Below are positions 1 to 64,000 of a stretch of DNA of 64,000 nucleotides, piece by piece. Each line of letters opens with the position of its first letter. The first letter of the stretch is position 1. Origin of the DNA: Lewinella sp. 4G2 (lineage in GTDB: Bacteria; Bacteroidota; Bacteroidia; Chitinophagales; Saprospiraceae); NCBI RefSeq assembly GCF_001625015.1, contig NZ_LVWJ02000014.1:248001-312000 (forward strand), given 5' to 3'. A program made the translations under genes and the position numbers. Below the pieces are notes generated by a model. The model did no database searches. It saw only the letters and a list, made by a program, of their open reading frames with translations, and was not told the origin of the DNA.

Positions 1-2
1 TT

Positions 3-1448
3 CCCGTCCTGATGCCCTTCCGCTATTGCGCGGTCGCGGGTGCCGGGCAAGGACTGAGTAAAACGGACTTTACCCAACTAGTTTACACCAGCTTTTGGGA
101 TGAGGACGCCAGCTATTTCACTTCGGATAATTCGGTACTAAATCAGGTATGGGAACTCTGCCGTTACAGCATGAAGGCCACCTCCTTCGCCAACCTCTAC
201 GTGGACGGTGACCGGGAGCGGATTCCCTACGAAGCGGATGCCTACCTCCAGCAACTCAGCCATTATTCGACCGACCGGGAGTACGCCATCGGCCGACGCA
301 CCATTGAATACTTCATGGAGTACCCAACCTGGCCGACGGAGTGGCAGCAACACGTCCCGCTCATGTTCCACGCCGACTATATGTACACGGGCGATACCGA
401 GCTGATTGAAAAGTATTACGACGACCTGAAGCACAAGGCCCTCCTTGAACTCGTCGGGGAGGACGACCTGGTGAGTTCTACCCGCGTCACCCCGGCCTTC
501 ATGAAAAAGCTGGGCTTCGGCGACCGGAAGGATAAGTTGAAGGACATCGTCGATTGGCCCCCACCCAACTGGCAGGGGAACCCGGACGTCCCCGGCGAAC
601 GGGATGGTTTTGTCTTCATGGATAATAACACGGTGATCAACGCCCTCTTTTACAAGAACATGCTGATCATGTCCGAATTCGCCGACCTGCTCGGGAAGAC
701 GGACGAGGCCCTGGAATTCAAGATCCGTGCCCTGAAGGTCAAACAGGCCGTCAACAATACCCTGCTCGACCGCGAACGGGGCCGCTACGTGGACGGGGAA
801 GGGACGGACCACGCTTCCGTCCACGCCAACATGTTCCCCCTCGCATTCGGGATGGTGCCGGAGGCCTACCGGGAATCCGTCGGGGCCTACATCAAAAGCC
901 GGGGCATGGCCTGTTCCGTCTACGGCTCCCAGTACCTCCTGGAGGCCCTCTACCAGGCGGGGATGGACGATTACGCCCTGGATCTCATGGCCGACACCAC
1001 CGGCAAACGCAATTGGTACAATATGCTGAGGGAGGGCTCCACCGTCACGATGGAAGCCTGGGGCTACCAGTTCAAACCCAACCTGGATTGGAACCACGCC
1101 TGGGGCGGCACCCCGGCGAACATCATCCCCCGCCAATTATGGGGCATTCAGCCAAAAACGCCGGGCTACGGCGTGGCAACCATCCACCCCCAGTTGGGTG
1201 ACCTGAAGTCGACGACCATCAAGGTGCCGACGTTGCGGGGGCCGATCCTGGGAGAGTATCGGTGGTATTCGCCGCGGCGGCAGGTGTACACGATCACGGT
1301 GCCGGGGAATATGGTGGCGGAGTTTGGCTTGGATAACTGGAACGCAGCTTCCTACACCCACAATGGGAAGCTGGTGCCCTCGGCATTTGGGGTGATCCAG
1401 TTACAACCGGGTGAACACCAAATTGAGGTACAGCGCAATGACTCCTAA
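3..1448 (+). CDS. GH78 alpha-L-rhamnosidase, C-terminal part (cut by left edge)
   Basis: Probably removes terminal alpha-L-rhamnose from rhamnogalacturonan or related glycans. The reading frame is open to the left edge, so the N-terminus, which in GH78 carries beta-sandwich domains, is missing; the methionine at 12 is internal. The visible 480 or so residues match the six-hairpin catalytic domain and the C-terminal beta domain of GH78. The acidic cluster [13 protein letters not shown] sits where GH78 enzymes carry their catalytic carboxylates, and the segment [19 protein letters not shown] matches the second conserved Glu and the His-rich loop. The stop lies inside the next gene, an 11-base overlap, so the two are co-transcribed. 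A diverged copy of the dispersed 16-base word lies at 28-43. The family call is firm; the substrate is inferred from neighbours. Confidence 0.85.
28..43 (+). repeat. Dispersed 16-base word, diverged copy
   Basis: GCGCGGTCGCGGGTGC, two differences from GCGCTGCCGCGGGTGC. It is followed by CGGGCAA, close to the CARGCAA-type flank of the copies at 21366 and 23334. It lies inside the GH78 gene. Confidence 0.5.
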
Positions 1449-4400
1449 ATCTAAAACCTCAGCTCCTTTGAAGTATTTCTTCCTCATTGTTGCCCTTTTT
1501 CTTTGCTTGCTGACGTTACCCTCGTGCACGGGAGGCGAGACTATAAATATAGCGCGGCCGGAAGCGCCATCGGGGGAAGAACTCGCCCAAAATTTCCAAT
1601 CTCCACCCGCCTCCGCCAAGCCCAAGACCTGGTTCCACGCCATGTCGGGCAATATGAGCAAGGAAGGCCTGACGAAGGACCTTGAAAGCCTCGCCGAAGT
1701 CGGCATCGGTGGCCTGTTGCTCTTCAACGTCAGCCAGGGCATCCCGGTGGGTGACGTGGTGTACAACTCCGGGGAGCACCACGAAATGCTGGCCCACGCC
1801 GCGGCCGAATCCGAGCGGCTGGGGCTGACCTTTGGCGTCCACAACTGTGATGGCTGGAGCAGCAGCGGTGGGCCGTGGGTGACGCCGGAGCAATCAATGA
1901 AAATGCTGGTGTACAGTGAAACGGTGATCAGCTACGCCGATACTGATACCGTATCGCTCAGCCAGCCGACTACCCGCGAAAATTACTACGAAGACATCGC
2001 CGTTGTTGCCTACCCAAGCCTGGGTAGTGAAGTAGAAGATTTTACCCGTAAGCCTACCATCACCGCTTCGGACGCCAGCTATCCCGTTGAATTGATAAGC
2101 GACGGCCGGATTGACGCGGATCATCGCTTGGGCGAGAAGGGCGCCACGCCGTGGTTGCAATTCTATTTCAAAAAACCAGCTCGCATTCGGTCGGCTGCGG
2201 CCACTTTTACCGACCGCAAGGTAACGGTAACGCTTCAGGCGTCCTGGGACGAAGGGCGGACCTGGCAAGACCAACGGGAATTACAGAAAGTCCGGACCGG
2301 AAAGGGAGAATGGGCGGTGAACGATCACTTCGACGTCATCGAGTCGCGCTATTTCCGGATGCAGTTCAGTGAAAGTGTACGTCTTCGGGAAGCATCGCTT
2401 TACCGCAATTATCTTGTCGATAATCCCCTCGGCCGCACCGCCATGGCGCGCACGGAGGACGCAAAATTTAACCCCATCGGGAACCCTGCGGCGATAACAA
2501 AAATAGATCCCGCTACCGTAGTCGACCTTACGGACCGTATGGATTCGAACGGATTGCTCACTTACAATTTCCCTCCCGGCCATTGGACGGTGCTCCGTTT
2601 CGGGCAGACCAGCACCGGCGCCTTCAACAACCCCGCCAGTTGGGAGGGCCGCGGGCTGGAGGTCGATAAAATGAGCCGCCCCGCCTTCAAGACCCACTAC
2701 GACGCCTTCATCCGCCAGGTCGTTGATAATAGCGGGCCCGTCGCGCCAAACGCCTTGCAGTACGTCGAAATCGACAGTTACGAAGCCGGTGGCCAGAACT
2801 GGACGACCGGTTTTGATTCCATCTTCCGGGCGCGTAAAGGCTACGATCTTATTCCTTTCCTCCCCCTCTTAGCGGGTCGGTTCATGGGCGCTGACGCGGG
2901 TGCCAAGGTGAGGGGCAAGCAAAACGTGGCAGCCGCCGTCCTCTACGACTTCCGTGAGGTAGTGACCAATCTCATCACCGAAAACTACTACGAGTACTTT
3001 ACCGAACTCTGCCACGCCGACGGTCTCCGAACTTACGTGGAACCCTACGGCTTCGGGCCACTCAACGACCTGGATATTGGCGGGACCTGCGACCTCCCGA
3101 TGGGTGAGTTCTGGATGAACCGGGAAATGACGATGGTTGAAAGTGCCGTCTCCGCCGCTCACATCTACGGTAAGCCAATTGTTTCAGCGGAATCTTTCAC
3201 TTCCCGGCCAGAGATCAACTGGAAGGGGAACCCCGCCATGGCGAAGGTCAGTGGGGATAAGGCCTGGGCGAGGGGCATTAACGAATTTATGTTCCACCGC
3301 TTCGCCCACCAGGCCAACCCGCACGTCACGCCGGGGATGACGATGAACCGCTGGGGCTTCCACTTCGACCGTACCCAGACCTGGTGGACCAACGCCGGTG
3401 CGGACTGGTTTCGGTACATCGCCCGGGGGAGTTACCTCCTCCGCCAGGGCCACCCCGTCGCCGACCTGATGATCTTCGTTGGGGACGGTACCCCTAATTC
3501 CTATTTCGACTGGGACGACTTCGACCCGGCCATCCCCAAATGGCTCAACTACGATAACGTGAACGCCGACGTACTCCTGAACCGAACTGGGTTGGAGGAC
3601 GGCGCCATCACCCTCCCCGAAGGTGGGCGCTACCCCCTCCTCGCCCTCAAGAATTGTGACCACCTCAGCCTGGCGACCCTGCGGCGGCTCGTGGAGATCG
3701 CGGAAAGCGGGGTGACGGTCATTGGCGAAAAGCCAACCGACCTGGCTGGATACGGGCACAAAGAGGAGGATTACGAAGCGTTCCGCGACCTGGCCGATCA
3801 GCTCGAACGGCATCTCCAACCCGCCCGCGATTGGGAAGGCCTGATGACTAGCCGCAACCTCCAACCCGATTTAAAACTCACTTCCGCCGATAGCCTGATC
3901 TACGAACACCGCCGGGTGGGAGATACGGAGATCTACTTCTTAGTCAATACCAGTAAGGATTCCGTCAGCTACGCCCTCACTACCCGTACCATAGGCAAGC
4001 AACCGGAGCGCTGGGACCCGATGACCGGAAAGATCAGTGGCGTCGCCCGCTACCGGCACAACCCCACCACGACGGACCTCCGGCTGGACCTGGATGGTGA
4101 GGAATCCATCTTCCTCGTGTTTCGAGATGCCCCCGTCGCCGGGCCGGTCATCAGCCCGGATCAGCTGACGGAACCAGGCATTGAAGCCTTTTTACGCAAC
4201 CCGAAGAACGGGAAAATTGCGGCCAAAATGACGGCGAACAAGATCTACGAGATTGAACTCAACGACGGTCAGCGCGTGGCCCTCGGCGCGGCGGGGATCG
4301 TTCCGGTGCGGACCCTGACCAGACCCTGGGAGGTCACCTTCCGGGAAGAGGATGGCTTTGGGTCGACGCTCCCCTTCGCGGAGCTTACCGACTGGAAGGA

Positions 4401-4896
4401 CCACCCGGACGAACGCGTCCGGTATTACTCCGGCACGGCTACTTACCGGACAACTTTCTCCCTTGCCGCCGAACCCGCCACGGCCTGGGAGCTCGACCTG
4501 GGTGAGGTGGACAACGTAGCGCGTATCCGCCTCAACGGTCAGGACCTGGGGGTGCAGTGGATGAAGCCTTTCCGCGTAGACATTAGCCAGGCCCTGCGCC
4601 CCGGAGAGAACGAATTAGTGATCGAGGTGACCAATTTGTGGAGTAACCGCCTTATCGGGGAGGAGCGTTACCCCAAACAGGATGGTGGCTACCGCATGGC
4701 CAGTTACCACCCCAAGATCAAAATGCCCCGGTGGTACGTCGACAACGAACCGGTGCCACCCGGCCCCCGAACCACCTTCACTACCGCCGACTTTTACGAT
4801 GCCAATGACCCGCTCGTTCCGTCCGGACTAAAGGGTCCGGTACGCATCATTCCGTATCAGGAACGAATCATTGCACCTGCGGCAGCGCCCGAATGA
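1438..4896 (+). CDS. GH106-type alpha-L-rhamnosidase lipoprotein
   Basis: Predicted exo-alpha-L-rhamnosidase of about 1,152 residues, the usual size for GH106. The start at 1438 was chosen because it gives a clean lipoprotein signal (lysines, a hydrophobic run, then LTLPSC with the lipidated Cys near residue 30); an in-frame GTG at 1411 adds nine residues of no obvious use. Family signatures are [19 protein letters not shown], the loop [16 protein letters not shown], and the acidic motifs [18 protein letters not shown] and VSAESFTS, which contain candidate catalytic or calcium-binding glutamates. The C-terminal 150 residues form a GH2-like jelly roll ([14 protein letters not shown], ending in NLWSNRLIG). 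It overlaps the GH78 gene, so two different rhamnosidase families are made together. The last codons (IAPAAAPE) are encoded by a copy of the dispersed 16-base word. Confidence 0.86.
4873..4888 (-). repeat. Dispersed 16-base word at the 3' end of the GH106 gene
   Basis: Exact GCGCTGCCGCAGGTGC on the minus strand; read on plus as APAAAP, two codons before the stop. Confidence 0.9.
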
Positions 4897-4984
4897 ATTG
4901 ACGGTATTTTGGACACTAATTAATATATCAGATAAATAGCCCTCCAGCATATTACCGATGGACGTCGCAGGCAAACCAATTAGC

Positions 4985-7255
4985 ATGAAGCCTTATTTAT
5001 TATTTATTCTGATATCGCTGCTTGCTGCCTGTGGGGAGGGCGATTCAATGGCGGATGACACCCCGGCCTACCGCAACCCCGAGCTGGAAGTGGAGGATCG
5101 GGTCAGTGATTTGCTCGCCAGAATGACCGTGGAGGAGAAGGTGGCTCAGATGCGCATCTTCCACGCTAATAAGGGAATTAAAATTGATAGCGCCGGCCAA
5201 TTAAGCTTGGAGGGCGATACGGAAGAGCGCCTCCGCCTGGGGATTGCCGGCATTAAAAACCCGGGAGAACACAATGATCCGGTGGCTGCGGCGAAGGGGA
5301 ATAATGCCCTGCAACGCTACATTATTGAGCATAACCGCTTGGGGATACCCGCGCTGTTCATCACGGAGAGTTATAATGGCGTCGATGCGGCGGGATGCAC
5401 GAAATTTGGCCGGCCGATCACCTCGGCGGCGAGTTGGGACCCCGAACTGACTCGGCGGCAGTGGTCCGTGGTGGGCAACGAAGCCCGGTTGCGGGGGATG
5501 CACATGTGCCACAGCCCGGAGGCCGACGTCGTCCGCGACCCCCGGTTTGGCCGGATGAGTGAAGCCTTCGGTGAGGACACCTACCTGGTGACCCAAAACG
5601 TAGTGGCCGCGATCAAGGGCGTGCAGGGCGACTACGTTGGCCTGGGGGAAGGAACCCACATCGGTGCGGTTGCCAAGCATTTTGCCGGATACGGGCAGGT
5701 ACTGGGTGGGACGAATTTTGCGGCTATTGAGATCAGCCCCCGGACCTTGATCGACGAGATCTTTCCGCCCTTCGAAGCCGCCGTGCGGGAGGCCCGTACC
5801 CTCGGCGTGATGGCCAGCCACGGCGACCTGAACGGGGTGGCCAGCCACGCCAACCCCTGGCTCCTCACCGAAGTGCTGCGCGACGAGTGGGGATTTACCG
5901 GCTATACCGTTTCGGATGCTAACGACATCGGCCGGCTCCACTACTTCATGGGCGTGGCCGAAACACCGGAAGACGCCGCCCTCCTGGCGCTGAAGGCGGG
6001 GATGGACGTAGACCTTTACGCGGACGACGCTTACGCTTTGCTACCGGAACTGGTTACCGCCAATCCGGAGTTGGAGGCATTCCTGGACCGGTCCGCCGGG
6101 CGCGTATTGCGTACGAAGTTCATCCTTGGTCTCTTTGACAACCCGTACGTCGACGTGGCGGAAACCGAGCGCCGAGTGCGCCAGGCCTCCAGCCTTGCTC
6201 TGGCCCGGGAGGCTGATGAGGCGTCGATCGTACTGTTGAAGAATGAGGATAAGGCCCTGCCATTAGCCGCTAACTTTCGTGGCCGGGTAGCCTTGCTGGG
6301 CCCCATTCTCCGGGAAACCACCCTGGAGCAATTTGAGCGCATCATGCCCGGGGTTGATTTCGTCGCCGAGCAAGGGTTCCCGCTTACGGATGAGCAGCGG
6401 GCAGTGCCAAAGATTAACCAGGATACGGAATTAGGCACGCGGAAACTCCTCAGCCTGGCGCGCGGTGCCGACGTCAATATTCTCTTTCTGGGGGGTGACG
6501 AACATACCGCTAAGGAAGGTTTCTTCAGAAATGCGTTGGGGGACCGGGCCAGTATTGACCCCGTGGGCCCGCAGGGAGAATTGCTCCGCCGCGTGAAAGC
6601 CCTCGGGAAGCCGACCATCGTAGTCTATACCCACCGGCGGACGCTTTCCATCAACGAATTTGACGAGCACGCGGATGCCATCCTGGACGGGTGGGACCTC
6701 AGTGAGTTTGGTGACGAAGCGATGGCGAAGATGATCTTTGGCCTGGCCGTCCCCAGCGGAAAATGCCCCGCTACCGTGCCGCGCACTATTGGTCAGCTTC
6801 CCTTTCACTATTCGGGCAAAAAGATCAATGAAAAGAAGGGGTACTTATTCATGGAGAACGGACCACTGTATCCCTTCGGCCACGGCTTGAGTTACGCCAA
6901 CTTCGTGTACTCAAACGCAAGGGCTAATGGAACGGTGATGACTCCATCCGAATCTTTCTCCGTTAGTGTGGACGTGACGAACACCGGTAAAGTCGCCGGA
7001 AAGGAGGTTATTCAGCTGTACCTGACTGATCAGATTGGCAGCGTCACCCGCCCGGCGAAAGAGTTGAAAGGTTTTGAAAAGATCCTGCTCCAGCCCGGTG
7101 AAACGCGGACGGTTACTTTCGCTATTGACCCATCCATGCTAGAATTTACCCGGCTTGACATGACCAAGGGGCTAGAGACGGGAGATTATACCGTGCTGCT
7201 AGGCACTTCTTCGGTAGCAGGTGAGACTATTGAATTTCGCCTGGAGGTGGAGTAG
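4985..7255 (+). CDS. GH3 beta-glycosidase lipoprotein (BglX-like)
   Basis: Exo-acting beta-glycosidase, probably beta-glucosidase or beta-xylosidase; the substrate cannot be read from sequence. The start at 4985 gives the lipoprotein signal MKPYLLFILISLLAAC (Cys 16); the upstream ATG at 4958 adds nine residues before it. Domains in order: GH3 N-terminal TIM barrel with KHFAGYG (about 231-237) and the nucleophile motif GYTVSDANDIG (Asp about 311), the GH3 C-terminal alpha/beta sandwich, and a fibronectin-III-like domain ending the protein (VDVTNTGKVAGKEVIQLYL). About 757 residues is typical for this architecture. It follows the GH106 gene after 88 bases, so it probably belongs to the same unit and trims glucose or xylose units once rhamnose is removed. 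Confidence 0.9.
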   Translation: MKPYLLFILISLLAACGEGDSMADDTPAYRNPELEVEDRVSDLLARMTVEEKVAQMRIFHANKGIKIDSAGQLSLEGDTEERLRLGIAGIKNPGEHNDPVAAAKGNNALQRYIIEHNRLGIPALFITESYNGVDAAGCTKFGRPITSAASWDPELTRRQWSVVGNEARLRGMHMCHSPEADVVRDPRFGRMSEAFGEDTYLVTQNVVAAIKGVQGDYVGLGEGTHIGAVAKHFAGYGQVLGGTNFAAIEISPRTLIDEIFPPFEAAVREARTLGVMASHGDLNGVASHANPWLLTEVLRDEWGFTGYTVSDANDIGRLHYFMGVAETPEDAALLALKAGMDVDLYADDAYALLPELVTANPELEAFLDRSAGRVLRTKFILGLFDNPYVDVAETERRVRQASSLALAREADEASIVLLKNEDKALPLAANFRGRVALLGPILRETTLEQFERIMPGVDFVAEQGFPLTDEQRAVPKINQDTELGTRKLLSLARGADVNILFLGGDEHTAKEGFFRNALGDRASIDPVGPQGELLRRVKALGKPTIVVYTHRRTLSINEFDEHADAILDGWDLSEFGDEAMAKMIFGLAVPSGKCPATVPRTIGQLPFHYSGKKINEKKGYLFMENGPLYPFGHGLSYANFVYSNARANGTVMTPSESFSVSVDVTNTGKVAGKEVIQLYLTDQIGSVTRPAKELKGFEKILLQPGETRTVTFAIDPSMLEFTRLDMTKGLETGDYTVLLGTSSVAGETIEFRLEVE

Positions 7256-7294
7256 ACCGATCAGGCCTCTTAACCCGTTCTGCATCTTCTTTTG

Positions 7295-8785
7295 CTAGTT
7301 TGGCGCGTAGAAGAAGGGTACCCAGTGGGTGCGGCGTAGGTTGATGTGGCCCTTTTCGTCACCTTTGGTTGCTAACTTGAATTCTCGAAAGGCAACGCGG
7401 TGCATACCCGGCTCCAGGTCGTACAGCGGGAAGTAGGCAACCAATTCGGGCTGAGGGCTGCCTTCGTACTCGACGGAGAGGAGCACGTTGGCCGGGTCGA
7501 CGCTGGTGCTGTCTAGACTTAAGTCCATCACGCGTAAAAAGCGGGCCACCAGTAGGCTGTCAGCGTTCGGCGGTAGGTTAGATTTTGGTAATTGGCCCGA
7601 TAGCCACCGGCCCAGGTTTTCCCCCTGCTTATTATTGCGGGAACGGTAATTGGCTATCCGCTCTTCATTGGTAAGCTCTACTGCGGGGACGGAATCAGTG
7701 CCTGAAGTCGTGTCCTGCTCCGGGCGTGCGTTGAGCCTGCTTGAGGGTGCCGCAGATTTCGCTTTGACCTTTACGGTGTTTTCCAATTCGATCATGCGGT
7801 CGAGTTCTTCCGCGTAGTAACTACTCAGGGGAAGGTGAACGCGGAGGACGTTATCCGTGATCAGGTCGGATTCGAGGTAGATACCGACGGCAGTCCGCCG
7901 AAACCCTTCCGAATCTGCGTAGTGCCAATCTTTTTGGACGGACTTCATTTTTTCGTTACTCAAAAAATCTTCCCGGTCGATGTAAGGGATGGGATCCATC
8001 GTGAAGCGGGGGATGAGCACGATGAGTAGTATGTAGGGTACGATGGCCAGGATGAGCCGTTTTCCCCACCGGTTGCTAATGACGGCGTAGTACAGCGGAC
8101 GGTAGAGCCGGGCCAGCGTCAGCCATCCCATTAAGCGGTAGATGCGGTAGTAAAAGGCATCGCCGCCCCTTTTGAAAGCCCCCGTAGTGAGGAAATCTGC
8201 TAGGTACACTATTCCTAAGAATAGGTATACAAAAAACAGCAGGGCTCCAATACCCGCACCATTATTACCGAATAATTCGGCCAAGGTCACGAAAATACCT
8301 GCGTAGACCAAAAGGTAGAAAATCACGCCGAACAGAATGGCTACCAGGAGAAAGGTAAATGCGAACACCAGGCTTGCCGCCTTGTCTAACCGGTTGATGT
8401 ACTGATCAAAGTTCCCGTGCCTACGCTGAAGAAAGTTAGCGTATTTAGGCGCAAAATCATCGTTCAGGTAGGTTTCCTGATTCATCATGCCGCGCAGTGC
8501 GAGGCTACCGATCCAGAGGCATCGCAGCACCACGTTCATAAAGAAGTGGAAGATGGTAACGAAGTAAGTCAGGTTGATTCCCCAGAGGATGACGGCGGCT
8601 GGCAAGCCGATGTATTCGTACTGCCGCAGGAGATCACTAAGCACGAGTATTACGTCGTGGAACCTATCCGCCCCCGAAATCATGCTCGCCAGGGCGAAGC
8701 CGGTGATGATCAATTCGAGTTGCCAACTCTGGCGTTGCAGAAACTCAAGCTTGTTCTCCTGAGGAGTTTCGGGGATGCTGATCAT
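7295..8785 (-). CDS. Multi-pass membrane protein of unknown function
   Basis: I do not recognise the family. The 496-residue protein starts with a short soluble stretch, then hydrophobic segments at about 27-45, 57-97 (probably two), 135-205 (probably two or three) and 245-262. A soluble tail of about 230 residues follows. The tail has a low-complexity linker around 330-365 and then a beta-rich end (LLSVEYEGSPQPELVAYFPLYDL, in part). The gene lies opposite to the glycosidases on both sides and so is probably not part of their operon; its stop is 39 bases from the stop of the GH3 gene. The tail probably faces one side of the membrane as a sensing or binding domain, which is inference. No catalytic motif was seen. 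Confidence 0.75.
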   Translation of the reverse strand: MISIPETPQENKLEFLQRQSWQLELIITGFALASMISGADRFHDVILVLSDLLRQYEYIGLPAAVILWGINLTYFVTIFHFFMNVVLRCLWIGSLALRGMMNQETYLNDDFAPKYANFLQRRHGNFDQYINRLDKAASLVFAFTFLLVAILFGVIFYLLVYAGIFVTLAELFGNNGAGIGALLFFVYLFLGIVYLADFLTTGAFKRGGDAFYYRIYRLMGWLTLARLYRPLYYAVISNRWGKRLILAIVPYILLIVLIPRFTMDPIPYIDREDFLSNEKMKSVQKDWHYADSEGFRRTAVGIYLESDLITDNVLRVHLPLSSYYAEELDRMIELENTVKVKAKSAAPSSRLNARPEQDTTSGTDSVPAVELTNEERIANYRSRNNKQGENLGRWLSGQLPKSNLPPNADSLLVARFLRVMDLSLDSTSVDPANVLLSVEYEGSPQPELVAYFPLYDLEPGMHRVAFREFKLATKGDEKGHINLRRTHWVPFFYAPN

Positions 8786-9065
8786 TAGGGGGCAGTGTTA
8801 ACCGGGGCCCTCCAAGATAGTTGCTGCACGCAGCCCATCCAAAAGTAGCAAGCAATAGGAGGATCTTCTACCCAGTTCTTTAGCTTCTTCACCTACCTAT
8901 TGTTAATGGGCAGCACCCCGTCAGATCAAGTAAACGGTGGTGGAATTTGGACAAAGAACTCGCGGAGAAATCACTCATCTGCGTAAAAAAGACACACTTT
9001 CAAATTAGTCCGTATCTTCTCGCCCCCTTACGGGTCGATATTCACCGACTATTTCAATCCCGATT

Positions 9066-10178
9066 ATGCGTTACGCCTCTTACTTGCTAGCCACCCTCCT
9101 TCCCATCTTCCTTTGCACCTGCGGCAGCGCCCCGAAAATGGCTAGCCCGAAAAAGGTCGAAACTAAAATGGTTGCCGCCCTAGAATGGCAGGAAGCCAAC
9201 CCGATCTTTTCGAAGGACCCGACGGACTGGACGAACGGTGCCTACTACACCGGCGTAGCCCGCGCGTACGAAGCCACCAAGAATCCCATTTTCCTGGATG
9301 CCATCGAGGATATGGCCAACCGAACCAACTGGGAAACTTGGAACCGCCCCTACCACGCGGACGACGTCGCCATCAGCTATTCCTACCTCGTTGCGGATGA
9401 ATACCGCCCCGGCATCATGGATAAGGAGCCAACGGCAGACTGGATCGAAAAGCACCTGTACGAGGACAACGCCTGGAAATCTAACACCGACCCCAAGCCG
9501 GAAAAATCCATCCTGTGGTGGTGGTGCGACGCCCTCTTTATGGCCCCACCGGTACTGGTGAAATGGTCCAACCTGAAGAACGACCGCCAGTACCTGGAAG
9601 ACATGCACAAGTACTTCGTGGAGACCTACGACCTGCTTTACGACCAGGAAGAAAAACTCTTCGCCCGTGATACCCGCTTCGTCTGGACGGGCTCCCCCGA
9701 GGACCGCAAGGGCGGCAACGGCAAGAAGATCTTCTGGAGCCGCGGCAACGGCTGGGTAATGGGCGGCCTCGCCCTCATGCTCGAGGAAATGCCCCGGGAC
9801 TGGGAGCATTACGGTTGGTACGAAGATCTGTTTAAGGAAATGTCCGCGCGGCTCGTCGAGATCCAACCCGCCGACGGCATGTGGCGCGTCAGCCTTCTCG
9901 AACCCGAGGCCTGGGACCACGGCGAAACCAGCGGCACCGGGTTCTACACTTTTGCTCTAGCCTGGGGCGTCAATAACGGCGTGCTGGATAAGGCGAAGTA
10001 CGGCCCGGCCGTACGCAAAGCCTGGAAAGCGCTGGAGGAGATCCAGCAGGCCGACGGTAAAGTAACCTGGGTACAGAATATTGGTTACGACCCCAAACCA
10101 GCCTCCGCGGAGAGCTGGCAGAACTTCGGCACCGGCGCCTTTTTGATGGCGGGAAGTGAGGTGCTGAAGATGAAGTAA
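9066..10178 (+). CDS. GH105 unsaturated rhamnogalacturonyl hydrolase lipoprotein (YesR/YteR-like)
   Basis: Removes the unsaturated galacturonate left at the non-reducing end by pectate or rhamnogalacturonan lyases, yielding the 5-keto-4-deoxyuronate used by KduI. The 370 residues form one (alpha/alpha)6 barrel. Visible signatures are HADD (97-100), WWWCDALFMAPP with the probable general acid Asp 155, FWSRGNGWVMGGL, and SGTGFYTFALAWGVNNG. The N-terminus is a lipoprotein signal with FLCTCGSA, so it sits on a membrane surface, presumably periplasmic. The lipobox cysteine itself is encoded inside a copy of the dispersed 16-base word at 9115-9130. A strong terminator follows at 10203. The 280 bases upstream hold no gene; a weak promoter-like TATCTTC lies at about 9013. 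Confidence 0.88.
   Translation: MRYASYLLATLLPIFLCTCGSAPKMASPKKVETKMVAALEWQEANPIFSKDPTDWTNGAYYTGVARAYEATKNPIFLDAIEDMANRTNWETWNRPYHADDVAISYSYLVADEYRPGIMDKEPTADWIEKHLYEDNAWKSNTDPKPEKSILWWWCDALFMAPPVLVKWSNLKNDRQYLEDMHKYFVETYDLLYDQEEKLFARDTRFVWTGSPEDRKGGNGKKIFWSRGNGWVMGGLALMLEEMPRDWEHYGWYEDLFKEMSARLVEIQPADGMWRVSLLEPEAWDHGETSGTGFYTFALAWGVNNGVLDKAKYGPAVRKAWKALEEIQQADGKVTWVQNIGYDPKPASAESWQNFGTGAFLMAGSEVLKMK
9115..9130 (-). repeat. Dispersed 16-base word in the GH105 lipobox
   Basis: Exact GCGCTGCCGCAGGTGC on minus; read on plus as TCGSA, including the likely lipidated cysteine. Confidence 0.9.
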
Positions 10179-10202
10179 TGATGCAGAGTGGTTCGCGCTC
10201 GA

Positions 10203-10240
10203 AGCCCATCCATCTACGTCGCTAGGTGGATGGGCTTTTT
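10203..10240 (+). terminator. Rho-independent terminator after the GH105 gene
   Basis: A ten-base perfect stem (AGCCCATCCA at 10203-10212 against TGGATGGGCT at 10227-10236) with a 14-base loop runs directly into five T. It lies 24 bases after the GH105 stop and separates that gene from the outer-membrane gene downstream. Confidence 0.9.
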
Positions 10241-10273
10241 CGTGACTAAAGTTTTGTTGGCTGATTAATCATT

Positions 10274-10285
10274 ATTGGCGAACCA
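10274..10285. promoter_or_regulatory. Possible second operator half-match (ATTGGCGAACCA)
   Basis: Eleven of twelve bases agree with ATTGGTGAACCA, the centre of the perfect palindrome at 11087-11104 in front of kduI. It lies 45 bases before the start of the outer-membrane gene at 10330, where an operator could act. A single imperfect match of this length could be chance. Confidence 0.35.
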
Positions 10286-10329
10286 TTTATCTTCGCGGCT
10301 TCATTAGAGCACTAGCTAAACTTACTACG

Positions 10330-10941
10330 GTGAAACAGTTACTTCACGCCCTTTTTCTGTTTTTTATCTCGGGCACTGCCCTCCTCGCTCAGAGTGACAC
10401 TACCTACACTTTACTAGAGGACGAACGTACGCCCCGGGTCCACTTTCTCCTTGGCCTCAACGCAGAATTTGGGGGAGAATCCATCATCGAATTGGAATTA
10501 GAGGATGGGAGCACCTCAGAAACGAATGCCGGGCAGGGAGGATCCCTCTTCGCCGGCGCACGGGTAGACCTACTGGATGGTTTATCCTTCGATGGCTCCC
10601 TGGGTATCAAGTACGTGACGACGCCGGTTGAGAACGTAGACTTCCGATTTTTACGCTTTCCCCTGCAGGGAATGCTGCGCTACGAAGCAGATTTTGGCGG
10701 ATTCATCGCGAGTGGCTTCACGAAACATTTGGGGAGCAACCTTAAGATCAGCGAAGGCGGTGGCATTTTGCCGGAAGGGAAGATCGACTTTGAAAGTAAC
10801 CTGGGTATCCGCATTGAAGCGGGCTGGAAGTACATTGGCTTATCCTATACCCTCCTCAAGTACCGTGGTGACAATGGTAATGGGCCGGATATTGATGCGA
10901 ATGCCGTTGGTCTATCCATCCGTTACGCCTTTGGCGGTTAG
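10330..10941 (+). CDS. Small outer-membrane beta-barrel-like protein, unknown function
   Basis: I do not recognise a specific family. The protein has 203 residues, begins at a GTG, and has a Sec signal peptide (MKQLLHALFLFFISGTALLAQ, cut after AQ). The rest alternates hydrophobic and polar residues in short strands separated by Gly/Asp turns and ends in LSIRYAFGG, the pattern of an eight-strand outer-membrane barrel. The closing residues are not the classic terminal Phe. It lies alone between the GH105 terminator and the kdu promoter. Its position in a sugar-catabolic region and the operator-like site upstream suggest a co-regulated surface protein, but this is inference. Transport or structural roles are equally possible. 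Confidence 0.65.
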   Translation: MKQLLHALFLFFISGTALLAQSDTTYTLLEDERTPRVHFLLGLNAEFGGESIIELELEDGSTSETNAGQGGSLFAGARVDLLDGLSFDGSLGIKYVTTPVENVDFRFLRFPLQGMLRYEADFGGFIASGFTKHLGSNLKISEGGGILPEGKIDFESNLGIRIEAGWKYIGLSYTLLKYRGDNGNGPDIDANAVGLSIRYAFGG

Positions 10942-11086
10942 CCTCCCGAGCGTTACTGCCCCTCGATGAATAGCGTCCGGTTTTTTCACTGCGCCTAGCA
11001 TTCACCTTGTTATTCGGAAAGCTCCCGGAGGAGCGAAGGTTGGTCACGGTCTAAGCGACCGGATAATAATTGGGTAATCGCCACAT

Positions 11087-11104
11087 AAATTGGTTCACCA
11101 ATTT
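11087..11104. promoter_or_regulatory. Perfect 18-bp palindromic operator over the kduI -33 region
   Basis: AAATTGGT-TC-ACCAATTT has two exact eight-base arms around a two-base centre. Its right arm overlaps the TTTG -33 element at 11102-11105, the position expected for a repressor site. The bound regulator is unknown; the Nudix-derived regulator at 12866 is the nearest candidate. Confidence 0.65.
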
Positions 11105-11133
11105 GCAGGCACCTCTTTTACCGTGTACATTTG
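11102..11133 (+). promoter_or_regulatory. Bacteroidota-type promoter of the kdu/kdg operon
   Basis: TTTG at 11102-11105 and TACATTTG at 11126-11133 are separated by 20 bases and match the known Bacteroidota consensus TTTG / TAnnTTTG. The -7 element ends 21 bases before the kduI ATG, so the leader would be short. Confidence 0.75.
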
Positions 11134-11154
11134 ACACAAATAAAAAGAGCCCCC

Positions 11155-11985
11155 ATGATCACGCGCTACGGAGTCCATTTCGACCACTTTAAGACCTTCA
11201 CTACCGACCAAACCCGTGATGAATTCCTGGCGGAAGGCGTGATGCAGGACGGTAAGATTGAGCTCGTTTACTCCCACTACGATCGCTTCATCTTCGGTGG
11301 TGCGGTACCCACCTCCAGCGCGCTGGAGCTCCCCAACGATGACGACCTGCGGGCCGAATACTTTTTGGAGCGCCGCGAACTGGGCGTCCTCAACCTCGGT
11401 GGAGCCGGTAAAGTAGTCGTCGACGGCACGACCTACGATCTTGCCCGGTTCGACTGCCTTTACGTTGGCCGCGGCAGTAAGTCCGTTACCTTCAGTAGTG
11501 ATGCCGCCGGCGAACCCGCCAAATTCTACCTCAACTCCGCACCCGCGCACAAGGAATATCCCACTACCAAAGCTACCCAGGCGGAAGCCAATAAAGTGGA
11601 GCTGGGTGACGACGCCCACGCTAACAACCGCGTCCTCTTCCAGTACATCCACGAGGGCGGTATTCAGAGCTGCCAACTGGTGATGGGTTGGACGGAACTC
11701 CTCCCCGGCAACATCTGGAACACCTTCCCGCCCCACACCCACGAGCGGCGGATGGAGGTCTACCTCTACTTCGACATCCCCGGCGAAGAACTCGTCATGC
11801 ACTTCATGGGCAAGCCCGACGAGACGCGCCACCTGGCCGTCCGCAACTTTGAGGCCGTCATCTCCCCACCGTGGAGCATCCACAGTGGAGCGGGGACGAG
11901 TGCCTACCGCTTCGTCTGGGGCATGGCCGGAGAAAACCAGGCCTTTACGGATATGGACGCTGCGCCGCTGAGTGAAGTGCGCTAA
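11155..11985 (+). CDS. kduI: 5-dehydro-4-deoxy-D-glucuronate isomerase
   Basis: Isomerises 5-keto-4-deoxyuronate, released from unsaturated pectin oligomers, to 3-deoxy-D-glycero-2,5-hexodiulosonate in the cytosol. The 276-residue cupin-like protein has the family's usual length and start (MITRYGVHF). An upstream in-frame TTG at 11131 lies inside the promoter and is not used. The zinc ligands are in place: HTHERRME gives His 194, His 196 and Glu 201, and SIHSG gives His 243. Each is offset by two from the E. coli ligands as I recall them (196, 198, 203, 245). It is the first gene of a five-gene set and is preceded by a clear promoter with a palindromic operator. Confidence 0.95.
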   Translation: MITRYGVHFDHFKTFTTDQTRDEFLAEGVMQDGKIELVYSHYDRFIFGGAVPTSSALELPNDDDLRAEYFLERRELGVLNLGGAGKVVVDGTTYDLARFDCLYVGRGSKSVTFSSDAAGEPAKFYLNSAPAHKEYPTTKATQAEANKVELGDDAHANNRVLFQYIHEGGIQSCQLVMGWTELLPGNIWNTFPPHTHERRMEVYLYFDIPGEELVMHFMGKPDETRHLAVRNFEAVISPPWSIHSGAGTSAYRFVWGMAGENQAFTDMDAAPLSEVR

Positions 11986-12027
11986 GCCCTTTCCTCTTAT
12001 CTCTTATAAGGTTAACTCCCCCCAGCT

Positions 12028-12795
12028 ATGATCCTTGACCAATTTGACCTTTCCGGCAAGACGGCACTCGTTACTGGCTGCAAGCGCGGCATTGGTTTTG
12101 CCATGGCCGTCGGTCTCGCGGAAGCGGGCGCGGACGTCATCGGTGTCTCCGCCAGCCTCGAGGCGAGTGGCTCCAAGATTGCTGAGGCCGTGGAAGAGCT
12201 GGGCCGCCAGTTCACAGCTTACCAGTGTGACTTCAGCGACCGGAAGGCCCTCTACGCCTTCATCGAGCGCGTAAAGTCGGACTACGGCACGCCAGACATA
12301 CTGGTCAATAACGCTGGCACCATCCTGCGGGAGCCGGCCGCTACCCACCCGGATGAATACTGGGATAAGGTGATCGAGGTAAACCAGACCGCACAGTTCG
12401 TCCTCGCCCGCGAGTTTGGCCGCGACATGATTGAGCGCGGCAGTGGCAAGGTGATTTTCACCGCTTCCCTGCTGACCTTTCAGGGTGGCATCACCGTCCC
12501 TGGCTACGCCGCTTCCAAGGGGGCGATTGGGCAACTCACCATGGCACTCTCCAACGAATGGGCCGGTAAGGGCGTCCAGGTCAACGCCATCGCGCCGGGC
12601 TACATCGCTACCGATAATACCCAGGCGCTGCAAGACAACCAAGAACGCAGCTCCGCCATCCTCGGCCGCATCCCGACCGGGCGCTGGGGGCAACCGGAAG
12701 ATTTCAAAGGCCCAACCGTATTCCTGGCCAGTAGCGCAGCCAATTACGTAAGCGGCGCCGTCCTCCTGGTAGACGGTGGCTGGATGGGCCGTTAA
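12028..12795 (+). CDS. kduD: 2-dehydro-3-deoxy-D-gluconate 5-dehydrogenase (SDR family)
   Basis: Reduces the diketo product of KduI to 2-keto-3-deoxygluconate with NAD(P)H. It is a 255-residue short-chain dehydrogenase with the cofactor motif TGCKRGIG (16-23), NNAG (about 94-97) and the catalytic Ser 147, Tyr 160, Lys 164 (YAASK). KduD is the best reading because it directly follows kduI after 42 bases and shares the N-terminal FDLSGKTALVTG of that group; other SDR sugar dehydrogenases look similar, so the name rests partly on context. Confidence 0.9.
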   Translation: MILDQFDLSGKTALVTGCKRGIGFAMAVGLAEAGADVIGVSASLEASGSKIAEAVEELGRQFTAYQCDFSDRKALYAFIERVKSDYGTPDILVNNAGTILREPAATHPDEYWDKVIEVNQTAQFVLAREFGRDMIERGSGKVIFTASLLTFQGGITVPGYAASKGAIGQLTMALSNEWAGKGVQVNAIAPGYIATDNTQALQDNQERSSAILGRIPTGRWGQPEDFKGPTVFLASSAANYVSGAVLLVDGGWMGR

Positions 12796-12822
12796 CGGAG
12801 ACAGATAATCCAAAGCAATCCC

Positions 12823-12848
12823 GACTACCCGACTACCCGACTACCCGA
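12823..12848 (+). repeat. Tandem GACTACCC x3
   Basis: Three head-to-tail copies of the octamer GACTACCC followed by a partial GATT, in the 70-base gap just before the regulator gene. It resembles in style the other short-word repeats of this window; no function is evident. Confidence 0.8.
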
Positions 12849-12865
12849 TTAAAAAACTACAACGC

Positions 12866-13549
12866 GTGAATATCAAGCCCACTACCCTGGTCACCACCAA
12901 AAGCCAGGCCTTCGCCATCACGGCAGACTGCGCCATTTTCGGTTTCTCCGAAGGCGACTTACGGGTACTGCTCGTCCGCCGTGCCGTGGAGCCCTTTAGT
13001 GGCGAGTGGGTATTACCGGGTGGGGCAATGCAGGCGAAGGAAACCCTGGAAGAAACGGCTAACCGCGTTCTCCGGGATCTCGTCAACGTGGAGAACGTCC
13101 CCATGCAACAAGTGGCCACCTACAGTCAGGTGGGCCGCCACCCCGTCCGCCGGGTCATTACCTGTTCATTCTTTGCGCTCGTCAGCCCGGAAAGCCACGA
13201 ACCCATTGCATTGAACTACCTCGATAAAGTAATGTGGTGCAAGCTCGACGAGCTACCCACCCTAGGCTTTGATCACCGCGAAATTCTGGACGACGCTCAC
13301 GAAGCACTCAAAACAGAACTCCGGGCTCAGCCCCTCGCCTTCCACTTACTACCGGCCAACTTTACCCTTAAGGAGGCGCAGGAAGTGTACGAAAGCATCC
13401 TCGGTGAAGAACTGGACCGCCGCAACTTCCGGCGCAAGATCCTTTCCTACGACTTTCTCATCAATACGGAAGAAAAGAAACCCGGCGTCAAGGGCGGCCC
13501 GGAACTCTACCGGATCGACGATACCAAGCTCGAAGAGCATATGAACTAG
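12866..13549 (+). CDS. Nudix-derived transcriptional regulator (NrtR/AraR-like)
   Basis: Probable repressor or activator of the surrounding sugar genes, using a Nudix fold as ligand sensor and a C-terminal winged helix (about 150-227) to bind DNA. The Nudix box at 53-75 keeps the first Gly, Glu 59 and Arg 67. It has lost the catalytic core: the REUxEE part reads RVLRDL and the Gly is Asn. So hydrolase activity is unlikely, as in known Nudix regulators of sugar and NAD genes. The C-terminal half contains RRNFRRKIL, a typical recognition-helix segment of this group. Translation starts at GTG; no closer ATG exists. It sits between kduD and kdgK, so its ligand is probably a KDG-pathway or pectin-derived sugar (inference), and it may bind the palindrome before kduI. 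Confidence 0.85.
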   Translation: MNIKPTTLVTTKSQAFAITADCAIFGFSEGDLRVLLVRRAVEPFSGEWVLPGGAMQAKETLEETANRVLRDLVNVENVPMQQVATYSQVGRHPVRRVITCSFFALVSPESHEPIALNYLDKVMWCKLDELPTLGFDHREILDDAHEALKTELRAQPLAFHLLPANFTLKEAQEVYESILGEELDRRNFRRKILSYDFLINTEEKKPGVKGGPELYRIDDTKLEEHMN

Positions 13550-13598
13550 CGCTCCAAGCTTTCATCATCACTAAAAACTACTGTAAAAAATCACCACT

Positions 13599-14636
13599 AT
13601 GCCACGCATCGTAACCTTCGGCGAGATCATGCTTCGCCTCAGCCCTCCCGGCTGGAAACGCTTTTCCCAAGCCAGCTCCTTCGAAGTCATTTACGGCGGC
13701 GGCGAATCTAACGTAGCCGTCTCCCTGGCGAATTACGGAATGGACAGCCGCTTCGTCACTCGCCTCCCCAAGAACGACTTGGGTGACTGTGCCCTCAATT
13801 CCCTCCGCGGGCGCGGGGTGGATACGGACTTCGTCGTGCGCGGCGGCGACCGCCTGGGTATTTACTTTCTTGAAACCGGTGCCATGCAGCGCGGCTCCAA
13901 GGTGGTCTACGACCGTGACCATTCCGGCATGGCCACCATCGTACCCGGAGAAATTGACTGGGATGCCGTCTTCACCGACGTCGATTGGTTCCACTGGACG
14001 GGCATTACCCCCGCCCTCAGCCAGTCCGCCGCCGACGCCTGTCTCGAAGCCTGTAAAGTGGCCAGCGCGAAGGGGGTGACCATCTCCACCGACCTCAACT
14101 ACCGCAAGAAACTGTGGAATTACGGCAAATCCCCCCAAGAGGTAATGCCCGCGCTCGTGGAACTTTGCGACGTCATCCTCGGCAACGAAGAAGACGCGGA
14201 GAAGCACTTCGACATTCACCCCGAATCCGTCGACGTGACCAAGGGAGATACGATGGACCCGGAAGCCTACCTCCCCGTCTGTAAGGCGCTGATGAAGCGC
14301 TTCCCCAAAGCCAAAAAGGTCATCACTACCCTCCGCGGTTCTATCTCCGCCAGCCACAATACCTGGTCCGGCGTCATGTGGGACGGCGAAAAGATGTACA
14401 CCGCCCCAACCTACCAACTCAGCCACATCGTAGACCGCGTTGGCGGTGGCGACAGCTTCATGGGTGGCCTCATTTACAGCCTTCAGACCTGGCCGGACGA
14501 TGACGATAAAGCCCTTCGGTTTGCCGTCGCCGCTTCCGCGCTCAAGCACTCCATCTTTGGGGACGCCAACCTGGCGACCGTCGACGAAGTCATGAGCCTC
14601 ATGGGTGGCGACGGTTCTGGGCGGGTTAGCCGTTGA
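13599..14636 (+). CDS. kdgK: 2-keto-3-deoxygluconate kinase (PfkB family)
   Basis: Phosphorylates 2-keto-3-deoxygluconate to KDPG with ATP in the cytosol. The 345-residue protein has both PfkB ends: the N-terminal substrate motif YGGGESNVAVSLANYG (32-47) and the C-terminal signature DRVGGGDSFMGGL with the catalytic base Asp 285 and the anion hole of Gly 282-284. Early residues GEIMLRLSPPGW match KDG kinases rather than ribokinases or fructokinases. It follows the regulator after 49 bases and precedes the aldolase that uses its product. Confidence 0.93.
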   Translation: MPRIVTFGEIMLRLSPPGWKRFSQASSFEVIYGGGESNVAVSLANYGMDSRFVTRLPKNDLGDCALNSLRGRGVDTDFVVRGGDRLGIYFLETGAMQRGSKVVYDRDHSGMATIVPGEIDWDAVFTDVDWFHWTGITPALSQSAADACLEACKVASAKGVTISTDLNYRKKLWNYGKSPQEVMPALVELCDVILGNEEDAEKHFDIHPESVDVTKGDTMDPEAYLPVCKALMKRFPKAKKVITTLRGSISASHNTWSGVMWDGEKMYTAPTYQLSHIVDRVGGGDSFMGGLIYSLQTWPDDDDKALRFAVAASALKHSIFGDANLATVDEVMSLMGGDGSGRVSR

Positions 14637-14662
14637 ATTGACTGATTGCTACTACCTGGCTA

Positions 14663-14836
14663 GGTCCTTGGAGCGTCGCCAGCTCTGAAGCGCAGCGGAA
14701 GAGATGGCGTCCTCCAAGCGTCCGTTCAGACGAAAAAACTTCCGTGAGCTATTCGTTTGCTGCCTTATTACCGGACGCTTGGAGGAGCTGCGCACGCTCC
14801 AAGGACCTCATTACTTCGTGTTAGGTGCTTGGAGCA
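14663..14836 (+). promoter_or_regulatory. Attenuator-like leader of eda with alternating CTTGGAG / CTCCAAG blocks
   Basis: Five seven-base blocks alternate in sense: CTTGGAG at 14667, CTCCAAG at 14712, CTTGGAG at 14778, CTCCAAG at 14797 and CTTGGAG at 14828. Longer arms surround them: 14710-14724 pairs perfectly with 14772-14786 (15 bases), and 14663-14685 pairs with 14785-14807 (20 of 23). Because neighbouring blocks compete, several exclusive hairpins are possible just before the eda start at 14862. No clear T-tract follows, so a translational switch or a mobile-repeat relic is as likely as attenuation. Confidence 0.55.
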
Positions 14837-14861
14837 TTTAAACAAAGCAAAAAAGAGAACA

Positions 14862-15521
14862 ATGAATAGATTAGACGTTTACCGCACGGTAATGGATCAG
14901 GGCTTGGTCCCCCTAGCTTACCTGGCGGATATTGATAAAGCTAAAAAGGTAATTGACGCGGTGTACGCTGGTGGCGTCCGCAGTTTTGAATTCACCAACC
15001 GGGGCATTGGCGCCCACAAAGTTTTTGACGCCGTAGCTGAGCACTGCCGCGAGAATTATGCGGACCTCGCTCTTGGTGTAGGCTCCGTCGTTGACGCCCC
15101 CACGGCAGCCCTTTACATTGCGCTTGGCGCTGACTTCATGGTGAGCCCTATGCTCGTTGAGGAGTTGGCCCCACTGTGTAACCGCCGCAAAGTGGCTTGG
15201 ATGCCCGGTTGCTTCACCCCCACTGAAATCGGCACCGCAGAGAGCCTGGGCGCAGAAATCGTAAAGATCTTCCCCGGTAACGCCGTGGCGAAAGGTTTTA
15301 TCAAATCCCTGCTTGCCCCCTCCCCTAAGACCAACGTCATGGTAACGGGCGGCGTCGCCCCCAATGCGGAGAACCTGAGCCGTTGGTTCAAGGAAGGCGC
15401 CGTTGCCGTTGGGATGGGTTCCGGCCTACTACGTAGCGACCTGATAGCCAACAACGACTTCAAAGCGATGCAGGAGTTGGCTAAGACTTGCTTGGACTTG
15501 GTGGCGGAGGCGCGGATGTAG
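14862..15521 (+). CDS. eda: 2-keto-3-deoxy-6-phosphogluconate (KDPG) aldolase
   Basis: Cleaves KDPG to pyruvate and glyceraldehyde-3-phosphate, the last step of the pathway encoded here. The 219-residue TIM barrel has the Schiff-base lysine in EIVKIFPGN (Lys 135), the acid/base Glu 43 in SFEFTNRG, and the phosphate loop VTGGVAP (161-167). The start at 14862 (MNRLDVYRTV) gives the usual length; an in-frame upstream ATG at 14757 would translate through the hairpin leader and is rejected. It lies 225 bases after kdgK, the only long gap in the set, which suggests its own control. Confidence 0.93.
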   Translation: MNRLDVYRTVMDQGLVPLAYLADIDKAKKVIDAVYAGGVRSFEFTNRGIGAHKVFDAVAEHCRENYADLALGVGSVVDAPTAALYIALGADFMVSPMLVEELAPLCNRRKVAWMPGCFTPTEIGTAESLGAEIVKIFPGNAVAKGFIKSLLAPSPKTNVMVTGGVAPNAENLSRWFKEGAVAVGMGSGLLRSDLIANNDFKAMQELAKTCLDLVAEARM

Positions 15522-15588
15522 TTTTTAGTCTGTAGTTTTTAGTCTGTAGTCACACTAACCAGACTATAGACTACAGACTATAGACTTA
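15522..15588. repeat. AGTCTGTAGT-word inverted repeat (intergenic hairpin)
   Basis: The left arm repeats AGTCTGTAGT twice (15526-15550); the right arm (15561-15586) is built from AGACTATAG and GACTACAG words that pair with it. The same word hairpin occurs between rpsB and tsf at 38707-38788. It lies right after the eda stop. Confidence 0.8.
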
Positions 15589-15593
15589 AATTG

Positions 15594-15609
15594 GCGCTGC
15601 CGCAGGTGC
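15594..15609 (+). repeat. Dispersed 16-base word, intergenic after eda
   Basis: Exact GCGCTGCCGCAGGTGC, between the word-repeat hairpin (15522) and the terminator (15623). Confidence 0.9.
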
Positions 15610-15622
15610 GGTGAAAAAGGAT

Positions 15623-15659
15623 AAATGGGTCACTTCCGAAGCAGGAGGTGACCCATTTT
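15623..15659 (+). terminator. Terminator after the kdu/kdg/eda set
   Basis: An eleven-base stem (AAATGGGTCAC at 15623-15633 against GTGACCCATTT at 15648-15658) with a 14-base loop ends in T residues. It closes the catabolic unit about 100 bases after eda. Confidence 0.8.
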
Positions 15660-15823
15660 CTGGTTGACCAACCCCGTAGCAAGGGTGGTCATACCACTAA
15701 CTAAGACGGAACGGTACGCTTCGCTCAAGTTAATGGTTTGCCGATTCCTAACGGATGAAGGGCAGCGGCTATTAGAAGAGATGTAGCGAAAATTCGCAAA
15801 ATCTGCCGTATTTTGCCGTCCCC

Positions 15824-17290
15824 ATGAAGGTAAAATCCGCAAACGAAAAGATCATTTTTGGTCTGAAGGTGAAACAGCTCCGCACGGCGCAGGGCCTTTC
15901 CTTTGCAGAACTATCAAAGACGGCGGGGATGTCCCTCTCTTACATCAACGAGATTGAGAAGGGGAAGAAATTCCCCAAGGCAGATAAGGTGCAAAACCTA
16001 GCCCGCGCCCTCGGCACGACGGTAGAGGAGCTTACGAACGACGACCTCGGGCGTAACCTCGCACCGGTCACCCAGTTGCTACAGTCCAACTTCCTCAACG
16101 AGCTGCCGCTGGAGCTTTTCGGCATTGAGCTGAGTAAGGTGGCCGAGATTATCGCCCAGGCGCCCGTTCAGGTGGGTGCCTTCATCTCCACCTTACTGGA
16201 GATCAGCCGGTCCTACGCGCTGCGGGAGGAGAGCTTCTACTTTGCGGCATTACGCTCCTACCTGGAGCTCAACGAAAACTTCTTTCCGGACCTGGAAGAA
16301 GCCGTCAATGCCTTCACCAAAAAGAATCAACTTCCCAGCATCCGGCCTATCCCACCCCGGCTACTCCGGGAACTTTTGGAAAAGGAATACAAATACACCA
16401 TCGCCACTGGCCTGGAAGACCACCCGGATCTCTCCATGCTCCGCTCCGTCTACCAACCGGAGAAAAAGCGGCTCCTGCTGAACGGAGAACTTACCCCCAA
16501 CCAACGAGGCTTTCAGTTCGGTAAGGAGTTGGCCTTCAACTACCTTAAACTGGCGGAGCGGGCCAACACGAGCAGCATCCTGCGCAGCCGCGTCTTCGAG
16601 GAGGTACTGAACCACAGCAAGGCAACCTACTTCAGCGTTGCCCTCCACATTCCATTGGATCCCTTCGTAAAGGCCGTCGGCGAATTCTTTGCCCTCCCCA
16701 AGTGGGACAGTAACGCTTTCCTCGGCCTGATGCAACGCTTCAACGCCACGCCGGAGATGTTCTTTCACCGGCTGACGAACGTCCTCCCCAAGTTCTTCGG
16801 TTTGCGGGAGCTCTTCTTCCTGCGCTTCCTGCACGACCCGAAGACGGATGAGTTCACCATCGATAAGGAACTCCACCTGGAGCGCCGCCACCACCCCCAC
16901 GAGAACGGACTCTTCGAGCACTACTGTCGCCGCTGGGTCAGTACTAACCTGCTCCTGCAGATGTCGGACGCGGACGGGAGCGAACTGCGGGTGGAAGCCC
17001 AGGTCAGCCAGTACTTCGAGACGCCGGACCAGTACCTCTGCCTTACCCTTGCACGCACCGGCTACCCCAGCCCTGACCGCAACGTGAGCGTAACTCTCGG
17101 GCTGCTGGTTACCGACGAACTGAAGGAAACAATCGCCTGGGCTACGGACCCAAGCATCTCCCCTAGGATCGTAAATACAACCTGTGAGCGTTGTGAAATC
17201 ACGGACTGTGAAGTCCGCGCCGCGCCGCCCGTCATCGTCGAAAAGCGGGCGAAGATCAAACGTGTGCGGGCCGCCCTGCGGGAATTGTAG
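15824..17290 (+). CDS. XRE-HTH regulator with degenerate ImmA/IrrE-like domain (ScfR/RamB type)
   Basis: Probable DNA-binding regulator of central carbon genes; relatives control acetate, propionate or glyoxylate metabolism and often sense acyl-CoA. Domains: an XRE helix-turn-helix at about 12-68 (LKVKQLRTAQGLSFAELSKT, SYINEIEKGKKFP), a long helical ImmA/IrrE-like region, and a C-terminal domain ending CERCEITDCEVRAAPP, the cysteine-containing tail typical of this family. In the ImmA/IrrE region the place of HExxH reads FGKELAFNYL, so a zinc peptidase activity is unlikely. The 488-residue length is normal for the family. It stands alone between the eda terminator and a convergent glycosyltransferase gene; TATTTTGC about ten bases before the start is a weak -7 candidate. 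Confidence 0.85.
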   Translation: MKVKSANEKIIFGLKVKQLRTAQGLSFAELSKTAGMSLSYINEIEKGKKFPKADKVQNLARALGTTVEELTNDDLGRNLAPVTQLLQSNFLNELPLELFGIELSKVAEIIAQAPVQVGAFISTLLEISRSYALREESFYFAALRSYLELNENFFPDLEEAVNAFTKKNQLPSIRPIPPRLLRELLEKEYKYTIATGLEDHPDLSMLRSVYQPEKKRLLLNGELTPNQRGFQFGKELAFNYLKLAERANTSSILRSRVFEEVLNHSKATYFSVALHIPLDPFVKAVGEFFALPKWDSNAFLGLMQRFNATPEMFFHRLTNVLPKFFGLRELFFLRFLHDPKTDEFTIDKELHLERRHHPHENGLFEHYCRRWVSTNLLLQMSDADGSELRVEAQVSQYFETPDQYLCLTLARTGYPSPDRNVSVTLGLLVTDELKETIAWATDPSISPRIVNTTCERCEITDCEVRAAPPVIVEKRAKIKRVRAALREL

Positions 17291-17299
17291 TCCAACGGT

Positions 17300-18277
17300 T
17301 TAGTCCCAATTTTTGAGTACTTCCGGCAACTCTGTAATCCGATCCTGCGCCAGGGTTTTGGTCCGATTCCCCTTGCTTTCCACCTGCGCCAGCGCCAGAT
17401 ATTCCTGTTCCGTCTGCCCGGGTGTGGGGATGAGGACCAGCTTCCCGCCGTACTGCACCGCCGCCAGATCCATCAACGTACTGTAGCCGGAACGGCAGAT
17501 GATAGTGTCGGCGCGGGCAATCAATTTGGACAACGTGGTGCGGTCAGCGAATGAAGTGATGTCAATGCCCTCGCGCTTTGGAGGGTCCGTCGTACCGGGC
17601 ACGCCCCGTACCAGATGGTGCCGCCCGGGTAGCCTGGATAATTGGGTAAGCAGCGCCTGCTCCAACCGGCTACGCATGGGTTCCGGACCACTTAAAATGG
17701 ATAGCGTGCGGAGCCGATCACCCTCGGCGGCCACCGATTCCAGCCGACTCAGCGGGCCGATGTAACGAACGTTCTCGTACCCGGTTGGTGCGGATAGTTC
17801 ACCACTCAGTTGTTGATCACGGGTATCTGGCACCCAGAATTCACCGAACTTTTTCAGGTAGTGCCGGTAGAGCCAACTCACCGGCCGGGAGTGGGTGATG
17901 GGGTGCAATTGGTGGGTAAGAAATACCGAAGGAACGCCCGCTACGTGGCAACCGAAGCGATTATCCGAGACGATGCGGTTGATACGGTGTTCACGGACGA
18001 GCCGCCGGGTAGCTTGCCCTTCCCGCCGGGCCGTCCACCACCAACGCGGAAACTGTAGCGCCACGTTGAGGGGCATATTACCGGTTGGGTAACGCACGGC
18101 GTAAGCGGGCAATTCGAAAAGGGGAAGGTCGGGTCGCTCCCGGCGCAAAAACTGGGCCGCTGGGCCGCTGGACGCCAGGAAAACTTCGTCACCGGCCAGC
18201 AGTGAGTGATCCAGCAAAGCGAGGGAACGGCTGGCGTGGCCAAGCCCCCAGTCCAGGACGCAAACCAAGGTCCGCAA
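17300..18277 (-). CDS. GT-B fold glycosyltransferase (MurG/GT28-like)
   Basis: Predicted nucleotide-sugar-dependent glycosyltransferase; donor and acceptor are not readable. The 325-residue protein starts with DWGLGHASRSLALL, the glycine-rich loop of GT-B N-domains. Its C-domain has ICRSGYSTLMDLAAVQ followed by LVLIPTPGQTEQEYLA, the pattern that binds the donor nucleotide-sugar in MurG/UGT relatives. No signal peptide or membrane helix was seen, so it acts at the cytosolic face. The gap to the upstream PorW/SprE gene is only three bases, so the two are almost certainly co-transcribed. This may link it to glycan or A-LPS work on T9SS cargo, which is speculation. Its stop is nine bases from that of the convergent regulator. 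Confidence 0.8.
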   Translation of the reverse strand: MRTLVCVLDWGLGHASRSLALLDHSLLAGDEVFLASSGPAAQFLRRERPDLPLFELPAYAVRYPTGNMPLNVALQFPRWWWTARREGQATRRLVREHRINRIVSDNRFGCHVAGVPSVFLTHQLHPITHSRPVSWLYRHYLKKFGEFWVPDTRDQQLSGELSAPTGYENVRYIGPLSRLESVAAEGDRLRTLSILSGPEPMRSRLEQALLTQLSRLPGRHHLVRGVPGTTDPPKREGIDITSFADRTTLSKLIARADTIICRSGYSTLMDLAAVQYGGKLVLIPTPGQTEQEYLALAQVESKGNRTKTLAQDRITELPEVLKNWD

Positions 18278-18280
18278 GCC

Positions 18281-21200
18281 CTAGTAGTTTTCCTTGTACC
18301 ACTCCCGGTATTCTTCGGAGGAACGCTGCTTGAGGACCTCACGGTAGTTGCTCTGGGAAACGGAGTACAAATCGTAGCTGAACTTACCGGCGTTGAGGAA
18401 CTCTTGCTCCTTACTCTTGGCGGCCTCGATGAATTTCATGGCCTCTTCGCCATTCTTGAAGCGGCGCAGAATCAGAACGGGCAGCTTGTTTTCCCCACCC
18501 AGGTAGACGTTGGTGATGCGGATGCGGTCCAACTTATGGTACTTGCTGTTGTATTCCGCCACGCTGATCTTGGCCTTGTTGAGGTCCGTGTCGGACTTGT
18601 CAAAAAGGATCAGCACGTAGTGTAACTCCTTGAAGCTTTCCTTGAAACCACGGGAACCGGCGGCGGACGTCGCTTGCCCCGGGCGGCGAGCACCAGAAGC
18701 ACCGAGGAGGCGCAGGATCTCCTTAGCCCGCTTCTCTTCGTCCGTGCCGGGGAACTGGGCCACCACCTGCTGGAGGTTACTGATGTAGGCTTCCTTGCCT
18801 TCGACGTTGCCCGAGGTCATCGCCAGCAGCAACGCGTAACGGGCCCGGAGGGGGTGCTTTGCGGTCAGCGCATCCCGACCCGCCTTCGCCTGGGTGTGGG
18901 CCTGCTTGTAGTTACCCGCCTCGAATGCAGCCAGGGCCGCTTCGTAGGTGCGGTTCAACTCGTTGTCCGCGTTAAGCAATTTGGCTGCGTAAGTTGGGTC
19001 GTTGGCCAGCTTCTCGAACTTGGAGTTGTAATACTTCTTCTTGAGCTTACCGGCGTATTCAGCGGCCTGGCCGGTGCGGCCCATTTCTGTGTTGATGAGG
19101 TACTGGTAATACCAGGCCTCCGCTTCAAAATTGGAGCCGGGGAACTGGCTTTCGAGTTTACCAAAGGCTTCTAGGGCCTTTTCGTTATCGTCCAGCTTTT
19201 CCCGGTATTCACGGGCCAAGTTGAAGTAATTCTCGGAGAGTTGGAGACGGACCCGGGTTTGGTCCTGTTCGGATACCGGTACGTCCTTCAGCATGGCGTC
19301 GATCTCATCCTGGGTAGCCATTACGGGTTCGTTACTGGCGGCGAAGGACTGGTTGGCATCGCCATCACCAAAGTCGATGCTCGGCCCACCGCGGGAGGCG
19401 ACGCGCCAGTTGTCCGTCAGCGGGCGGTCTCCCCAGCGGCGCTCGAAATCACGGCGGCTCCGCTTGAGGTTGGCGCTGTTGTAGGCGAAGAATTTACTGT
19501 CCGTCTGAATGGTATTGTTCCGGCCGGCAGTTGCGCTTCCGGGGCCGGGGCCGGTGTTGGCCGCGGCGATGGCGGCGCGCTGAGATTGGAAAAGATCCTG
19601 CGCAAACTTGGTCCGTTCCGCCTCTGGCATAGTACCGATCCGCAGCAGGGAGTCCCGCTCGTAGATCTGGGTCAGGTTATCGGCAACGCCGGCGAGTTGG
19701 TCGCGGCGGCCGGAGACACCGACGTAGCGCTCGTCGCTGCGGGGCATGGACATCAGCGTCGTATCATAAGCCAGTTTGGCGCCGAGGTAGTCCGATTCGT
19801 CGAAAGCGAGGTCACCTAAGAGATTGTAGGATTCCAGCCGTTGGTTTACGCCGGCCGAAGGGCTATCCAGGGCTTTGCGCAGGTACTTACTGCCGAGGGC
19901 CTTATTGCCGTCCCGCAACGCCACGGTAGCGGCCGAGAAGTAGATCTGGCTTTCGTATTCGAGGTTCTTCTCTTCCTTGGCCATTTTTTCGAGCTTGGCG
20001 ATGGCGTCCGCTGCGGAACCGCTGCCACTCAGGAAACTATTCTGGGCGAGGTTGAGCCGGGCTCCGAGTTCGAGGTCGTAACTCGGGCGGGCGGCGATGG
20101 CCTGCTCGAAGGCGTTCACGGCCGGGCCGGGGTTCTGTAACTCCTGGTAGAGTTGCCCTACGATGTAGTAGTAGCGGGCGCGTTCGTTCCGGTCCTTCGC
20201 TACTTCGGCGGCTTCTTCGAGGAAGGGGATGGCTTCTTCGAGGCGTTCCTGCTCCAGGTAGTTGAAGGCTTGGACGGCCATCGCTTTGCGGCGCACGTCG
20301 GGGTAAGTTCCGCGGTCGGCCCGCAGGTCTTCGAGGATCACCTGAGCGCGTTCGAAGTTATCGCGTTTGATGAGCGTCCAGGCTAACCAGAGGCGGCCTT
20401 CCTGGTAGGCGGGGCGGTGCTTGACGACGTAGCTCCCGGACTTTTCTCCGTAACCTTCGGCCTTATCGGATTCGGAATTAGGACCGCCAAAGATGGAGAT
20501 CATGCCCACCGGGCCGAGGTCCTGTTCTTCCTCCGGCACCTCCTCCGGCTCATTTTCGAGGCCCTGGTTGGCGCTGGTATCGCGCTGGATGGGCGCCAGT
20601 TTGATGCCCTTCTTCCGGGCTTTGATGCGGGCCTTGCGTTGGCGCTCGCGCTCTTTGGATTTCGCCTTGTTTTCTTTTTCCCGTTCCTTCTGCAGCTTCT
20701 TGCGCTCCTTCTGGGCCTCCTTGCGGGCGCGGATCCGGTTTTGGCGGGCGCGGTTGGGGTCTTCGTCTACTTCGCGGCGGCTGACGAATTCGTCTTCGTC
20801 ACCCTCGTCTTCTTCGCCGTCTTTTCCCTTCTTTCGTTTGGCCTTTTTGCGCTTGGGGCGGGGGCGGAACTCGGTGGTGAGGAAGCGCAGGGTTTTCTCC
20901 GCGCTCTCGTAATCCTGCTTGATGAGTTGAGCCTGGCCGACGAGGAGGTAGCTATCGTCCACCCAGTTGCTATAGGGGTGTTTCTTCACGACAATGGCGA
21001 CCTTTTCGATGGCCACATCCATATCGTCTCCCACGATCGTTGGGTTAGCGACTTCCAGGAAGGGAAACATGTCCAACCGCTGGGTGTAGTTGTCCACGTG
21101 CTGCTCCTCCAGGGTGAGGAGGGATTCATCCATCAACTCCCGGGCGTTGAAGTAGCCGTTGTAGTGGGAGTTCATGTTGTGCCAGAGCTTGCCCAGGGCG

Positions 21201-21295
21201 CTCTGTTCGTCCTTGCGTTTCTGGGAGGCGCAGGCCGTCAGCACGAAAGCGCCGAGGACGGCCAGGAAGAGAAATCGGGTAAGCTTAGAGACCAT
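18281..21295 (-). CDS. sprE: PorW/SprE-type T9SS-associated TPR lipoprotein
   Basis: Periplasmic-side lipoprotein needed for type IX secretion and gliding in relatives (SprE in Flavobacterium, PorW in Porphyromonas). The start at 21295 gives the signal MVSKLTRFLFLAVLGAFVLTAC; an upstream in-frame ATG at 21388 adds 31 residues of non-signal sequence. The family-specific N-terminal segment is present (LWHNMNSHYNGYFNAREL, then FPFLEVANPTIVGDDMD). A very charged Lys/Arg/Glu linker covers about 145-240. Many tetratricopeptide-like repeats follow, then the conserved end (HYVLILFDKSDTDLNKAK, KFSYDLYSVSQSNYREVL). At 1,004 residues it is somewhat longer than SprE, mostly through the charged insert. 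It fits the presence of T9SS cargo genes at 29533, 40949 and 60737. Confidence 0.85.
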   Translation of the reverse strand: MVSKLTRFLFLAVLGAFVLTACASQKRKDEQSALGKLWHNMNSHYNGYFNARELMDESLLTLEEQHVDNYTQRLDMFPFLEVANPTIVGDDMDVAIEKVAIVVKKHPYSNWVDDSYLLVGQAQLIKQDYESAEKTLRFLTTEFRPRPKRKKAKRKKGKDGEEDEGDEDEFVSRREVDEDPNRARQNRIRARKEAQKERKKLQKEREKENKAKSKERERQRKARIKARKKGIKLAPIQRDTSANQGLENEPEEVPEEEQDLGPVGMISIFGGPNSESDKAEGYGEKSGSYVVKHRPAYQEGRLWLAWTLIKRDNFERAQVILEDLRADRGTYPDVRRKAMAVQAFNYLEQERLEEAIPFLEEAAEVAKDRNERARYYYIVGQLYQELQNPGPAVNAFEQAIAARPSYDLELGARLNLAQNSFLSGSGSAADAIAKLEKMAKEEKNLEYESQIYFSAATVALRDGNKALGSKYLRKALDSPSAGVNQRLESYNLLGDLAFDESDYLGAKLAYDTTLMSMPRSDERYVGVSGRRDQLAGVADNLTQIYERDSLLRIGTMPEAERTKFAQDLFQSQRAAIAAANTGPGPGSATAGRNNTIQTDSKFFAYNSANLKRSRRDFERRWGDRPLTDNWRVASRGGPSIDFGDGDANQSFAASNEPVMATQDEIDAMLKDVPVSEQDQTRVRLQLSENYFNLAREYREKLDDNEKALEAFGKLESQFPGSNFEAEAWYYQYLINTEMGRTGQAAEYAGKLKKKYYNSKFEKLANDPTYAAKLLNADNELNRTYEAALAAFEAGNYKQAHTQAKAGRDALTAKHPLRARYALLLAMTSGNVEGKEAYISNLQQVVAQFPGTDEEKRAKEILRLLGASGARRPGQATSAAGSRGFKESFKELHYVLILFDKSDTDLNKAKISVAEYNSKYHKLDRIRITNVYLGGENKLPVLILRRFKNGEEAMKFIEAAKSKEQEFLNAGKFSYDLYSVSQSNYREVLKQRSSEEYREWYKENY

Positions 21296-21365
21296 CAAAT
21301 TGGAGGGGTATAACGGAGTAGCTATTGTCGTTGGGATCGAGACCTTTCGGTGCTTAAGCCCGTGG

Positions 21366-21381
21366 GCGCTGCCGCGGGTGC
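21366..21381 (+). repeat. Dispersed 16-base word upstream of sprE
   Basis: Exact GCGCTGCCGCGGGTGC followed by CAAGCAA; intergenic if the sprE start is 21295. Confidence 0.9.
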
Positions 21382-21402
21382 CAAGCAATGGGAAAGGGCG
21401 GG

Positions 21403-21410
21403 CAAAGGTA
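21403..21410 (-). promoter_or_regulatory. Candidate -7 element (TACCTTTG) for the sprE unit
   Basis: On the minus strand the octamer TACCTTTG matches TAnnTTTG and is identical to the one before rplM. It lies 108 bases before the sprE start. A good -33 TTTG at the right spacing is not seen, which lowers confidence. Confidence 0.45.
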
Positions 21411-21583
21411 AGGGCTAGGCCATGACTTTCGCTCCGTAGGAGTTTTAGCCGAATGGTAGCCCATCAGGATTCGCTTCGCCAGTTTTTTAACGCAGGATAT
21501 GATAGGCTAGTATCCAGTACCCGTAGGGTTAACGGGAGATGCAACGTCAGCCAGCTTGGTTGACCGATCTCTTCCAACAAAGC

Positions 21584-22756
21584 TTACTCCCGTACCCCAA
21601 ACCGATAAATGGTCTGCGACTGGTAAACCTCCCCTGGCCGGAGGAGCGTAGAGGGAAAATCCGGCTGGTTGGGGGAGTCCGGGTAGTGCTGAGTCTCCAG
21701 ACAGAGGCCGGTGCGGTACGCATAGGCCTTTCCGCCTTTACCGATGTCGGTCCCGTCCAGGAAGTTGCCACTGTAGAATTGGATGGCCGGCTCGGTGGTC
21801 TCCACCTCTACGGTACGGCCGGTCGTGGCTTCGTAGAGGGTGGCCGCCGGAGCCATGCCGTCCCCGTTGCGATCAAGAACGAAATTATGGTCGTAGCCCA
21901 GCCCGAGTTTGAGTTGTTCGTTCTCCGCCATAATATCCCGCCCGATGGGCTTGCCCTCCGTGAAGTCGAAGGGTGTCCCGGTAACTGGGCGAAGTTCGCC
22001 GGTGGGGATGAGCCCGCCATCCACCGGGGTGAAGGTGCTGGCATTGAGGGTGAGGACGTGGTCGAGGATCTCCCCCCCACCCTTCAGGTTGAAGTAGGTG
22101 TGGTTGGTTAGGTTGACGTGCGTGGGGGCATCCGTTTCCGCCCGGTAGCTCAGCATTAATTCGTTGTCGTTGTTGAGGGTATAGGTAACGGCTACGGAAA
22201 GATTCCCCGGGTAGCCCTGGTCGCCGTCCGGGCTGGTGCCCCGCATCGTCACCCCTACGGTGGAGTCGGTGCGGACCGTTTCGCCCGCGTAGTAGCGCTT
22301 ATCAAAACCGACCTCGCCTCCGTGGAGGGTATTCTCCTTGTTATTGGTCGGGATCTGGTAGGTCTTCCCGTCGATGGTGAATTGCCCCTTCGCAATCCGG
22401 TTACCGTAGCGGCCGACCAGGGCCCCGAAGTAGGGGTAGACGCCCAAATAGCCATCCAACTCGTCGAAACCAAGGACGACGTCCCCCAGCTCCCCGGCCT
22501 GGTCCGGAACGATGATGTTGGTGATGATGCCGCCCCGGTTGATGACGCTCACCTCCATCCCGTTGCGATTCCGCAGAGTGTATTTGGTGACGGGGCCTGC
22601 GGGGGTACTACCGAAAGGAGTTTCGGAAATGGCGAGCCCGGAATCCTCCGTTACGGACGGTGGTTCTGGTTGCTCGGCAACATCGTTGGAGGTCTGGCAG
22701 GCCCCCAGTAGAAAGGTCAGCAACAGTAATAAGTAGGTCTGAGCGGTGATTTTCAT
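21584..22756 (-). CDS. galM: Aldose 1-epimerase lipoprotein
   Basis: Interconverts alpha and beta anomers of galactose, glucose and related sugars. The lipoprotein signal (MKITAQTYLLLLLTFLLGAC, Cys 20) places it outside the cytoplasm, as is common in Bacteroidota. The 390-residue protein is a GalM beta-sandwich with His 145 (TLHGG), the catalytic acid His 219 in NLTNHTYFNL and the catalytic base Glu 355 in CLETQHYPDSPN. It probably helps use sugars freed by surface glycosidases. It is 288 bases upstream of sprE on the same strand; that gap holds the sprE promoter candidate and one copy of the dispersed 16-base word. Confidence 0.93.
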   Translation of the reverse strand: MKITAQTYLLLLLTFLLGACQTSNDVAEQPEPPSVTEDSGLAISETPFGSTPAGPVTKYTLRNRNGMEVSVINRGGIITNIIVPDQAGELGDVVLGFDELDGYLGVYPYFGALVGRYGNRIAKGQFTIDGKTYQIPTNNKENTLHGGEVGFDKRYYAGETVRTDSTVGVTMRGTSPDGDQGYPGNLSVAVTYTLNNDNELMLSYRAETDAPTHVNLTNHTYFNLKGGGEILDHVLTLNASTFTPVDGGLIPTGELRPVTGTPFDFTEGKPIGRDIMAENEQLKLGLGYDHNFVLDRNGDGMAPAATLYEATTGRTVEVETTEPAIQFYSGNFLDGTDIGKGGKAYAYRTGLCLETQHYPDSPNQPDFPSTLLRPGEVYQSQTIYRFGVRE

Positions 22757-22919
22757 AGCGGTGATAATGTAATCCTAATGTAGGCAAAGTGCCTGGTCCG
22801 TTGCTGACTTTATTATACCTGAACGAGGTGGTTTGGGAATTTTTTTAGCACGTAGGGGTAAGATAAATTCAGGTCTTCCGATACTCCTACGTAACCAACG
22901 GGCGCAGGCCCTTCCTACC

Positions 22920-22982
22920 ATGAAAAATTTCGTCACCCTTCTCTTTTTGATGATCATGGTCGCCATTTCGGTGGCGATTTGA
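22920..22982 (+). CDS. Possible 20-residue single-pass membrane peptide
   Basis: ATG to TGA encodes MKNFVTLLFLMIMVAISVAI, one lysine followed by an unbroken hydrophobic span long enough to cross a membrane. A terminator-like hairpin lies 76 bases downstream on the same strand. There is no clear ribosome-binding site and no sequence relative I know, so this may be chance. Small toxins and small regulatory membrane proteins look like this. Confidence 0.35.
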   Translation: MKNFVTLLFLMIMVAISVAI

Positions 22983-23057
22983 GGAAGGCATCAACTCCGT
23001 TGAATCACCCAAAGACTACTGAATTAGATAGAGCGACTAGCATGATTGAAGTGATTA

Positions 23058-23093
23058 GCACCCCTACCCTTCCCAGGGGCGGGGTGCCTTTTG
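23058..23093 (+). terminator. Terminator-like hairpin
   Basis: GCACCCC at 23058-23064 pairs with GGGGTGC at 23081-23087; it ends CTTTTG. Transcripts entering from the small peptide region would stop here. Confidence 0.6.
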
Positions 23094-23197
23094 TTTACCG
23101 ATACACCTATTGAAGAAAGGACGTGCACTCCTATAGTGGACGACACGAAATTGAAAACAACACATTGAACGCATTCCAGAGGTAGTTGATTTTTTTG

Positions 23198-23237
23198 CGG
23201 GGGCCGGTGCGGAGTTTTCCGGCCGGCCCTTGTTTTT
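23198..23237 (+). terminator. GC-rich hairpin followed by T-run
   Basis: GGGGGCCGG near 23199 pairs with CCGGCCC near 23223, followed by TTGTTTTT. It is a probable second terminator before the AraC-type regulator gene. Confidence 0.6.
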
Positions 23238-23333
23238 CCCCATTCGCTATGGTCAGTTCTCATGCTGAAGGTGTGATACTACTACTTGGCTCCCAACTCT
23301 TTTTGGGGGCCATCCTTATTCGCCCTTTGCCTG

Positions 23334-23349
23334 GCACCCGCGGCAGCGA
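23334..23349 (-). repeat. Dispersed 16-base word upstream of the first AraC gene
   Basis: TCGCTGCCGCGGGTGC on minus (one difference at the first base), followed by CAGGCAA; intergenic. Confidence 0.8.
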
Positions 23350-23405
23350 CCAGATGAATGGCTGGATGAGTACCTTCGGTTCTTCGGAGGCGCAAACGGT
23401 CCGCC

Positions 23406-24647
23406 ATGTACATCAACCTTTATTCCGGGCTCTTACTCATCGGCTTTACCCAGGCCATCGTGGTGGCCGTGTTACTATTGCTACGGGCCCGGCGCGAAGG
23501 ACGGCTGGCCGATACGCTAGCGGCGGGCATCCTGCTGTGTGGTGCCTTTTACGTCGCTCAGTGGATGCTCGGCTTTGGCAACTGGTACGATTCCCATGAC
23601 TGGCGGACGACCCTGATGTTCTACGTAAAGTGGGCCAACCTGACCGCCATCGGCCCCCTGATCTGGTTCTATTTCCGGGCATTGGTGAACACGGATTTTA
23701 CGTGGAAACGGCGGTATTGGTGGCACTTGCTGCCCGCGGCCCTCTTCCTGATGCCAAAACTATTCGTGATTACCTACGACTGGATCTACTGGCTGGGGAT
23801 TGCCGGCGAAAGCTTCACCGACTTCTACGATACCCGCGGCCCCGCCGCCGAGTGGGAGAATAGTGGCGGAGATATTATCAGCGAGGTCGAGAACATCTTT
23901 TTCCGCATCCAGGTGATCGTTTACCTTATCCTGACACTGAAGACCTACCGCTCTTTCCGGGCCTTCCTGCAACGGGAGATGACCAACACCGCCCCCCTGG
24001 AAATGCGGGGCTTGCGGAATTTGGTCTACCTATTTCTCATCGGGATGAGCATGACGATTTTGCTCGATACGTCGGCGGAACTTTTCGGCGAAGCCACCTA
24101 CGTAGCCGCCTGGCCCAAGTACCTCTCCATGTCCGTCCTGCTCTTCGTGGCGGGCCTCCAATTCTACGGGCTAACGCCGCAACTGACGACCGGCCTCCGC
24201 TTCGAACGGCCCGTTCCGGAAGTAGACGAAATGGATACCGCCGCCAGCCCACTGGTAGATTCCTCTCCTGACGCTCCGGACTTTGCCCCGCTGGCCGCCC
24301 AACTCGCCGAACAGCTAAGCACCGGACACGACTATCTGGACCCCAACCTCCGCCTCGGCGATCTCGCCGAAAAACTGGGGACCAATTCCTCCCTCCTTTC
24401 CAAGGCCATCAACCGGGAGGCGGGTAAGAACTTTAACGATTACATCAATGCGCTACGCTGCGAAGCCTTCCTGGAGCGCGTCCGCCGGGGCGACCACGAG
24501 CGCCACACTTTACTGAGCCTGGCCCTCGATTGCGGGTTCAACTCAAAGTCGACCTTCAACCGGGCCTTTCGGAAATACGCGGGCATGAGCCCGGCGGAAG
24601 CCACTAAAAAGGGGGCAGATCATGATCTGGGCCGTCCCAAAACCTGA
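23406..24647 (+). CDS. AraC-type regulator with seven-helix membrane N-domain
   Basis: Probable membrane-bound transcription factor of 413 residues. The first 260 residues hold about seven hydrophobic helices separated by short loops (for example GLLLIGFTQAIVVAVLLLL, then YLSMSVLLFVAGLQFYGL). An acidic linker follows, then an AraC-type double helix-turn-helix at about 300-405 with LRLGDLAEKLGTNSSLLSKA and the C-terminal signature LALDCGFNSKSTFNRAFRKYAGMSP. This design is common in Bacteroidota and may sense a signal in the membrane or periplasm; the signal is unknown. It is followed after 60 bases by a small lipoprotein gene, and a second regulator of the same design lies at 25598. Confidence 0.88.
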   Translation: MYINLYSGLLLIGFTQAIVVAVLLLLRARREGRLADTLAAGILLCGAFYVAQWMLGFGNWYDSHDWRTTLMFYVKWANLTAIGPLIWFYFRALVNTDFTWKRRYWWHLLPAALFLMPKLFVITYDWIYWLGIAGESFTDFYDTRGPAAEWENSGGDIISEVENIFFRIQVIVYLILTLKTYRSFRAFLQREMTNTAPLEMRGLRNLVYLFLIGMSMTILLDTSAELFGEATYVAAWPKYLSMSVLLFVAGLQFYGLTPQLTTGLRFERPVPEVDEMDTAASPLVDSSPDAPDFAPLAAQLAEQLSTGHDYLDPNLRLGDLAEKLGTNSSLLSKAINREAGKNFNDYINALRCEAFLERVRRGDHERHTLLSLALDCGFNSKSTFNRAFRKYAGMSPAEATKKGADHDLGRPKT

Positions 24648-24707
24648 TTTGAAGCGCAGCGGTGGGGGCCGGCCACCACTTTTGTGGCTCACCAAAAACA
24701 AACCACC

Positions 24708-25451
24708 ATGCGTAAGCTACTTTTCCTTTTTCTCTTTGCTGCTCTCCTCACTAATAATAGTTGCTCGCGCAGCACGGCGGGCCTCCAGCTGGCGGGCCAG
24801 CAACAATTCTTGTTAGGCGAATACATGGAAACGCCCTACACCGCCTCCATGCGTAACGATGGCCCGGAAGCCATCCTCATCACCACGGTCGATAAGCAAA
24901 CCAAGGCCGAACGGCAGCGGGTTGAACTTGCCGTTGGGGAGAAGGCTGAACTGAGCGTGCCGCCCACCGAAGAAACCCGGCTCTACAACTTTGGCGATCG
25001 CGAATCGAGCATCTTCATCAACATGAACAAGACCGTTGAAGGTATGCGCATGCTGGACCTGGATGGCGACGAACTCCCCCCGACGGCCATGGCTTCCGCC
25101 AACGCCATCAATGACCGCGCCCTGTTCGAAGCTAAGAGTACGCGGGCGGCTACGGACAAACACGACGTTCAGATTCCCGGCGGCTACGAATTCGTCGTGG
25201 GCGAAAGCTCCGTTACCGGCTACTCCGCCAAGCTCATCAATTACGGAGGGAAGGACATCACGGTCAGCGTCCGGGACAAGGCAACCGGCGACCAGACGCA
25301 GGGCTTTGGGCTTGGCAAATACGGCAAGGTCAACATTAACCTAGGGCCGAATGAGCAACTCCACGTGGAGAACCGGGAAGGGCGGGAACGGCGGATCACG
25401 CTGCAGCTTTCAAAAGAAGTAGCGGGGGCGCGGACGATTCCGGTGCTCTAA
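24708..25451 (+). CDS. Secreted lipoprotein, unknown function
   Basis: I do not recognise it. The start at 24708 gives the signal MRKLLFLFLFAALLTNNSC with a lipidatable Cys at 19; an upstream ATG at 24684 adds eight residues. The 247-residue product is soluble, without cysteines in the mature part, and looks beta-rich with repeated phrases of the kind EFVVGESSVTGYSAKLINYGG. Two halves seem related in pattern (QQFLLGEYMETPYTASMRNDG against EFVVGESSVTGYSAKLINYGG), which suggests an internal duplication of about 120 residues. It lies just after an AraC-type membrane regulator and may be its target or partner (inference). Confidence 0.65.
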   Translation: MRKLLFLFLFAALLTNNSCSRSTAGLQLAGQQQFLLGEYMETPYTASMRNDGPEAILITTVDKQTKAERQRVELAVGEKAELSVPPTEETRLYNFGDRESSIFINMNKTVEGMRMLDLDGDELPPTAMASANAINDRALFEAKSTRAATDKHDVQIPGGYEFVVGESSVTGYSAKLINYGGKDITVSVRDKATGDQTQGFGLGKYGKVNINLGPNEQLHVENREGRERRITLQLSKEVAGARTIPVL

Positions 25452-25473
25452 TATTCCCTGTATACAACCTGAT

Positions 25474-25512
25474 TTCGGTGGCTGGCGAAAAAAGACGGAG
25501 CCAGCCACCGAA
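25474..25512. other. Perfect 13-bp stem hairpin between lipoprotein and second AraC gene
   Basis: TTCGGTGGCTGGC at 25474-25486 pairs exactly with 25500-25512 around a 13-base loop. No T-run follows on either strand, so it is not a classic terminator. A second smaller hairpin (AGGTATA / TATACCT) lies near 25542-25563. Confidence 0.75.
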
Positions 25513-25597
25513 GTCACTTCACTTGCATGGAGCGGGTTATAGGTATACACCTTGTTATACCTTTGGGGATTCCCATCCAGGCTTCCCTCCACCGCCC

Positions 25598-26746
25598 ATG
25601 ACCGTCACTTTAACCGACCTTTTCGTTATTGCGAGCATCCTGCAGGGCTTGTTCGTCGGGTTGGCCATTTTACGGATTCCCTTCTTCCGCAGCCCGGCCA
25701 ATCAGTACCTGGGGATGACCCTGATTCTTTTAAGCGGCATCCTGTTTCTGGGCTGGCAGGAATTCGACAGTAAGGTACTTGCCTATCTCTGGTCGATCAT
25801 GTGGGAATACTTGCATATCGCCATGCTTATTTCCTACTTCCTCCGGGCGCTTGAACATCCTTTTTATAACAGCCCGTGGAGGAAGTGGTTTTACGCCCCC
25901 TTCGTCTTCAGTTTGGTCTTCTCGCTCGTTACGCAGGGGGACTTTATGCTCGGCCTTTACGATCTTCCCTTCGGGCCGGATAACGCGGTCTTCCAAACAC
26001 TGAATGCGCTGGAGGACCCGCTTGCCCTCATTTTTAATGGCTTTGGTTTGCTGGCCGTATTCGTCATAACGTGGCGGGATCGATCCGCCCCTGCCGCCCG
26101 CCGGAGGTGGTTACTGCGGTTTTGTGCCGCAACCCTTGGCATCGTATTCCTCTGGGCCCTCGGAGACCTCACCGACTATTCGGGTCTCCTTGATAATGCC
26201 TACACCCCGGTCTGGGTGGCACTTAGTATCCTGTTCTGGTGGGTGGCCTACGCCGGCGTTTACAAGATGCGCATTCTGGATGAACAACGGGAACTACATG
26301 CAATCCTTGCCGGAACGCGGGTGGGGGCAGCAGCCCAACCTAATCCGATGGCGGCTTCTACGGGTTCTGTACCGAAAGAACCAGCTTCCACGGCCACCCC
26401 GAATGAAAAGTATACTTACGAGTTACGCCGCTTGATGGAAGAAGAAAAACTTTTTCGCGACCCCGACCTGAGCCGGGCGGTCGTGGCGGAAAAGCTGGGC
26501 ATTAGTGAAAGCTACGTATCTCAGGTGATGACGGCCGGCGTTGGGGAATCCTTTTCCGAATACGTCACCCGGTACCGGATTGAGGATGCTACCGACCTCT
26601 TGAGCCGGCCGGCGTTTGATCGCTATTCCCTCGAAGCCATCGGGCTGGAAGCAGGCTTTAAATCCCGCAGCGCCTTCTACGGAGCCTTCAAAAAGGCGAC
26701 GGGTACCACGCCGGGGGCGTCCAGAAAAGCACGAAAAACGTCCTGA
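25598..26746 (+). CDS. AraC-type regulator with membrane N-domain (second copy)
   Basis: Same architecture as the regulator at 23406: about seven membrane helices over residues 1-235, an Ala/Pro-rich linker, and a double helix-turn-helix at about 275-375 (RAVVAEKLGISESYVSQVM, then IGLEAGFKSRSAFYGAFKKATGTTP). The start at 25598 (MTVTLTDLFVIASILQGL) was chosen because the 40 residues upstream in frame are encoded by the hairpin-bearing gap and are not membrane-like. The 382-residue length fits the group. It too is followed by a small exported protein. The two regulators are only moderately similar, so they are not a recent duplication. Confidence 0.87.
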   Translation: MTVTLTDLFVIASILQGLFVGLAILRIPFFRSPANQYLGMTLILLSGILFLGWQEFDSKVLAYLWSIMWEYLHIAMLISYFLRALEHPFYNSPWRKWFYAPFVFSLVFSLVTQGDFMLGLYDLPFGPDNAVFQTLNALEDPLALIFNGFGLLAVFVITWRDRSAPAARRRWLLRFCAATLGIVFLWALGDLTDYSGLLDNAYTPVWVALSILFWWVAYAGVYKMRILDEQRELHAILAGTRVGAAAQPNPMAASTGSVPKEPASTATPNEKYTYELRRLMEEEKLFRDPDLSRAVVAEKLGISESYVSQVMTAGVGESFSEYVTRYRIEDATDLLSRPAFDRYSLEAIGLEAGFKSRSAFYGAFKKATGTTPGASRKARKTS

Positions 26747-26840
26747 TTTCAAGGGTTCCGAGGATTCAGGACAGGTCCCTTTGCCGAAAATTTGGGGCGG
26801 GGACCGGTCCTCCCGCATGTTTGTGGAAACACCAACCACC

Positions 26841-27626
26841 ATGCGATTCTGCTTGCTTCTTTTACTCGCCGTTAGCTTCGTGCCGGCCTCCATTTGCGCT
26901 CAGGAAGAGCTGAGGCCCATTATAAAAAACGAAGTTTCCCTGACCATTGGCCTTCACCGGGGCCACTTCAATGATGCCAATTACTCGCCCCTGCACCAAA
27001 CGAGTACCGGGCCGCGCGTTGGCCTGGCCTACCGTCGGAATACCCGCTCCGGCGACCGTTACGAGTTGGGCCTGGGGGCTACCCTCGCCAAACTTCGTTC
27101 CAGCGTTACGGATGATACCCCGGCCAGCCGTTACCTCCTTGACCTTCAAGTAGGCTACCTGAAAGGCCTTGGCACCAACAATGAAGATCGCCGGGTGCAC
27201 GTGGGTATCAATTACCGGTCCTACGTGGACATCTCGATCTACGATGACGCGGAGGCCGTGACCTGGTTTGGCCTGCACGCTTTCGAGGGCGCTGCCGCGG
27301 GTGCCTGGGAGTTAGGCAAGCAACACGGACTAAAGGCCTCAATCGCCGTACCCTTCTACGGGCTGTTATCCCGCCCCCCTTACTCCGGATGGGATAAGTT
27401 CGTCGTAGAGAACGAAGACAATATCCCCAAGATCATTACGCGGGGTCGGTGGACGTCCCTCAACGATTTCTTTGGTATCCGAGGTGGCTTGGGTTACCGC
27501 TACGCACTGAACGACCGGTGGGTTTTTGACGCAAACTACCAAGTCAGTTACTACGCCACCCAGCAATTAGATCGGTACCGGAGCATCAACAACGCATTTT
27601 CGGTATCGACTACCCACCGCTTTTAG
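26841..27626 (+). CDS. Outer-membrane beta-barrel-like protein, unknown function
   Basis: The 261-residue protein has a Sec signal peptide (MRFCLLLLLAVSFVPASICAQ). It continues with amphipathic strands and aromatic turns and ends SVSTTHRF with a C-terminal Phe, as outer-membrane barrels do. No specific family is recognised. The start at 26841 was chosen for the signal peptide; the frame stays open upstream through the end of the AraC gene. Its leader, GTTTGTGG then CCAACCACC before ATGCG, resembles that of the lipoprotein at 24708. A copy of the dispersed 16-base word inside the gene reads GAAAGA (27289-27304). Confidence 0.65.
   Translation: MRFCLLLLLAVSFVPASICAQEELRPIIKNEVSLTIGLHRGHFNDANYSPLHQTSTGPRVGLAYRRNTRSGDRYELGLGATLAKLRSSVTDDTPASRYLLDLQVGYLKGLGTNNEDRRVHVGINYRSYVDISIYDDAEAVTWFGLHAFEGAAAGAWELGKQHGLKASIAVPFYGLLSRPPYSGWDKFVVENEDNIPKIITRGRWTSLNDFFGIRGGLGYRYALNDRWVFDANYQVSYYATQQLDRYRSINNAFSVSTTHRF
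27289..27304 (+). repeat. Dispersed 16-base word in the barrel-like gene
   Basis: Exact GCGCTGCCGCGGGTGC, read as GAAAGA within a predicted turn. Confidence 0.9.
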
Positions 27627-27675
27627 TGCGACCCTTCCTGAACTTCAAAATCACCTTTCCTTAAAACTGTTTAGT

Positions 27676-28707
27676 ATGAAATACTTCTTGATGATCAGCG
27701 CCGCTTTCCTCCTCTGCGGCTGCCAACAACTTATTCTGGGCGACGAGCCCGCCAACGACCCGGAAACAAATTTTGAGCTCTTCTGGCAGGACTTTGATCG
27801 CCACTACGGCTTGTTCGGGGTGCGGGGCCACGATTGGGATAGTATTTACGTCGCCTATCGCCCGCAGGTAACGGCGATGACCACCAAGGAAGAACTTTTT
27901 GAGATCAATCGCCAAATGGTGGAATACTTAGATGACAGCCACACTTTTATTTATTGGCCCCAACGCGCCTTCTACTCAGGCAACAGTGCAACGGACGAGC
28001 AGGCGGAAGCTGAATTTGATTTCTCGGTCATTCACGACAACTACCTGGAGGAGATCGACTCTTCGCGCGCGGAAGGTTACGCCATGGGCCAGCTCAGCGG
28101 GCGTAAGATCGGCTACCTCCACTTACCGGGGGTAGAGATGGAAGACCCCGCCTTTGGCGATCGCCTCCTGCGTAGACTGGGCCACAATGACGCGTTGATC
28201 ATTGACTTGAGGAACAACTCCGGCGGCAGCGACGAAGTGAGTGCCAATCTTGCCGGCCGCTTTGCCGACCGGGAAGAACTGGTCTACACCATCCAGGAAC
28301 GAAACGGCCCCGAACACACGGACTTTGCCGAAAAAAAGGAATACTACCTGCGCGCCCGTGGCGAAGAATCATTTACCAAACCCATAGTGGTGTTGACGGA
28401 CAACATCACCGTAAGTGCCGCCGAGGTCATGTTGATCTACCTGAAGGCCCTCCCCCACGTCACCCAGATCGGAGATGCGACTTCCGGCGACTTTTCCGAT
28501 ACGAGTATGCGCCGCTTTCTACCCAATGGATTTCAGTATCAGTATTCCATCATGAAGTTCTTGCTGCCGGACGGCACCAGCCTCGATGGCGTAGGGCACG
28601 TTCCGGATATCTTCGCCGAGAATACAGCTGAAGAGCTAGCCGCTGGCAACGATCGGGTACTGGAGCGGGCCTTTCAGTTCCTATTTGAGGAGTATGGTAT
28701 TGAGTAA
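27676..28707 (+). CDS. S41-family peptidase lipoprotein (tail-specific protease fold)
   Basis: Predicted serine protease of the C-terminal-processing/tricorn-like S41 group, anchored by a lipoprotein signal (MKYFLMISAAFLLCGC, Cys 16). The N-terminal part (about 25-95) is helical and matches the leader domain of many Bacteroidota S41 proteins. The catalytic TSPc core spans about 140-325 with GYLHLPG, IIDLRNNSGGSD and the nucleophile in TVSAAEV (Ser 247). GDATSGDFSD and a C-terminal GVGHVPDI match the substrate-binding end. No PDZ domain is obvious. It follows the barrel gene after 49 bases and may be in the same transcript. Substrate unknown. Confidence 0.88.
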   Translation: MKYFLMISAAFLLCGCQQLILGDEPANDPETNFELFWQDFDRHYGLFGVRGHDWDSIYVAYRPQVTAMTTKEELFEINRQMVEYLDDSHTFIYWPQRAFYSGNSATDEQAEAEFDFSVIHDNYLEEIDSSRAEGYAMGQLSGRKIGYLHLPGVEMEDPAFGDRLLRRLGHNDALIIDLRNNSGGSDEVSANLAGRFADREELVYTIQERNGPEHTDFAEKKEYYLRARGEESFTKPIVVLTDNITVSAAEVMLIYLKALPHVTQIGDATSGDFSDTSMRRFLPNGFQYQYSIMKFLLPDGTSLDGVGHVPDIFAENTAEELAAGNDRVLERAFQFLFEEYGIE

Positions 28708-28783
28708 TTCGCTTGTCTAACCAACCACACCTAAGCTGAGGTGCTGAAAGGTGCTGATTAAATGATTATGTCCTTCCCCAAGA

Positions 28784-29470
28784 TTAAAAATCCAGCTCAT
28801 CCACCAAAAAGCCACGGACGTTGATATTCACCCTCGTGTCGCTGCTCTCGTTGAAAATACGGAAGCGATCCCCCGGCCGCATGATGATGATCGGATTGGT
28901 CTGGTCACCGATCAGGAATTTCGAATCACCGACCCTACCAACCAGGCGAACAGAATTAGCGAAACGAGTTGACGAGCCAGATACGGGAGCCGATATCGTG
29001 ACGTCGTACAAATCATCCGCATTTGCTTGATTTGTGATACCGTTATCTTCGACCCAGAGCATGGTCACCAGAAAGTGCTTTCCCGATGGGACGGTAATAA
29101 AATTTGACGGGGCTCCTGATTGGACATTACCGGTTTGGTACAGTCGGCAGTCAGTAGGAATCACATTACCGTTGCTATCACGAAAAACTGAATTTACAGT
29201 CCGCCCCGTATAGGCGATCGGGTCCGACGGTGCACCGCTGCTTTTTTCGAGAGAGAGGATCTTCCACTCCGTCCCGTCGTAGCCCTCGAACTCATCGGTG
29301 GCATCGTTGAAACGGATGGTCCCCTTCTCGGCGGGGGTGTTATCGTCCGAAACCTGGATCTTACCGTTGACGTCGAGCGCCTGGGAAGGATTAGAGTTGT
29401 TGACGCCGACCTGAGCGCAAAGGCTGATAGAAACGGTCAGGAATAGGAAAGCGAAGAGGGTACGCAACAT
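28784..29470 (-). CDS. Small secreted protein with tail-fibre-like N-terminal motif
   Basis: The 228-residue protein has a signal peptide (MLRTLFAFLFLTVSISLCAQ). It then carries the Bacteroidota motif VGVNNSNPSQALDVNGKI followed by TIRFNDATDEFEGYDGTEWK, found at the start of many secreted fibre-like proteins. Those often end in a self-cleaving S74 chaperone, which is absent here. The C-terminal half is a beta-rich domain of unknown role. It lies 62 bases downstream of the large repeat protein on the same strand and may share its promoter. Confidence 0.7.
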   Translation of the reverse strand: MLRTLFAFLFLTVSISLCAQVGVNNSNPSQALDVNGKIQVSDDNTPAEKGTIRFNDATDEFEGYDGTEWKILSLEKSSGAPSDPIAYTGRTVNSVFRDSNGNVIPTDCRLYQTGNVQSGAPSNFITVPSGKHFLVTMLWVEDNGITNQANADDLYDVTISAPVSGSSTRFANSVRLVGRVGDSKFLIGDQTNPIIIMRPGDRFRIFNESSDTRVNINVRGFLVDELDF

Positions 29471-29532
29471 GGCAGTAGGTTTGAGTAATCGTTGTTTGTA
29501 CTGCTCTATGTCCTCAAATTAGCGGCCGTTAC

Positions 29533-32500
29533 TCATCGCTTAATAAACTTCACTATTTTTTCTCCCACCGTCAGGTAGTAGCTACCTGCTTCCAGTTGAG
29601 TTACGGATAAGCCGTCCGAAGACCAATTACCCGTGCGCAGCACCCTTCCTCCCTGGCTCCTCAGTACGTACTTCGCACCCGCGGCAGCGCCCAAAATTTT
29701 CACGCGGTCTACAGTGGGGTTGGGATAAACGCTCAGACCCTCCGTTCCACCAATCGTCACGTTGATGACGCGGGAATAGGTAAACGCACCGTCAGTATCC
29801 ACCTGCCGCAAACGGTAGAGGTAAGTATCCGGCAGCAATTCCGGATCAGTAAAGGTGTACTTCCCTGCCTCACCCAGCGCGGCGACACGGCCGACCTCCG
29901 TGAAACTAGGAGTGGCTGAAGAAGCCCGCTCCACGGCGAAGTAGTCCGAGCCTTCCTCGGCGGCGGTACCCCAATCCAGGATAGCTGACTGCTTGGCGCT
30001 GCGACCGCTAAAGTGGGACCAGGTAACGGGCAGGAAAAACTCTGCCTGGGCGGAGACCATCGGTGGGCTATCGCGATTGTAGAGCACGGTATTCTGGGTA
30101 TTGTACTCGAATACTTTGAAGTGGTAGATCTCATTTGGGGTCAGGTTGGTCACCGAGATGGTATCGAAATCACCGGCCGCAATGACGTAATTTCCACCTC
30201 CCAGGTCATCGCCGCTACCAAAGAAAGTATTGGGGGTATACCGTACGTTATCCACCGGTTCGGTGTCTACGGCGCTTCCCGCTTTGGCGACCAGCAGGCG
30301 ATCGGTGCCCCCTCCTTTCGTCCAGGCCAGGGAAATACGGTTGGGAGTAGAACTGGTGACCCTCAGATTGGAAGCCTGGATTTCCGGCGGACCGAGCGTA
30401 CGAAAGCTTGTCGTGACGCTATCTTGCTGGTAGGCCGGGCTTTCAAAGTAGCCATTGTAGGCCTGTACCTGGACGAAGTATTCCGTCCCCGTTTGCAGAC
30501 GGGTCACGCTCACTTGCGTCTGCGGGCCGAAGAAAACTGGCTGCGCATCGCCAATCCAATTGGAAGTACCTCCGGCCGTATAGGTGGAGCTCGCCCGCAC
30601 CCGGGTACCGGTAGCCACCACGGCGCCGACGGGGCTACCCTGGCGGATGAGCACTACTTCCCCATCGCCGTTACCGGTCGTCCAGGCAATCGTCGCGCTT
30701 TCGTTGAGCGTATCGTTGATCTGCAAGTTGATCGGCGCAATCGTCGGCTCCGCGGAAGTCATTACCGTCAGTGATTCTCCGGGGACGCGGTAGTAGGTAT
30801 CCGTCCGGTTTGCCGTGACCTCGTAGGTCGTCAGGACGTATTCGGTATCGGGGTCTAAGCCCAGGATATTGAACGAGTGGCGATTGTTGGGGCGGAACAG
30901 ATCTTCTTCGTTTACTACGAAGTTGCCGCCACCCAGATCGCTACCCATGCCGAAAACTTCGTTGGCGACGTAGACCTGGTTATCCATCGGTTGTACCTCC
31001 GCCGCCGTGGCGAGGCGGGCTACCGTAATCCGGCGCGCCCCATTACCGCGGAAGAACTGCAGCCGTAATTGCTCCGCCCCGACGTTGACGGCTTCCAGGC
31101 TGGTTGCGCCTTCCGTTGCGTAGGTTTCGGTAGTGAAACTGTACCGGGTAGCCTCCCGACTGTAGACGGGGAAGTTGCGGCCATTGAGCTCAAAGTAAGC
31201 CGCGTGGTAGGTCGTGTTAGCCAATAATTCGGTTACAGGAAACTGCGTGGAAGGAAGTGATTTATACCCCATGGCGTAGTTACCATTAGCGATCTCCTCC
31301 TCACCAAAGCGAATATTCGTGGTGTACCGCGTGAGGTTGGCTGGCTGCACGTCCACGGCACTCCCTTCCTTCATTACGAGGAAACTGCGTTCGCCCCCGC
31401 CGTCGTTTTCCGGCACGAAGGTGATGCTCACGGCATTCTCCTCCTGCGGGTTGAGGTCACTCACCAATACGGTGGGGATGGTCGCCGTAGATTGGCTTCC
31501 CGTGGCGGGGTCCGTCCGGCGGTAATAGGTATTTCCGTTGCCATCCTCGTTGTATTCGAAGAGGGCGAAATGGTAGGTGGTCGCAATCTCGAGGCCTTCG
31601 ATGACGGGCTGGGTATTTCCCCCATTGAAGGTGCCGTCGAACACCACGAATTCGCCGGAACCGATGTCGGTACCCGCCCCAAACACCTGGTTGCCATCGT
31701 CGAGGCGCGCTCCGGCGTCCACGGGACTAGCCGTTACGGGTTGGCCTTCGCGGGCGACGAGTAGGCGGCGCTGGCCATTGCCGACGTCCCAACCTACGTC
31801 GAAGCGGTCACCTTCGATGGCGCGGAAATCCATGTTCGTCGCGGATTCCGAGGGCGTAAGGGCGGCTAGAAAATCTGACGTAGCTCCCGGAGTGAAGTAG
31901 ACGCGCCCCGAGTTACCGTTATATTCAAAGATGGAGACGTAGTAACGTACGCCTGGGGTAAGATCCTGAATTGCTAGAAAGGGCTGATTAGCACTCGCCC
32001 ACACCGCTCGGTTACCGTTGCCGAGGTCACCCCGCGACCCCACTACGGAGGTGGAAGTCGTATAGCTCGTGAGGTCCGTGGGTACGAAATCCACCGGGCT
32101 GCCGGGTTTGAAGACGACCAGTGCGGCGTCGCCATTCCCCCGGTCGTAGTTTATCTGAATGGAGTTACCCGTATTGTCGCTGAAGACGATGTCGCTAGCC
32201 TGCACCGTCGGCGCCCCGGCGGTGGTGAAAGTGATCGTAGCGGGGGCCACCGTTTGGTAGTTGATGAGCCCGTTGAAACCTTCGTCGTAGTCGTATTCGT
32301 AAATACCCATCGTATAGGTGGTGCCCGGCTGAAGGTTACGAATGGTGATTTGGGGAAGACCAGTCCCGTTCAGCGAGCGGCTTGGAAAATCGATCACCAC
32401 GAAGGCACCGGGGGCAATCTCGTCGCCCGCACCGTATAGGGTATTGGCGGTGTACCGCGTCCCATCGGTAGGCGTCACCCCAGCCAAATCCGTACCTGGT

Positions 32501-33387
32501 TTAACGACGAAAATACGGCCACCACCGTCGCCCTGGGTGTAGCTGAAGCGGGCACGGTCCCCTTCCTGTGGGTTGGTTGTTTCGGTAAGGGAACCAGTTA
32601 CCTCGGGGCGGTCCCGCGTATCAAACTGTCCGCTCTCGCCGGGCACGGCGTAGACCTTGCCGTTGCCGGTGCCATTGAATTCAAATACTTTGTAGAAGTA
32701 GGTCTTAGACGGCTCAAGTTGCTGAGCCACGAAAGAGTTACGGGGTCCCTGAGTCGTAAACATCACCCGATTTCCGGGAGTGATCTCATCGCCGGCGCGC
32801 CAACTACTACTCAGATTGCTGTACGTTTCTAAATCGATGGGGTTGGCCGACACCTCCGCGCCTTCGCGGAAGACCACGATTCGCCCGTCCCCGTTACCGT
32901 TCGTCCAGGTCATTTGCGCGCTGTTGCCGGTGATCTCATCGACCATCACGGCACTTACTTGCTGCGTAGGCTGGCCCAGGGTTGTAAAGGTGGTCGTTGT
33001 ACCCGGCGTCAAGTATTCCGTCATCTGGTCCTGCCCGTTGTATTCAAAGACGCTGACGTAGTAGGTCGTAGCCGGCACGAAACCAGTGAAAACGTCGAAG
33101 TTGGGTAGGTTACCGTCAAACATCACGAACTCTCCGGGGACGATCTGGTCACCGTCGCCAAAGGTGAGGTCGGGGTTGTAGTCGATCATATCCTGGGGGC
33201 TACCCGTGATGGGTGCGTCGCTGATGACGACGATGCGCCGTTCCCCGTCACCACGGTCGATGGTGAGCTGCATGGACTGGCCCGTGATGTTACGCACCGA
33301 CACGCTTGCGGCGGGTACGGTCGGCGGCTGGGCCGATAAAACTGCGGTGAAAAGCAACAAACAGGTAAGTAGGTAGCGGTGCAACAT
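29533..33387 (-). CDS. Large T9SS-exported protein with nine FN3-like repeats
   Basis: Predicted cell-surface or released protein of about 1,284 residues. The start at 33387 gives a signal peptide (MLHRYLLTCLLLFTAVLSAQ). Nine repeats of about 120-125 residues follow. Each has a core of the form GNGDxRIVVxKxGxxV, PxDxxxY, FGxGDxIGxGNxVV and a closing FEYNG segment. They look like fibronectin-III folds with a conserved insert. The C-terminus holds a domain starting LPVTWSHFSG and a type A T9SS sorting domain (SVYPNPTVDRVKI, then ending IVKFIKR). No catalytic motif is visible, so adhesion or matrix roles are likeliest. A copy of the dispersed 16-base word encodes GAAAGA inside the sorting domain. 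Confidence 0.8.
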   Translation of the reverse strand: MLHRYLLTCLLLFTAVLSAQPPTVPAASVSVRNITGQSMQLTIDRGDGERRIVVISDAPITGSPQDMIDYNPDLTFGDGDQIVPGEFVMFDGNLPNFDVFTGFVPATTYYVSVFEYNGQDQMTEYLTPGTTTTFTTLGQPTQQVSAVMVDEITGNSAQMTWTNGNGDGRIVVFREGAEVSANPIDLETYSNLSSSWRAGDEITPGNRVMFTTQGPRNSFVAQQLEPSKTYFYKVFEFNGTGNGKVYAVPGESGQFDTRDRPEVTGSLTETTNPQEGDRARFSYTQGDGGGRIFVVKPGTDLAGVTPTDGTRYTANTLYGAGDEIAPGAFVVIDFPSRSLNGTGLPQITIRNLQPGTTYTMGIYEYDYDEGFNGLINYQTVAPATITFTTAGAPTVQASDIVFSDNTGNSIQINYDRGNGDAALVVFKPGSPVDFVPTDLTSYTTSTSVVGSRGDLGNGNRAVWASANQPFLAIQDLTPGVRYYVSIFEYNGNSGRVYFTPGATSDFLAALTPSESATNMDFRAIEGDRFDVGWDVGNGQRRLLVAREGQPVTASPVDAGARLDDGNQVFGAGTDIGSGEFVVFDGTFNGGNTQPVIEGLEIATTYHFALFEYNEDGNGNTYYRRTDPATGSQSTATIPTVLVSDLNPQEENAVSITFVPENDGGGERSFLVMKEGSAVDVQPANLTRYTTNIRFGEEEIANGNYAMGYKSLPSTQFPVTELLANTTYHAAYFELNGRNFPVYSREATRYSFTTETYATEGATSLEAVNVGAEQLRLQFFRGNGARRITVARLATAAEVQPMDNQVYVANEVFGMGSDLGGGNFVVNEEDLFRPNNRHSFNILGLDPDTEYVLTTYEVTANRTDTYYRVPGESLTVMTSAEPTIAPINLQINDTLNESATIAWTTGNGDGEVVLIRQGSPVGAVVATGTRVRASSTYTAGGTSNWIGDAQPVFFGPQTQVSVTRLQTGTEYFVQVQAYNGYFESPAYQQDSVTTSFRTLGPPEIQASNLRVTSSTPNRISLAWTKGGGTDRLLVAKAGSAVDTEPVDNVRYTPNTFFGSGDDLGGGNYVIAAGDFDTISVTNLTPNEIYHFKVFEYNTQNTVLYNRDSPPMVSAQAEFFLPVTWSHFSGRSAKQSAILDWGTAAEEGSDYFAVERASSATPSFTEVGRVAALGEAGKYTFTDPELLPDTYLYRLRQVDTDGAFTYSRVINVTIGGTEGLSVYPNPTVDRVKILGAAAGAKYVLRSQGGRVLRTGNWSSDGLSVTQLEAGSYYLTVGEKIVKFIKR
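29675..29690 (-). repeat. Dispersed 16-base word in a T9SS sorting domain
   Basis: Exact GCGCTGCCGCGGGTGC on minus, read in the sense of the gene as GAAAGA between two strands of the sorting domain. Confidence 0.9.
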
Positions 33388-33532
33388 GGGTATGGGACTG
33401 GTAATGTTATTCAATGACCGCCCGCGACGGAGCGTTACGAAATTGCCGTACTAAATTTAGCAATCTAAAAAGTAAGGTGTCTCACCGCTTTTAATCAACT
33501 CACTACAACTCGATCCAAGAAGCTCCTCTTTC

Positions 33533-34792
33533 ATGCCCCAAAAGCACCAGCCCTGGTACTATTTGCTGCTCCTCGTCCTGGCCGGTGAATCCGTTTTCGT
33601 TCTTCCGTTCGTACTTCCTCGGGTATTTCGCCCTACGGTCCTCGACTCCTTCGGCCTGGACAATACCCAACTTGGGCTTTGCTTCTCAGCCTACGGTGTG
33701 GTAGCCCTCTTGTCTTACCTCTTCGGTGGGCCGCTGGCCGACCGCTTTCCCCCGCGAAAGCTGATGGCCACTGCCCTATGGCTTACTGCAGCGGGCGGCA
33801 TTTACATGGCCACTTTTCCCACTTACGCAGGTTTGCAAATTCTCTACGGTTACTGGGGGTTCACCACCATCTTCCTGTTCTGGGCAGCGATGATTAAGGC
33901 TACCCGTATCTGGGGAGGGCAGCACGCGCAAGGGAGGGCATTCGGTTTTCTCGATGGGGGCCGTGGCCTCGTCGGCGCGCTCTTTGGGCTGCTGGGCGTC
34001 GCTATCTTCTCTGGCTACATCGTCGGTGAAGGGCTGGCCCAAACGGAAAGTCAACTGGGGTACCGCCCCGTTTTATTCTCCGCCAGCTCCCTGGTGGCCC
34101 TGGTCGGTGTCCTGGTTTGGTTTTATTTAAAGACCGATCGTGACCTGGAACGGAGTGCGATTATTGACCGGATCACCTTGGCTCAGGTCCGGGAGGTGCT
34201 GGCTTTACCCGCCGTCCCCCTTTTGATGGTGATCATCCTCTGTGCCTACACGGGCTACAAGGTCACGGACGTCCTCTCGCTTTACGCACGCGAAGTTATG
34301 AAGTACGGGGAGGTAGATTCGGCGAGGGTAGGTACGTTGTTACTATTCGTGCGGCCCGTCGTCGGCGTCCTCATCGGTTTTTTGGCGGACCGGTCCCAAA
34401 GTACCCTTTGGCTCTTCATTAGTTTCATCTTGAGTGCTTTAGGCGGCTTGCTATTCGCCTCCGGTCTCATCGTTTCTTCGGCGGTCTGGTTATTTTTTCT
34501 CTCTACGCTCGTTATTGCTACCGGCGTATACGCGCTGCGTTCGCTCTACTTTGCCGTGATGCAGCAAGGTCACATTCCGCTGGCACTAACCGGTACGGCG
34601 GTTGGTCTTATCTCCCTCGTCGGCTATACCCCGGATATCTTCGCGGGCCCGATGATGGGGTATTTTCTCGATGGCTTCCCGGGCATGGAAGGGCAACGGG
34701 CGGTCTTCCTCCTGGTGGTAGGTTTCTCAGTGGTGGGCGCGGGGGCCGCCTGGATCTATCATCGTTTGGGCGCTGCCGCGGGTGCGGAGTAA
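33533..34792 (+). CDS. MFS transporter
   Basis: Predicted secondary transporter of the major facilitator superfamily, 419 residues with about twelve hydrophobic helices. The loop between helices 2 and 3 reads GGPLADRFPPRKLM, the MFS motif A, and a weaker copy (GFLADRSQSTLW) follows helix 8. The fold resembles sugar-phosphate or oxalate:formate antiporter-like members, but the substrate cannot be read. It is divergent from the large repeat protein gene across 145 bases. The last residues GAAAGAE are encoded by a copy of the dispersed 16-base word directly before the stop codon. Confidence 0.88.
   Translation: MPQKHQPWYYLLLLVLAGESVFVLPFVLPRVFRPTVLDSFGLDNTQLGLCFSAYGVVALLSYLFGGPLADRFPPRKLMATALWLTAAGGIYMATFPTYAGLQILYGYWGFTTIFLFWAAMIKATRIWGGQHAQGRAFGFLDGGRGLVGALFGLLGVAIFSGYIVGEGLAQTESQLGYRPVLFSASSLVALVGVLVWFYLKTDRDLERSAIIDRITLAQVREVLALPAVPLLMVIILCAYTGYKVTDVLSLYAREVMKYGEVDSARVGTLLLFVRPVVGVLIGFLADRSQSTLWLFISFILSALGGLLFASGLIVSSAVWLFFLSTLVIATGVYALRSLYFAVMQQGHIPLALTGTAVGLISLVGYTPDIFAGPMMGYFLDGFPGMEGQRAVFLLVVGFSVVGAGAAWIYHRLGAAAGAE
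34770..34785 (+). repeat. Dispersed 16-base word at the 3' end of the MFS gene
   Basis: Exact GCGCTGCCGCGGGTGC, read as GAAAGA, one codon before the stop. Confidence 0.9.
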
Positions 34793-34835
34793 TTGAATGG
34801 GGGCGCGGAGTTTAGGGGGAGGAGAGTTGTCGACC

Positions 34836-34988
34836 TCGTCCGACGAATCAATTTGCCCAAGCGAAGCGACAGCAAATTTTCGTCTGACGAGTAAACTGAA
34901 AGTCACCTCGATCAATCGTCGGACGAGTAAACTAAAAGTCACTTCGATCACTCGTCGGACGAACCGCTTCGCGGAATTCGTCAGACGA
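34836..34988. repeat. Array of five TCGTCNGACGA palindromes
   Basis: Eleven-base palindromes begin at 34836, 34880, 34916, 34952 and 34978, spaced 44, 36, 36 and 26 bases. Two direct repeats of 36 bases carry GAGTAAACTRAAAGTCAC between palindromes. The array fills most of the gap between the convergent MFS and CHAT genes. No T-tract follows. The word AGTAAACTGAAA recurs once at about 58999, before the giant gene. Confidence 0.85.
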
Positions 34989-35014
34989 GGCGGGTCTCTG
35001 GCCGACGCCATGAT

Positions 35015-37549
35015 CTACCTGCGAAAATATAGAACACCCCCAACGGCCAGCAGCCCCAACAAACCACCTATTCCAAATTTCCAATACTCCGTACGCTTAC
35101 TCAATTCTAACTTCCCCTCGTCGCCGTAAAGCGTAAGCGCTCCCCAGTAAAAGGGGTGGCCGTAAGCAGCTTGGCTTTTTAAGGATCGCTGCGCGTTATT
35201 GGTGGCAATCAAACGGGATTCCCCACTGGCTAATTCCCGGTAGAAATACTCCATCAATTCCCGGGTAGCCGCATCGTCTACCGACCAGAGGTTACTGACG
35301 ACGCTGCGAGCGCCAGCGTTAATGAAGGCGCTGGCCATCGTCAGGGCGGATTCTCCGGGAGCGACCATCCCCATTCCCGTCTCGCAGGCACTGAGGACGA
35401 CCAGGTCCGCATCCACTCCGTAGCTGGGGAGGTCATTGTAGTAGATCAGTTCCTCTTCTAAAAGGTCCGGAGTGGACTGGCTGAAGGCCACAAAACTATA
35501 CTTGGGGTGGCGGGCACTCATCACGCCGTGGCTACTTAGGTGGAGGATGGAAGCATCCCCCAGTCGCTTCAGGAAAGATTCCCTATTAGCCGCGGGGCCG
35601 GTGATGGCCTCTCCCATTTCCAGTACTTCGGTGGTCATCTCAGCCTCAGGCCCATTGAAAGCCAGGGGCGTGAGGCCGGGAAGGCTGGCCGTATCGGATT
35701 TCACCATCGGTAGGCTACGCCGCGCGGCCAGCACGTCACTCGCCGACGCCGCCCCGGTAAACGTGGGTGCGTAGGCCAGTAGATTCGATGTTCGCTTATT
35801 GGAACCATTCGCTTTGAGGGCTGCTTGGTGCCGTAAGGAATACCCGTAACTGACATCATGTTCATCTACGAAGAAACGTAGGTCACCGTAACCGAACGGC
35901 GTTGCCAGCGAGTCCATCGGCAGCGCGGCAAAGGGCAGGAAATTGATCATTTGGTCGGGCACGATCAGTAGTTCCCGGGGTAGTGAATCAATGGATACGC
36001 CGGGAAATACGCGCCGGACTAAGTCCAATCCTTGCGCCAGGAAGGCGCCGTCCAAAGAATCCTGCACTGACGCTGGCCGGATCGACTTGGTCACGTAGCT
36101 AGACTCTTCGATCGTTTTCCGCCAGTCGATGATCGCCAGGTGGGTCCTGATTCCTTCTTCGATCCGGTACATACTTAGTTGGCCGTTACCATCAACGTAG
36201 AAGAGATGACTTTCGTCGTAGCCCGTAGCGTACTGAAGCATCCCTCCGGGGAGATCAGCCACCAATGCCTTGGCGTCGTCCGCCGTAAAGCGCCAGTGCC
36301 CCTGAGGAAGGGTACCCTCCGCCTCCAGGCGTTCAGATAGCTTCAATTCCAGTAACGCCAACTCCGGGGATACGGGAATACCCGGTGGTTGGGCGCGCTG
36401 CAGGCTGGCAATCTGCCGCTCGAGAGCCGCAGTTTCTTCCTGCTTTCCACGCCGGTCGCGGAGGGTAAGGCTGGCTAGTAACCCGTAAGCCTTCATTTGC
36501 TCACTAAGGGCGAGTGCTTCCCAGGCGTGTTCGGGGTCATCGTCGAGCAGTTCGTAATGAGCCTCAATGGCCTCACTCATAAATTCCATGATGATCCGGC
36601 TCTGACGCGTCTGGCTTGAGGCGACCACGTTATCATCCCGTTGCCGCCCGCGGAGGGTGATCAGGGATTCGTAATCCTTGAGCGCCAGGTCGGGCCGGTC
36701 CATTGCCCGGAATAGACGGGCCCGGTGGCTCAGCAAGGTCGTCGGGTCAAAGAAGGTTTCCAGTCCCTCCAGATTGAACTGGTTGTGCCCGTGTTCATCC
36801 CGTGGCGAAGATTCATCAAGCATTTCGGAGAGGGAAGCGATGGCGAGGTTGGCATTTTCTAAAGCACGGTCATAGTCATTTAGCTTCATCCACGCCTTCG
36901 CCCGTAGATCATATACTTGGTGGAGCTCATCTGCTTCCCCTGCCTGGTCAAACGTCCGTTGAGCTTCATTAAGTAAATCCAATCCAAGCTTAGCGTCTCC
37001 TCTCTCAATTAAGTCACGCCCCTGCTCCAGGTAGGTGAGCGCGAGGTAGTAATCCTCTTTGCTATCTGATGCCAATTGATTCATCCTTTGCAACGTCGCA
37101 GTCCGGTCGTCGTACCGGCGGGTTCCCCGTTGGAAACGGGCCATTTCGTACAAGCCATCAAGCTCCAAATCGACGTCTTCTGCCTCTTGAGCTACGTCAA
37201 CAACTGACTGAGCGATACCGACACCATCCGGGTTGCGGCGGCTGATTTGGTAGGTAACCCGGGCGTTGGTTAGCCTACCGGAGCCGACTTCCCGTAACGT
37301 TGCCCCTTCATAGCGCTCCACCATATCGCTAAGGATCATGGCCGCATTCCTTGCGATGGAAAGGTTGCCCGCTTCGATGGCGGCGTAGGCCAGGTTTTCT
37401 GCCGCCTTCAGGTAAGCGGAGGTGTCGGGAATACCGGCTTCCGCCATTTCAAGCACTGCTTGGCGGGGTTCAGCAATCTGCTGTTGGCCATGCAGGGGTA
37501 AGCAAACGAAGAGAGCTACCACGGCGGCAGCGGTTTTCCAATAGAACAT
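35015..37549 (-). CDS. TPR-CHAT protein with signal peptide and C-terminal membrane anchor
   Basis: The 844-residue protein joins tetratricopeptide repeats (about 40-380) to a CHAT domain, a caspase-like cysteine peptidase fold (about 480-810). The catalytic dyad is present: His 674 in LHLSSHGVM and Cys 722 in VVLSACETGMG. The N-terminus is a signal peptide (AAAVVALFVCLPLHGQ) and the C-terminus a single membrane helix (FGIGGLLGLLAVGGVLYF) with two closing arginines. So the peptidase faces the periplasm, unlike the cytosolic CHAT proteins of known defence systems. No partner gene is adjacent: the MFS gene is convergent and the ribosomal operon follows its own promoter. The substrate is unknown. 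Confidence 0.87.
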   Translation of the reverse strand: MFYWKTAAAVVALFVCLPLHGQQQIAEPRQAVLEMAEAGIPDTSAYLKAAENLAYAAIEAGNLSIARNAAMILSDMVERYEGATLREVGSGRLTNARVTYQISRRNPDGVGIAQSVVDVAQEAEDVDLELDGLYEMARFQRGTRRYDDRTATLQRMNQLASDSKEDYYLALTYLEQGRDLIERGDAKLGLDLLNEAQRTFDQAGEADELHQVYDLRAKAWMKLNDYDRALENANLAIASLSEMLDESSPRDEHGHNQFNLEGLETFFDPTTLLSHRARLFRAMDRPDLALKDYESLITLRGRQRDDNVVASSQTRQSRIIMEFMSEAIEAHYELLDDDPEHAWEALALSEQMKAYGLLASLTLRDRRGKQEETAALERQIASLQRAQPPGIPVSPELALLELKLSERLEAEGTLPQGHWRFTADDAKALVADLPGGMLQYATGYDESHLFYVDGNGQLSMYRIEEGIRTHLAIIDWRKTIEESSYVTKSIRPASVQDSLDGAFLAQGLDLVRRVFPGVSIDSLPRELLIVPDQMINFLPFAALPMDSLATPFGYGDLRFFVDEHDVSYGYSLRHQAALKANGSNKRTSNLLAYAPTFTGAASASDVLAARRSLPMVKSDTASLPGLTPLAFNGPEAEMTTEVLEMGEAITGPAANRESFLKRLGDASILHLSSHGVMSARHPKYSFVAFSQSTPDLLEEELIYYNDLPSYGVDADLVVLSACETGMGMVAPGESALTMASAFINAGARSVVSNLWSVDDAATRELMEYFYRELASGESRLIATNNAQRSLKSQAAYGHPFYWGALTLYGDEGKLELSKRTEYWKFGIGGLLGLLAVGGVLYFRR

Positions 37550-37718
37550 GCTACAATAATTGACTCACCGGACAACTCTTCCGGTGGGTAGGGGAAGCCC
37601 TACGTGTGTTGGTTGTTGTTGCTTAAAGTTAAGTATGCCAAGACTATTAACGCGACTATCCAAGTATCCGCCCCTTCATTTTGATTATGGCTTGGTCATG
37701 TACTCACCCTTTTATTCT

Positions 37719-37734
37719 GCACCTGCGGCAGCGC
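37719..37734 (-). repeat. Dispersed 16-base word between the CHAT gene and the ribosomal operon
   Basis: Exact GCGCTGCCGCAGGTGC on minus, intergenic, 35 bases from the tsf terminator. Confidence 0.9.
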
Positions 37735-37768
37735 CCAACTCATTAAACTAAAATTGTGTACAACACGC

Positions 37769-37806
37769 AAAAAGCCCCTACCATCATCCGATAGTAGGGG
37801 CTTTTT
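37769..37806. terminator. Bidirectional terminator after tsf
   Basis: AAAAAGCCCCTAC at 37769-37781 pairs perfectly with GTAGGGGCTTTTT at 37794-37806, giving a T-run on both strands. It ends the minus-strand rplM-rpsI-rpsB-tsf transcript 37 bases after the tsf stop. Confidence 0.93.
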
Positions 37807-37842
37807 GATTAAAGTATTTACGAGCCGCGGCTCGCAGTAGCA

Positions 37843-38673
37843 TTACACTAGGGTAATGTGCTTGAAACCAGTAGCGGCGAGGCCCTTCTCAGTTTCGTTG
37901 AGGAACTGCTTGATGGACTTCTTGTTGTCCCGCACGTACATCTGGTTGACGAGCGTGTTCTCCTTGAAGAACTTGTTCAAGCGGCCCATGGCGATCTTAT
38001 CGAGCATAGCCTCTGGCTTGCCTTCCTGGCGCGCGAGTTCTTTGGCGATGTCGATCTCCTTGTCCTGCGTAGCCTGGTCGATGTCTCCTTTGTCGAGAGC
38101 CAGTGGCTTCATCGCGGCTACCTGCATGGCAACACTACGGCCGGCAGCGTAAGCTTCGTCGGAAGAAGCGCTGAGGCCAACGAGAACACCAGCGCGGTTA
38201 CCGCTGTGGATGTACTCGGCAACGAGGGGCGCACTGAGCTGCTCGTAAGCAGTCACGTTGATCTTTTCGTTGATCTTACCAACCATCTCCGTCACTTTGT
38301 CCTGGATGGTCAGGTCACCTTCCATGGGGAGGGCGAGCAGTGCGTTCAGGTCAGCGGGCTTGTTGGCCAGGGCGATGTCGGCCACTTTGTTGGCGAAGGA
38401 TACAAAATCCTCATTCTTGGAAACGAAGTCCGTTTCGGAAGAGAGGCGGATGATTACGCCGTAGGTCTTGTCGTCGTTGATCTTGGCGATCACGGCACCT
38501 TCGTTGGCGTCACGGTCTCCACGCTTGGCGGCTACTTTTTCACCGCGCTTACGGAGGACCTCGATGGCTTTGTCAAAATCACCGTCTGCTTCCGCGAGGG
38601 CTTTTTTGCAGTCCATCATTCCGGAACCAGTCATGTCCCGTAGTTTCTTTACGTCTTTGGCGCTAATTGCCAT
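37843..38673 (-). CDS. tsf: Translation elongation factor Ts
   Basis: Exchanges GDP for GTP on EF-Tu in the cytosol. The 276-residue protein begins with the UBA-like domain (VKKLRDMTGSGMMDCKKAL) and has the EF-Tu contact motif SSETDFVSKNEDF (about 78-90), then the two-part core and the C-terminal EF-Ts module. Length and motifs are standard. It is last in the operon after rpsB; the 117-base gap between them holds a word-repeat hairpin. Confidence 0.97.
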   Translation of the reverse strand: MAISAKDVKKLRDMTGSGMMDCKKALAEADGDFDKAIEVLRKRGEKVAAKRGDRDANEGAVIAKINDDKTYGVIIRLSSETDFVSKNEDFVSFANKVADIALANKPADLNALLALPMEGDLTIQDKVTEMVGKINEKINVTAYEQLSAPLVAEYIHSGNRAGVLVGLSASSDEAYAAGRSVAMQVAAMKPLALDKGDIDQATQDKEIDIAKELARQEGKPEAMLDKIAMGRLNKFFKENTLVNQMYVRDNKKSIKQFLNETEKGLAATGFKHITLV

Positions 38674-38706
38674 AGTTTGAATTTCTTTTGGATTGGGGGG
38701 GGAAAA

Positions 38707-38788
38707 TAGTCTGTAGTCTATAGTCTGTAGTCTATGGCCCGTCTCACGTTGCGGTGAACTACAGACTGTAGACTACAGACTAAAGACT
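38707..38788. repeat. AGTCTGTAGT-word inverted repeat between rpsB and tsf
   Basis: The left arm (38707-38735) alternates AGTCTGTAG and TCTATAG words; the right arm (38758-38788) is its complement, giving a long hairpin with a 22-base loop. It is the same word family as at 15522-15588, 23 kb away. It sits inside an operon without a T-tract, so it is more likely an RNA-stability or repeat element than a terminator. Confidence 0.85.
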
Positions 38789-38790
38789 AA

Positions 38791-39534
38791 TTACGCCGTA
38801 GCTTCCTGCTTTTCACCGGAAGCGGCTTTCTGGTCCTTATCGGACTTACCTTCAGCAAGGCCCTGCTTGATGCACTCCGTCAGGTAGTCAATGACGACTT
38901 TGATGGACTTAGAAGCATCGTCGTTGCCGGGGATTGGGTAATCGACGCTCGTTGGGTCGGCGTTCGTATCGACGATACCGAACGTACGCATGTTGAGCTT
39001 CTTGGCTTCGGCCACGGCGAGGTGCTCGTGTACGATGTCCACAACGAAGATGGCGTTGGGGATACGGTTCATGTCCGCGATACCACCAAGTACCTTGTTC
39101 ATTTTGGCGTGCTCACGCGTAAGCGTCAGTTTTTCCTTCTTGGTTACGCTCTCGAGCGTACCGTCGGCCAGCATGCGCTCGATATTCTGCATCTTACGGA
39201 TGGAGCGGCGGATCGTGTTGAAGTTGGTCAACATACCACCCTGCCACCGATCGGTAACGTAAGGCATGTTCACTTCGGAAGCAGCGGCGGTGACGATGTC
39301 ACGAGCCTGCTTCTTCGTAGCTACGAAGAGAATCTTCTTGCCCGCCTTTGCGATCTGGCGCATGGCGTTGCCGGCGCGGTCCAGACCCTGAAGGGTAGCG
39401 TTAAGATCGATAAGGTGAATGCCGTTCTTTTCACCGAAGATGTAGTTGGACATCTTGGGGTTCCACTTGCGGCGAAGGTGGCCGAAGTGGACACCGGCTT
39501 CGAGGAGTTGCTCCTGAGTTGGCTTGGTTGCCAT
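38791..39534 (-). CDS. rpsB: 30S ribosomal protein S2
   Basis: Component of the small ribosomal subunit. The 247-residue protein has the S2 signatures AGVHFGHLRRKWNPKM, GIHLIDLNATLQ, FVATKKQARDIV and RWQGGMLTNFNTI, and ends in a charged, disordered tail. The order rpsB-tsf is conserved in nearly all bacteria; having rplM and rpsI directly upstream is typical of Bacteroidota. Confidence 0.97.
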   Translation of the reverse strand: MATKPTQEQLLEAGVHFGHLRRKWNPKMSNYIFGEKNGIHLIDLNATLQGLDRAGNAMRQIAKAGKKILFVATKKQARDIVTAAASEVNMPYVTDRWQGGMLTNFNTIRRSIRKMQNIERMLADGTLESVTKKEKLTLTREHAKMNKVLGGIADMNRIPNAIFVVDIVHEHLAVAEAKKLNMRTFGIVDTNADPTSVDYPIPGNDDASKSIKVVIDYLTECIKQGLAEGKSDKDQKAASGEKQEATA

Positions 39535-39610
39535 TGTGAGTTTTTTATTGAACCCGATCGAAATATGCGTCGGTCAGGTTGATTGTTATTGAAATTGAGA
39601 AGTCGCGGAC

Positions 39611-39676
39611 GTTGAGTTGCAAGTTGCGAGGTGCAAGTGAACCTACTTGCCACTTGAAACTCGCTACTCGAAACTG
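39611..39676. repeat. AGTTGCAAGTTGCGAG-word inverted repeat between rpsI and rpsB
   Basis: The left side repeats GTTGCRAG and GTGCAAGTG words; the right side (CACTTGAAACTCGC, CTCGAAACTGC) is roughly complementary, with CAAGTG / CACTTG as the inner stem. A relative fills the gap between rplM and rpsI. The function is unknown. Confidence 0.7.
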
Positions 39677-39678
39677 CA

Positions 39679-40068
39679 CTATCGCTTGGAGAACTGGAAG
39701 CTCTTACGGGCCTTAGGCTTACCGTACTTCTTACGTTCTACGACACGAGCGTCACGCGTCAGCATCTTCTGAGATTTCAGCGGGCTGCGGAAGTCTTCGT
39801 TGAGCTTGACGAGGGCACGAGAGATACCCATCCGGATAGCTTCGGTCTGGCCCTTGATGCCGCCACCGGATACGTTGACTTTGATGTCGTAGATACCGTT
39901 GTCCACATCGATGATGCGGAATGGCTGGGTGATGCTGGGTTGGAGGTGGGTTTGGGGGATGTACTCTTTGTAATCCTTACCGTTAACGATGATGTTACCG
40001 GTGCCCTGAGTCAGGTAAACGCGCGCTACGGAAGCTTTGCGTCGCCCGATGGCATTGATCATTTCCAT
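39679..40068 (-). CDS. rpsI: 30S ribosomal protein S9
   Basis: Component of the small subunit whose C-terminal tail reaches the P-site tRNA. The 129-residue protein has the S9 hallmarks NAIGRRKASVARVYL, GGGIKGQTEAIRMGISRAL and the tail ending KARKSFQFSKR. The usual terminal SKR is intact. It is second in the operon after rplM. Confidence 0.97.
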   Translation of the reverse strand: MEMINAIGRRKASVARVYLTQGTGNIIVNGKDYKEYIPQTHLQPSITQPFRIIDVDNGIYDIKVNVSGGGIKGQTEAIRMGISRALVKLNEDFRSPLKSQKMLTRDARVVERKKYGKPKARKSFQFSKR

Positions 40069-40123
40069 GTTATGGAGGTTAAGCAGTATTCAGTCGAACA
40101 CCGCTGGTTGTTTAATTGGCGCA

Positions 40124-40187
40124 AGTTGGAGTTGCGAGTTGTAAGTTGCGAATCCCGAGTTTTACAACTCGAATCTCGAAACTCATA
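40124..40187. repeat. AGTTGCGAGTT-word inverted repeat between rplM and rpsI
   Basis: Words AGTTGGAGTTGCGAGTTGT on the left are followed by ACAACTCGAATCTCGAAACT on the right; the inner stem is GAGTTGT / ACAACTC with flanking partial pairing. It belongs to the same word family as the repeat at 39611-39676. Confidence 0.7.
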
Positions 40188-40188
40188 A

Positions 40189-40629
40189 CTACTTCAGTTC
40201 CGTTGGCTTTTGCGCAGTGTGGGGGTGCTCAGCGCCTGCGTACAGGTGCAGTTTCTTGATTTGCGCACGACCGAGCTTGGTCTTGGGCAGCATGCCACGA
40301 ACGGCAACTTCAAGAACGCGCTCCGGCTTACGGGCAAAAAGGTCACGTGGAGTAGCCGCACGCTGGCCACCGGGGTAGCCGGTGTGGCGGAGGTAGACCT
40401 TGTCGGTCAGCTTCTCACCGGTGAAACGGACCTTTTCGGCGTTCACGACGATGACGTGGTCACCGTTATCAAAATGAGGGGTAAAGTCGGGCTTGTGCTT
40501 GCCGCGAAGAACAGTAGCGATCTTGGAAGCCAAACGGCCTACGATCTCTCCTTCCGCGTCAATAACGTGCCACTTACGCTCTACCGTTGCGGCATTGGCC
40601 GACTTGGTTTTGTAGCTTAGTGTATTCAC
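40189..40629 (-). CDS. rplM: 50S ribosomal protein L13
   Basis: Early-assembly protein of the large subunit. The 146-residue protein shows [35 protein letters not shown] and the signature [18 protein letters not shown]. It is the first gene of the operon. Its leader of about 75-80 bases might carry autoregulatory structure, but I see no hairpin strong enough to call. Confidence 0.97.
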
Positions 40630-40703
40630 TGTAATGCTTGATTTTGTTTGCGTTATGCTCAGTCAGACACCCCATTTCTGGCGAGGACCAACTTAAGCGG
40701 CTG

Positions 40704-40734
40704 CAAAGGTAGCGGCAGGAAATACACTTACCAA
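40704..40734 (-). promoter_or_regulatory. Promoter of the rplM-rpsI-rpsB-tsf operon
   Basis: On the minus strand TTGG (40731-40734) and TACCTTTG (40704-40711) are separated by 19 bases and match the Bacteroidota TTTG / TAnnTTTG promoter. The rest of the 319-base gap between rplM and the giant gene holds only the terminator at 40889. Confidence 0.8.
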
Positions 40735-40888
40735 GCATTTTACCAGGTATTTTCTCTTTCCGCGCTCATAACTCACTGAAAAACAGTGAAAAAATCGCAC
40801 AACTTTTGAAGTGAGGTACGCGCAACCTTCAATTTTTGCGGCTCTCCGGTCGTTTTTCAGCATTTGGGTGTCGCCTCCCACCAATAAT

Positions 40889-40926
40889 AAAAGCGGTCCC
40901 CTTCACTAAAGAAGAGAACCGCTTTT
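40889..40926 (-). terminator. Terminator of the giant T9SS gene
   Basis: AAAAGCGGT (40889-40897) pairs with ACCGCTTTT (40918-40926); on the minus strand the stem is followed by TTTTATTATT. It lies 23 bases after the stop of the 5,988-codon gene. Confidence 0.85.
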
Positions 40927-40948
40927 CTGAAAGGATTGCTCCGGGATC

Positions 40949-43900
40949 TTAATTCCCGGCAACAACCATTTTCAACGACTGAGCGAAGTCTCCCTTCGTC
41001 AGTGTGTAGGTATAAACGCCACCCGTACCGAGCTCAGCGCGAGTAAGCTTGATCTGATTCGATCCGGCAACACCATCAATGGTGCGAGTTGTAATCACTC
41101 GCCCGGCAACGTCCTGCACGGTCAGTACAGCCTCGCCAGCTTCTGCCAAGTCGAAGTTGACCGTCGTTTCCGTAGCTACTGGGTTAGGCGTGTTCTGGTA
41201 CAACGCATTTTGCTGCGCTGACGCAGGTGCCGAGGTACGGACGAACGACAGACCCAACTGGCCCGGCGTACCGTACTCGTCAACCCCTTCCTGGTACACC
41301 AGGTCGTCCGTCAACTCGATCGCTTCGGACAACCGCACCGCGTTCACCGCGCGCACCGTCAGCGTGATCTCCCCCTGCGTACGCACCGCAAAGCCAATCA
41401 GGCCTTCCGTCTCGTAGTTCAGGTTCAGTCCACCCTGGCCCGTGACGCTTACGTCCAGTAGCTCCAGGTCGCGGCCGAGATCGAGCGTGCCCTGGAAGCC
41501 GTACAGATCTGCGTTCGTGAACGTCAGCTCGTGCGTCTGCCCGCTCTCCAACTGCGCGTCTTCCGTCTCCAGGTTCAGGCTCGTCCGCCCTTCAGCGTTC
41601 AGCACGTTACCCATCTCCACGGCTACGAAGTCCGCGTCCAGGATGTTCGCCGCCAGGTCGTTCACGTTGTACACCTCGGGGAAGGTGTTCATCCACGTGT
41701 CCGCCGTCATCGCGAAGTCCGCGTTAACGAAGCGCCAGCTCTCACCCGTACGGTACATGTCGTCCAGACCCAGGATCACCCGTTGGATGGCCACCATGTC
41801 CAGTACGTTGATCAGACCGTCCTGCGTTACGTCCGCCGCCACGTAGTCGTACGCGTTGTCGAACGGTGCAATACCCAGGATCATGCGCGAGATGCGCACC
41901 ACGTCGGATACTTTCACCGACTGCAGGTCGATCGCCACGGCGTGCGCCGGCGTGACCGTGTAGTCCATGCCCGTCGGTACTTCCGCAAAGGCAAAGGCAC
42001 CGTCGGCGTCCGTAGCCCGCATCACGTCCATGTCGTCGCCACCCGTCAGGGTCACTTCAACGTCGCTTACCGGCGCGGCGTCCTGCGTCAGGATCGTACC
42101 CGCTACCAGGTTGCCACCCGTTCCGCAGTCTACGTTGTCGCCCTCGTCCACCTGGATGAGCACCTGGCACGAAGCCGGCGCCACTTCACTGGCGTCGAGG
42201 TTGTCGCTGAACGCGTACACGTCCACCGAGACAAACTCACCGGCGTCGCTACAGAAGACCTTCAGGCCCGTCTGTTCCGCGGCCAGTTCGGCGCCGCCAC
42301 CGGCCCGGACGATACCGTAGCTCGTCACTTCGTCGCCGAAGCAGTCCACCAGCGGGGAGTTCGTCAGGAAGTCCGTCGCCCACACTTCGGCCATGGCCAT
42401 CGTGCCTTCGTCGTTCATCTGCAGCGTGGCTACCAGCGTCTGGATACACAGCGGTACCGGAGCTACGTCGCCACATACGCTCAATGGTACGATCACCGGA
42501 GTGGCGTTGCCGCAACCGTCGATGGCCGTGATCCGGATGGCGTGGTCGCCGGCCGGTACACCCGTGGCGTTGATCACGTAGTTGCCATTGTCGGCGTCCG
42601 TAGCGTCCAGCGTAATCACTACGCCGTCCACCGTGGCCGCTTCGAACGTACCCGTGAAGTTCGGATCGAGCTCCAGCTGGATGCGGGGAGCCAAACAACC
42701 GTCAGTGGCCGTGAACGGCAGGCTGACGTCCGCCGTACAACCGGGGATACAGGCCGTCGGTGCGGCTACGTCGACCACCGGTGAAGTCCGGTCGAAGACG
42801 TTGATCGTCTGTACGTAGGTGAACGATCCGCGGCCCGCGCTCGTCGCGTAGCCCGTCAGTTCGTTGTCGTCGTCATCGTTCGGCGTGAACTGCGCGTTGG
42901 CGCTGCCGCTCGTGAAGGCCAGGTCATCAGCCGTCGTTGCCGCGTTACCGCTCACTACGTTGAGGTAGAAGACCGACTCGTCGTCCACGTCCAGACCGTC
43001 GCGCGTGATGAGCGTCGTGCCGCCAAGCGCGGGGTCGTACTCACACGTGTTGATGATGGTGTAGGTCGTCACGATCTGGTAGCACTCCTCACCGGCAGTG
43101 TTGAACACTTCTTCCGTGACGCTCGAGACAACGGGTGCGTCGCAGGCACCACCGGTGATGCTCAGCTCCTCGGCTTCGAACTCGTCCATACAGTCGAACG
43201 TCGTGGCGTCGCCCGGCAGCGTGATCTGGTAGTCGTAGACACCCACGATCGTGATGAGCTGCGTACAGTTGTCGCCGCTCACGCCGCCCTGCGCGTCCGT
43301 GGCTACGTAGGACCGAACGGCCGTACCGATGCCACACTCGTTGAGGTTGTTGACCACGAAGGTGCTCGTCACCTCGGACTCACACGTCGAGACAATGCCC
43401 GGCGTGCCGAAGGCCGCGTCCAGCTCAGCGCTCGTCGCTTCCTCCAGGTTACCGCCCGGGATGGCCGCACCGAACTCGGAGCAGGTCAGCGTCACCGCGC
43501 TCGGCGCGATACAGGTCGGTACGTCGTTGGCTTTGAGTTCCACGAGGACCTCACCCCAACAGGTGTTGGAGTTGCCGGCCTCGTCCGTTACCTCGAGGGT
43601 TACGAACTGGACGCCGAGGTCGTCACACGTGAAGGTCACCTCGTCGAAGAACTCCGTAGGCATGTCCATCGTCGGAGCGAAGGCGATGCCGTAGGTCAGG
43701 TTCGTCGAACAGTCGTCCTGCGAGCCTTTGTCGAACTGGGCCGGCGTCAGCGTGGCCGTGCCGCCGGGGCGGGAGAGGCTTACGTTGAGGCCGTTCTCAC
43801 AGAAGGCGGCCGGTCCGCTGCCGTCCACCACCGTGAACGGTACGGTGGTCACCGTCTGGTTACCACACGCGTCGGTAGCCGTGTAGACAAATGCGTAGTC

Positions 43901-46900
43901 ACCCAGCGGCAGGGCATCGGATAGCTCCGGCGCGCCGTTGGTCAGTTCAACCGGGTAGGCACCGAACGGAGCCTGCGTGAGATCACCCTCGGGGTAGATG
44001 GCTACCATCAGCTGAACGGCACTGCCGTCACAGGCGTCGAGCGCAGCTACGCCCGGTCCGTCGAGGCGGACGAAGGCAGCACACTCTCCCCCCACGTTGG
44101 TGCGGTAGGTCAGTTCATCGTCGAGGTTACCCTCGCCGTCGATGGTCATGCTCGGGCCGGAGAAGTCCGGTCCGGTCGTATCGCCCACTTTGACGAACTG
44201 GCTGAAGGTGCGTACGTCCGTCGGGTTACACCAGTCAACGACCGTGTAGGTGCGCTGGAACTTGACCGTGTTGGGGCAAGTCTGGATGGGGTTGGGCGAG
44301 TTCTCGTACGTCACGGCGATCATCGAACACATCGCATCGGCCGAGCCGAGGGAGAAGGTCCGCTCACCGAGCGTGAGTACGGGGTAGTCGTCCTCTTCGG
44401 GGACGAACTCCAGCGGGGAATCCATATTGCCACAGGCTTCGATCTCGACGACGGGCTCGATGCTCATCGCATCGAGGCTATCGAGCGTCGGGCGGTCGAA
44501 GGCGATCGTGAAGCTGGTCACGAGTTCGTCGTCGCCAGTCTGCTCGTCGGCGTTGAGCGGAGCGCAGCCGTCGGCTTCGTTGGCGCGGAAGAAGCGCTCG
44601 ATGACCGTCTGGCCACAGCCGTCGGCGGGGTGGGTGACGATATCGGAGACACACACTTCGATCTCGGAAGCACAGTTGTCGGTGAAGACCGGGATCATGG
44701 CCACGTCGGCGTCGGTGTTGTCAAACGGCGCGGGGCTGAGTACCGCCAGCAGTTGTGGGTCGATACTACCGTCGATGATCTGTCCGGCAGCGTCGACGCG
44801 GAAGCATTTGCTTACGTCCGGTCCGAGTTCGTTCACGTTGTTGGCATCTACGTCAGCGCACAGGAGACCTTCGGTGATGTTGTCGGGCGTCTCAACGAGT
44901 ACCGGAGGCGTTTTGTCCTCGGCGGTCAACGTGCCCCAACAGCCGTCGAACGGACTGACGTTTGAGCCGTCAGCCAGCATGACTTTGTAGTCAAAGGTTC
45001 CGCAGCCATCAATGACAGCACCATTAGTGGTGTCGGAGTCCATTACGACGATGACGAAGTCTTCGTCTTCTGCCGTTCCAAAGTCTCCACGGAGTACCAT
45101 ACTTGGTACAACGGTGGCGGAACAGTCATCGTCCAGCGTCACGTTGATTCGGCTGATACAGGCGAGATCACTCGGCGCGAAGAACTCGGGCAGGGTGAAT
45201 ACGAGTACCGTAGTGTTGCCGCTAGCGTCTGTTGCCGTAGCAATGACGTCTACCGTACCGGGGCCACCGGCACCGGGCTCAACTACTTCGAGATCAACCG
45301 TCGGCGTGCCACAATTGTCGCTGGCTACCTGCTCTACCTCGATGTTGAGGCTGGCCGTGTTGCCAAAGCCAAGATCAATCTGATCGGCGGTAAGGGTGAA
45401 TACCGGATTGAAGGTATCCTGTACGATCACCAGTACGGAGTCAACCACCGTATTGAACGAAAGGTCAGTTGCCTCCAGGTAAACCAGCGTACCACCACTT
45501 TCGAGGTCTTGGCAGCTGAAGTCTATGTCAACCATCATCAGGGCACTGGTCGTGAAGCCAGAGCCGTCGAAAGATTGGCTCGTAATTGTACCCGTCGTCA
45601 GTCCGTCAGGATTGTTTTCGAGCAGTTCTACTTCTACTGGTCCACAATTATCGGAGGTCGTGTAGTCGATATCTTCCAGCATCAGGGTGGCCATGCCATT
45701 CTCATCCAGGAATAGGAAGGAAGTATCCTCCGCGATCAGGATGGGCGGTGTGCTGTCGATCTGCGTAACGGTACGCGTACACGTAACCACCTGGCCACAG
45801 CTATCCGTAACCGTATAGTCGATCATGTAGATACCAAGTGGATCGCCAGCAGTGAATACCGGGTCGGCGATGTCAATGGAGACAACGCCACACTCAGACT
45901 CAACTTGTAGGTCTTCGGGGTTGATCGGCACCAGTGATTCGCTACAGAGAACCGTAGTATCAGCGGGGCAGGTCAGGACTGGCGGAGCACCGACATCGCC
46001 GATGGTAACCGTACCGAGTTCTACCGTTTGGCCAGGAATTGAACTATCCGTTACGATGGTATTAGTGTAATCACCCGGAGCGAGATCCGTGAGGAGTAGG
46101 TTACCATCTGTGTCGGCAACGACATCCGCCACTATACTGTCCACACCCTCGGGGGTGGTGAACGATACGGTGTAGGGGCCTACACCGTTCATGGTAGCGA
46201 TGGTGATCGTACCATCGTTCGCGTCCGCCATAGTTACATCCGTAGACGTGACGGTCGCCGTAAAGGGTGAGGTAGGCTCGCCGATGGTCTGGTCAGCTAC
46301 TGGTACTGCCTGCTGTGGGTCGCTGCTATCCGTTACCGAGATTTCGGTGTAGATACCCGGAGCAAGATCCGTCAGGATGATGTTACCATCAGCATCAGGC
46401 GTCAGCATATCGAGTGCAATAATGATTCCGTCCGGGTCGGTGTAACCAACCGTGAAAGGACCAGTGCCATTCATGATCGCCAACGTAATGGTACCATCGT
46501 TGGCCCCGTTAGCCGTTACGTCGGTACTCGTTGCCTCGGCTGCCAGCGTGTTATCAGGGCAGCTAGCCAACGTCGGGATTGGGTCACAAGGATCGTTATC
46601 GTTGGGGTCAACGTCAGCAAACGTTCCGTCACCGTCCTGGTCACAAGCACCATTGGTTGGGTCTGGATCACAGGGGTTCATCTCATCGGATGTTCCGTTC
46701 GGTACGGCGGGCGTACCCGGATCATCGACACCGGTAGTTTCCTCACAATCGCTGAGGCCATCCATATCAGTATCGAGCGTATTCGGGCAACCGAATCCAA
46801 CGTTTGCGATGACGGTAGCGTCAGCACAGACAGCCGTCAGCAGGTTACAGACCTGGTAACCGATCTCTACTTCCGTGTCGAACTCATCGTCGGCCGCAAC

Positions 46901-49900
46901 GTAAGTCAGCGTACCCGCGAGGGAGTCGAAGGTGATCTCACCGTTGGCGGTGCCTCCGGTGAAGAACAGTGAGATGTCCGGACCAGCGAGGTAATCATCG
47001 TTAGCGACAATGTCAATTACCGCCGGCTGGCCAGTCAGCACGTCCGTAGTATCGTTTTCAGCGACAGCTTCGGTTACGTTGGGGTCGGTGGAGTTCGGGT
47101 TACCGTCTCCATCACAATCACCCGTTGGTACGGCGAGTGGGTCGGGGTCACAGGCGTCATCCTCCAGCGTAATGCCATTTGGAACCGCCAGGGTAGAGGG
47201 ATCATCGACACCAGTCGTTTCCTCACAATCGGTCAGTCCATCTCCATCCGTATCGACTGGACTTGGGCAGTTGGCTACGGTGATGTTGACGATGGCAACT
47301 GCACAGGCATTCGTCGGTACGAAACACACTTCGTAGTTCAACTCTACCGTAGTACCGGCCTCATCCGCAGTCGGCGTGTACTCAAGCGTACCGGCAACGG
47401 GATCGAAGGCTACCATTCCCATGGCGGTGCTGCCTTCGGAAGTATTCAACGAGAGGTCGCTGCTCGGCAGGAAGTCATCGTTATCGACGATCGCAAATAC
47501 GATCGGGTTACCGGCGGATCCCGAAATCGTATCGTTGGCCGCTACGGGCTTATCTGGGTTCGGGTCGGTAGCCGTTGGGTTTCCGTCTTCGTCACAATCG
47601 TCGTCCGGAGCACCCTGGTTCAGATCCGGCGTACAGGCTTGATCATCTGCAGGGTCAAAGAGTTCATCGGTAGGATCTACATCGGGGAAGAAGCCATCAC
47701 CGTCATCATCCGTACAACCTGAAGCATTTACCATGGCACCCGCCAGTGAGTTCGGACAAAGGTCATCTTCGTCCGCAACACCATCACCGTCACCGTCACA
47801 GGCTGCGGAAGTTGGATCGGGGTTACAGGGGTCTAAGTCATCTGGATCACCCTGTGGGTCACCCATTGGGTAGTTGGCGAAGAAACCGTCGCCATCCTCA
47901 TCAATTGGCGTACAATTCGCAGAAGCGGGGACAGGAATACAAGCCTCCATGTCATTGGGGTCAAAGACGGGGCTCGTGGTGGCGATGTCGGGGAAGTAAC
48001 CGTCCATGTCCTCATCCGTACAGCCAGCAGCATTTACTGATGCACCGGGTACGGAGTTGGGGCAGCTATCGTCTACGTCAGCAATACCATCCTGATCGGA
48101 GTCACAAGCTGCGCTGGTCGCATCGGGAATACAACCGTTGGCGTCATCCGGATCGTAGGTAGCCATGGTAGGCGCGACACCGGGGAAGAAGCCGTCACTA
48201 TCGGCATCAGAACAGCCGTTAGCATCTACTTGGTTTCCAGCAGGGGTAAAGGGACACTGATCGATCGCATCGGCAACGCCGTCCATATCCGTATCACAGT
48301 TACCTACCGATGGGTCGGGGTTACAGGGATCGGCATCGTCCGGATCGCTCAGGGGATCGGTAGCCGGGTAGTTCGCGAAGTATCCATCACCATCGTCATC
48401 CACTCCAATACAGAGTACGGTTACTTCAGGTACACAGGGGTTATCGTCTTCTGGATCGAACTCAGGGGTACCAACTAGGGCATCCGGGAAGAAGCCGTCG
48501 CTATCAGCATCCGTACAACCAGCCGCATTCACGATTGCTCCGGGGGCGGAGTTCGGACAGCTATCGAGGCCATCAGCTACACCGTCACCATCCGAATCAC
48601 AAGCGGCGGCCCTTGGGTCAGGATCGCAGGGGTCCATTTCGTTACTAGCAAGTTCAACCGTTTCCTCAAGGTCACAGAATCCGTCGCCGTCCGTATCGGT
48701 ACCGTCGGGTACACAGATATTGTCGTCTTCGGGGTCGTAGTTGGCCATGGCTGGGTCGGCATCGGGGAAGAAGCCGTCCATATCATCATCCGTACAACCG
48801 GAAGCGTTCACCGTAGCACCAACCGCGGAGAACGGACAGGCATCATCGGCATCAGCTACACCGTCACCGTCCGTATCACAGGCTGCGCTGCTATTATCGG
48901 GGTTACAACCATCCATATCGTCGGGGTCGTAAGTCGGATCGTCAGTAGGTACGTTAGCGAAGAAGCCATCACCGTCGAGGTCAATTGGCGTACAGGCTGC
49001 GGAGGCCGGATTTGGCACACAACCGTTGTTGTCCTCGGGGTCGAAAGTGGCTGGTGGTCCGTCGGGGAAGAATCCATCACCATCGGCATCGATACAACCG
49101 GTCAGTGGGTCGAAGCCCATGGCGAGTGCGGCACCTGCTGGTGAATTCGGGCAGAGGTCATTGCCATCGGCAACGCCGTCACCATCCGAATCACAGAGGG
49201 CAATGGTGTTATCTGGGATACAAACCATGGCGTCATCGGGGTCAAACGCTGGGCCCATTGGCGCATCGGGGAAGAAGCCGTCACCGTCGAAGTCCGTACA
49301 ACCGTTAACATTAACGGTGGCACCAGCTACGGAAGTAGGACAGAGGTCCTCACCGTCCGGAACACCGTCACCATCCGTATCACAGGCGGCTACGGTATCA
49401 TCGGGGATACAAGGCATTGCGTCATCGGGGTCGTAGTCGGCTGCCGTATCGTCGTCGAGTGGGAAGAAACCATCAGCATCTTCATCGGGGCAGCCATCTG
49501 CGTTGACCATCAGACCGGCCATTGTACCGCTACACAGGTCATTGCCGTCGGCAACACCGTCACCGTCCGTATCACAAAGAGCAACCGTATTGTCGGGGAT
49601 ACACACCATGGTGTCGTCCGGGTCGAACAGTGGGTCGTCCATTGGGTAGTTGGCGAAATATCCATCACCATCCGCATCTACTGGTACACATAGTAGTTCC
49701 GAAGGCTCAGGGATACAAGCTTCCTGATCATCGGGGTCAAAAGCGGCGAGGCTTGGATCAAGATCGGGGAAGTAACCGTCACCGTCTTCGTCCGTACAAC
49801 CCGCAGCATTTACTACCGCGCCGGCTGCACTAGTCGGACAAGAATCCATCGCATCCGGGACGCCATCACCATCCGTATCACAAACCGCAACTGAGGCATC

Positions 49901-52900
49901 CGGTACACAGGGCATCATATCATCCGGATCATACTGCGCTGACGCAGGTGCAATGTCGGGGAAGAAACCATCCATGTCTTCATCCGTACAACCCGTAGCG
50001 TTTACGGTCGCGCCTGCCAACGTGAATGGACACACGTCGTCACCGTCGGATACACCGTCACCATCCGTATCACAGGCGGCTACGGTATCATCGGGGATAC
50101 AGGGCATATCATCCTCAGGGTCGTAGAGCGGATCGGTGGTGGGGTAATTAGCGAAGTAGCCGTCACCATCGTCATCAACGGGTACACAAGTACCGGCCGA
50201 TGGATCTGGAATACAAGCTTCCATATCGTCGGGATCGAAAGTAGCGGAGGCCATGTCGGCATCGGGGAAGAAACCGTCCATGTCTTCATCCGTACAACCC
50301 GTAGCGTTTACCGTAGCTCCCGGTAGAGAGTTGGGGCATTCGTCCAGGTCGTCAATGATACCGTCGCCGTCCGTATCGACGCCCGCTTCACGGAAGTCCA
50401 CTTCGGGTGTTCCTGGGAGGGCATCGTTGGAGAGATCAGCGAAGGTCTGGGTCGTGGGGAAGCCGTCGTCGAGGCCATCCATGTTGGCGTCCATACCGGT
50501 TGGGGTACCGAGGCCATTTTCGTCAATATCATCGATGCCGTCTCCGTCGGTGTCCGTGTCGACGTAGTCCGGAGTATCCGGATCATCAGCCTCATCCGTA
50601 TCTACCGGATCGAGACCAGGAGCACCACCCCATTCGGGGGCGCCGGAGTCGAATGCATTATCAATACCGTCCATATCATCATCAGCGCCTACGGCTACGA
50701 TGAGTGGTGCGGCATCGGTGAGTTGTGCTTCGAGGTTGTCCAAGATTCCATCATCATCGCTATCGATGTCGATGTAGTTGGGGAATTCATCGTCATCGCT
50801 GTTAGGCAATGTAGCGGGCGTACCCGTGCCCGCCGTAGCGGCCAGATCGTCGATGGGGTCAACGATGTCCGCGAGACCATCAAGGTCGCTATCCGGTACG
50901 GAGTTGCCCGTACCCGAGTCAACGAGACCGTTGCCATCGCCATCGTCTACACCAGCTTCAATAACGTCGAAGATGCCGTCATCATCACTATCCAGGTCGA
51001 GGTAGTTGGGGTTAGCATCGTCGTCGGAGTTCGGAATCTCAAGTGGAGTACCACTATCGGCAGAGAAATCGGTATTGTCGATGGGGTCAACGCTGTCGGC
51101 CAGACCGTCTGAATCGGAATCATTTTCGATACCGGGGCCCTGTACACCATCGCCGTTCTCATCCGTACCGCCACCTTCGATGGCATCAGTGATACCGTCG
51201 TTATCGGAGTCGAGGTCAAGGTAATCGGGGATATCGTCGCCGTCGGTGTCAATTGGAGTGAGTACTACGGGAGCACCTCCATCGAGAGGAGCGCCTTCAG
51301 TGACACCAGGGTTGGCGGGGTCTACTGCAGTTGGCGTACCCACTACGGTCGTTCCGGGAATACCGTCGCCGTCGGGGTCATCACCACCGGCTTCCGTTAC
51401 GTCGGGGATGCCGTCACCGTCGGAATCGAGGTCACGCGTGTCGGGGCTACCGTCACCGTCGGTATCCACGTTGGAGCCCGTTGGGTCTTCGACCAGGTCA
51501 GGGATACCGTCATTGTCATCATCGGTATCGACAGCATCGGCGATGCCATCGTTGTCGTTGTCACCGGAGTCACGCCAGTCGCGTTCGCCGCCGGGCGTAC
51601 CGGGCTGGTCGAATGGGGTCTGACCGTTGGTGGCGTTGTTGTTAGATTGAGTTCCCGCGCCGAATCCACCTGCTTCCAGGTCGAAGATATCGGCAAGTCC
51701 ATCACCGTCAGCATCGTCGAAGCCGCCGCTAATGTCAAGAAGACCATCAGCCGTCACGGGTTCCGTAGCGCCGTTGGGCACGTGGTTCTCTTCGATATCG
51801 AAGGGATCAACGCCCGTACCATCCTCGGTGTCGGAGTTGCTATCCGCGTAGTCGGGGGCGCTACCACCATCGGAGTTGGTGTAGCCAATTGCCGTACCAC
51901 CTACAGAAACGTCGTACTGGTCATCGAGACCGTTACCGTTAGCATCCGAACCAAGGGGTGGGAGGTAGCCGAAGGTAGGCTGACCCTCAATGTTATCTAC
52001 GATACCATCGTTATCGATGTCAATATCCAGGTGGTTGAGGATACCGTCCATATCGCGATCCTGGAGGAAGCCGAAGCTACCCAGCACGTTACCGGCGAAG
52101 TCGGGATCATTGGTATCGGCGATACCGTCCATGTCTTCATCCGGCGCGATGCCGATACCTACCAGACCATCGTTGTCACCGTCGACGACTTCGAAGTTGC
52201 CCTCAAAAGTGTCGGGGAGGCCGTCGGCGTCGGAGTCAAGGTCTAAGTGGTTAGGGACGCCATCCAGGTCGGTATCAACCGGGGTGCCGTAGGTAATGGC
52301 GAGCGAGCCATCGGGGTTAACGGCGAGGGAAGTGCCGTCGCCATTAGCGAGGGTGCCGCTGTTGGTTTGGTCACCGAAGGCGGAACCAGTGTAGGCTTCC
52401 GCGGCATCAGTAATACCATCGTTGTCGCTATCGCCGTCTTCGGAGTCAGGGATTCCGTCACCATCGGTGTCGAGGTTTCCGTCACCTTCATCCGCATCGA
52501 GGATGCCGTCATTGTCGTCATCGACGTCCATATCGTTTAGCACCATGTCGCCATCCGCGTCACAGACCGTGAAGTCAACAACTACGGTATCAGCTGCCGT
52601 GGGGCAATTGACGCCGAAGACTGACCATACCAGTTCGTAAGAGCCGGCAACCGTAGCCGTAGCTTCCGCGGCGGGGTCTTCAACATTCGAGAAGGATACT
52701 GCACCGGGGCCACTAGCCTGGGACCAAATACCGGAGCTGACTGCGCCAGTAGCGCCCAGCGTAGTTACCAGTCCACATACTTCGTCGTCCTCAGTTTGGT
52801 CGGTGCCTGCATCCGCAATCGGCTCCTCTTCAAAGGTGATGGATACCGTGCTCGTGGCGGGGGTACAGGTGCCTTCCGTGACGGTCCAGGTGTACTCGTA

Positions 52901-55900
52901 GGTACCCTCTTCGGAGGCGATTACGTTGGTAGTATTAGAGGTATTGTCGCCGAAAGTAGAAGTACCCGGGCCGGCGGTTTGGGACCAAACGCCCGAGCCG
53001 ACCATGACTGTGGCGGCTTCCAGATCGGCTTCGAGGCCACAAACGGATTGGTCCACTCCAGCGTCACTCGTGACTGCAGCGGGGTCCATAAGTTCAATAC
53101 CGGCTGCCGTTGCCTCACAGCCGTCACCGTCGGTGATAACTACGTCGTAGGTACCGGCGGCGAGGTCCATAATGGTAGCGCCCGTGCCGGAGCCGGTGGC
53201 CGTTCCGGTGTAGGTGTAGCTGGCTACGGTGCCAGAGCTAGCCGTCAGGGCGATAGAGCCGGTAGCTTCACCGTTACAGGCTGGGTCCGTAGGCGTGGCG
53301 GTGGCCGTGATGGCTGGCGTTGCCGGAACGATGACCGCTACGGTTGCCGTACATCCTGCTTCGTCCGTCACTTCAATGGAGTACGATCCCGCAGCAAGGT
53401 CCGGGATGCTTGTTCCTGACCCGGCACCTGCGGCAGCGCCCGTGTAAGTATAACTGATCATGCCAGTTTCGTCGGCGGGGGTGATTTCAATGCTACCGTC
53501 CGTGCCACCGTTACAGGTTGGAGGAGTAGCGACACCAGCGGCGCTCAGGTTACAGCTGGGGTCAGCGATGGTGATCATGGCCGTTTCTTCACAACCGTTA
53601 GCGTCGGTGACGGTAACGTTGTAGGAGCCGGCGGCAAGACCAGTTTCGGAGATCGTGGTTACGCCGGTACCCGAATTGGTGCCGTCGTCGTAATCGTAGG
53701 GGCTGGTACCACCCGCAATGCTGATGGAGTAGCTACCGTCCGTCGCACCAACCGCTGATGCGTCAGTGCTAGTCGGGGTAAGAACGAGCGCGTCCGCTTC
53801 AGTTAAGGTAGTCGTTGTCGTAGCGGTACAGCCGTCCTGATCAGTGGTAGTGATCTCGAACGTGCCAGCGCCAACACCAGTGATGGTAGAGCCGGTGCCG
53901 TTGACCGCCGCGCCACCATCCTGTGTGAAGGAGTAGCTAGCAATCGTACCCGAAGACAGGCTAAGCGCGATGCTACCGGTTGTTTCCCCATTACAGGCGG
54001 GGTCGACATTCTCGGTAGAGAGGGTTACTGCGGTTGGTGCCGAAACGGTAGCGGAAGTTGATGCCGTACAGCCATTGGCTCCGGTCACCTCGATGGAGTA
54101 GGTGCCCGCAGCGAGATCCGCAATGGAGGTACCCGTACCACTGCCCGTTGCTGCACCACTGTAGGTGTAGCTAATTGGAGCGGTCAGGTTTTCTACCGTC
54201 AGGCTGGCGGCCCCTAGGTCATCCGCACACACTGGGTCGGAGACGATGGCTACGACCGTAGCGGGGGCGGGGTCCAGAATAGTGAAGCTGGCCATGCCGG
54301 TACAACCATTTGCGTCCGTAACCGTGACCGTGCCCGAACCTGCGGACTGGTTGGCAACGGTAAAGTTGGCGGGTTGGTTAGCGCCCGTGGCCGTACCATC
54401 ATCGTAGGAGAATGGGCCGGTGCCGCCGGTTACGGTAACGGTGTAGCTTCCGTTCATGCCGCCGGCACAGTCCGGAGAACTGCCGATGGCGGTGAGCGTA
54501 AGTCCTTCGTTGACCACTACATCCGTGGTAGCGGTAGCGGTACAATTGTCTGTATCCGTAACCGTTACGGTGTAGGTGCCGGACATAGCGACCATTGTTG
54601 CAGTAAGCGTTGGATTTTGATCCGTGCTGGTGTAGCCGCCGGGGCCAGACCAGGCGTAGGAAGTACCTCCGGATGCCATGAGGGCGATATCCTCACCTTC
54701 ACAGGCGGGGCCATTATTGGATGCCGTAGCAATTACTGCGGCGTGGACGATGATGTCCTCCATATCAGCACAGCCACCAGCGGTGTAAGTAATGGTTTCG
54801 GTAATGTCCGCCCCGGTGGTGTTGATACCCAAAGTGAGTTCACCGGTACTGGGGTTGATTGAGGAACCGATGGTGGAGGCGATGGTCCACACACCGCCCG
54901 TGGGCGTGCCGGTAGCGGTGAGCACTTCTTCGCTACAGCCGTCGAGGCCTACGCTGGTGATGTCGGTGGGGCAGCCACAGACGTCAAAAGCAGTATCGTC
55001 CAGGTAATCGGCGTTCGGTGCGTAGTTAATTATGCCGCTTTCGGGGGAGGTTTCGAGCGCGTCCAGGAGACCATTATCACCGACTGGGCCGGTCACACGG
55101 CCATCGCCGTCGACGGGTTGGCCATGTTGTGCTTCTTCGGCATCCGAACACCCGTCGCCGTCTGAATCAAGGTCGACCTGGTCAGCGAGGCCGTCCATAT
55201 CCGTATCGGGACAAGCGAATACCTGTACTTCAGCCATATTTAGGAAGCCATCATCGATGGCATCTCTGCCGGTTCCGGCGGAGAGCTGAATTTGTACGTA
55301 CCGCCCAGCAGTCCCTTCGGGGAGATCAATGGGGATTTGGGATACACCATCCGCATTACCAATCTGGAATTGGAAGGAAGCCGAGGCTTGACCGATTACT
55401 AGACTGTTGCCATTAGCTGCATTAAACGGCACATCACTTACAAAGACAAATGCATTGGATAGGCGTGCCTTACAACAAGTAACACGATTGAAAATTACAA
55501 TCTGGTTAAGCTTGGAAGTAGCGCCTAAGTCTACTTGCCACCATTCGTGTGGGAAAGGATTACTGGTGTGTTGGAAGTTGAAAGCATTATCGGTGATGCC
55601 ATCAATCGCTAGATCAGCGGTATAGATTGAGTTTAGATCGGAACTCTGCGTGGCGGTGCCAGCCGTAGCGATATTCACCAGGCCGGAACACTCCACACTA
55701 TTCGGAATACCATCATTGTCTAAATCCTCATCACAGATGTCATCGACGCCGTCCATGTCGGTGTCTACGGATGCTCCGGTGGTTTCATCCACGGTGCCGT
55801 CACCATCATCATCGATTCCGTTACAGGAGATCTCAACACAGTCACCATTTACGGTGAAGTTCTGCATGAGGGTGTAGTTAATGACACCGGAATCGTCTGA

Positions 55901-58900
55901 TGTTTCCAGGCTATTTACTAAGCCGTTGGTCCCCACGTCGCCGGCGACCATGGTTTCAGAAGACAAAGAGACTCCACCGTGGCCTGCTTCAAAGGCGTCG
56001 GAACAGCCATCATCATCGGAGTCCAATTCGAGGAAGTCAGCAATATCATCCATATCGGAGTCCTGCGATTCGCAAGCTGTAGCGAAAATGATGTCGTCAA
56101 TAAATAGGACGGGGAAGTTGGTAGGCGCAACTAGTGAAACGGTAGTTGAGGTGCTGGTGGCGGTAAAGGTATTTTCCGTTCTCAACCAGGTATTGTCCGT
56201 TCCGAAGCCAATATTATTGGCCTGCTCCTGTACGCCGTCGAGGAAAAGATTTACATCCGCGCTACTACGGGAGTTCTTCCAGATCCAGAAGGAGACTTTG
56301 TACTCTTCGCCGACAACCAGGCCGTCTACGTCGAAGGAGTAGAGCGTAAAGGGCCGGCCGGCGCTTCCTACGCGGAACTCGGCATAACCAGAACCGGGTA
56401 GCTCAGCCGCACCGGGAGCTGGCAGAGTGGATGTAGGCTCCATCAGTAACGTACCGTCTACCGCACTGGGGTCATTAAAGTCTTCGGTGAAGATCATTCC
56501 ACGCAGGTCGGCGCAGGCACCTTCGTCAGCGTTAGTAATGCCGTCACCGTCAATATCAATGTCCACGTAGTTCAGAATACCATCCATGTCGTTGTCTCCA
56601 CACTGGAAGGCGGAGCCGGTAGTGGTGATGTCAACGTCAATGGTCTGGGTACAGGTAGTACTTGACGCATCCGTAATCACGATCGTGTGGCTACCGACGG
56701 CAAGGTCATTTACTTGCAGGGGAGATGTTGCGGGGCCCTGATCGACTCCATCGACGCTGAAGGTGTAGGGAGGATTGAGCGAGCTGAATGAAAGGGATAC
56801 GCTACCTGTCCCATCACTACAGATCGGGTTGATGATGGTGGTGTCGGTTACAGTGAACATACACACGCCTCCGCAGTCGGCCAGCTCGACGTCCACGCTA
56901 CTCATTACGCTGCAGGTTGCGTTGGCAGCAACAACTGTGTAAGTGTAGGTGCCGGGAGCCGTGGGAAGTGCGCCTCCGGTTACGGTTGGGTTTTGCTCGG
57001 TGGAGGTAAAGCCGTTCGGCCCTGACCACATCCATGATGTGGCGGCACCACCCGATTCGGTGAGTTCAAGTGGATCTCCTACGCAGAGTGGCTCTGCCGC
57101 GGATACCGAAAATGTGGCATAAATAAAGGGATTGCTGGAAAAGTTATCAGCGTCCCCTTCACCCCAAGCTGCTACCTCATTGCCGTCCGGATCTAACAAC
57201 TGAAAGGTTGTTTCTCCGGGGTAACTGTCATTTCCGAAATCATAGACTACGTTGTAGTCTCCCGCAGCGAGGTTGGCGACAAACGAGAGGATCTCTCCCG
57301 CGCCGGCAGAGGCATCCACGCGGTAGCTGCCTACGACCATTCCAGCGGTAGTTTCTATTCTTACTTCACCGGTGGTTCCCCAACCGTCACCATAGGTATC
57401 ACTTATATTAACGGTATAGGCATTTCCGCTACCGACTACACCAGCAATTACCGGGATGACAACCGGGGTAGCTTCAGCCATGCCTGGGTTTGCGGTACAG
57501 CCCCCTACAACGGCCTGCCATGTTCCGGGCGATGAAACATCGATGGGGTTTCCGGTAACCATTTCTCCATTTGGCCCCGTCCAATCCACTTCGGTGCCCG
57601 CAAAATTTGTTACGGTCAGCGTAGAATTGCAATCGGCGTCTACTACGTCGATCACCGGAGTCTGCACGATGGGAGCAAGCTGTTGCGTATTGACGAAGCG
57701 ACGGCAGTTGAGGTTGAGACCTGGGACTACAATTTCGACGCTCACAATATTGAGTGAATTAGTACTTCCAGGCGCGCCCGTAGCGTTGTTGTTGATCGCC
57801 CCCGGGAAGAATACTTCCTTTTCGGTCTGGGTGCCATCGAGCGTGACGTCGACGATCTGATTAAGTAAGCTGTTGACGCCAAAGAAATCATAGTCCAGTC
57901 GGTAGGTTCCGGCAGGATAGGGTTCTCCGTTGGTTTGAGCAAATCCGATATTCGCGGTGATACCACCGTCGCCGAGACATACGGGTGCTGGTTCGATCTT
58001 AGTTATATCCCATTCTTTACAGTCACCCTGTACGCCGATGGCATCCACGTAGAAGTACTCGTTGGCATCCGCCGTGGAGGTGAACCGCAGCTGGATGGTG
58101 GAAGTATTGTAGCTAGCCGGAATCTCCAGTTCGTTGTTCCAGTAACCGTAGCGCTGAAAGCCACCACCGGGGAATACTCTTTGAGGCCTAAGTGCGCCAC
58201 CGAGATTATCGGTGCCCGTAGTTGCATTTTCCACCACGAACGTACCATCAAGCACGTTGTAGGAAAGGCGACCATTACCCTGAATACCGTCAATCGGCCA
58301 CTGGCTGTTGGTTCCAATGCCGGGAAGCACCAGTCCACCAGCGCTTGCACCGTTGATGATCACCTCGACTTCCAGTTCATCGTCGCTATCCGGGCCGTTG
58401 TGAACGCCACCAATCAGATCACCGGTAGCGCCCGCGTCGAAGCGCACCTTTAGGTTGGTGAAGTATTGTAGGCCTCCCACCTCATCCATGGTTAGCGTAG
58501 AGTTCTGCAGGCTAACGCCGGCAAAAGATCGATTAGCGGGGGAGCGCTGACCCCAAAACAGACCTTCTTCGAGAGCGGACTGATCGTAAAACCCTAATCC
58601 CTCATTAATGACTTGAGGTGCCGGAGGGGTGTTTTCACCAAAAATAATACCCGTGGGAATCACCCCGGTCACAACGCCCGTATTCGCTCCAGTGGCAATG
58701 TTGCCGGAGAAAGGCCATTCTGTGGAGCCCGACCAGACACCTCCTTCAAAGTCGTTGAACCAGACGTAGAACTGGGCGAAGTTGTTATCCCTGTCGGTGT
58801 CGTTCGTACCGGGCACTCGCTGTGCGGAGACGACCGTGGAAAGCAACAGCAGCGAAACTGCCAAACAAGTTTTAAAAAGTGTTAGAACGCGTGAATTGGG

Positions 58901-58915
58901 AAAGGTCGTTAACAT
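40949..58915 (-). CDS. Giant T9SS-exported multidomain protein (5,988 residues)
   Basis: Predicted surface adhesin or matrix protein, possibly moved by gliding machinery like SprB. Order from the N-terminus: signal peptide (ending LLLLSTVVSAQ); beta-rich head; one SprB-like repeat; TSP3 repeats; F5/8C discoidin-like domain (about 1078-1230, NIATAGTATQSSD, EWWQVDLG); six SprB-type repeats (about 1478-1942). Next come an enormous thrombospondin-3 calcium-binding array (about 2116-4120, DxDGDGVxD) with two Ig-like inserts, and two further SprB-like repeats. The C-terminal part holds HYR/Ig-like domains from about 4317, a carboxypeptidase-regulatory-like domain (about 5600-5655), a dockerin-like pair (about 5660-5725, VTQDGLINVLDMVAIQRV), a cohesin-like beta domain, and a T9SS sorting domain (about 5900-5988, LYQNTPNPVATETTVNF). 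No enzyme motif was seen. Three copies of the dispersed 16-base word lie inside. The frame is intact over 17,967 bases. Confidence 0.9.
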   Translation of the reverse strand: MLTTFPNSRVLTLFKTCLAVSLLLLSTVVSAQRVPGTNDTDRDNNFAQFYVWFNDFEGGVWSGSTEWPFSGNIATGANTGVVTGVIPTGIIFGENTPPAPQVINEGLGFYDQSALEEGLFWGQRSPANRSFAGVSLQNSTLTMDEVGGLQYFTNLKVRFDAGATGDLIGGVHNGPDSDDELEVEVIINGASAGGLVLPGIGTNSQWPIDGIQGNGRLSYNVLDGTFVVENATTGTDNLGGALRPQRVFPGGGFQRYGYWNNELEIPASYNTSTIQLRFTSTADANEYFYVDAIGVQGDCKEWDITKIEPAPVCLGDGGITANIGFAQTNGEPYPAGTYRLDYDFFGVNSLLNQIVDVTLDGTQTEKEVFFPGAINNNATGAPGSTNSLNIVSVEIVVPGLNLNCRRFVNTQQLAPIVQTPVIDVVDADCNSTLTVTNFAGTEVDWTGPNGEMVTGNPIDVSSPGTWQAVVGGCTANPGMAEATPVVIPVIAGVVGSGNAYTVNISDTYGDGWGTTGEVRIETTAGMVVGSYRVDASAGAGEILSFVANLAAGDYNVVYDFGNDSYPGETTFQLLDPDGNEVAAWGEGDADNFSSNPFIYATFSVSAAEPLCVGDPLELTESGGAATSWMWSGPNGFTSTEQNPTVTGGALPTAPGTYTYTVVAANATCSVMSSVDVELADCGGVCMFTVTDTTIINPICSDGTGSVSLSFSSLNPPYTFSVDGVDQGPATSPLQVNDLAVGSHTIVITDASSTTCTQTIDVDITTTGSAFQCGDNDMDGILNYVDIDIDGDGITNADEGACADLRGMIFTEDFNDPSAVDGTLLMEPTSTLPAPGAAELPGSGYAEFRVGSAGRPFTLYSFDVDGLVVGEEYKVSFWIWKNSRSSADVNLFLDGVQEQANNIGFGTDNTWLRTENTFTATSTSTTVSLVAPTNFPVLFIDDIIFATACESQDSDMDDIADFLELDSDDDGCSDAFEAGHGGVSLSSETMVAGDVGTNGLVNSLETSDDSGVINYTLMQNFTVNGDCVEISCNGIDDDGDGTVDETTGASVDTDMDGVDDICDEDLDNDGIPNSVECSGLVNIATAGTATQSSDLNSIYTADLAIDGITDNAFNFQHTSNPFPHEWWQVDLGATSKLNQIVIFNRVTCCKARLSNAFVFVSDVPFNAANGNSLVIGQASASFQFQIGNADGVSQIPIDLPEGTAGRYVQIQLSAGTGRDAIDDGFLNMAEVQVFACPDTDMDGLADQVDLDSDGDGCSDAEEAQHGQPVDGDGRVTGPVGDNGLLDALETSPESGIINYAPNADYLDDTAFDVCGCPTDITSVGLDGCSEEVLTATGTPTGGVWTIASTIGSSINPSTGELTLGINTTGADITETITYTAGGCADMEDIIVHAAVIATASNNGPACEGEDIALMASGGTSYAWSGPGGYTSTDQNPTLTATMVAMSGTYTVTVTDTDNCTATATTDVVVNEGLTLTAIGSSPDCAGGMNGSYTVTVTGGTGPFSYDDGTATGANQPANFTVANQSAGSGTVTVTDANGCTGMASFTILDPAPATVVAIVSDPVCADDLGAASLTVENLTAPISYTYSGAATGSGTGTSIADLAAGTYSIEVTGANGCTASTSATVSAPTAVTLSTENVDPACNGETTGSIALSLSSGTIASYSFTQDGGAAVNGTGSTITGVGAGTFEITTTDQDGCTATTTTTLTEADALVLTPTSTDASAVGATDGSYSISIAGGTSPYDYDDGTNSGTGVTTISETGLAAGSYNVTVTDANGCEETAMITIADPSCNLSAAGVATPPTCNGGTDGSIEITPADETGMISYTYTGAAAGAGSGTSIPDLAAGSYSIEVTDEAGCTATVAVIVPATPAITATATPTDPACNGEATGSIALTASSGTVASYTYTGTATGSGTGATIMDLAAGTYDVVITDGDGCEATAAGIELMDPAAVTSDAGVDQSVCGLEADLEAATVMVGSGVWSQTAGPGTSTFGDNTSNTTNVIASEEGTYEYTWTVTEGTCTPATSTVSITFEEEPIADAGTDQTEDDEVCGLVTTLGATGAVSSGIWSQASGPGAVSFSNVEDPAAEATATVAGSYELVWSVFGVNCPTAADTVVVDFTVCDADGDMVLNDMDVDDDNDGILDADEGDGNLDTDGDGIPDSEDGDSDNDGITDAAEAYTGSAFGDQTNSGTLANGDGTSLAVNPDGSLAITYGTPVDTDLDGVPNHLDLDSDADGLPDTFEGNFEVVDGDNDGLVGIGIAPDEDMDGIADTNDPDFAGNVLGSFGFLQDRDMDGILNHLDIDIDNDGIVDNIEGQPTFGYLPPLGSDANGNGLDDQYDVSVGGTAIGYTNSDGGSAPDYADSNSDTEDGTGVDPFDIEENHVPNGATEPVTADGLLDISGGFDDADGDGLADIFDLEAGGFGAGTQSNNNATNGQTPFDQPGTPGGERDWRDSGDNDNDGIADAVDTDDDNDGIPDLVEDPTGSNVDTDGDGSPDTRDLDSDGDGIPDVTEAGGDDPDGDGIPGTTVVGTPTAVDPANPGVTEGAPLDGGAPVVLTPIDTDGDDIPDYLDLDSDNDGITDAIEGGGTDENGDGVQGPGIENDSDSDGLADSVDPIDNTDFSADSGTPLEIPNSDDDANPNYLDLDSDDDGIFDVIEAGVDDGDGNGLVDSGTGNSVPDSDLDGLADIVDPIDDLAATAGTGTPATLPNSDDDEFPNYIDIDSDDDGILDNLEAQLTDAAPLIVAVGADDDMDGIDNAFDSGAPEWGGAPGLDPVDTDEADDPDTPDYVDTDTDGDGIDDIDENGLGTPTGMDANMDGLDDGFPTTQTFADLSNDALPGTPEVDFREAGVDTDGDGIIDDLDECPNSLPGATVNATGCTDEDMDGFFPDADMASATFDPDDMEACIPDPSAGTCVPVDDDGDGYFANYPTTDPLYDPEDDMPCIPDDTVAACDTDGDGVSDGDDVCPFTLAGATVNATGCTDEDMDGFFPDIAPASAQYDPDDMMPCVPDASVAVCDTDGDGVPDAMDSCPTSAAGAVVNAAGCTDEDGDGYFPDLDPSLAAFDPDDQEACIPEPSELLCVPVDADGDGYFANYPMDDPLFDPDDTMVCIPDNTVALCDTDGDGVADGNDLCSGTMAGLMVNADGCPDEDADGFFPLDDDTAADYDPDDAMPCIPDDTVAACDTDGDGVPDGEDLCPTSVAGATVNVNGCTDFDGDGFFPDAPMGPAFDPDDAMVCIPDNTIALCDSDGDGVADGNDLCPNSPAGAALAMGFDPLTGCIDADGDGFFPDGPPATFDPEDNNGCVPNPASAACTPIDLDGDGFFANVPTDDPTYDPDDMDGCNPDNSSAACDTDGDGVADADDACPFSAVGATVNASGCTDDDMDGFFPDADPAMANYDPEDDNICVPDGTDTDGDGFCDLEETVELASNEMDPCDPDPRAAACDSDGDGVADGLDSCPNSAPGAIVNAAGCTDADSDGFFPDALVGTPEFDPEDDNPCVPEVTVLCIGVDDDGDGYFANYPATDPLSDPDDADPCNPDPSVGNCDTDMDGVADAIDQCPFTPAGNQVDANGCSDADSDGFFPGVAPTMATYDPDDANGCIPDATSAACDSDQDGIADVDDSCPNSVPGASVNAAGCTDEDMDGYFPDIATTSPVFDPNDMEACIPVPASANCTPIDEDGDGFFANYPMGDPQGDPDDLDPCNPDPTSAACDGDGDGVADEDDLCPNSLAGAMVNASGCTDDDGDGFFPDVDPTDELFDPADDQACTPDLNQGAPDDDCDEDGNPTATDPNPDKPVAANDTISGSAGNPIVFAIVDNDDFLPSSDLSLNTSEGSTAMGMVAFDPVAGTLEYTPTADEAGTTVELNYEVCFVPTNACAVAIVNITVANCPSPVDTDGDGLTDCEETTGVDDPSTLAVPNGITLEDDACDPDPLAVPTGDCDGDGNPNSTDPNVTEAVAENDTTDVLTGQPAVIDIVANDDYLAGPDISLFFTGGTANGEITFDSLAGTLTYVAADDEFDTEVEIGYQVCNLLTAVCADATVIANVGFGCPNTLDTDMDGLSDCEETTGVDDPGTPAVPNGTSDEMNPCDPDPTNGACDQDGDGTFADVDPNDNDPCDPIPTLASCPDNTLAAEATSTDVTANGANDGTITLAIMNGTGPFTVGYTDPDGIIIALDMLTPDADGNIILTDLAPGIYTEISVTDSSDPQQAVPVADQTIGEPTSPFTATVTSTDVTMADANDGTITIATMNGVGPYTVSFTTPEGVDSIVADVVADTDGNLLLTDLAPGDYTNTIVTDSSIPGQTVELGTVTIGDVGAPPVLTCPADTTVLCSESLVPINPEDLQVESECGVVSIDIADPVFTAGDPLGIYMIDYTVTDSCGQVVTCTRTVTQIDSTPPILIAEDTSFLFLDENGMATLMLEDIDYTTSDNCGPVEVELLENNPDGLTTGTITSQSFDGSGFTTSALMMVDIDFSCQDLESGGTLVYLEATDLSFNTVVDSVLVIVQDTFNPVFTLTADQIDLGFGNTASLNIEVEQVASDNCGTPTVDLEVVEPGAGGPGTVDVIATATDASGNTTVLVFTLPEFFAPSDLACISRINVTLDDDCSATVVPSMVLRGDFGTAEDEDFVIVVMDSDTTNGAVIDGCGTFDYKVMLADGSNVSPFDGCWGTLTAEDKTPPVLVETPDNITEGLLCADVDANNVNELGPDVSKCFRVDAAGQIIDGSIDPQLLAVLSPAPFDNTDADVAMIPVFTDNCASEIEVCVSDIVTHPADGCGQTVIERFFRANEADGCAPLNADEQTGDDELVTSFTIAFDRPTLDSLDAMSIEPVVEIEACGNMDSPLEFVPEEDDYPVLTLGERTFSLGSADAMCSMIAVTYENSPNPIQTCPNTVKFQRTYTVVDWCNPTDVRTFSQFVKVGDTTGPDFSGPSMTIDGEGNLDDELTYRTNVGGECAAFVRLDGPGVAALDACDGSAVQLMVAIYPEGDLTQAPFGAYPVELTNGAPELSDALPLGDYAFVYTATDACGNQTVTTVPFTVVDGSGPAAFCENGLNVSLSRPGGTATLTPAQFDKGSQDDCSTNLTYGIAFAPTMDMPTEFFDEVTFTCDDLGVQFVTLEVTDEAGNSNTCWGEVLVELKANDVPTCIAPSAVTLTCSEFGAAIPGGNLEEATSAELDAAFGTPGIVSTCESEVTSTFVVNNLNECGIGTAVRSYVATDAQGGVSGDNCTQLITIVGVYDYQITLPGDATTFDCMDEFEAEELSITGGACDAPVVSSVTEEVFNTAGEECYQIVTTYTIINTCEYDPALGGTTLITRDGLDVDDESVFYLNVVSGNAATTADDLAFTSGSANAQFTPNDDDDNELTGYATSAGRGSFTYVQTINVFDRTSPVVDVAAPTACIPGCTADVSLPFTATDGCLAPRIQLELDPNFTGTFEAATVDGVVITLDATDADNGNYVINATGVPAGDHAIRITAIDGCGNATPVIVPLSVCGDVAPVPLCIQTLVATLQMNDEGTMAMAEVWATDFLTNSPLVDCFGDEVTSYGIVRAGGGAELAAEQTGLKVFCSDAGEFVSVDVYAFSDNLDASEVAPASCQVLIQVDEGDNVDCGTGGNLVAGTILTQDAAPVSDVEVTLTGGDDMDVMRATDADGAFAFAEVPTGMDYTVTPAHAVAIDLQSVKVSDVVRISRMILGIAPFDNAYDYVAADVTQDGLINVLDMVAIQRVILGLDDMYRTGESWRFVNADFAMTADTWMNTFPEVYNVNDLAANILDADFVAVEMGNVLNAEGRTSLNLETEDAQLESGQTHELTFTNADLYGFQGTLDLGRDLELLDVSVTGQGGLNLNYETEGLIGFAVRTQGEITLTVRAVNAVRLSEAIELTDDLVYQEGVDEYGTPGQLGLSFVRTSAPASAQQNALYQNTPNPVATETTVNFDLAEAGEAVLTVQDVAGRVITTRTIDGVAGSNQIKLTRAELGTGGVYTYTLTKGDFAQSLKMVVAGN
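41215..41230 (+). repeat. Dispersed 16-base word (GAC variant) near the giant gene's sorting domain
   Basis: GCGCTGACGCAGGTGC preceded by CT; read on minus as APASAQ in the linker before the sorting domain. It shares the C-to-A variant and the CT flank with the copy at 49936. Confidence 0.85.
46555..52567 (-). repeat. Thrombospondin type 3 repeat array within the giant gene
   Basis: About 2,000 codons of Asp-rich calcium-binding repeats. The 47.6-50.4 kb part is a higher-order tandem unit. It has eleven segments of the type GFFPDxDPxxAxYDPDD and five of the type GYFANYPxxDPLxDPDD, joined by CxPD, CDTDGDGVxDxxDxCP and GAxVNAxGCTDxDxD linkers. The regular low-complexity DNA produces many open frames on the other strand. 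Confidence 0.9.
49936..49951 (+). repeat. Dispersed 16-base word (GAC variant) in the TSP3 array
   Basis: GCGCTGACGCAGGTGC preceded by CT; read on minus as APASAQ in one of eleven paralogous FFPD units without changing unit length. Confidence 0.85.
53090..54480 (-). repeat. Six SprB-type repeats within the giant gene
   Basis: Each unit of about 75-85 residues runs from DPxCNGxxTGSI through SYTYTGxAxGSGTGxxIxDLAAGTYxIEVTDxxGCTAT. SprB repeats are known from the gliding adhesin of Flavobacterium. One unit carries a copy of the dispersed 16-base word (53424-53439). Confidence 0.88.
53424..53439 (-). repeat. Dispersed 16-base word in an SprB repeat
   Basis: Exact GCGCTGCCGCAGGTGC on minus, read as GAAAGAG where sister repeats read GAATGSG or GTATGSG. 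Confidence 0.9.
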
Positions 58916-59332
58916 GAGAAACGATTAAGACTCCCCTTAAGCGGTTTCCAAATCCTTTCAATCGCCAGTGGCAGGTTGAAAAAAGATGAGGTCAGCAAGT
59001 AAACTGAAAATTCGTCGCTAAATCAGCGGCCGCTAAAGGCAAGATCATGAGAGATTATACGGGCCCCCAAAGGATGGACCCTTGGAAACTCATCAAATAT
59101 ATACAACTATGGGAGCTAAGATACGTAGGAAGCTTTACCAAATACGTTCATCCCCCATTTTCAGCAGCTTACAAGAATAAACTAACGTACTGTCTGCAAA
59201 ATTTTTAAAAAAATTTATTGCCCCTACCCCTATAATTTATCGACGCTTGGAACCTAACATATTCTAGATAAGCTGAGCATCTAAGTCAACTACGATGGAG
59301 AAACAAAACCCTTGCTAAGGACAATTGCAGTC
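58916..59332. other. 417-base AT-rich gap upstream of the giant gene
   Basis: No gene is seen. It contains a candidate minus-strand -7 element TATATTTG at 59094-59101, about 180 bases before the giant gene start, without a clear -33 partner. The word AGTAAACTGAAA at about 58999 is shared with the palindrome array at 34836-34988. Confidence 0.5.
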
Positions 59333-60535
59333 TCAAATTGCCACCGTAAACCGAAACAAACTGCCCACGCCTTCCTCACTCTCCACCGCGAGCTCCCCTC
59401 CCAGCGCCTTGACGAGTTCACTTACGATGCTCAGACCCACCCCGTGGCTGTTCGTCTGTCCGTCCTCCTCAATAGCCGTGGTATAGAACAGACTAAAGAT
59501 GGCTTCCCGCTGCGCCGGGGGGATTCCAGGTCCATTATCCTGCACCGAAAAGCGGTAGAATCTACCCGCCAACTCACAGCCGATCGTGATTACAGCTTCC
59601 TCCTTGTCGCAAAATTTAATGGCATTCCCCACCAGGTTCTGGAGGATCTGGCGCAGCGCGATCAAGGGTGCGTTGATGACCTGAGCCGGGCCAACGTACT
59701 CAAGCCGGTAGGGTGTCTCCCCCTTGAACATGGTACCGAAGTTGGCAATCAATTCAGCCAGATTGATCTCGTCGCGCTGAGCACCAATCTGGTGAAGGCT
59801 CGTGCTATACTTCAGGACGCCCTGAATAAGACGGTTCGCATCCAGGGAAGCACTGGTCAGCATATCCAAAAGTTGGATACCATCCGCGGGAAGCAAATCC
59901 CGGTAGTCTTCCACCACGATTTCCACCAGTTGGCGAATGTTCCGAATGGGGGCCTTCAGATCGTGGGCAATGACGTGGTTAAAATCCAGCATTCGCTTTC
60001 TCAGGAGCGTCATCTGCGCGATGGTATCCTCACTACGGCGGCGGGCCAGCCGGAGCTCGAAAAGTTTGGTTACCTGGCGGCCTAGCGCGCGCAGGGCTTT
60101 GAGCTGGACTTCCGTCAGCTCGCGGGGTACGGTATCAATAACGCAAAGGCTACCCAGCGCAAAACCATTCTCCGTAACCAGGGGCATCCCCGCGTAGAAG
60201 GCAATGTTCGGGCTTCCGGTGACGAGGCTGTTATCCGCAAATCGCTCATCCTTACGTGCATCCGGAACAATCAGGACATTATCCGGATCGAGGATGTTGT
60301 GGGCGCAAAAGGCCACGTCCCGCGAAGTTTCCGTGACGCCCCCCAGGCCGTAATTGGCTTTGAACCACTGCCGGTCGTCGTCCACCAGGCTGATCAGTGA
60401 AATGGGCGTACCGCAGATCTCCGCCGCGATGGTGACGAGGTCGTCGTATTCATCGTTCGGCAGACTATCGAGGAGGGCGTAACTGTTCAGGGACAGTAAG
60501 CGCTCCCGTTCATTCGCTGGCAGGGGGGCTTTCAC
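59333..60535 (-). CDS. GAF-domain sensor histidine kinase
   Basis: Predicted cytosolic histidine kinase of 400 residues. An N-terminal GAF domain (about 22-165, with CGTPISLISLVDDDRQWFKA and FYAGMPLVTENGFALGSLCV) probably binds a small ligand or senses redox or light. A coiled segment and HisKA domain follow, with the phosphoacceptor His 191 in NHVIAHDLKAPIRN. The HATPase_c domain has the N box NLVGNAIKF, DNGPGIP and GVGLSIV. There is no membrane helix and no adjacent response regulator, so it is an orphan kinase. It lies between two large T9SS cargo genes on the same strand, which may be coincidental. Confidence 0.92.
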   Translation of the reverse strand: MKAPLPANERERLLSLNSYALLDSLPNDEYDDLVTIAAEICGTPISLISLVDDDRQWFKANYGLGGVTETSRDVAFCAHNILDPDNVLIVPDARKDERFADNSLVTGSPNIAFYAGMPLVTENGFALGSLCVIDTVPRELTEVQLKALRALGRQVTKLFELRLARRRSEDTIAQMTLLRKRMLDFNHVIAHDLKAPIRNIRQLVEIVVEDYRDLLPADGIQLLDMLTSASLDANRLIQGVLKYSTSLHQIGAQRDEINLAELIANFGTMFKGETPYRLEYVGPAQVINAPLIALRQILQNLVGNAIKFCDKEEAVITIGCELAGRFYRFSVQDNGPGIPPAQREAIFSLFYTTAIEEDGQTNSHGVGLSIVSELVKALGGELAVESEEGVGSLFRFTVAI

Positions 60536-60736
60536 CCCCTAAAGGTAAGGGATGAACCAGGCCTTGCTAACAAAATGCTTGCAAAGCAGTCCGAAAATCG
60601 GAACCTGATTTTTTGCCCGCGCGGAACCCAGAATATCGCACTGGTTTGCAAGGGTGACTGACCGAAGGAGAACCAATGATGCCAGATCACGCTCGAGAGT
60701 TCCAACCAGGGCCATTCTATAGTATAAGGTCAACAC

Positions 60737-63613
60737 CTAGCGAATCACCACCCGTTCCACGTACTCCTCTCCACCGTGACGGACAGCTAAATAATATAGG
60801 CCGGCCGGATAGCCCGACCAGTCCGCTTCCAACGGTTGGGCCCGGACCAGCCTACCCGACCCATCGTACAGCCGGGCGATCAACCCGGCCGGGGCACCGG
60901 GGAAATCTACGCGGAAATTGTCCCGAGCCGGATTGGGGTACACGCTCAGGTTTCCGCCCCCTACCCTGTTGATCGATACTACTTTACTCACCGCATCGCT
61001 TCCGTCGAGATCGATACTGCGAAGGCGGTAAAATCCTTCGTTCAGGGGGGATTCATCGCGGAAGGAGTAGTCCCGTTCCCTTTGCACCGCACCCGCGGCA
61101 GCGCCCATAACCTTTCCCAGTTCGGACCAATTGGAGAAGCCATTCGGAGAACGCTCCACGGCGTAGTGGCTGAAGTTTTCCTCGCTGGCGACGACCCACT
61201 GCAGGACGTTGGCCTTCGCGGTGGCCGCCCCCGTGAAGGAGGTTAGCTCAACGGGCAACAGCAATGGCTCGGTCTTGATGCTGAGGTCGAACGTGATCTG
61301 ATTATTCCCGTTTTGCGACTGCACGCTGATGAAGTACTCCTCCCCTACCGTCAGGTTACTGAAGAGCACCTCGTCGGTGTCGGACCGGGGGAAACCACAG
61401 TCAAGTTCATCTCCGCTCGCGCAACTCTGGCCGCCGGGGTAGAGGCGGATGATGGCGTTCGTATCGTCAGAAAAACCGGCGAATGACACCGCCGTAAGAT
61501 TAAGCAAGGATACGCGGTGCTCTTCGGCAATGGCCGTGAAGCGGTACCACACGTCGTCATCATTGGCCACCCGGCTACACCCGGTTTCGCTCGATTGAAT
61601 GTCGAAGGATCTGGTCGCCCCGAAAGAAGTGCCACCGATGGTCAGCGTATTGGATAAATTGGGATTCACCGGAGCCACGAAGGCGCCAGTGCATTCATCG
61701 TTGGGCGGCGGCGTACCTACGCAGAGATCAAAATTGACGATGGTGGAAGGGCGGCGCGTCCAGATACGGATATGGTATTCCTCGCCCACCGTGAGATCGG
61801 GCGCTTCGACCACGAAGGTGCTGGTCAGTGGCCCGCAGGCCAGGACGTTCAGGTTGGCCGGGTCGCAGCCACCGTCGGAGAGCTCGTAGTAAAGGTCGGC
61901 CCTCGTCCCACCGTTGGCTTCGGCCAGATTGAAGGCCCGGATCAGGTGTTTTTCCGCCGTGGCGGTGAATGTGTACCAGACATCTCCGTTGTTAGTCGCG
62001 ATGCCACAAGTCCCGCCGGATACCGTGGACCCGAGAGTGGAAGCCCCCAAAAACTGGTCGCAATCGACGGTAGAGTTGACCGGCACGGTGAAGGCCCCGG
62101 CGCACTCATCGTTAGCCGGTGGCGAGGCGAGGCAGATATTGAAATTGACCTGAGCGGGGGAGCGCGCGGTGTAAATCCTGAGTAGGTAGTCCGTCCCCGC
62201 AGTGAGCCCCGTCAGCGTGGCCGGTGGGTCATTGAAGGAGGAGAACCGACTGCAAACGACGGAAGTGAGGGTGCCACAGGCGCCGGAAAATACTTCATAC
62301 TGGAGGTCACGCCCGAAGGTGCCGCTGACGTTCTCCACCTCGGTGAGGTACAGCAAATGATTCGGGCCGGTGGCGGTAAAGGAGAACCAGACGTCGTCAT
62401 CGGGCTCCCCTCCGCAATTGGCCGGCAGCGACTGATTTGCCCCCTGAGTAGTCGCCGCCGTGGGGTTTCCGCAGGTCGTCGCAGCGCTGACCGGTAGAGG
62501 TACCGCGTCCGCGCAATCATCATTGTCAGGTGGTGCGACCTGGTCTTGGATACAGATAGAGTACCCATTCCCCTGTTCAAATCCGAAACTGCCAAGGACG
62601 CGCAGATAATAGGTAGCGCCCGGCGTGAGATTCGTTGGCCGCTCGGAGCAGCCAACACTGGTTAGGCTATTGCAGTCACCTGAGAATACCTCGAACAGCC
62701 GGCCGCCGCCTTCGCCAGAGGGGTCGTTGTCCACGATGGAAATCAGTACCGAAGTGGTGGCGGGCACGAAAGTGTACCAGAGGTCGGTCACGGTTGGGTC
62801 GGAGCAAACTGCCGCCGTGGGGTTACTGGCCGTACCCGTTGCGTCGAAGTATTCCGTGTCAAAATCACAGAAGTCACCCAGCGGTTCCAGCGGCAGGGCG
62901 ATGGCGTTGGCGCACTCGTCGTTGGCCGGGGGCGGGCCCAGCGTCATGACCGTTACCGGCCCTACCGTCAGGCTTTCGTCGTTGCCGGCGTTGCCGTCGC
63001 AGTCCGCCCGGACGTAAAAGTCGTAGGCGGTATCCTCCGATAAGCCGCTGAAGGTGTAAGGAGAGAGTACGTCCTCGAAAGTGGGCGCCGCGGGCAAGGG
63101 GTCGCCGGCGGGGACGAGCCACACGTCGTACCCAATTTCGTTGCCGTTCCAATCGAAGGTCAGGGAGGTGCTGGTGGTTTCGGTAGCGCCTACGTTTTGG
63201 GGTGCCGGGCAGGTAGCGGGCGGGTCGCAACGGGTGGTCGCTTCGAACCCGGCTTCGGTGACTGAGCCGTCGCTTTCAAAGGTTACCGTCAGGCAGCCGT
63301 CCGCCGCCGTAGAGGTATACAGGTTGCCCGGGCTGGTTGGGCTGTCGATGAAATCGGTCGTCCCAATACCATTATATACGGTCACGGCGTCGCAGCAAAA
63401 TTCCAGTTCCAGGAAGGGGAAGCTGACGGAGGCCACCTCACCGTTCACGGTGGGGCAGATCTGGTAGGTTTCGAAGGCGTCGTCGGGGTAATTCCCGTTT
63501 GCGCCACCCGGGTCAAAGAATCCATCGCCACAATTGATGATGGTTTGGGCGCTGGCGCTGGTGCAGAGCGAAAGAACGAGCAACAAAAGGAAGATCAGGG
63601 TAGAAAGGCGCAT
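60737..63613 (-). CDS. T9SS-exported protein with CUB, FN3 and four repeat domains
   Basis: Predicted surface or secreted protein of 958 residues. Order: signal peptide (MRLSTLIFLLLLVLSLCTSASAQ); a CUB-like domain (about 25-130, FLELEFCCDAVTVYNG); an FN3 domain (CPAPQNVGATETTSTSLTF); four repeats of 120-150 residues, each starting PPxNDxCxxA and containing VWYxFTA and a Cys pair; a linker; and a type A T9SS sorting domain (SVYPNPARDNFRVDF, ending YVERVVIR). No enzyme motif is visible, so binding is the likely role. A copy of the dispersed 16-base word encodes GAAAGA at 61089. The gap of 201 bases to the kinase gene shows nothing I can support. Confidence 0.82.
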   Translation of the reverse strand: MRLSTLIFLLLLVLSLCTSASAQTIINCGDGFFDPGGANGNYPDDAFETYQICPTVNGEVASVSFPFLELEFCCDAVTVYNGIGTTDFIDSPTSPGNLYTSTAADGCLTVTFESDGSVTEAGFEATTRCDPPATCPAPQNVGATETTSTSLTFDWNGNEIGYDVWLVPAGDPLPAAPTFEDVLSPYTFSGLSEDTAYDFYVRADCDGNAGNDESLTVGPVTVMTLGPPPANDECANAIALPLEPLGDFCDFDTEYFDATGTASNPTAAVCSDPTVTDLWYTFVPATTSVLISIVDNDPSGEGGGRLFEVFSGDCNSLTSVGCSERPTNLTPGATYYLRVLGSFGFEQGNGYSICIQDQVAPPDNDDCADAVPLPVSAATTCGNPTAATTQGANQSLPANCGGEPDDDVWFSFTATGPNHLLYLTEVENVSGTFGRDLQYEVFSGACGTLTSVVCSRFSSFNDPPATLTGLTAGTDYLLRIYTARSPAQVNFNICLASPPANDECAGAFTVPVNSTVDCDQFLGASTLGSTVSGGTCGIATNNGDVWYTFTATAEKHLIRAFNLAEANGGTRADLYYELSDGGCDPANLNVLACGPLTSTFVVEAPDLTVGEEYHIRIWTRRPSTIVNFDLCVGTPPPNDECTGAFVAPVNPNLSNTLTIGGTSFGATRSFDIQSSETGCSRVANDDDVWYRFTAIAEEHRVSLLNLTAVSFAGFSDDTNAIIRLYPGGQSCASGDELDCGFPRSDTDEVLFSNLTVGEEYFISVQSQNGNNQITFDLSIKTEPLLLPVELTSFTGAATAKANVLQWVVASEENFSHYAVERSPNGFSNWSELGKVMGAAAGAVQRERDYSFRDESPLNEGFYRLRSIDLDGSDAVSKVVSINRVGGGNLSVYPNPARDNFRVDFPGAPAGLIARLYDGSGRLVRAQPLEADWSGYPAGLYYLAVRHGGEEYVERVVIR
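61089..61104 (-). repeat. Dispersed 16-base word in the CUB/T9SS gene
   Basis: Exact GCGCTGCCGCGGGTGC on minus, read as GAAAGA in the domain before the sorting signal. Confidence 0.9.
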
Positions 63614-63762
63614 GATTACGAGCGGTTGGTGACGTTCTGCAAACTTCGCCGCTGGTGGGGGTGGGGTGCGCTACCCTGATGGGTGGTTTTGGGGGGGATT
63701 GCTTATTTCTATTTGGGCAAAATGGACTATTTCCATGGCCAGGCAGGCTTCAAAAAAGCTGG

Positions 63763-63778
63763 GCGCTGCTGCGGGTGC
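63763..63778 (+). repeat. Dispersed 16-base word, intergenic near right edge
   Basis: GCGCTGCTGCGGGTGC, one difference, between the CUB protein gene and the partial gene at the edge. Confidence 0.8.
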
Positions 63779-63828
63779 GTCATGAAGGGTTCAGGAGCGG
63801 CAGGCAATCGTGTGGTGAGGGAACGAAC

Positions 63829-64000
63829 TCACCGGTAAAAACTGAGAACACCCAGCGTGTCGGTTACCACCTTACCGGATTTAAAATCATTGCCCATCTC
63901 GCGGTGCAGGGCCTGTTGCTCCACCCTGATTAAATGGCGCCCCCGTGCGAGCGCGAACGTGGGGATTTGCAGGACCAGCCCCGGTTGGTGGCGAAAGGGG
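63829..64000 (-). CDS. C-terminal end of an unidentified protein (cut by right edge)
   Basis: A minus-strand frame runs from the right edge for 56 codons to a TGA at 63829-63831. The visible residues include GLVLQIPTFALARGRHLIRV and GKVVTDTLGVLSFYR at the end, a normal mix of charged and hydrophobic residues ending in an aromatic segment. It reads like a real beta-rich C-terminus, but no family is recognised. The gene lies about 215 bases upstream of the CUB protein on the same strand; that gap holds one copy of the dispersed 16-base word. Confidence 0.55.
   Translation of the reverse strand, partial: PFRHQPGLVLQIPTFALARGRHLIRVEQQALHREMGNDFKSGKVVTDTLGVLSFYR

What the first reader, a model, noticed from the sequence alone, without database searches (positions are those of the whole stretch)
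28..63778. A 16-base word recurs about 15 times, on both strands, in genes and gaps
GCGCTGCCGCRGGTGC occurs exactly ten times, four more times with one difference, and once with two, roughly every 4.3 kb. A word this long should not recur by chance in 64 kb. Eight copies point one way and seven the other. Five or six lie between genes and the rest inside reading frames, as three different translations (GAAAGA, APAAAP or APASAQ, TCGSA). Many are preceded by GG, and some are followed by CARGCAA. Density, orientation mixing, gene-end positions and tolerance in coding sequence resemble DNA uptake sequences (Haemophilus, Neisseria) or Chi sites. No such signal is known to me for this group.
Basis: partly seen in the sequence, partly recalled or inferred. 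Interest (0 to 1): 0.85.

Follow-up and report, generated by a model that had tools for sequence, protein, structure and literature searches.

The report
A genus-wide DNA uptake-like watermark word
A long DNA word is stamped about once every 4 kb on both strands of this bacterium, close relatives carry their own spellings of it, often at matching places, and it looks like a "self" tag for taking up DNA, a kind of signal known mainly from two distant bacterial families.

Summary
The word is real and genome-wide: GCGCTGNCGCRGGTGC occurs 957 times exactly in the 5.21-Mb genome (476 forward, 481 reverse; reversed control 0).

It is confined, as far as searched, to one genus (probably Neolewinella, inferred). 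Genus mates carry dialects: GGCGCGG-, GGCGGGG-, a form with a two-base longer middle, and in G011 an unrelated word (775 copies). Words often sit at orthologous places in the same orientation, across dialects too (33-78% against 0.9-2.4% at random).

I judge it a DNA uptake-like self-recognition sequence kept up by uptake-biased recombination (0.72). ComEC and DprA are present; no full-length type IV pilus ATPase was found, so uptake would be pilus-independent, as proposed for Riemerella. Uptake itself is untested.

Unexplained: same-orientation words exclude one another within about 2 kb (0 against 22.7 expected for perfect words) while opposite ones do not, so orientations alternate (136:51). 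Either close direct repeats are avoided, or the word is strand-polar, which keeps a Chi-like rival alive.

The parts
27..43 (+). word, 2 mismatches to GGCGCTGNCGCRGGTGC, inside ORF 12-1448, same strand
2887..2903 (+). word, 0 mismatches to the 17-letter consensus (A at the free position), inside ORF 1654-4896
4873..4889 (-). word, 0 mismatches, at the 3' end of ORF 1654-4896, opposite strand
9115..9131 (-). word, 0 mismatches, in the N-terminal signal-peptide-like stretch (CTCGSAP) of ORF 9066-10178
15593..15609 (+). word, 0 mismatches, intergenic
17380..17396 (-). word, 1 mismatch to the 17-letter consensus, inside short ORF 17300-17602
21365..21381 (+). word, 0 mismatches, intergenic by my ORF calls
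23334..23350 (-). word, 1 mismatch, intergenic between divergent ORFs
27288..27304 (+). word, 0 mismatches, inside ORF 26880-27626
29675..29691 (-). word, 0 mismatches, inside ORF 29533-33297
34769..34785 (+). word, 0 mismatches, at the 3' end of ORF 33533-34792
37719..37735 (-). word, 0 mismatches, intergenic
41214..41230 (+). word, 1 mismatch, inside the giant ORF 40949-58816, opposite strand
49935..49951 (+). word, 1 mismatch, inside the giant ORF, opposite strand
53424..53440 (-). word, 0 mismatches, inside the giant ORF, same strand
61089..61105 (-). word, 0 mismatches, inside ORF 60737-63613
63548..63564 (+). word, 1 mismatch, in the signal-peptide-like stretch (CTSASAQ) of ORF 60737-63613, opposite strand
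63762..63778 (+). word, 1 mismatch, intergenic

Best explanation
The word is a DNA uptake-type self-recognition sequence. A surface DNA receptor of a natural-transformation machine prefers DNA that carries it; preferred uptake followed by homologous recombination spreads the word by molecular drive into tolerant places (gene gaps, signal-peptide codons, Ala/Gly-rich stretches) and keeps it there. When the receptor's taste shifts, the words change in place, which gives species dialects. Shown: number, strand balance, long motif, restriction to one genus among the genomes searched, dialects, orthologous retention, presence of ComEC and DprA genes. Inferred: that cells take up DNA, that a receptor reads this word, and that the outer-membrane step works without a type IV pilus.
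For:: 957 exact and 1290 near copies, both strands equal, controls 0 and 40; motif from -5 to about +35, with flanks (about 9 bits) that were not part of the site selection; exact word in 17 of 20 genus mates and 0 of 39 genomes of other genera; 243 genomes of other genera have at most 57 hits to a broad genus pattern (control 52 in that genome; largest excess over control 13), against 395-1770 in own and 4 genus mates; dialects in the genus, including G001/G007 (679 and 488 copies of the long form) and an unrelated word in G011 (775); a same-orientation word of the partner's dialect at the mapped place for 14 of 18 (G004 to G017), 6 of 9 (own to G019), 5 of 9 (G007 to G004, different dialects); random places 0.9-2.4%; 13 of 14 fixed core letters 0.74-0.89 identical, free letters 0.36-0.56, flanks 0.70; 117 of 217 sites inside ORFs, in five of six frames; dialects agree with the ComEC tree. 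ComEC in 21 of 21 genus genomes, DprA in 20 of 21 (the miss is 55% complete). The motif's information (about 37 bits, core part inflated by selection) far exceeds the 13 bits needed for its frequency, as expected under drive.
Against: No transformation of a member of this genus is known to me or found in searches. ComEC and DprA also occur in most relatives without the word, so they do not discriminate. Only short partial T2SSE/PilB-type ATPase matches were found, so the known receptor type (a pilin of a type IV pilus) is probably absent. Only 8 of 98 classed intergenic sites are between convergent genes, unlike the terminator use known for DUS/USS. Same-strand exclusion is not a prediction of orientation-blind uptake. 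Near gene starts the word is mostly in the opposite orientation (31:15 within 100 bp upstream, 20:8 in the first 110 bases of ORFs), which drive alone does not predict. Letters 19-24 of the tail are less conserved between species (0.36-0.56) than the flank. Orthologous comparison rests on small numbers, and G011's word could not be mapped onto others' positions (0 mappable sites).
Confidence: 0.72

Rival explanations
1. A Chi-like recombination hot-spot: a polar signal read by a RecBCD/AddAB-type enzyme, needed every few kb on each strand separately.
For: Density of one per ~4 kb is like that of E. coli Chi (recalled). Each strand is evenly spaced on its own (CV 0.57 and 0.60 against 0.96 at random) and words exclude only same-strand neighbours, as expected if each strand needs its own sites.
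Against: A 17-letter core with informative flanks is far longer than known Chi sites (5-8 bp, recalled). No local strand bias (49/49, 20/19, 26/24, 14/16), although replichore position is unknown. Genus mates use a word with another spacing or an unrelated word, whereas the known Chi readers are conserved enzymes (recalled).
Confidence: 0.12
2. A site for a chromosome-organising or segregation protein that binds along the whole chromosome.
For: Spacing more even than random (CV 0.79) and presence in all four pieces of the genome examined.
Against: 117 of 217 sites lie in ORFs in five frames; no restriction to a domain was seen; dialect replacement within one genus would need a whole set of sites to move; not found outside the genus.
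Confidence: 0.07
3. A transcription signal (promoter, operator or terminator).
For: 46% of sites are intergenic although only 17% of the sequence is; 38 of 117 intragenic sites lie in the first fifth of the ORF; within 100 bp upstream of a start 31 of 46 words are in the opposite orientation, beyond that 15 of 44 (Fisher p 0.003).
Against: Over half of the sites lie in ORFs; the intragenic 5' excess is largely signal-peptide-like codons read from the opposite strand; overall orientation in tandem gaps is 33 same to 28 opposite; only 8 of 98 in convergent gaps.
Confidence: 0.06
4. A small mobile or repeat element (REP/MITE/IS end) that has spread by copying.
For: High copy number; close pairs are mostly inverted (23 of 26 under 500 bp); 10 of 17 rows where the partner lacks the word have a gap in the 41-column span.
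Against: Flanks show no shared sequence beyond about -7 and +36; sites are often kept at orthologous places, and words of different dialects sit at the same place.
Confidence: 0.03

Closest known systems
DNA uptake sequence (DUS) of Neisseriaceae, receptor ComP
   Same: Very many copies, permissive intergenic and coding places, species dialects congruent with the core-genome phylogeny, a few letters common to all dialects, one dialect with a one-base insertion (PMC3630211, passages read).
   Different: Other phylum; longer motif; lower density (one per ~4 kb); no type IV pilus ATPase found; few sites in convergent gaps; same-strand exclusion; one species with an unrelated word.
Uptake signal sequence (USS) of Pasteurellaceae
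   Same: Core plus AT-tracts beside it (tracts named in PMC7811141, passages read; their phasing recalled), relatively even spacing, more copies in non-coding DNA than expected, maintenance explained by molecular drive (PMC7811141, PMC1939737, passages read).
   Different: Sequence unrelated; the tail here is purine/G-rich; in the regression table seen in PMC1939737 uptake did not depend on orientation, whereas spacing here depends on orientation. Whether USS show the same exclusion was not tested.
Chi sites
   Same: Density and per-strand independence (Chi facts recalled).
   Different: Length, no local strand bias, other spellings in genus mates, informative flanks.
Riemerella anatipestifer natural transformation
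   Same: Bacteroidota; ComEC, DprA and an HHH protein; no classical outer-membrane uptake proteins recognised (PMC8459023, abstract and sections 19 and 21 read).
   Different: No uptake word is mentioned in the parts that I read; its essential DUF5689 protein has no family match in the own genome and 19 of 20 genus mates.

Membership tests
DNA uptake sequence (DUS/USS) | Strong genome-wide over-representation on both strands | tested here: met
   957 (476/481), control 0
DNA uptake sequence (DUS/USS) | Dialects among related species that follow phylogeny | tested here: met
   and ComEC tree; stretches of 15 of the 21 genus genomes read, dialect resolved in 14 (G015 not)
DNA uptake sequence (DUS/USS) | Sites kept at orthologous places | tested here: met
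   33-78% in the 14 of 29 directed pairs with at least 4 mappable sites, against 0.9-2.4% at random
DNA uptake sequence (DUS/USS) | Sites arise by point change, not insertion | tested here: inconclusive
   10 of 17 rows with an absent site have a gap in the 41-column span
DNA uptake sequence (DUS/USS) | Excess in non-coding DNA, tolerated in coding DNA | tested here: met
   100 of 217 intergenic in 17% of sequence
DNA uptake sequence (DUS/USS) | Inverted pairs used as terminators (common, not defining) | tested here: not met
   close pairs are inverted (23 of 26), but only 8 of 98 classed intergenic sites are in convergent gaps, which hold 19% of intergenic bases
DNA uptake sequence (DUS/USS) | Type IV pilus uptake machine with receptor pilin | tested here: not met
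   PF00437 gives weak matches in 27 of 29 genomes, 12 over the cut-off, none longer than 93 of 370 positions; pilins and secretins were not searched
DNA uptake sequence (DUS/USS) | Core transformation proteins ComEC and DprA | tested here: met
   also present in relatives without the word
DNA uptake sequence (DUS/USS) | Word raises DNA uptake or transformation | not testable with these tools
   needs an experiment
Chi site | Short motif (5-8 bp, recalled) | tested here: not met
   17-letter core plus informative flanks
Chi site | Strand bias along replichores | tested here: inconclusive
   equal strands in four pieces; GC skew near zero, so replichores are not known
Chi site | Recognised by RecBCD/AddAB | not testable with these tools
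   needs an experiment
REP/MITE element | Shared flanking sequence or terminal inverted repeats | tested here: not met
   no information beyond about -7 and +36

The most novel reading that the evidence does not exclude
A pilus-independent DNA uptake system of Bacteroidota with its own self-word, in which the two orientations of the word act separately (strand-polar uptake), and in which whole genomes have been rewritten from one dialect to another, up to a complete change of word in one species (G011) that is also the only one of its genus with a match to DUF5689, a domain of a protein essential for transformation in Riemerella.
Probability: 0.3. Interest if true: 0.95.

Novelty: new variant of a known kind. 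Interest (0 to 1): 0.87.

Why it matters
Uptake words have been described mainly in two proteobacterial families whose uptake works through type IV pili. The same solution in a distant phylum without an evident pilus ATPase would be an independent origin, would show that this genus exchanges DNA by transformation, and gives about five dialects plus one wholly different word in one genus: a natural experiment on how a receptor and about a thousand genomic sites change together. The same-strand exclusion is a quantitative pattern that can be tested at once in Haemophilus and Neisseria.

Tried and rejected
Mobile element: judged unlikely because flanks are unrelated and sites are often orthologous. 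Promoter/operator: judged unlikely because most sites are in ORFs, though an orientation bias near gene starts exists. Polar-tract models for the same-strand exclusion: I expected convergent or divergent pairs to be excluded as well; in the own genome under 2 kb convergent pairs are 38 and divergent 20 against about 27 each (my halving of the 54.7 expected opposite pairs), so no simple one-sided import model fits. Islands free of words: I listed the ten longest gaps and the ORFs of the three longest (one had no complete ORF call); no family search was made, so foreign DNA there is neither shown nor excluded. De novo words in 12 genomes of other genera (20-80 kb each): none with the copy number on both strands seen in the genus; G035 has up to 26 copies nearly all on one strand, G025 up to 7 copies of several words in 40 kb, partly on both strands; I did not look into either. 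Mapping G011's word onto others' positions: 0 mappable sites. A yardstick from Neisseriaceae could not be made. Dropped or thin rows: 2 of 100 intergenic sites lie at piece edges and are in no gene-order class; one search uses only sites with <=1 mismatch and aligned flanks (66 non-independent rows from five genomes); of 29 directed pairs tried, 14 had at least 4 mappable sites, 5 had 1-3 (3 of 3, 1 of 1, 0 of 2, 0 of 1, 0 of 1 shared) and 10 had none. Core information is inflated because sites were chosen by their match to the core. Exclusion and alternation against my reading: G011 (5 opposite of 14) and G012 (8 of 18) do not alternate.
Full report
Observation. The window holds 10 exact copies of GCGCTGCCGCRGGTGC, 5 with one and 3 with two differences; 24 sites with up to 3 differences against 2.08 expected. 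The genome in which it lies (5,213,657 bases, window = contig 14, 248001-312000) holds 957 exact copies of GCGCTGNCGCRGGTGC, 476 and 481 on the two strands, and 0 of the reversed pattern. With up to two mismatches to a longer form there are 1290 against 40.

Anatomy. From 195 sites with at most one mismatch to GGCGCTGNCGCRGGTGC in 862,648 bases, the motif has AT-rich letters at -5..-2, G at -1 (70%), the 17-letter core with a free position 7 and A/G at 11 (counting from 0), then R18 R19 G20 (85%), A22 A23, G25 G26 G27 and R30 R31 G32, fading by about +36; one search gave the same from 87 exact sites. The flanks were not used for selection, so their roughly 9 bits (about 2 upstream, 7 in the tail) are independent of the choice of sites; the core's 28 bits are inflated by it. 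The spacing of the tail elements suggests contacts along one face of the helix (inference).

Distribution. Of 217 sites with at most two mismatches, 117 are inside ORFs and 100 between them, although only 17% of the sequence is intergenic by my simple ORF caller. Five of six frames are used. Of 28 intragenic sites within 110 bases of the start, about 19 by eye encode the end of a signal-peptide-like stretch such as LLL-CTCVSAQ (no predictor was run). Near starts the word is mostly opposite to the gene: 31 of 46 within 100 bp upstream against 15 of 44 further away (p 0.003), and 20 of 28 in the first 110 bases of ORFs against 39 of 89 beyond (p 0.016). Strands are equal in every piece (49/49, 20/19, 26/24, 14/16). 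GC skew is near zero, so the leading strand could not be assigned.

Relatives. The exact word occurs in 17 of 20 same-genus genomes and in 0 of 39 genomes of other genera. A broader genus pattern was searched in 248 genomes drawn from the family: own and 4 genus mates have 395-1770 hits (controls 41-77); the 243 others have at most 57 (control 52 in that genome), the largest excess over a control being 13 (17 against 4).

Dialects. From 80-100 kb of each of 14 genus mates, weight matrices or repeated words gave GGCGCGG.CGCAGGTGC (G002, G005, G006, G014, G019), GGCGGGG.CGC.GGTGC (G009, G012, G020), GGCGGGG.CGCRGGWGC (G004, G017), a form with a two-base longer middle, GGCGSCGGAGCGCRGG (G001, G007), and G011's own word; G015's matrix was not interpretable. 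Genome-wide the long form (up to one mismatch) has 679 copies in G001 and 488 in G007 against 1 in each control, 12-168 copies in each of the 17 other genus mates except G011 (0), and 2 in the own genome. G011 carries CTAACAAAGTAGCRNNG 775 times (398/377, control 3); none of the other 59 genomes searched has more than 3. The ComEC tree of 18 genus genomes puts G011 outside the rest (support 80/80 for the remainder, long branch), pairs G000 with G019, and pairs G001 with G007 inside the group that otherwise has GGCGGGG. Six imperfect words in 462,648 bases of the own genome have G for T at the sixth letter, which gives the GGCGCGG dialect of its sister group (other mismatches, at the first letter and at the A/G position, are commoner), and one such site lies opposite a GGCGCGG word of G019: relics of an older dialect, I infer.

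Orthologous sites. Mapping by aligned flanks, 14 of 18 G004 words meet a same-orientation word in G017, 6 of 9 between the own genome and G019, and 5 of 9 G007 words meet a G004-dialect word; over the 14 directed pairs with at least 4 mappable sites the range is 33-78% against 0.9-2.4% for random places. In 66 aligned pair rows (not independent) 13 of 14 fixed core letters are 0.74-0.89 identical and one (the seventh) 0.45, the flanks average 0.70, the free letters are 0.36-0.56, and tail letters 19-24 also 0.36-0.56. Low conservation of those tail letters is against a fixed tail; its degenerate make-up may explain it. Direct alignment found the word shared in 13 of 16 aligned G004 sites in G017; of the 17 absent rows over all eight comparisons 10 contain a gap, so the mode of origin is open.

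Same-strand exclusion. Adjacent words at least 500 bases apart are opposite in 136 of 187 cases (p = 4e-10); in 13 genus mates pooled 131 of 207 (p = 1.6e-4), but G011 has 5 of 14 and G012 8 of 18. Pair counts show why: same-orientation pairs closer than 2 kb are 0 against 22.7 expected for perfect words and 5 against 52.4 for all 217, while opposite pairs are 58 against 54.7. Twelve genus mates (without G011) pooled have 18 against 51 expected same-orientation pairs and 63 against 54 opposite ones, the effect being weaker in the clade of G004/G017/G007. I know of no such report for uptake words, and did not search for one beyond. Two readings: close direct repeats are lost because they promote deletions, or each orientation works alone, as a polar signal would.

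Machinery. ComEC was found in 21 of 21 genus genomes and 33 of 36 searched, DprA in 45 of 46, and HHH_3 domains, as in ComEA, in 28 of 29. PF00437 (T2SSE) gave weak matches in 27 of 29 genomes, 12 over the cut-off, but none longer than 93 of 370 positions, which I take as nucleotide-binding motifs of other ATPases; secretins and pilins were not searched. DUF5689, part of a protein essential for transformation in Riemerella anatipestifer (PMC8459023), has no match in the own genome and 19 of 20 genus mates, but is present in G011 and in 30 of 39 genomes of other genera. This single co-occurrence with the odd word is a lead, no more; most genera with DUF5689 do not carry G011's word.

Literature. 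Searches for uptake sequence with Bacteroidetes, Lewinella with natural competence, Neolewinella with transformation, and Saprospiraceae with DNA uptake and competence showed no report of such a signal (open-licence PMC papers only; for I saw listings only, 20 of 30 and 1 of 1). Papers read in part: PMC8459023 (outline with abstract, sections 19 and 21), PMC3630211, PMC1939737 and PMC7811141 (passages).

Judgement. The set of features matches uptake sequences better than any other known class, and the excess information over what frequency needs (about 37 against 13 bits) points to drive, not to a chromosomal site sized for its job. Uptake is not demonstrated, and membership fails on the pilus machine as far as tested; so I claim that it works like an uptake sequence, in a variant setting.

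Noticed in passing
own genome, 862,648 bases in four pieces including the window: Same-orientation words exclude one another within about 2 kb while opposite ones do not, so neighbouring words alternate in orientation.
   Followed up: yes
own genome, gene starts: Near gene starts words are mostly opposite to the gene, and about 19 of 28 intragenic ones there serve as codons for the end of a signal-peptide-like stretch (CTCVSAQ, APAAAQ).
   Followed up: partly
G011:C115:8691-10592: G011, the only genus mate found with an unrelated word, is also the only one with a DUF5689 match (three tandem domains in a 708-codon frame).
   Followed up: partly
window, just before 15593, and contig 11 of the own genome: Short ACTATAG/ACTACAG-type arrays; ACTACAGACTA occurs 21 times in contig 11, and look-alikes exist in others (CTACCGAACTA in G006, CTACCGCCTA in G019, CTAAAAGACTA in G007).
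   Followed up: no
G017:C3:220001-300000: TCGGCCGACGA repeats, partly in a ~99-base tandem array, 16 copies in 80 kb.
   Followed up: no
window 40949-58915: One open frame of 5988 codons on the minus strand, holding three words.
   Followed up: no
G002, G013, G015, G016, G017, G020 whole genomes: A minority (94-168 copies, controls 0-5) of the long-middle form beside the main dialect, as if both spacings were tolerated.
   Followed up: no
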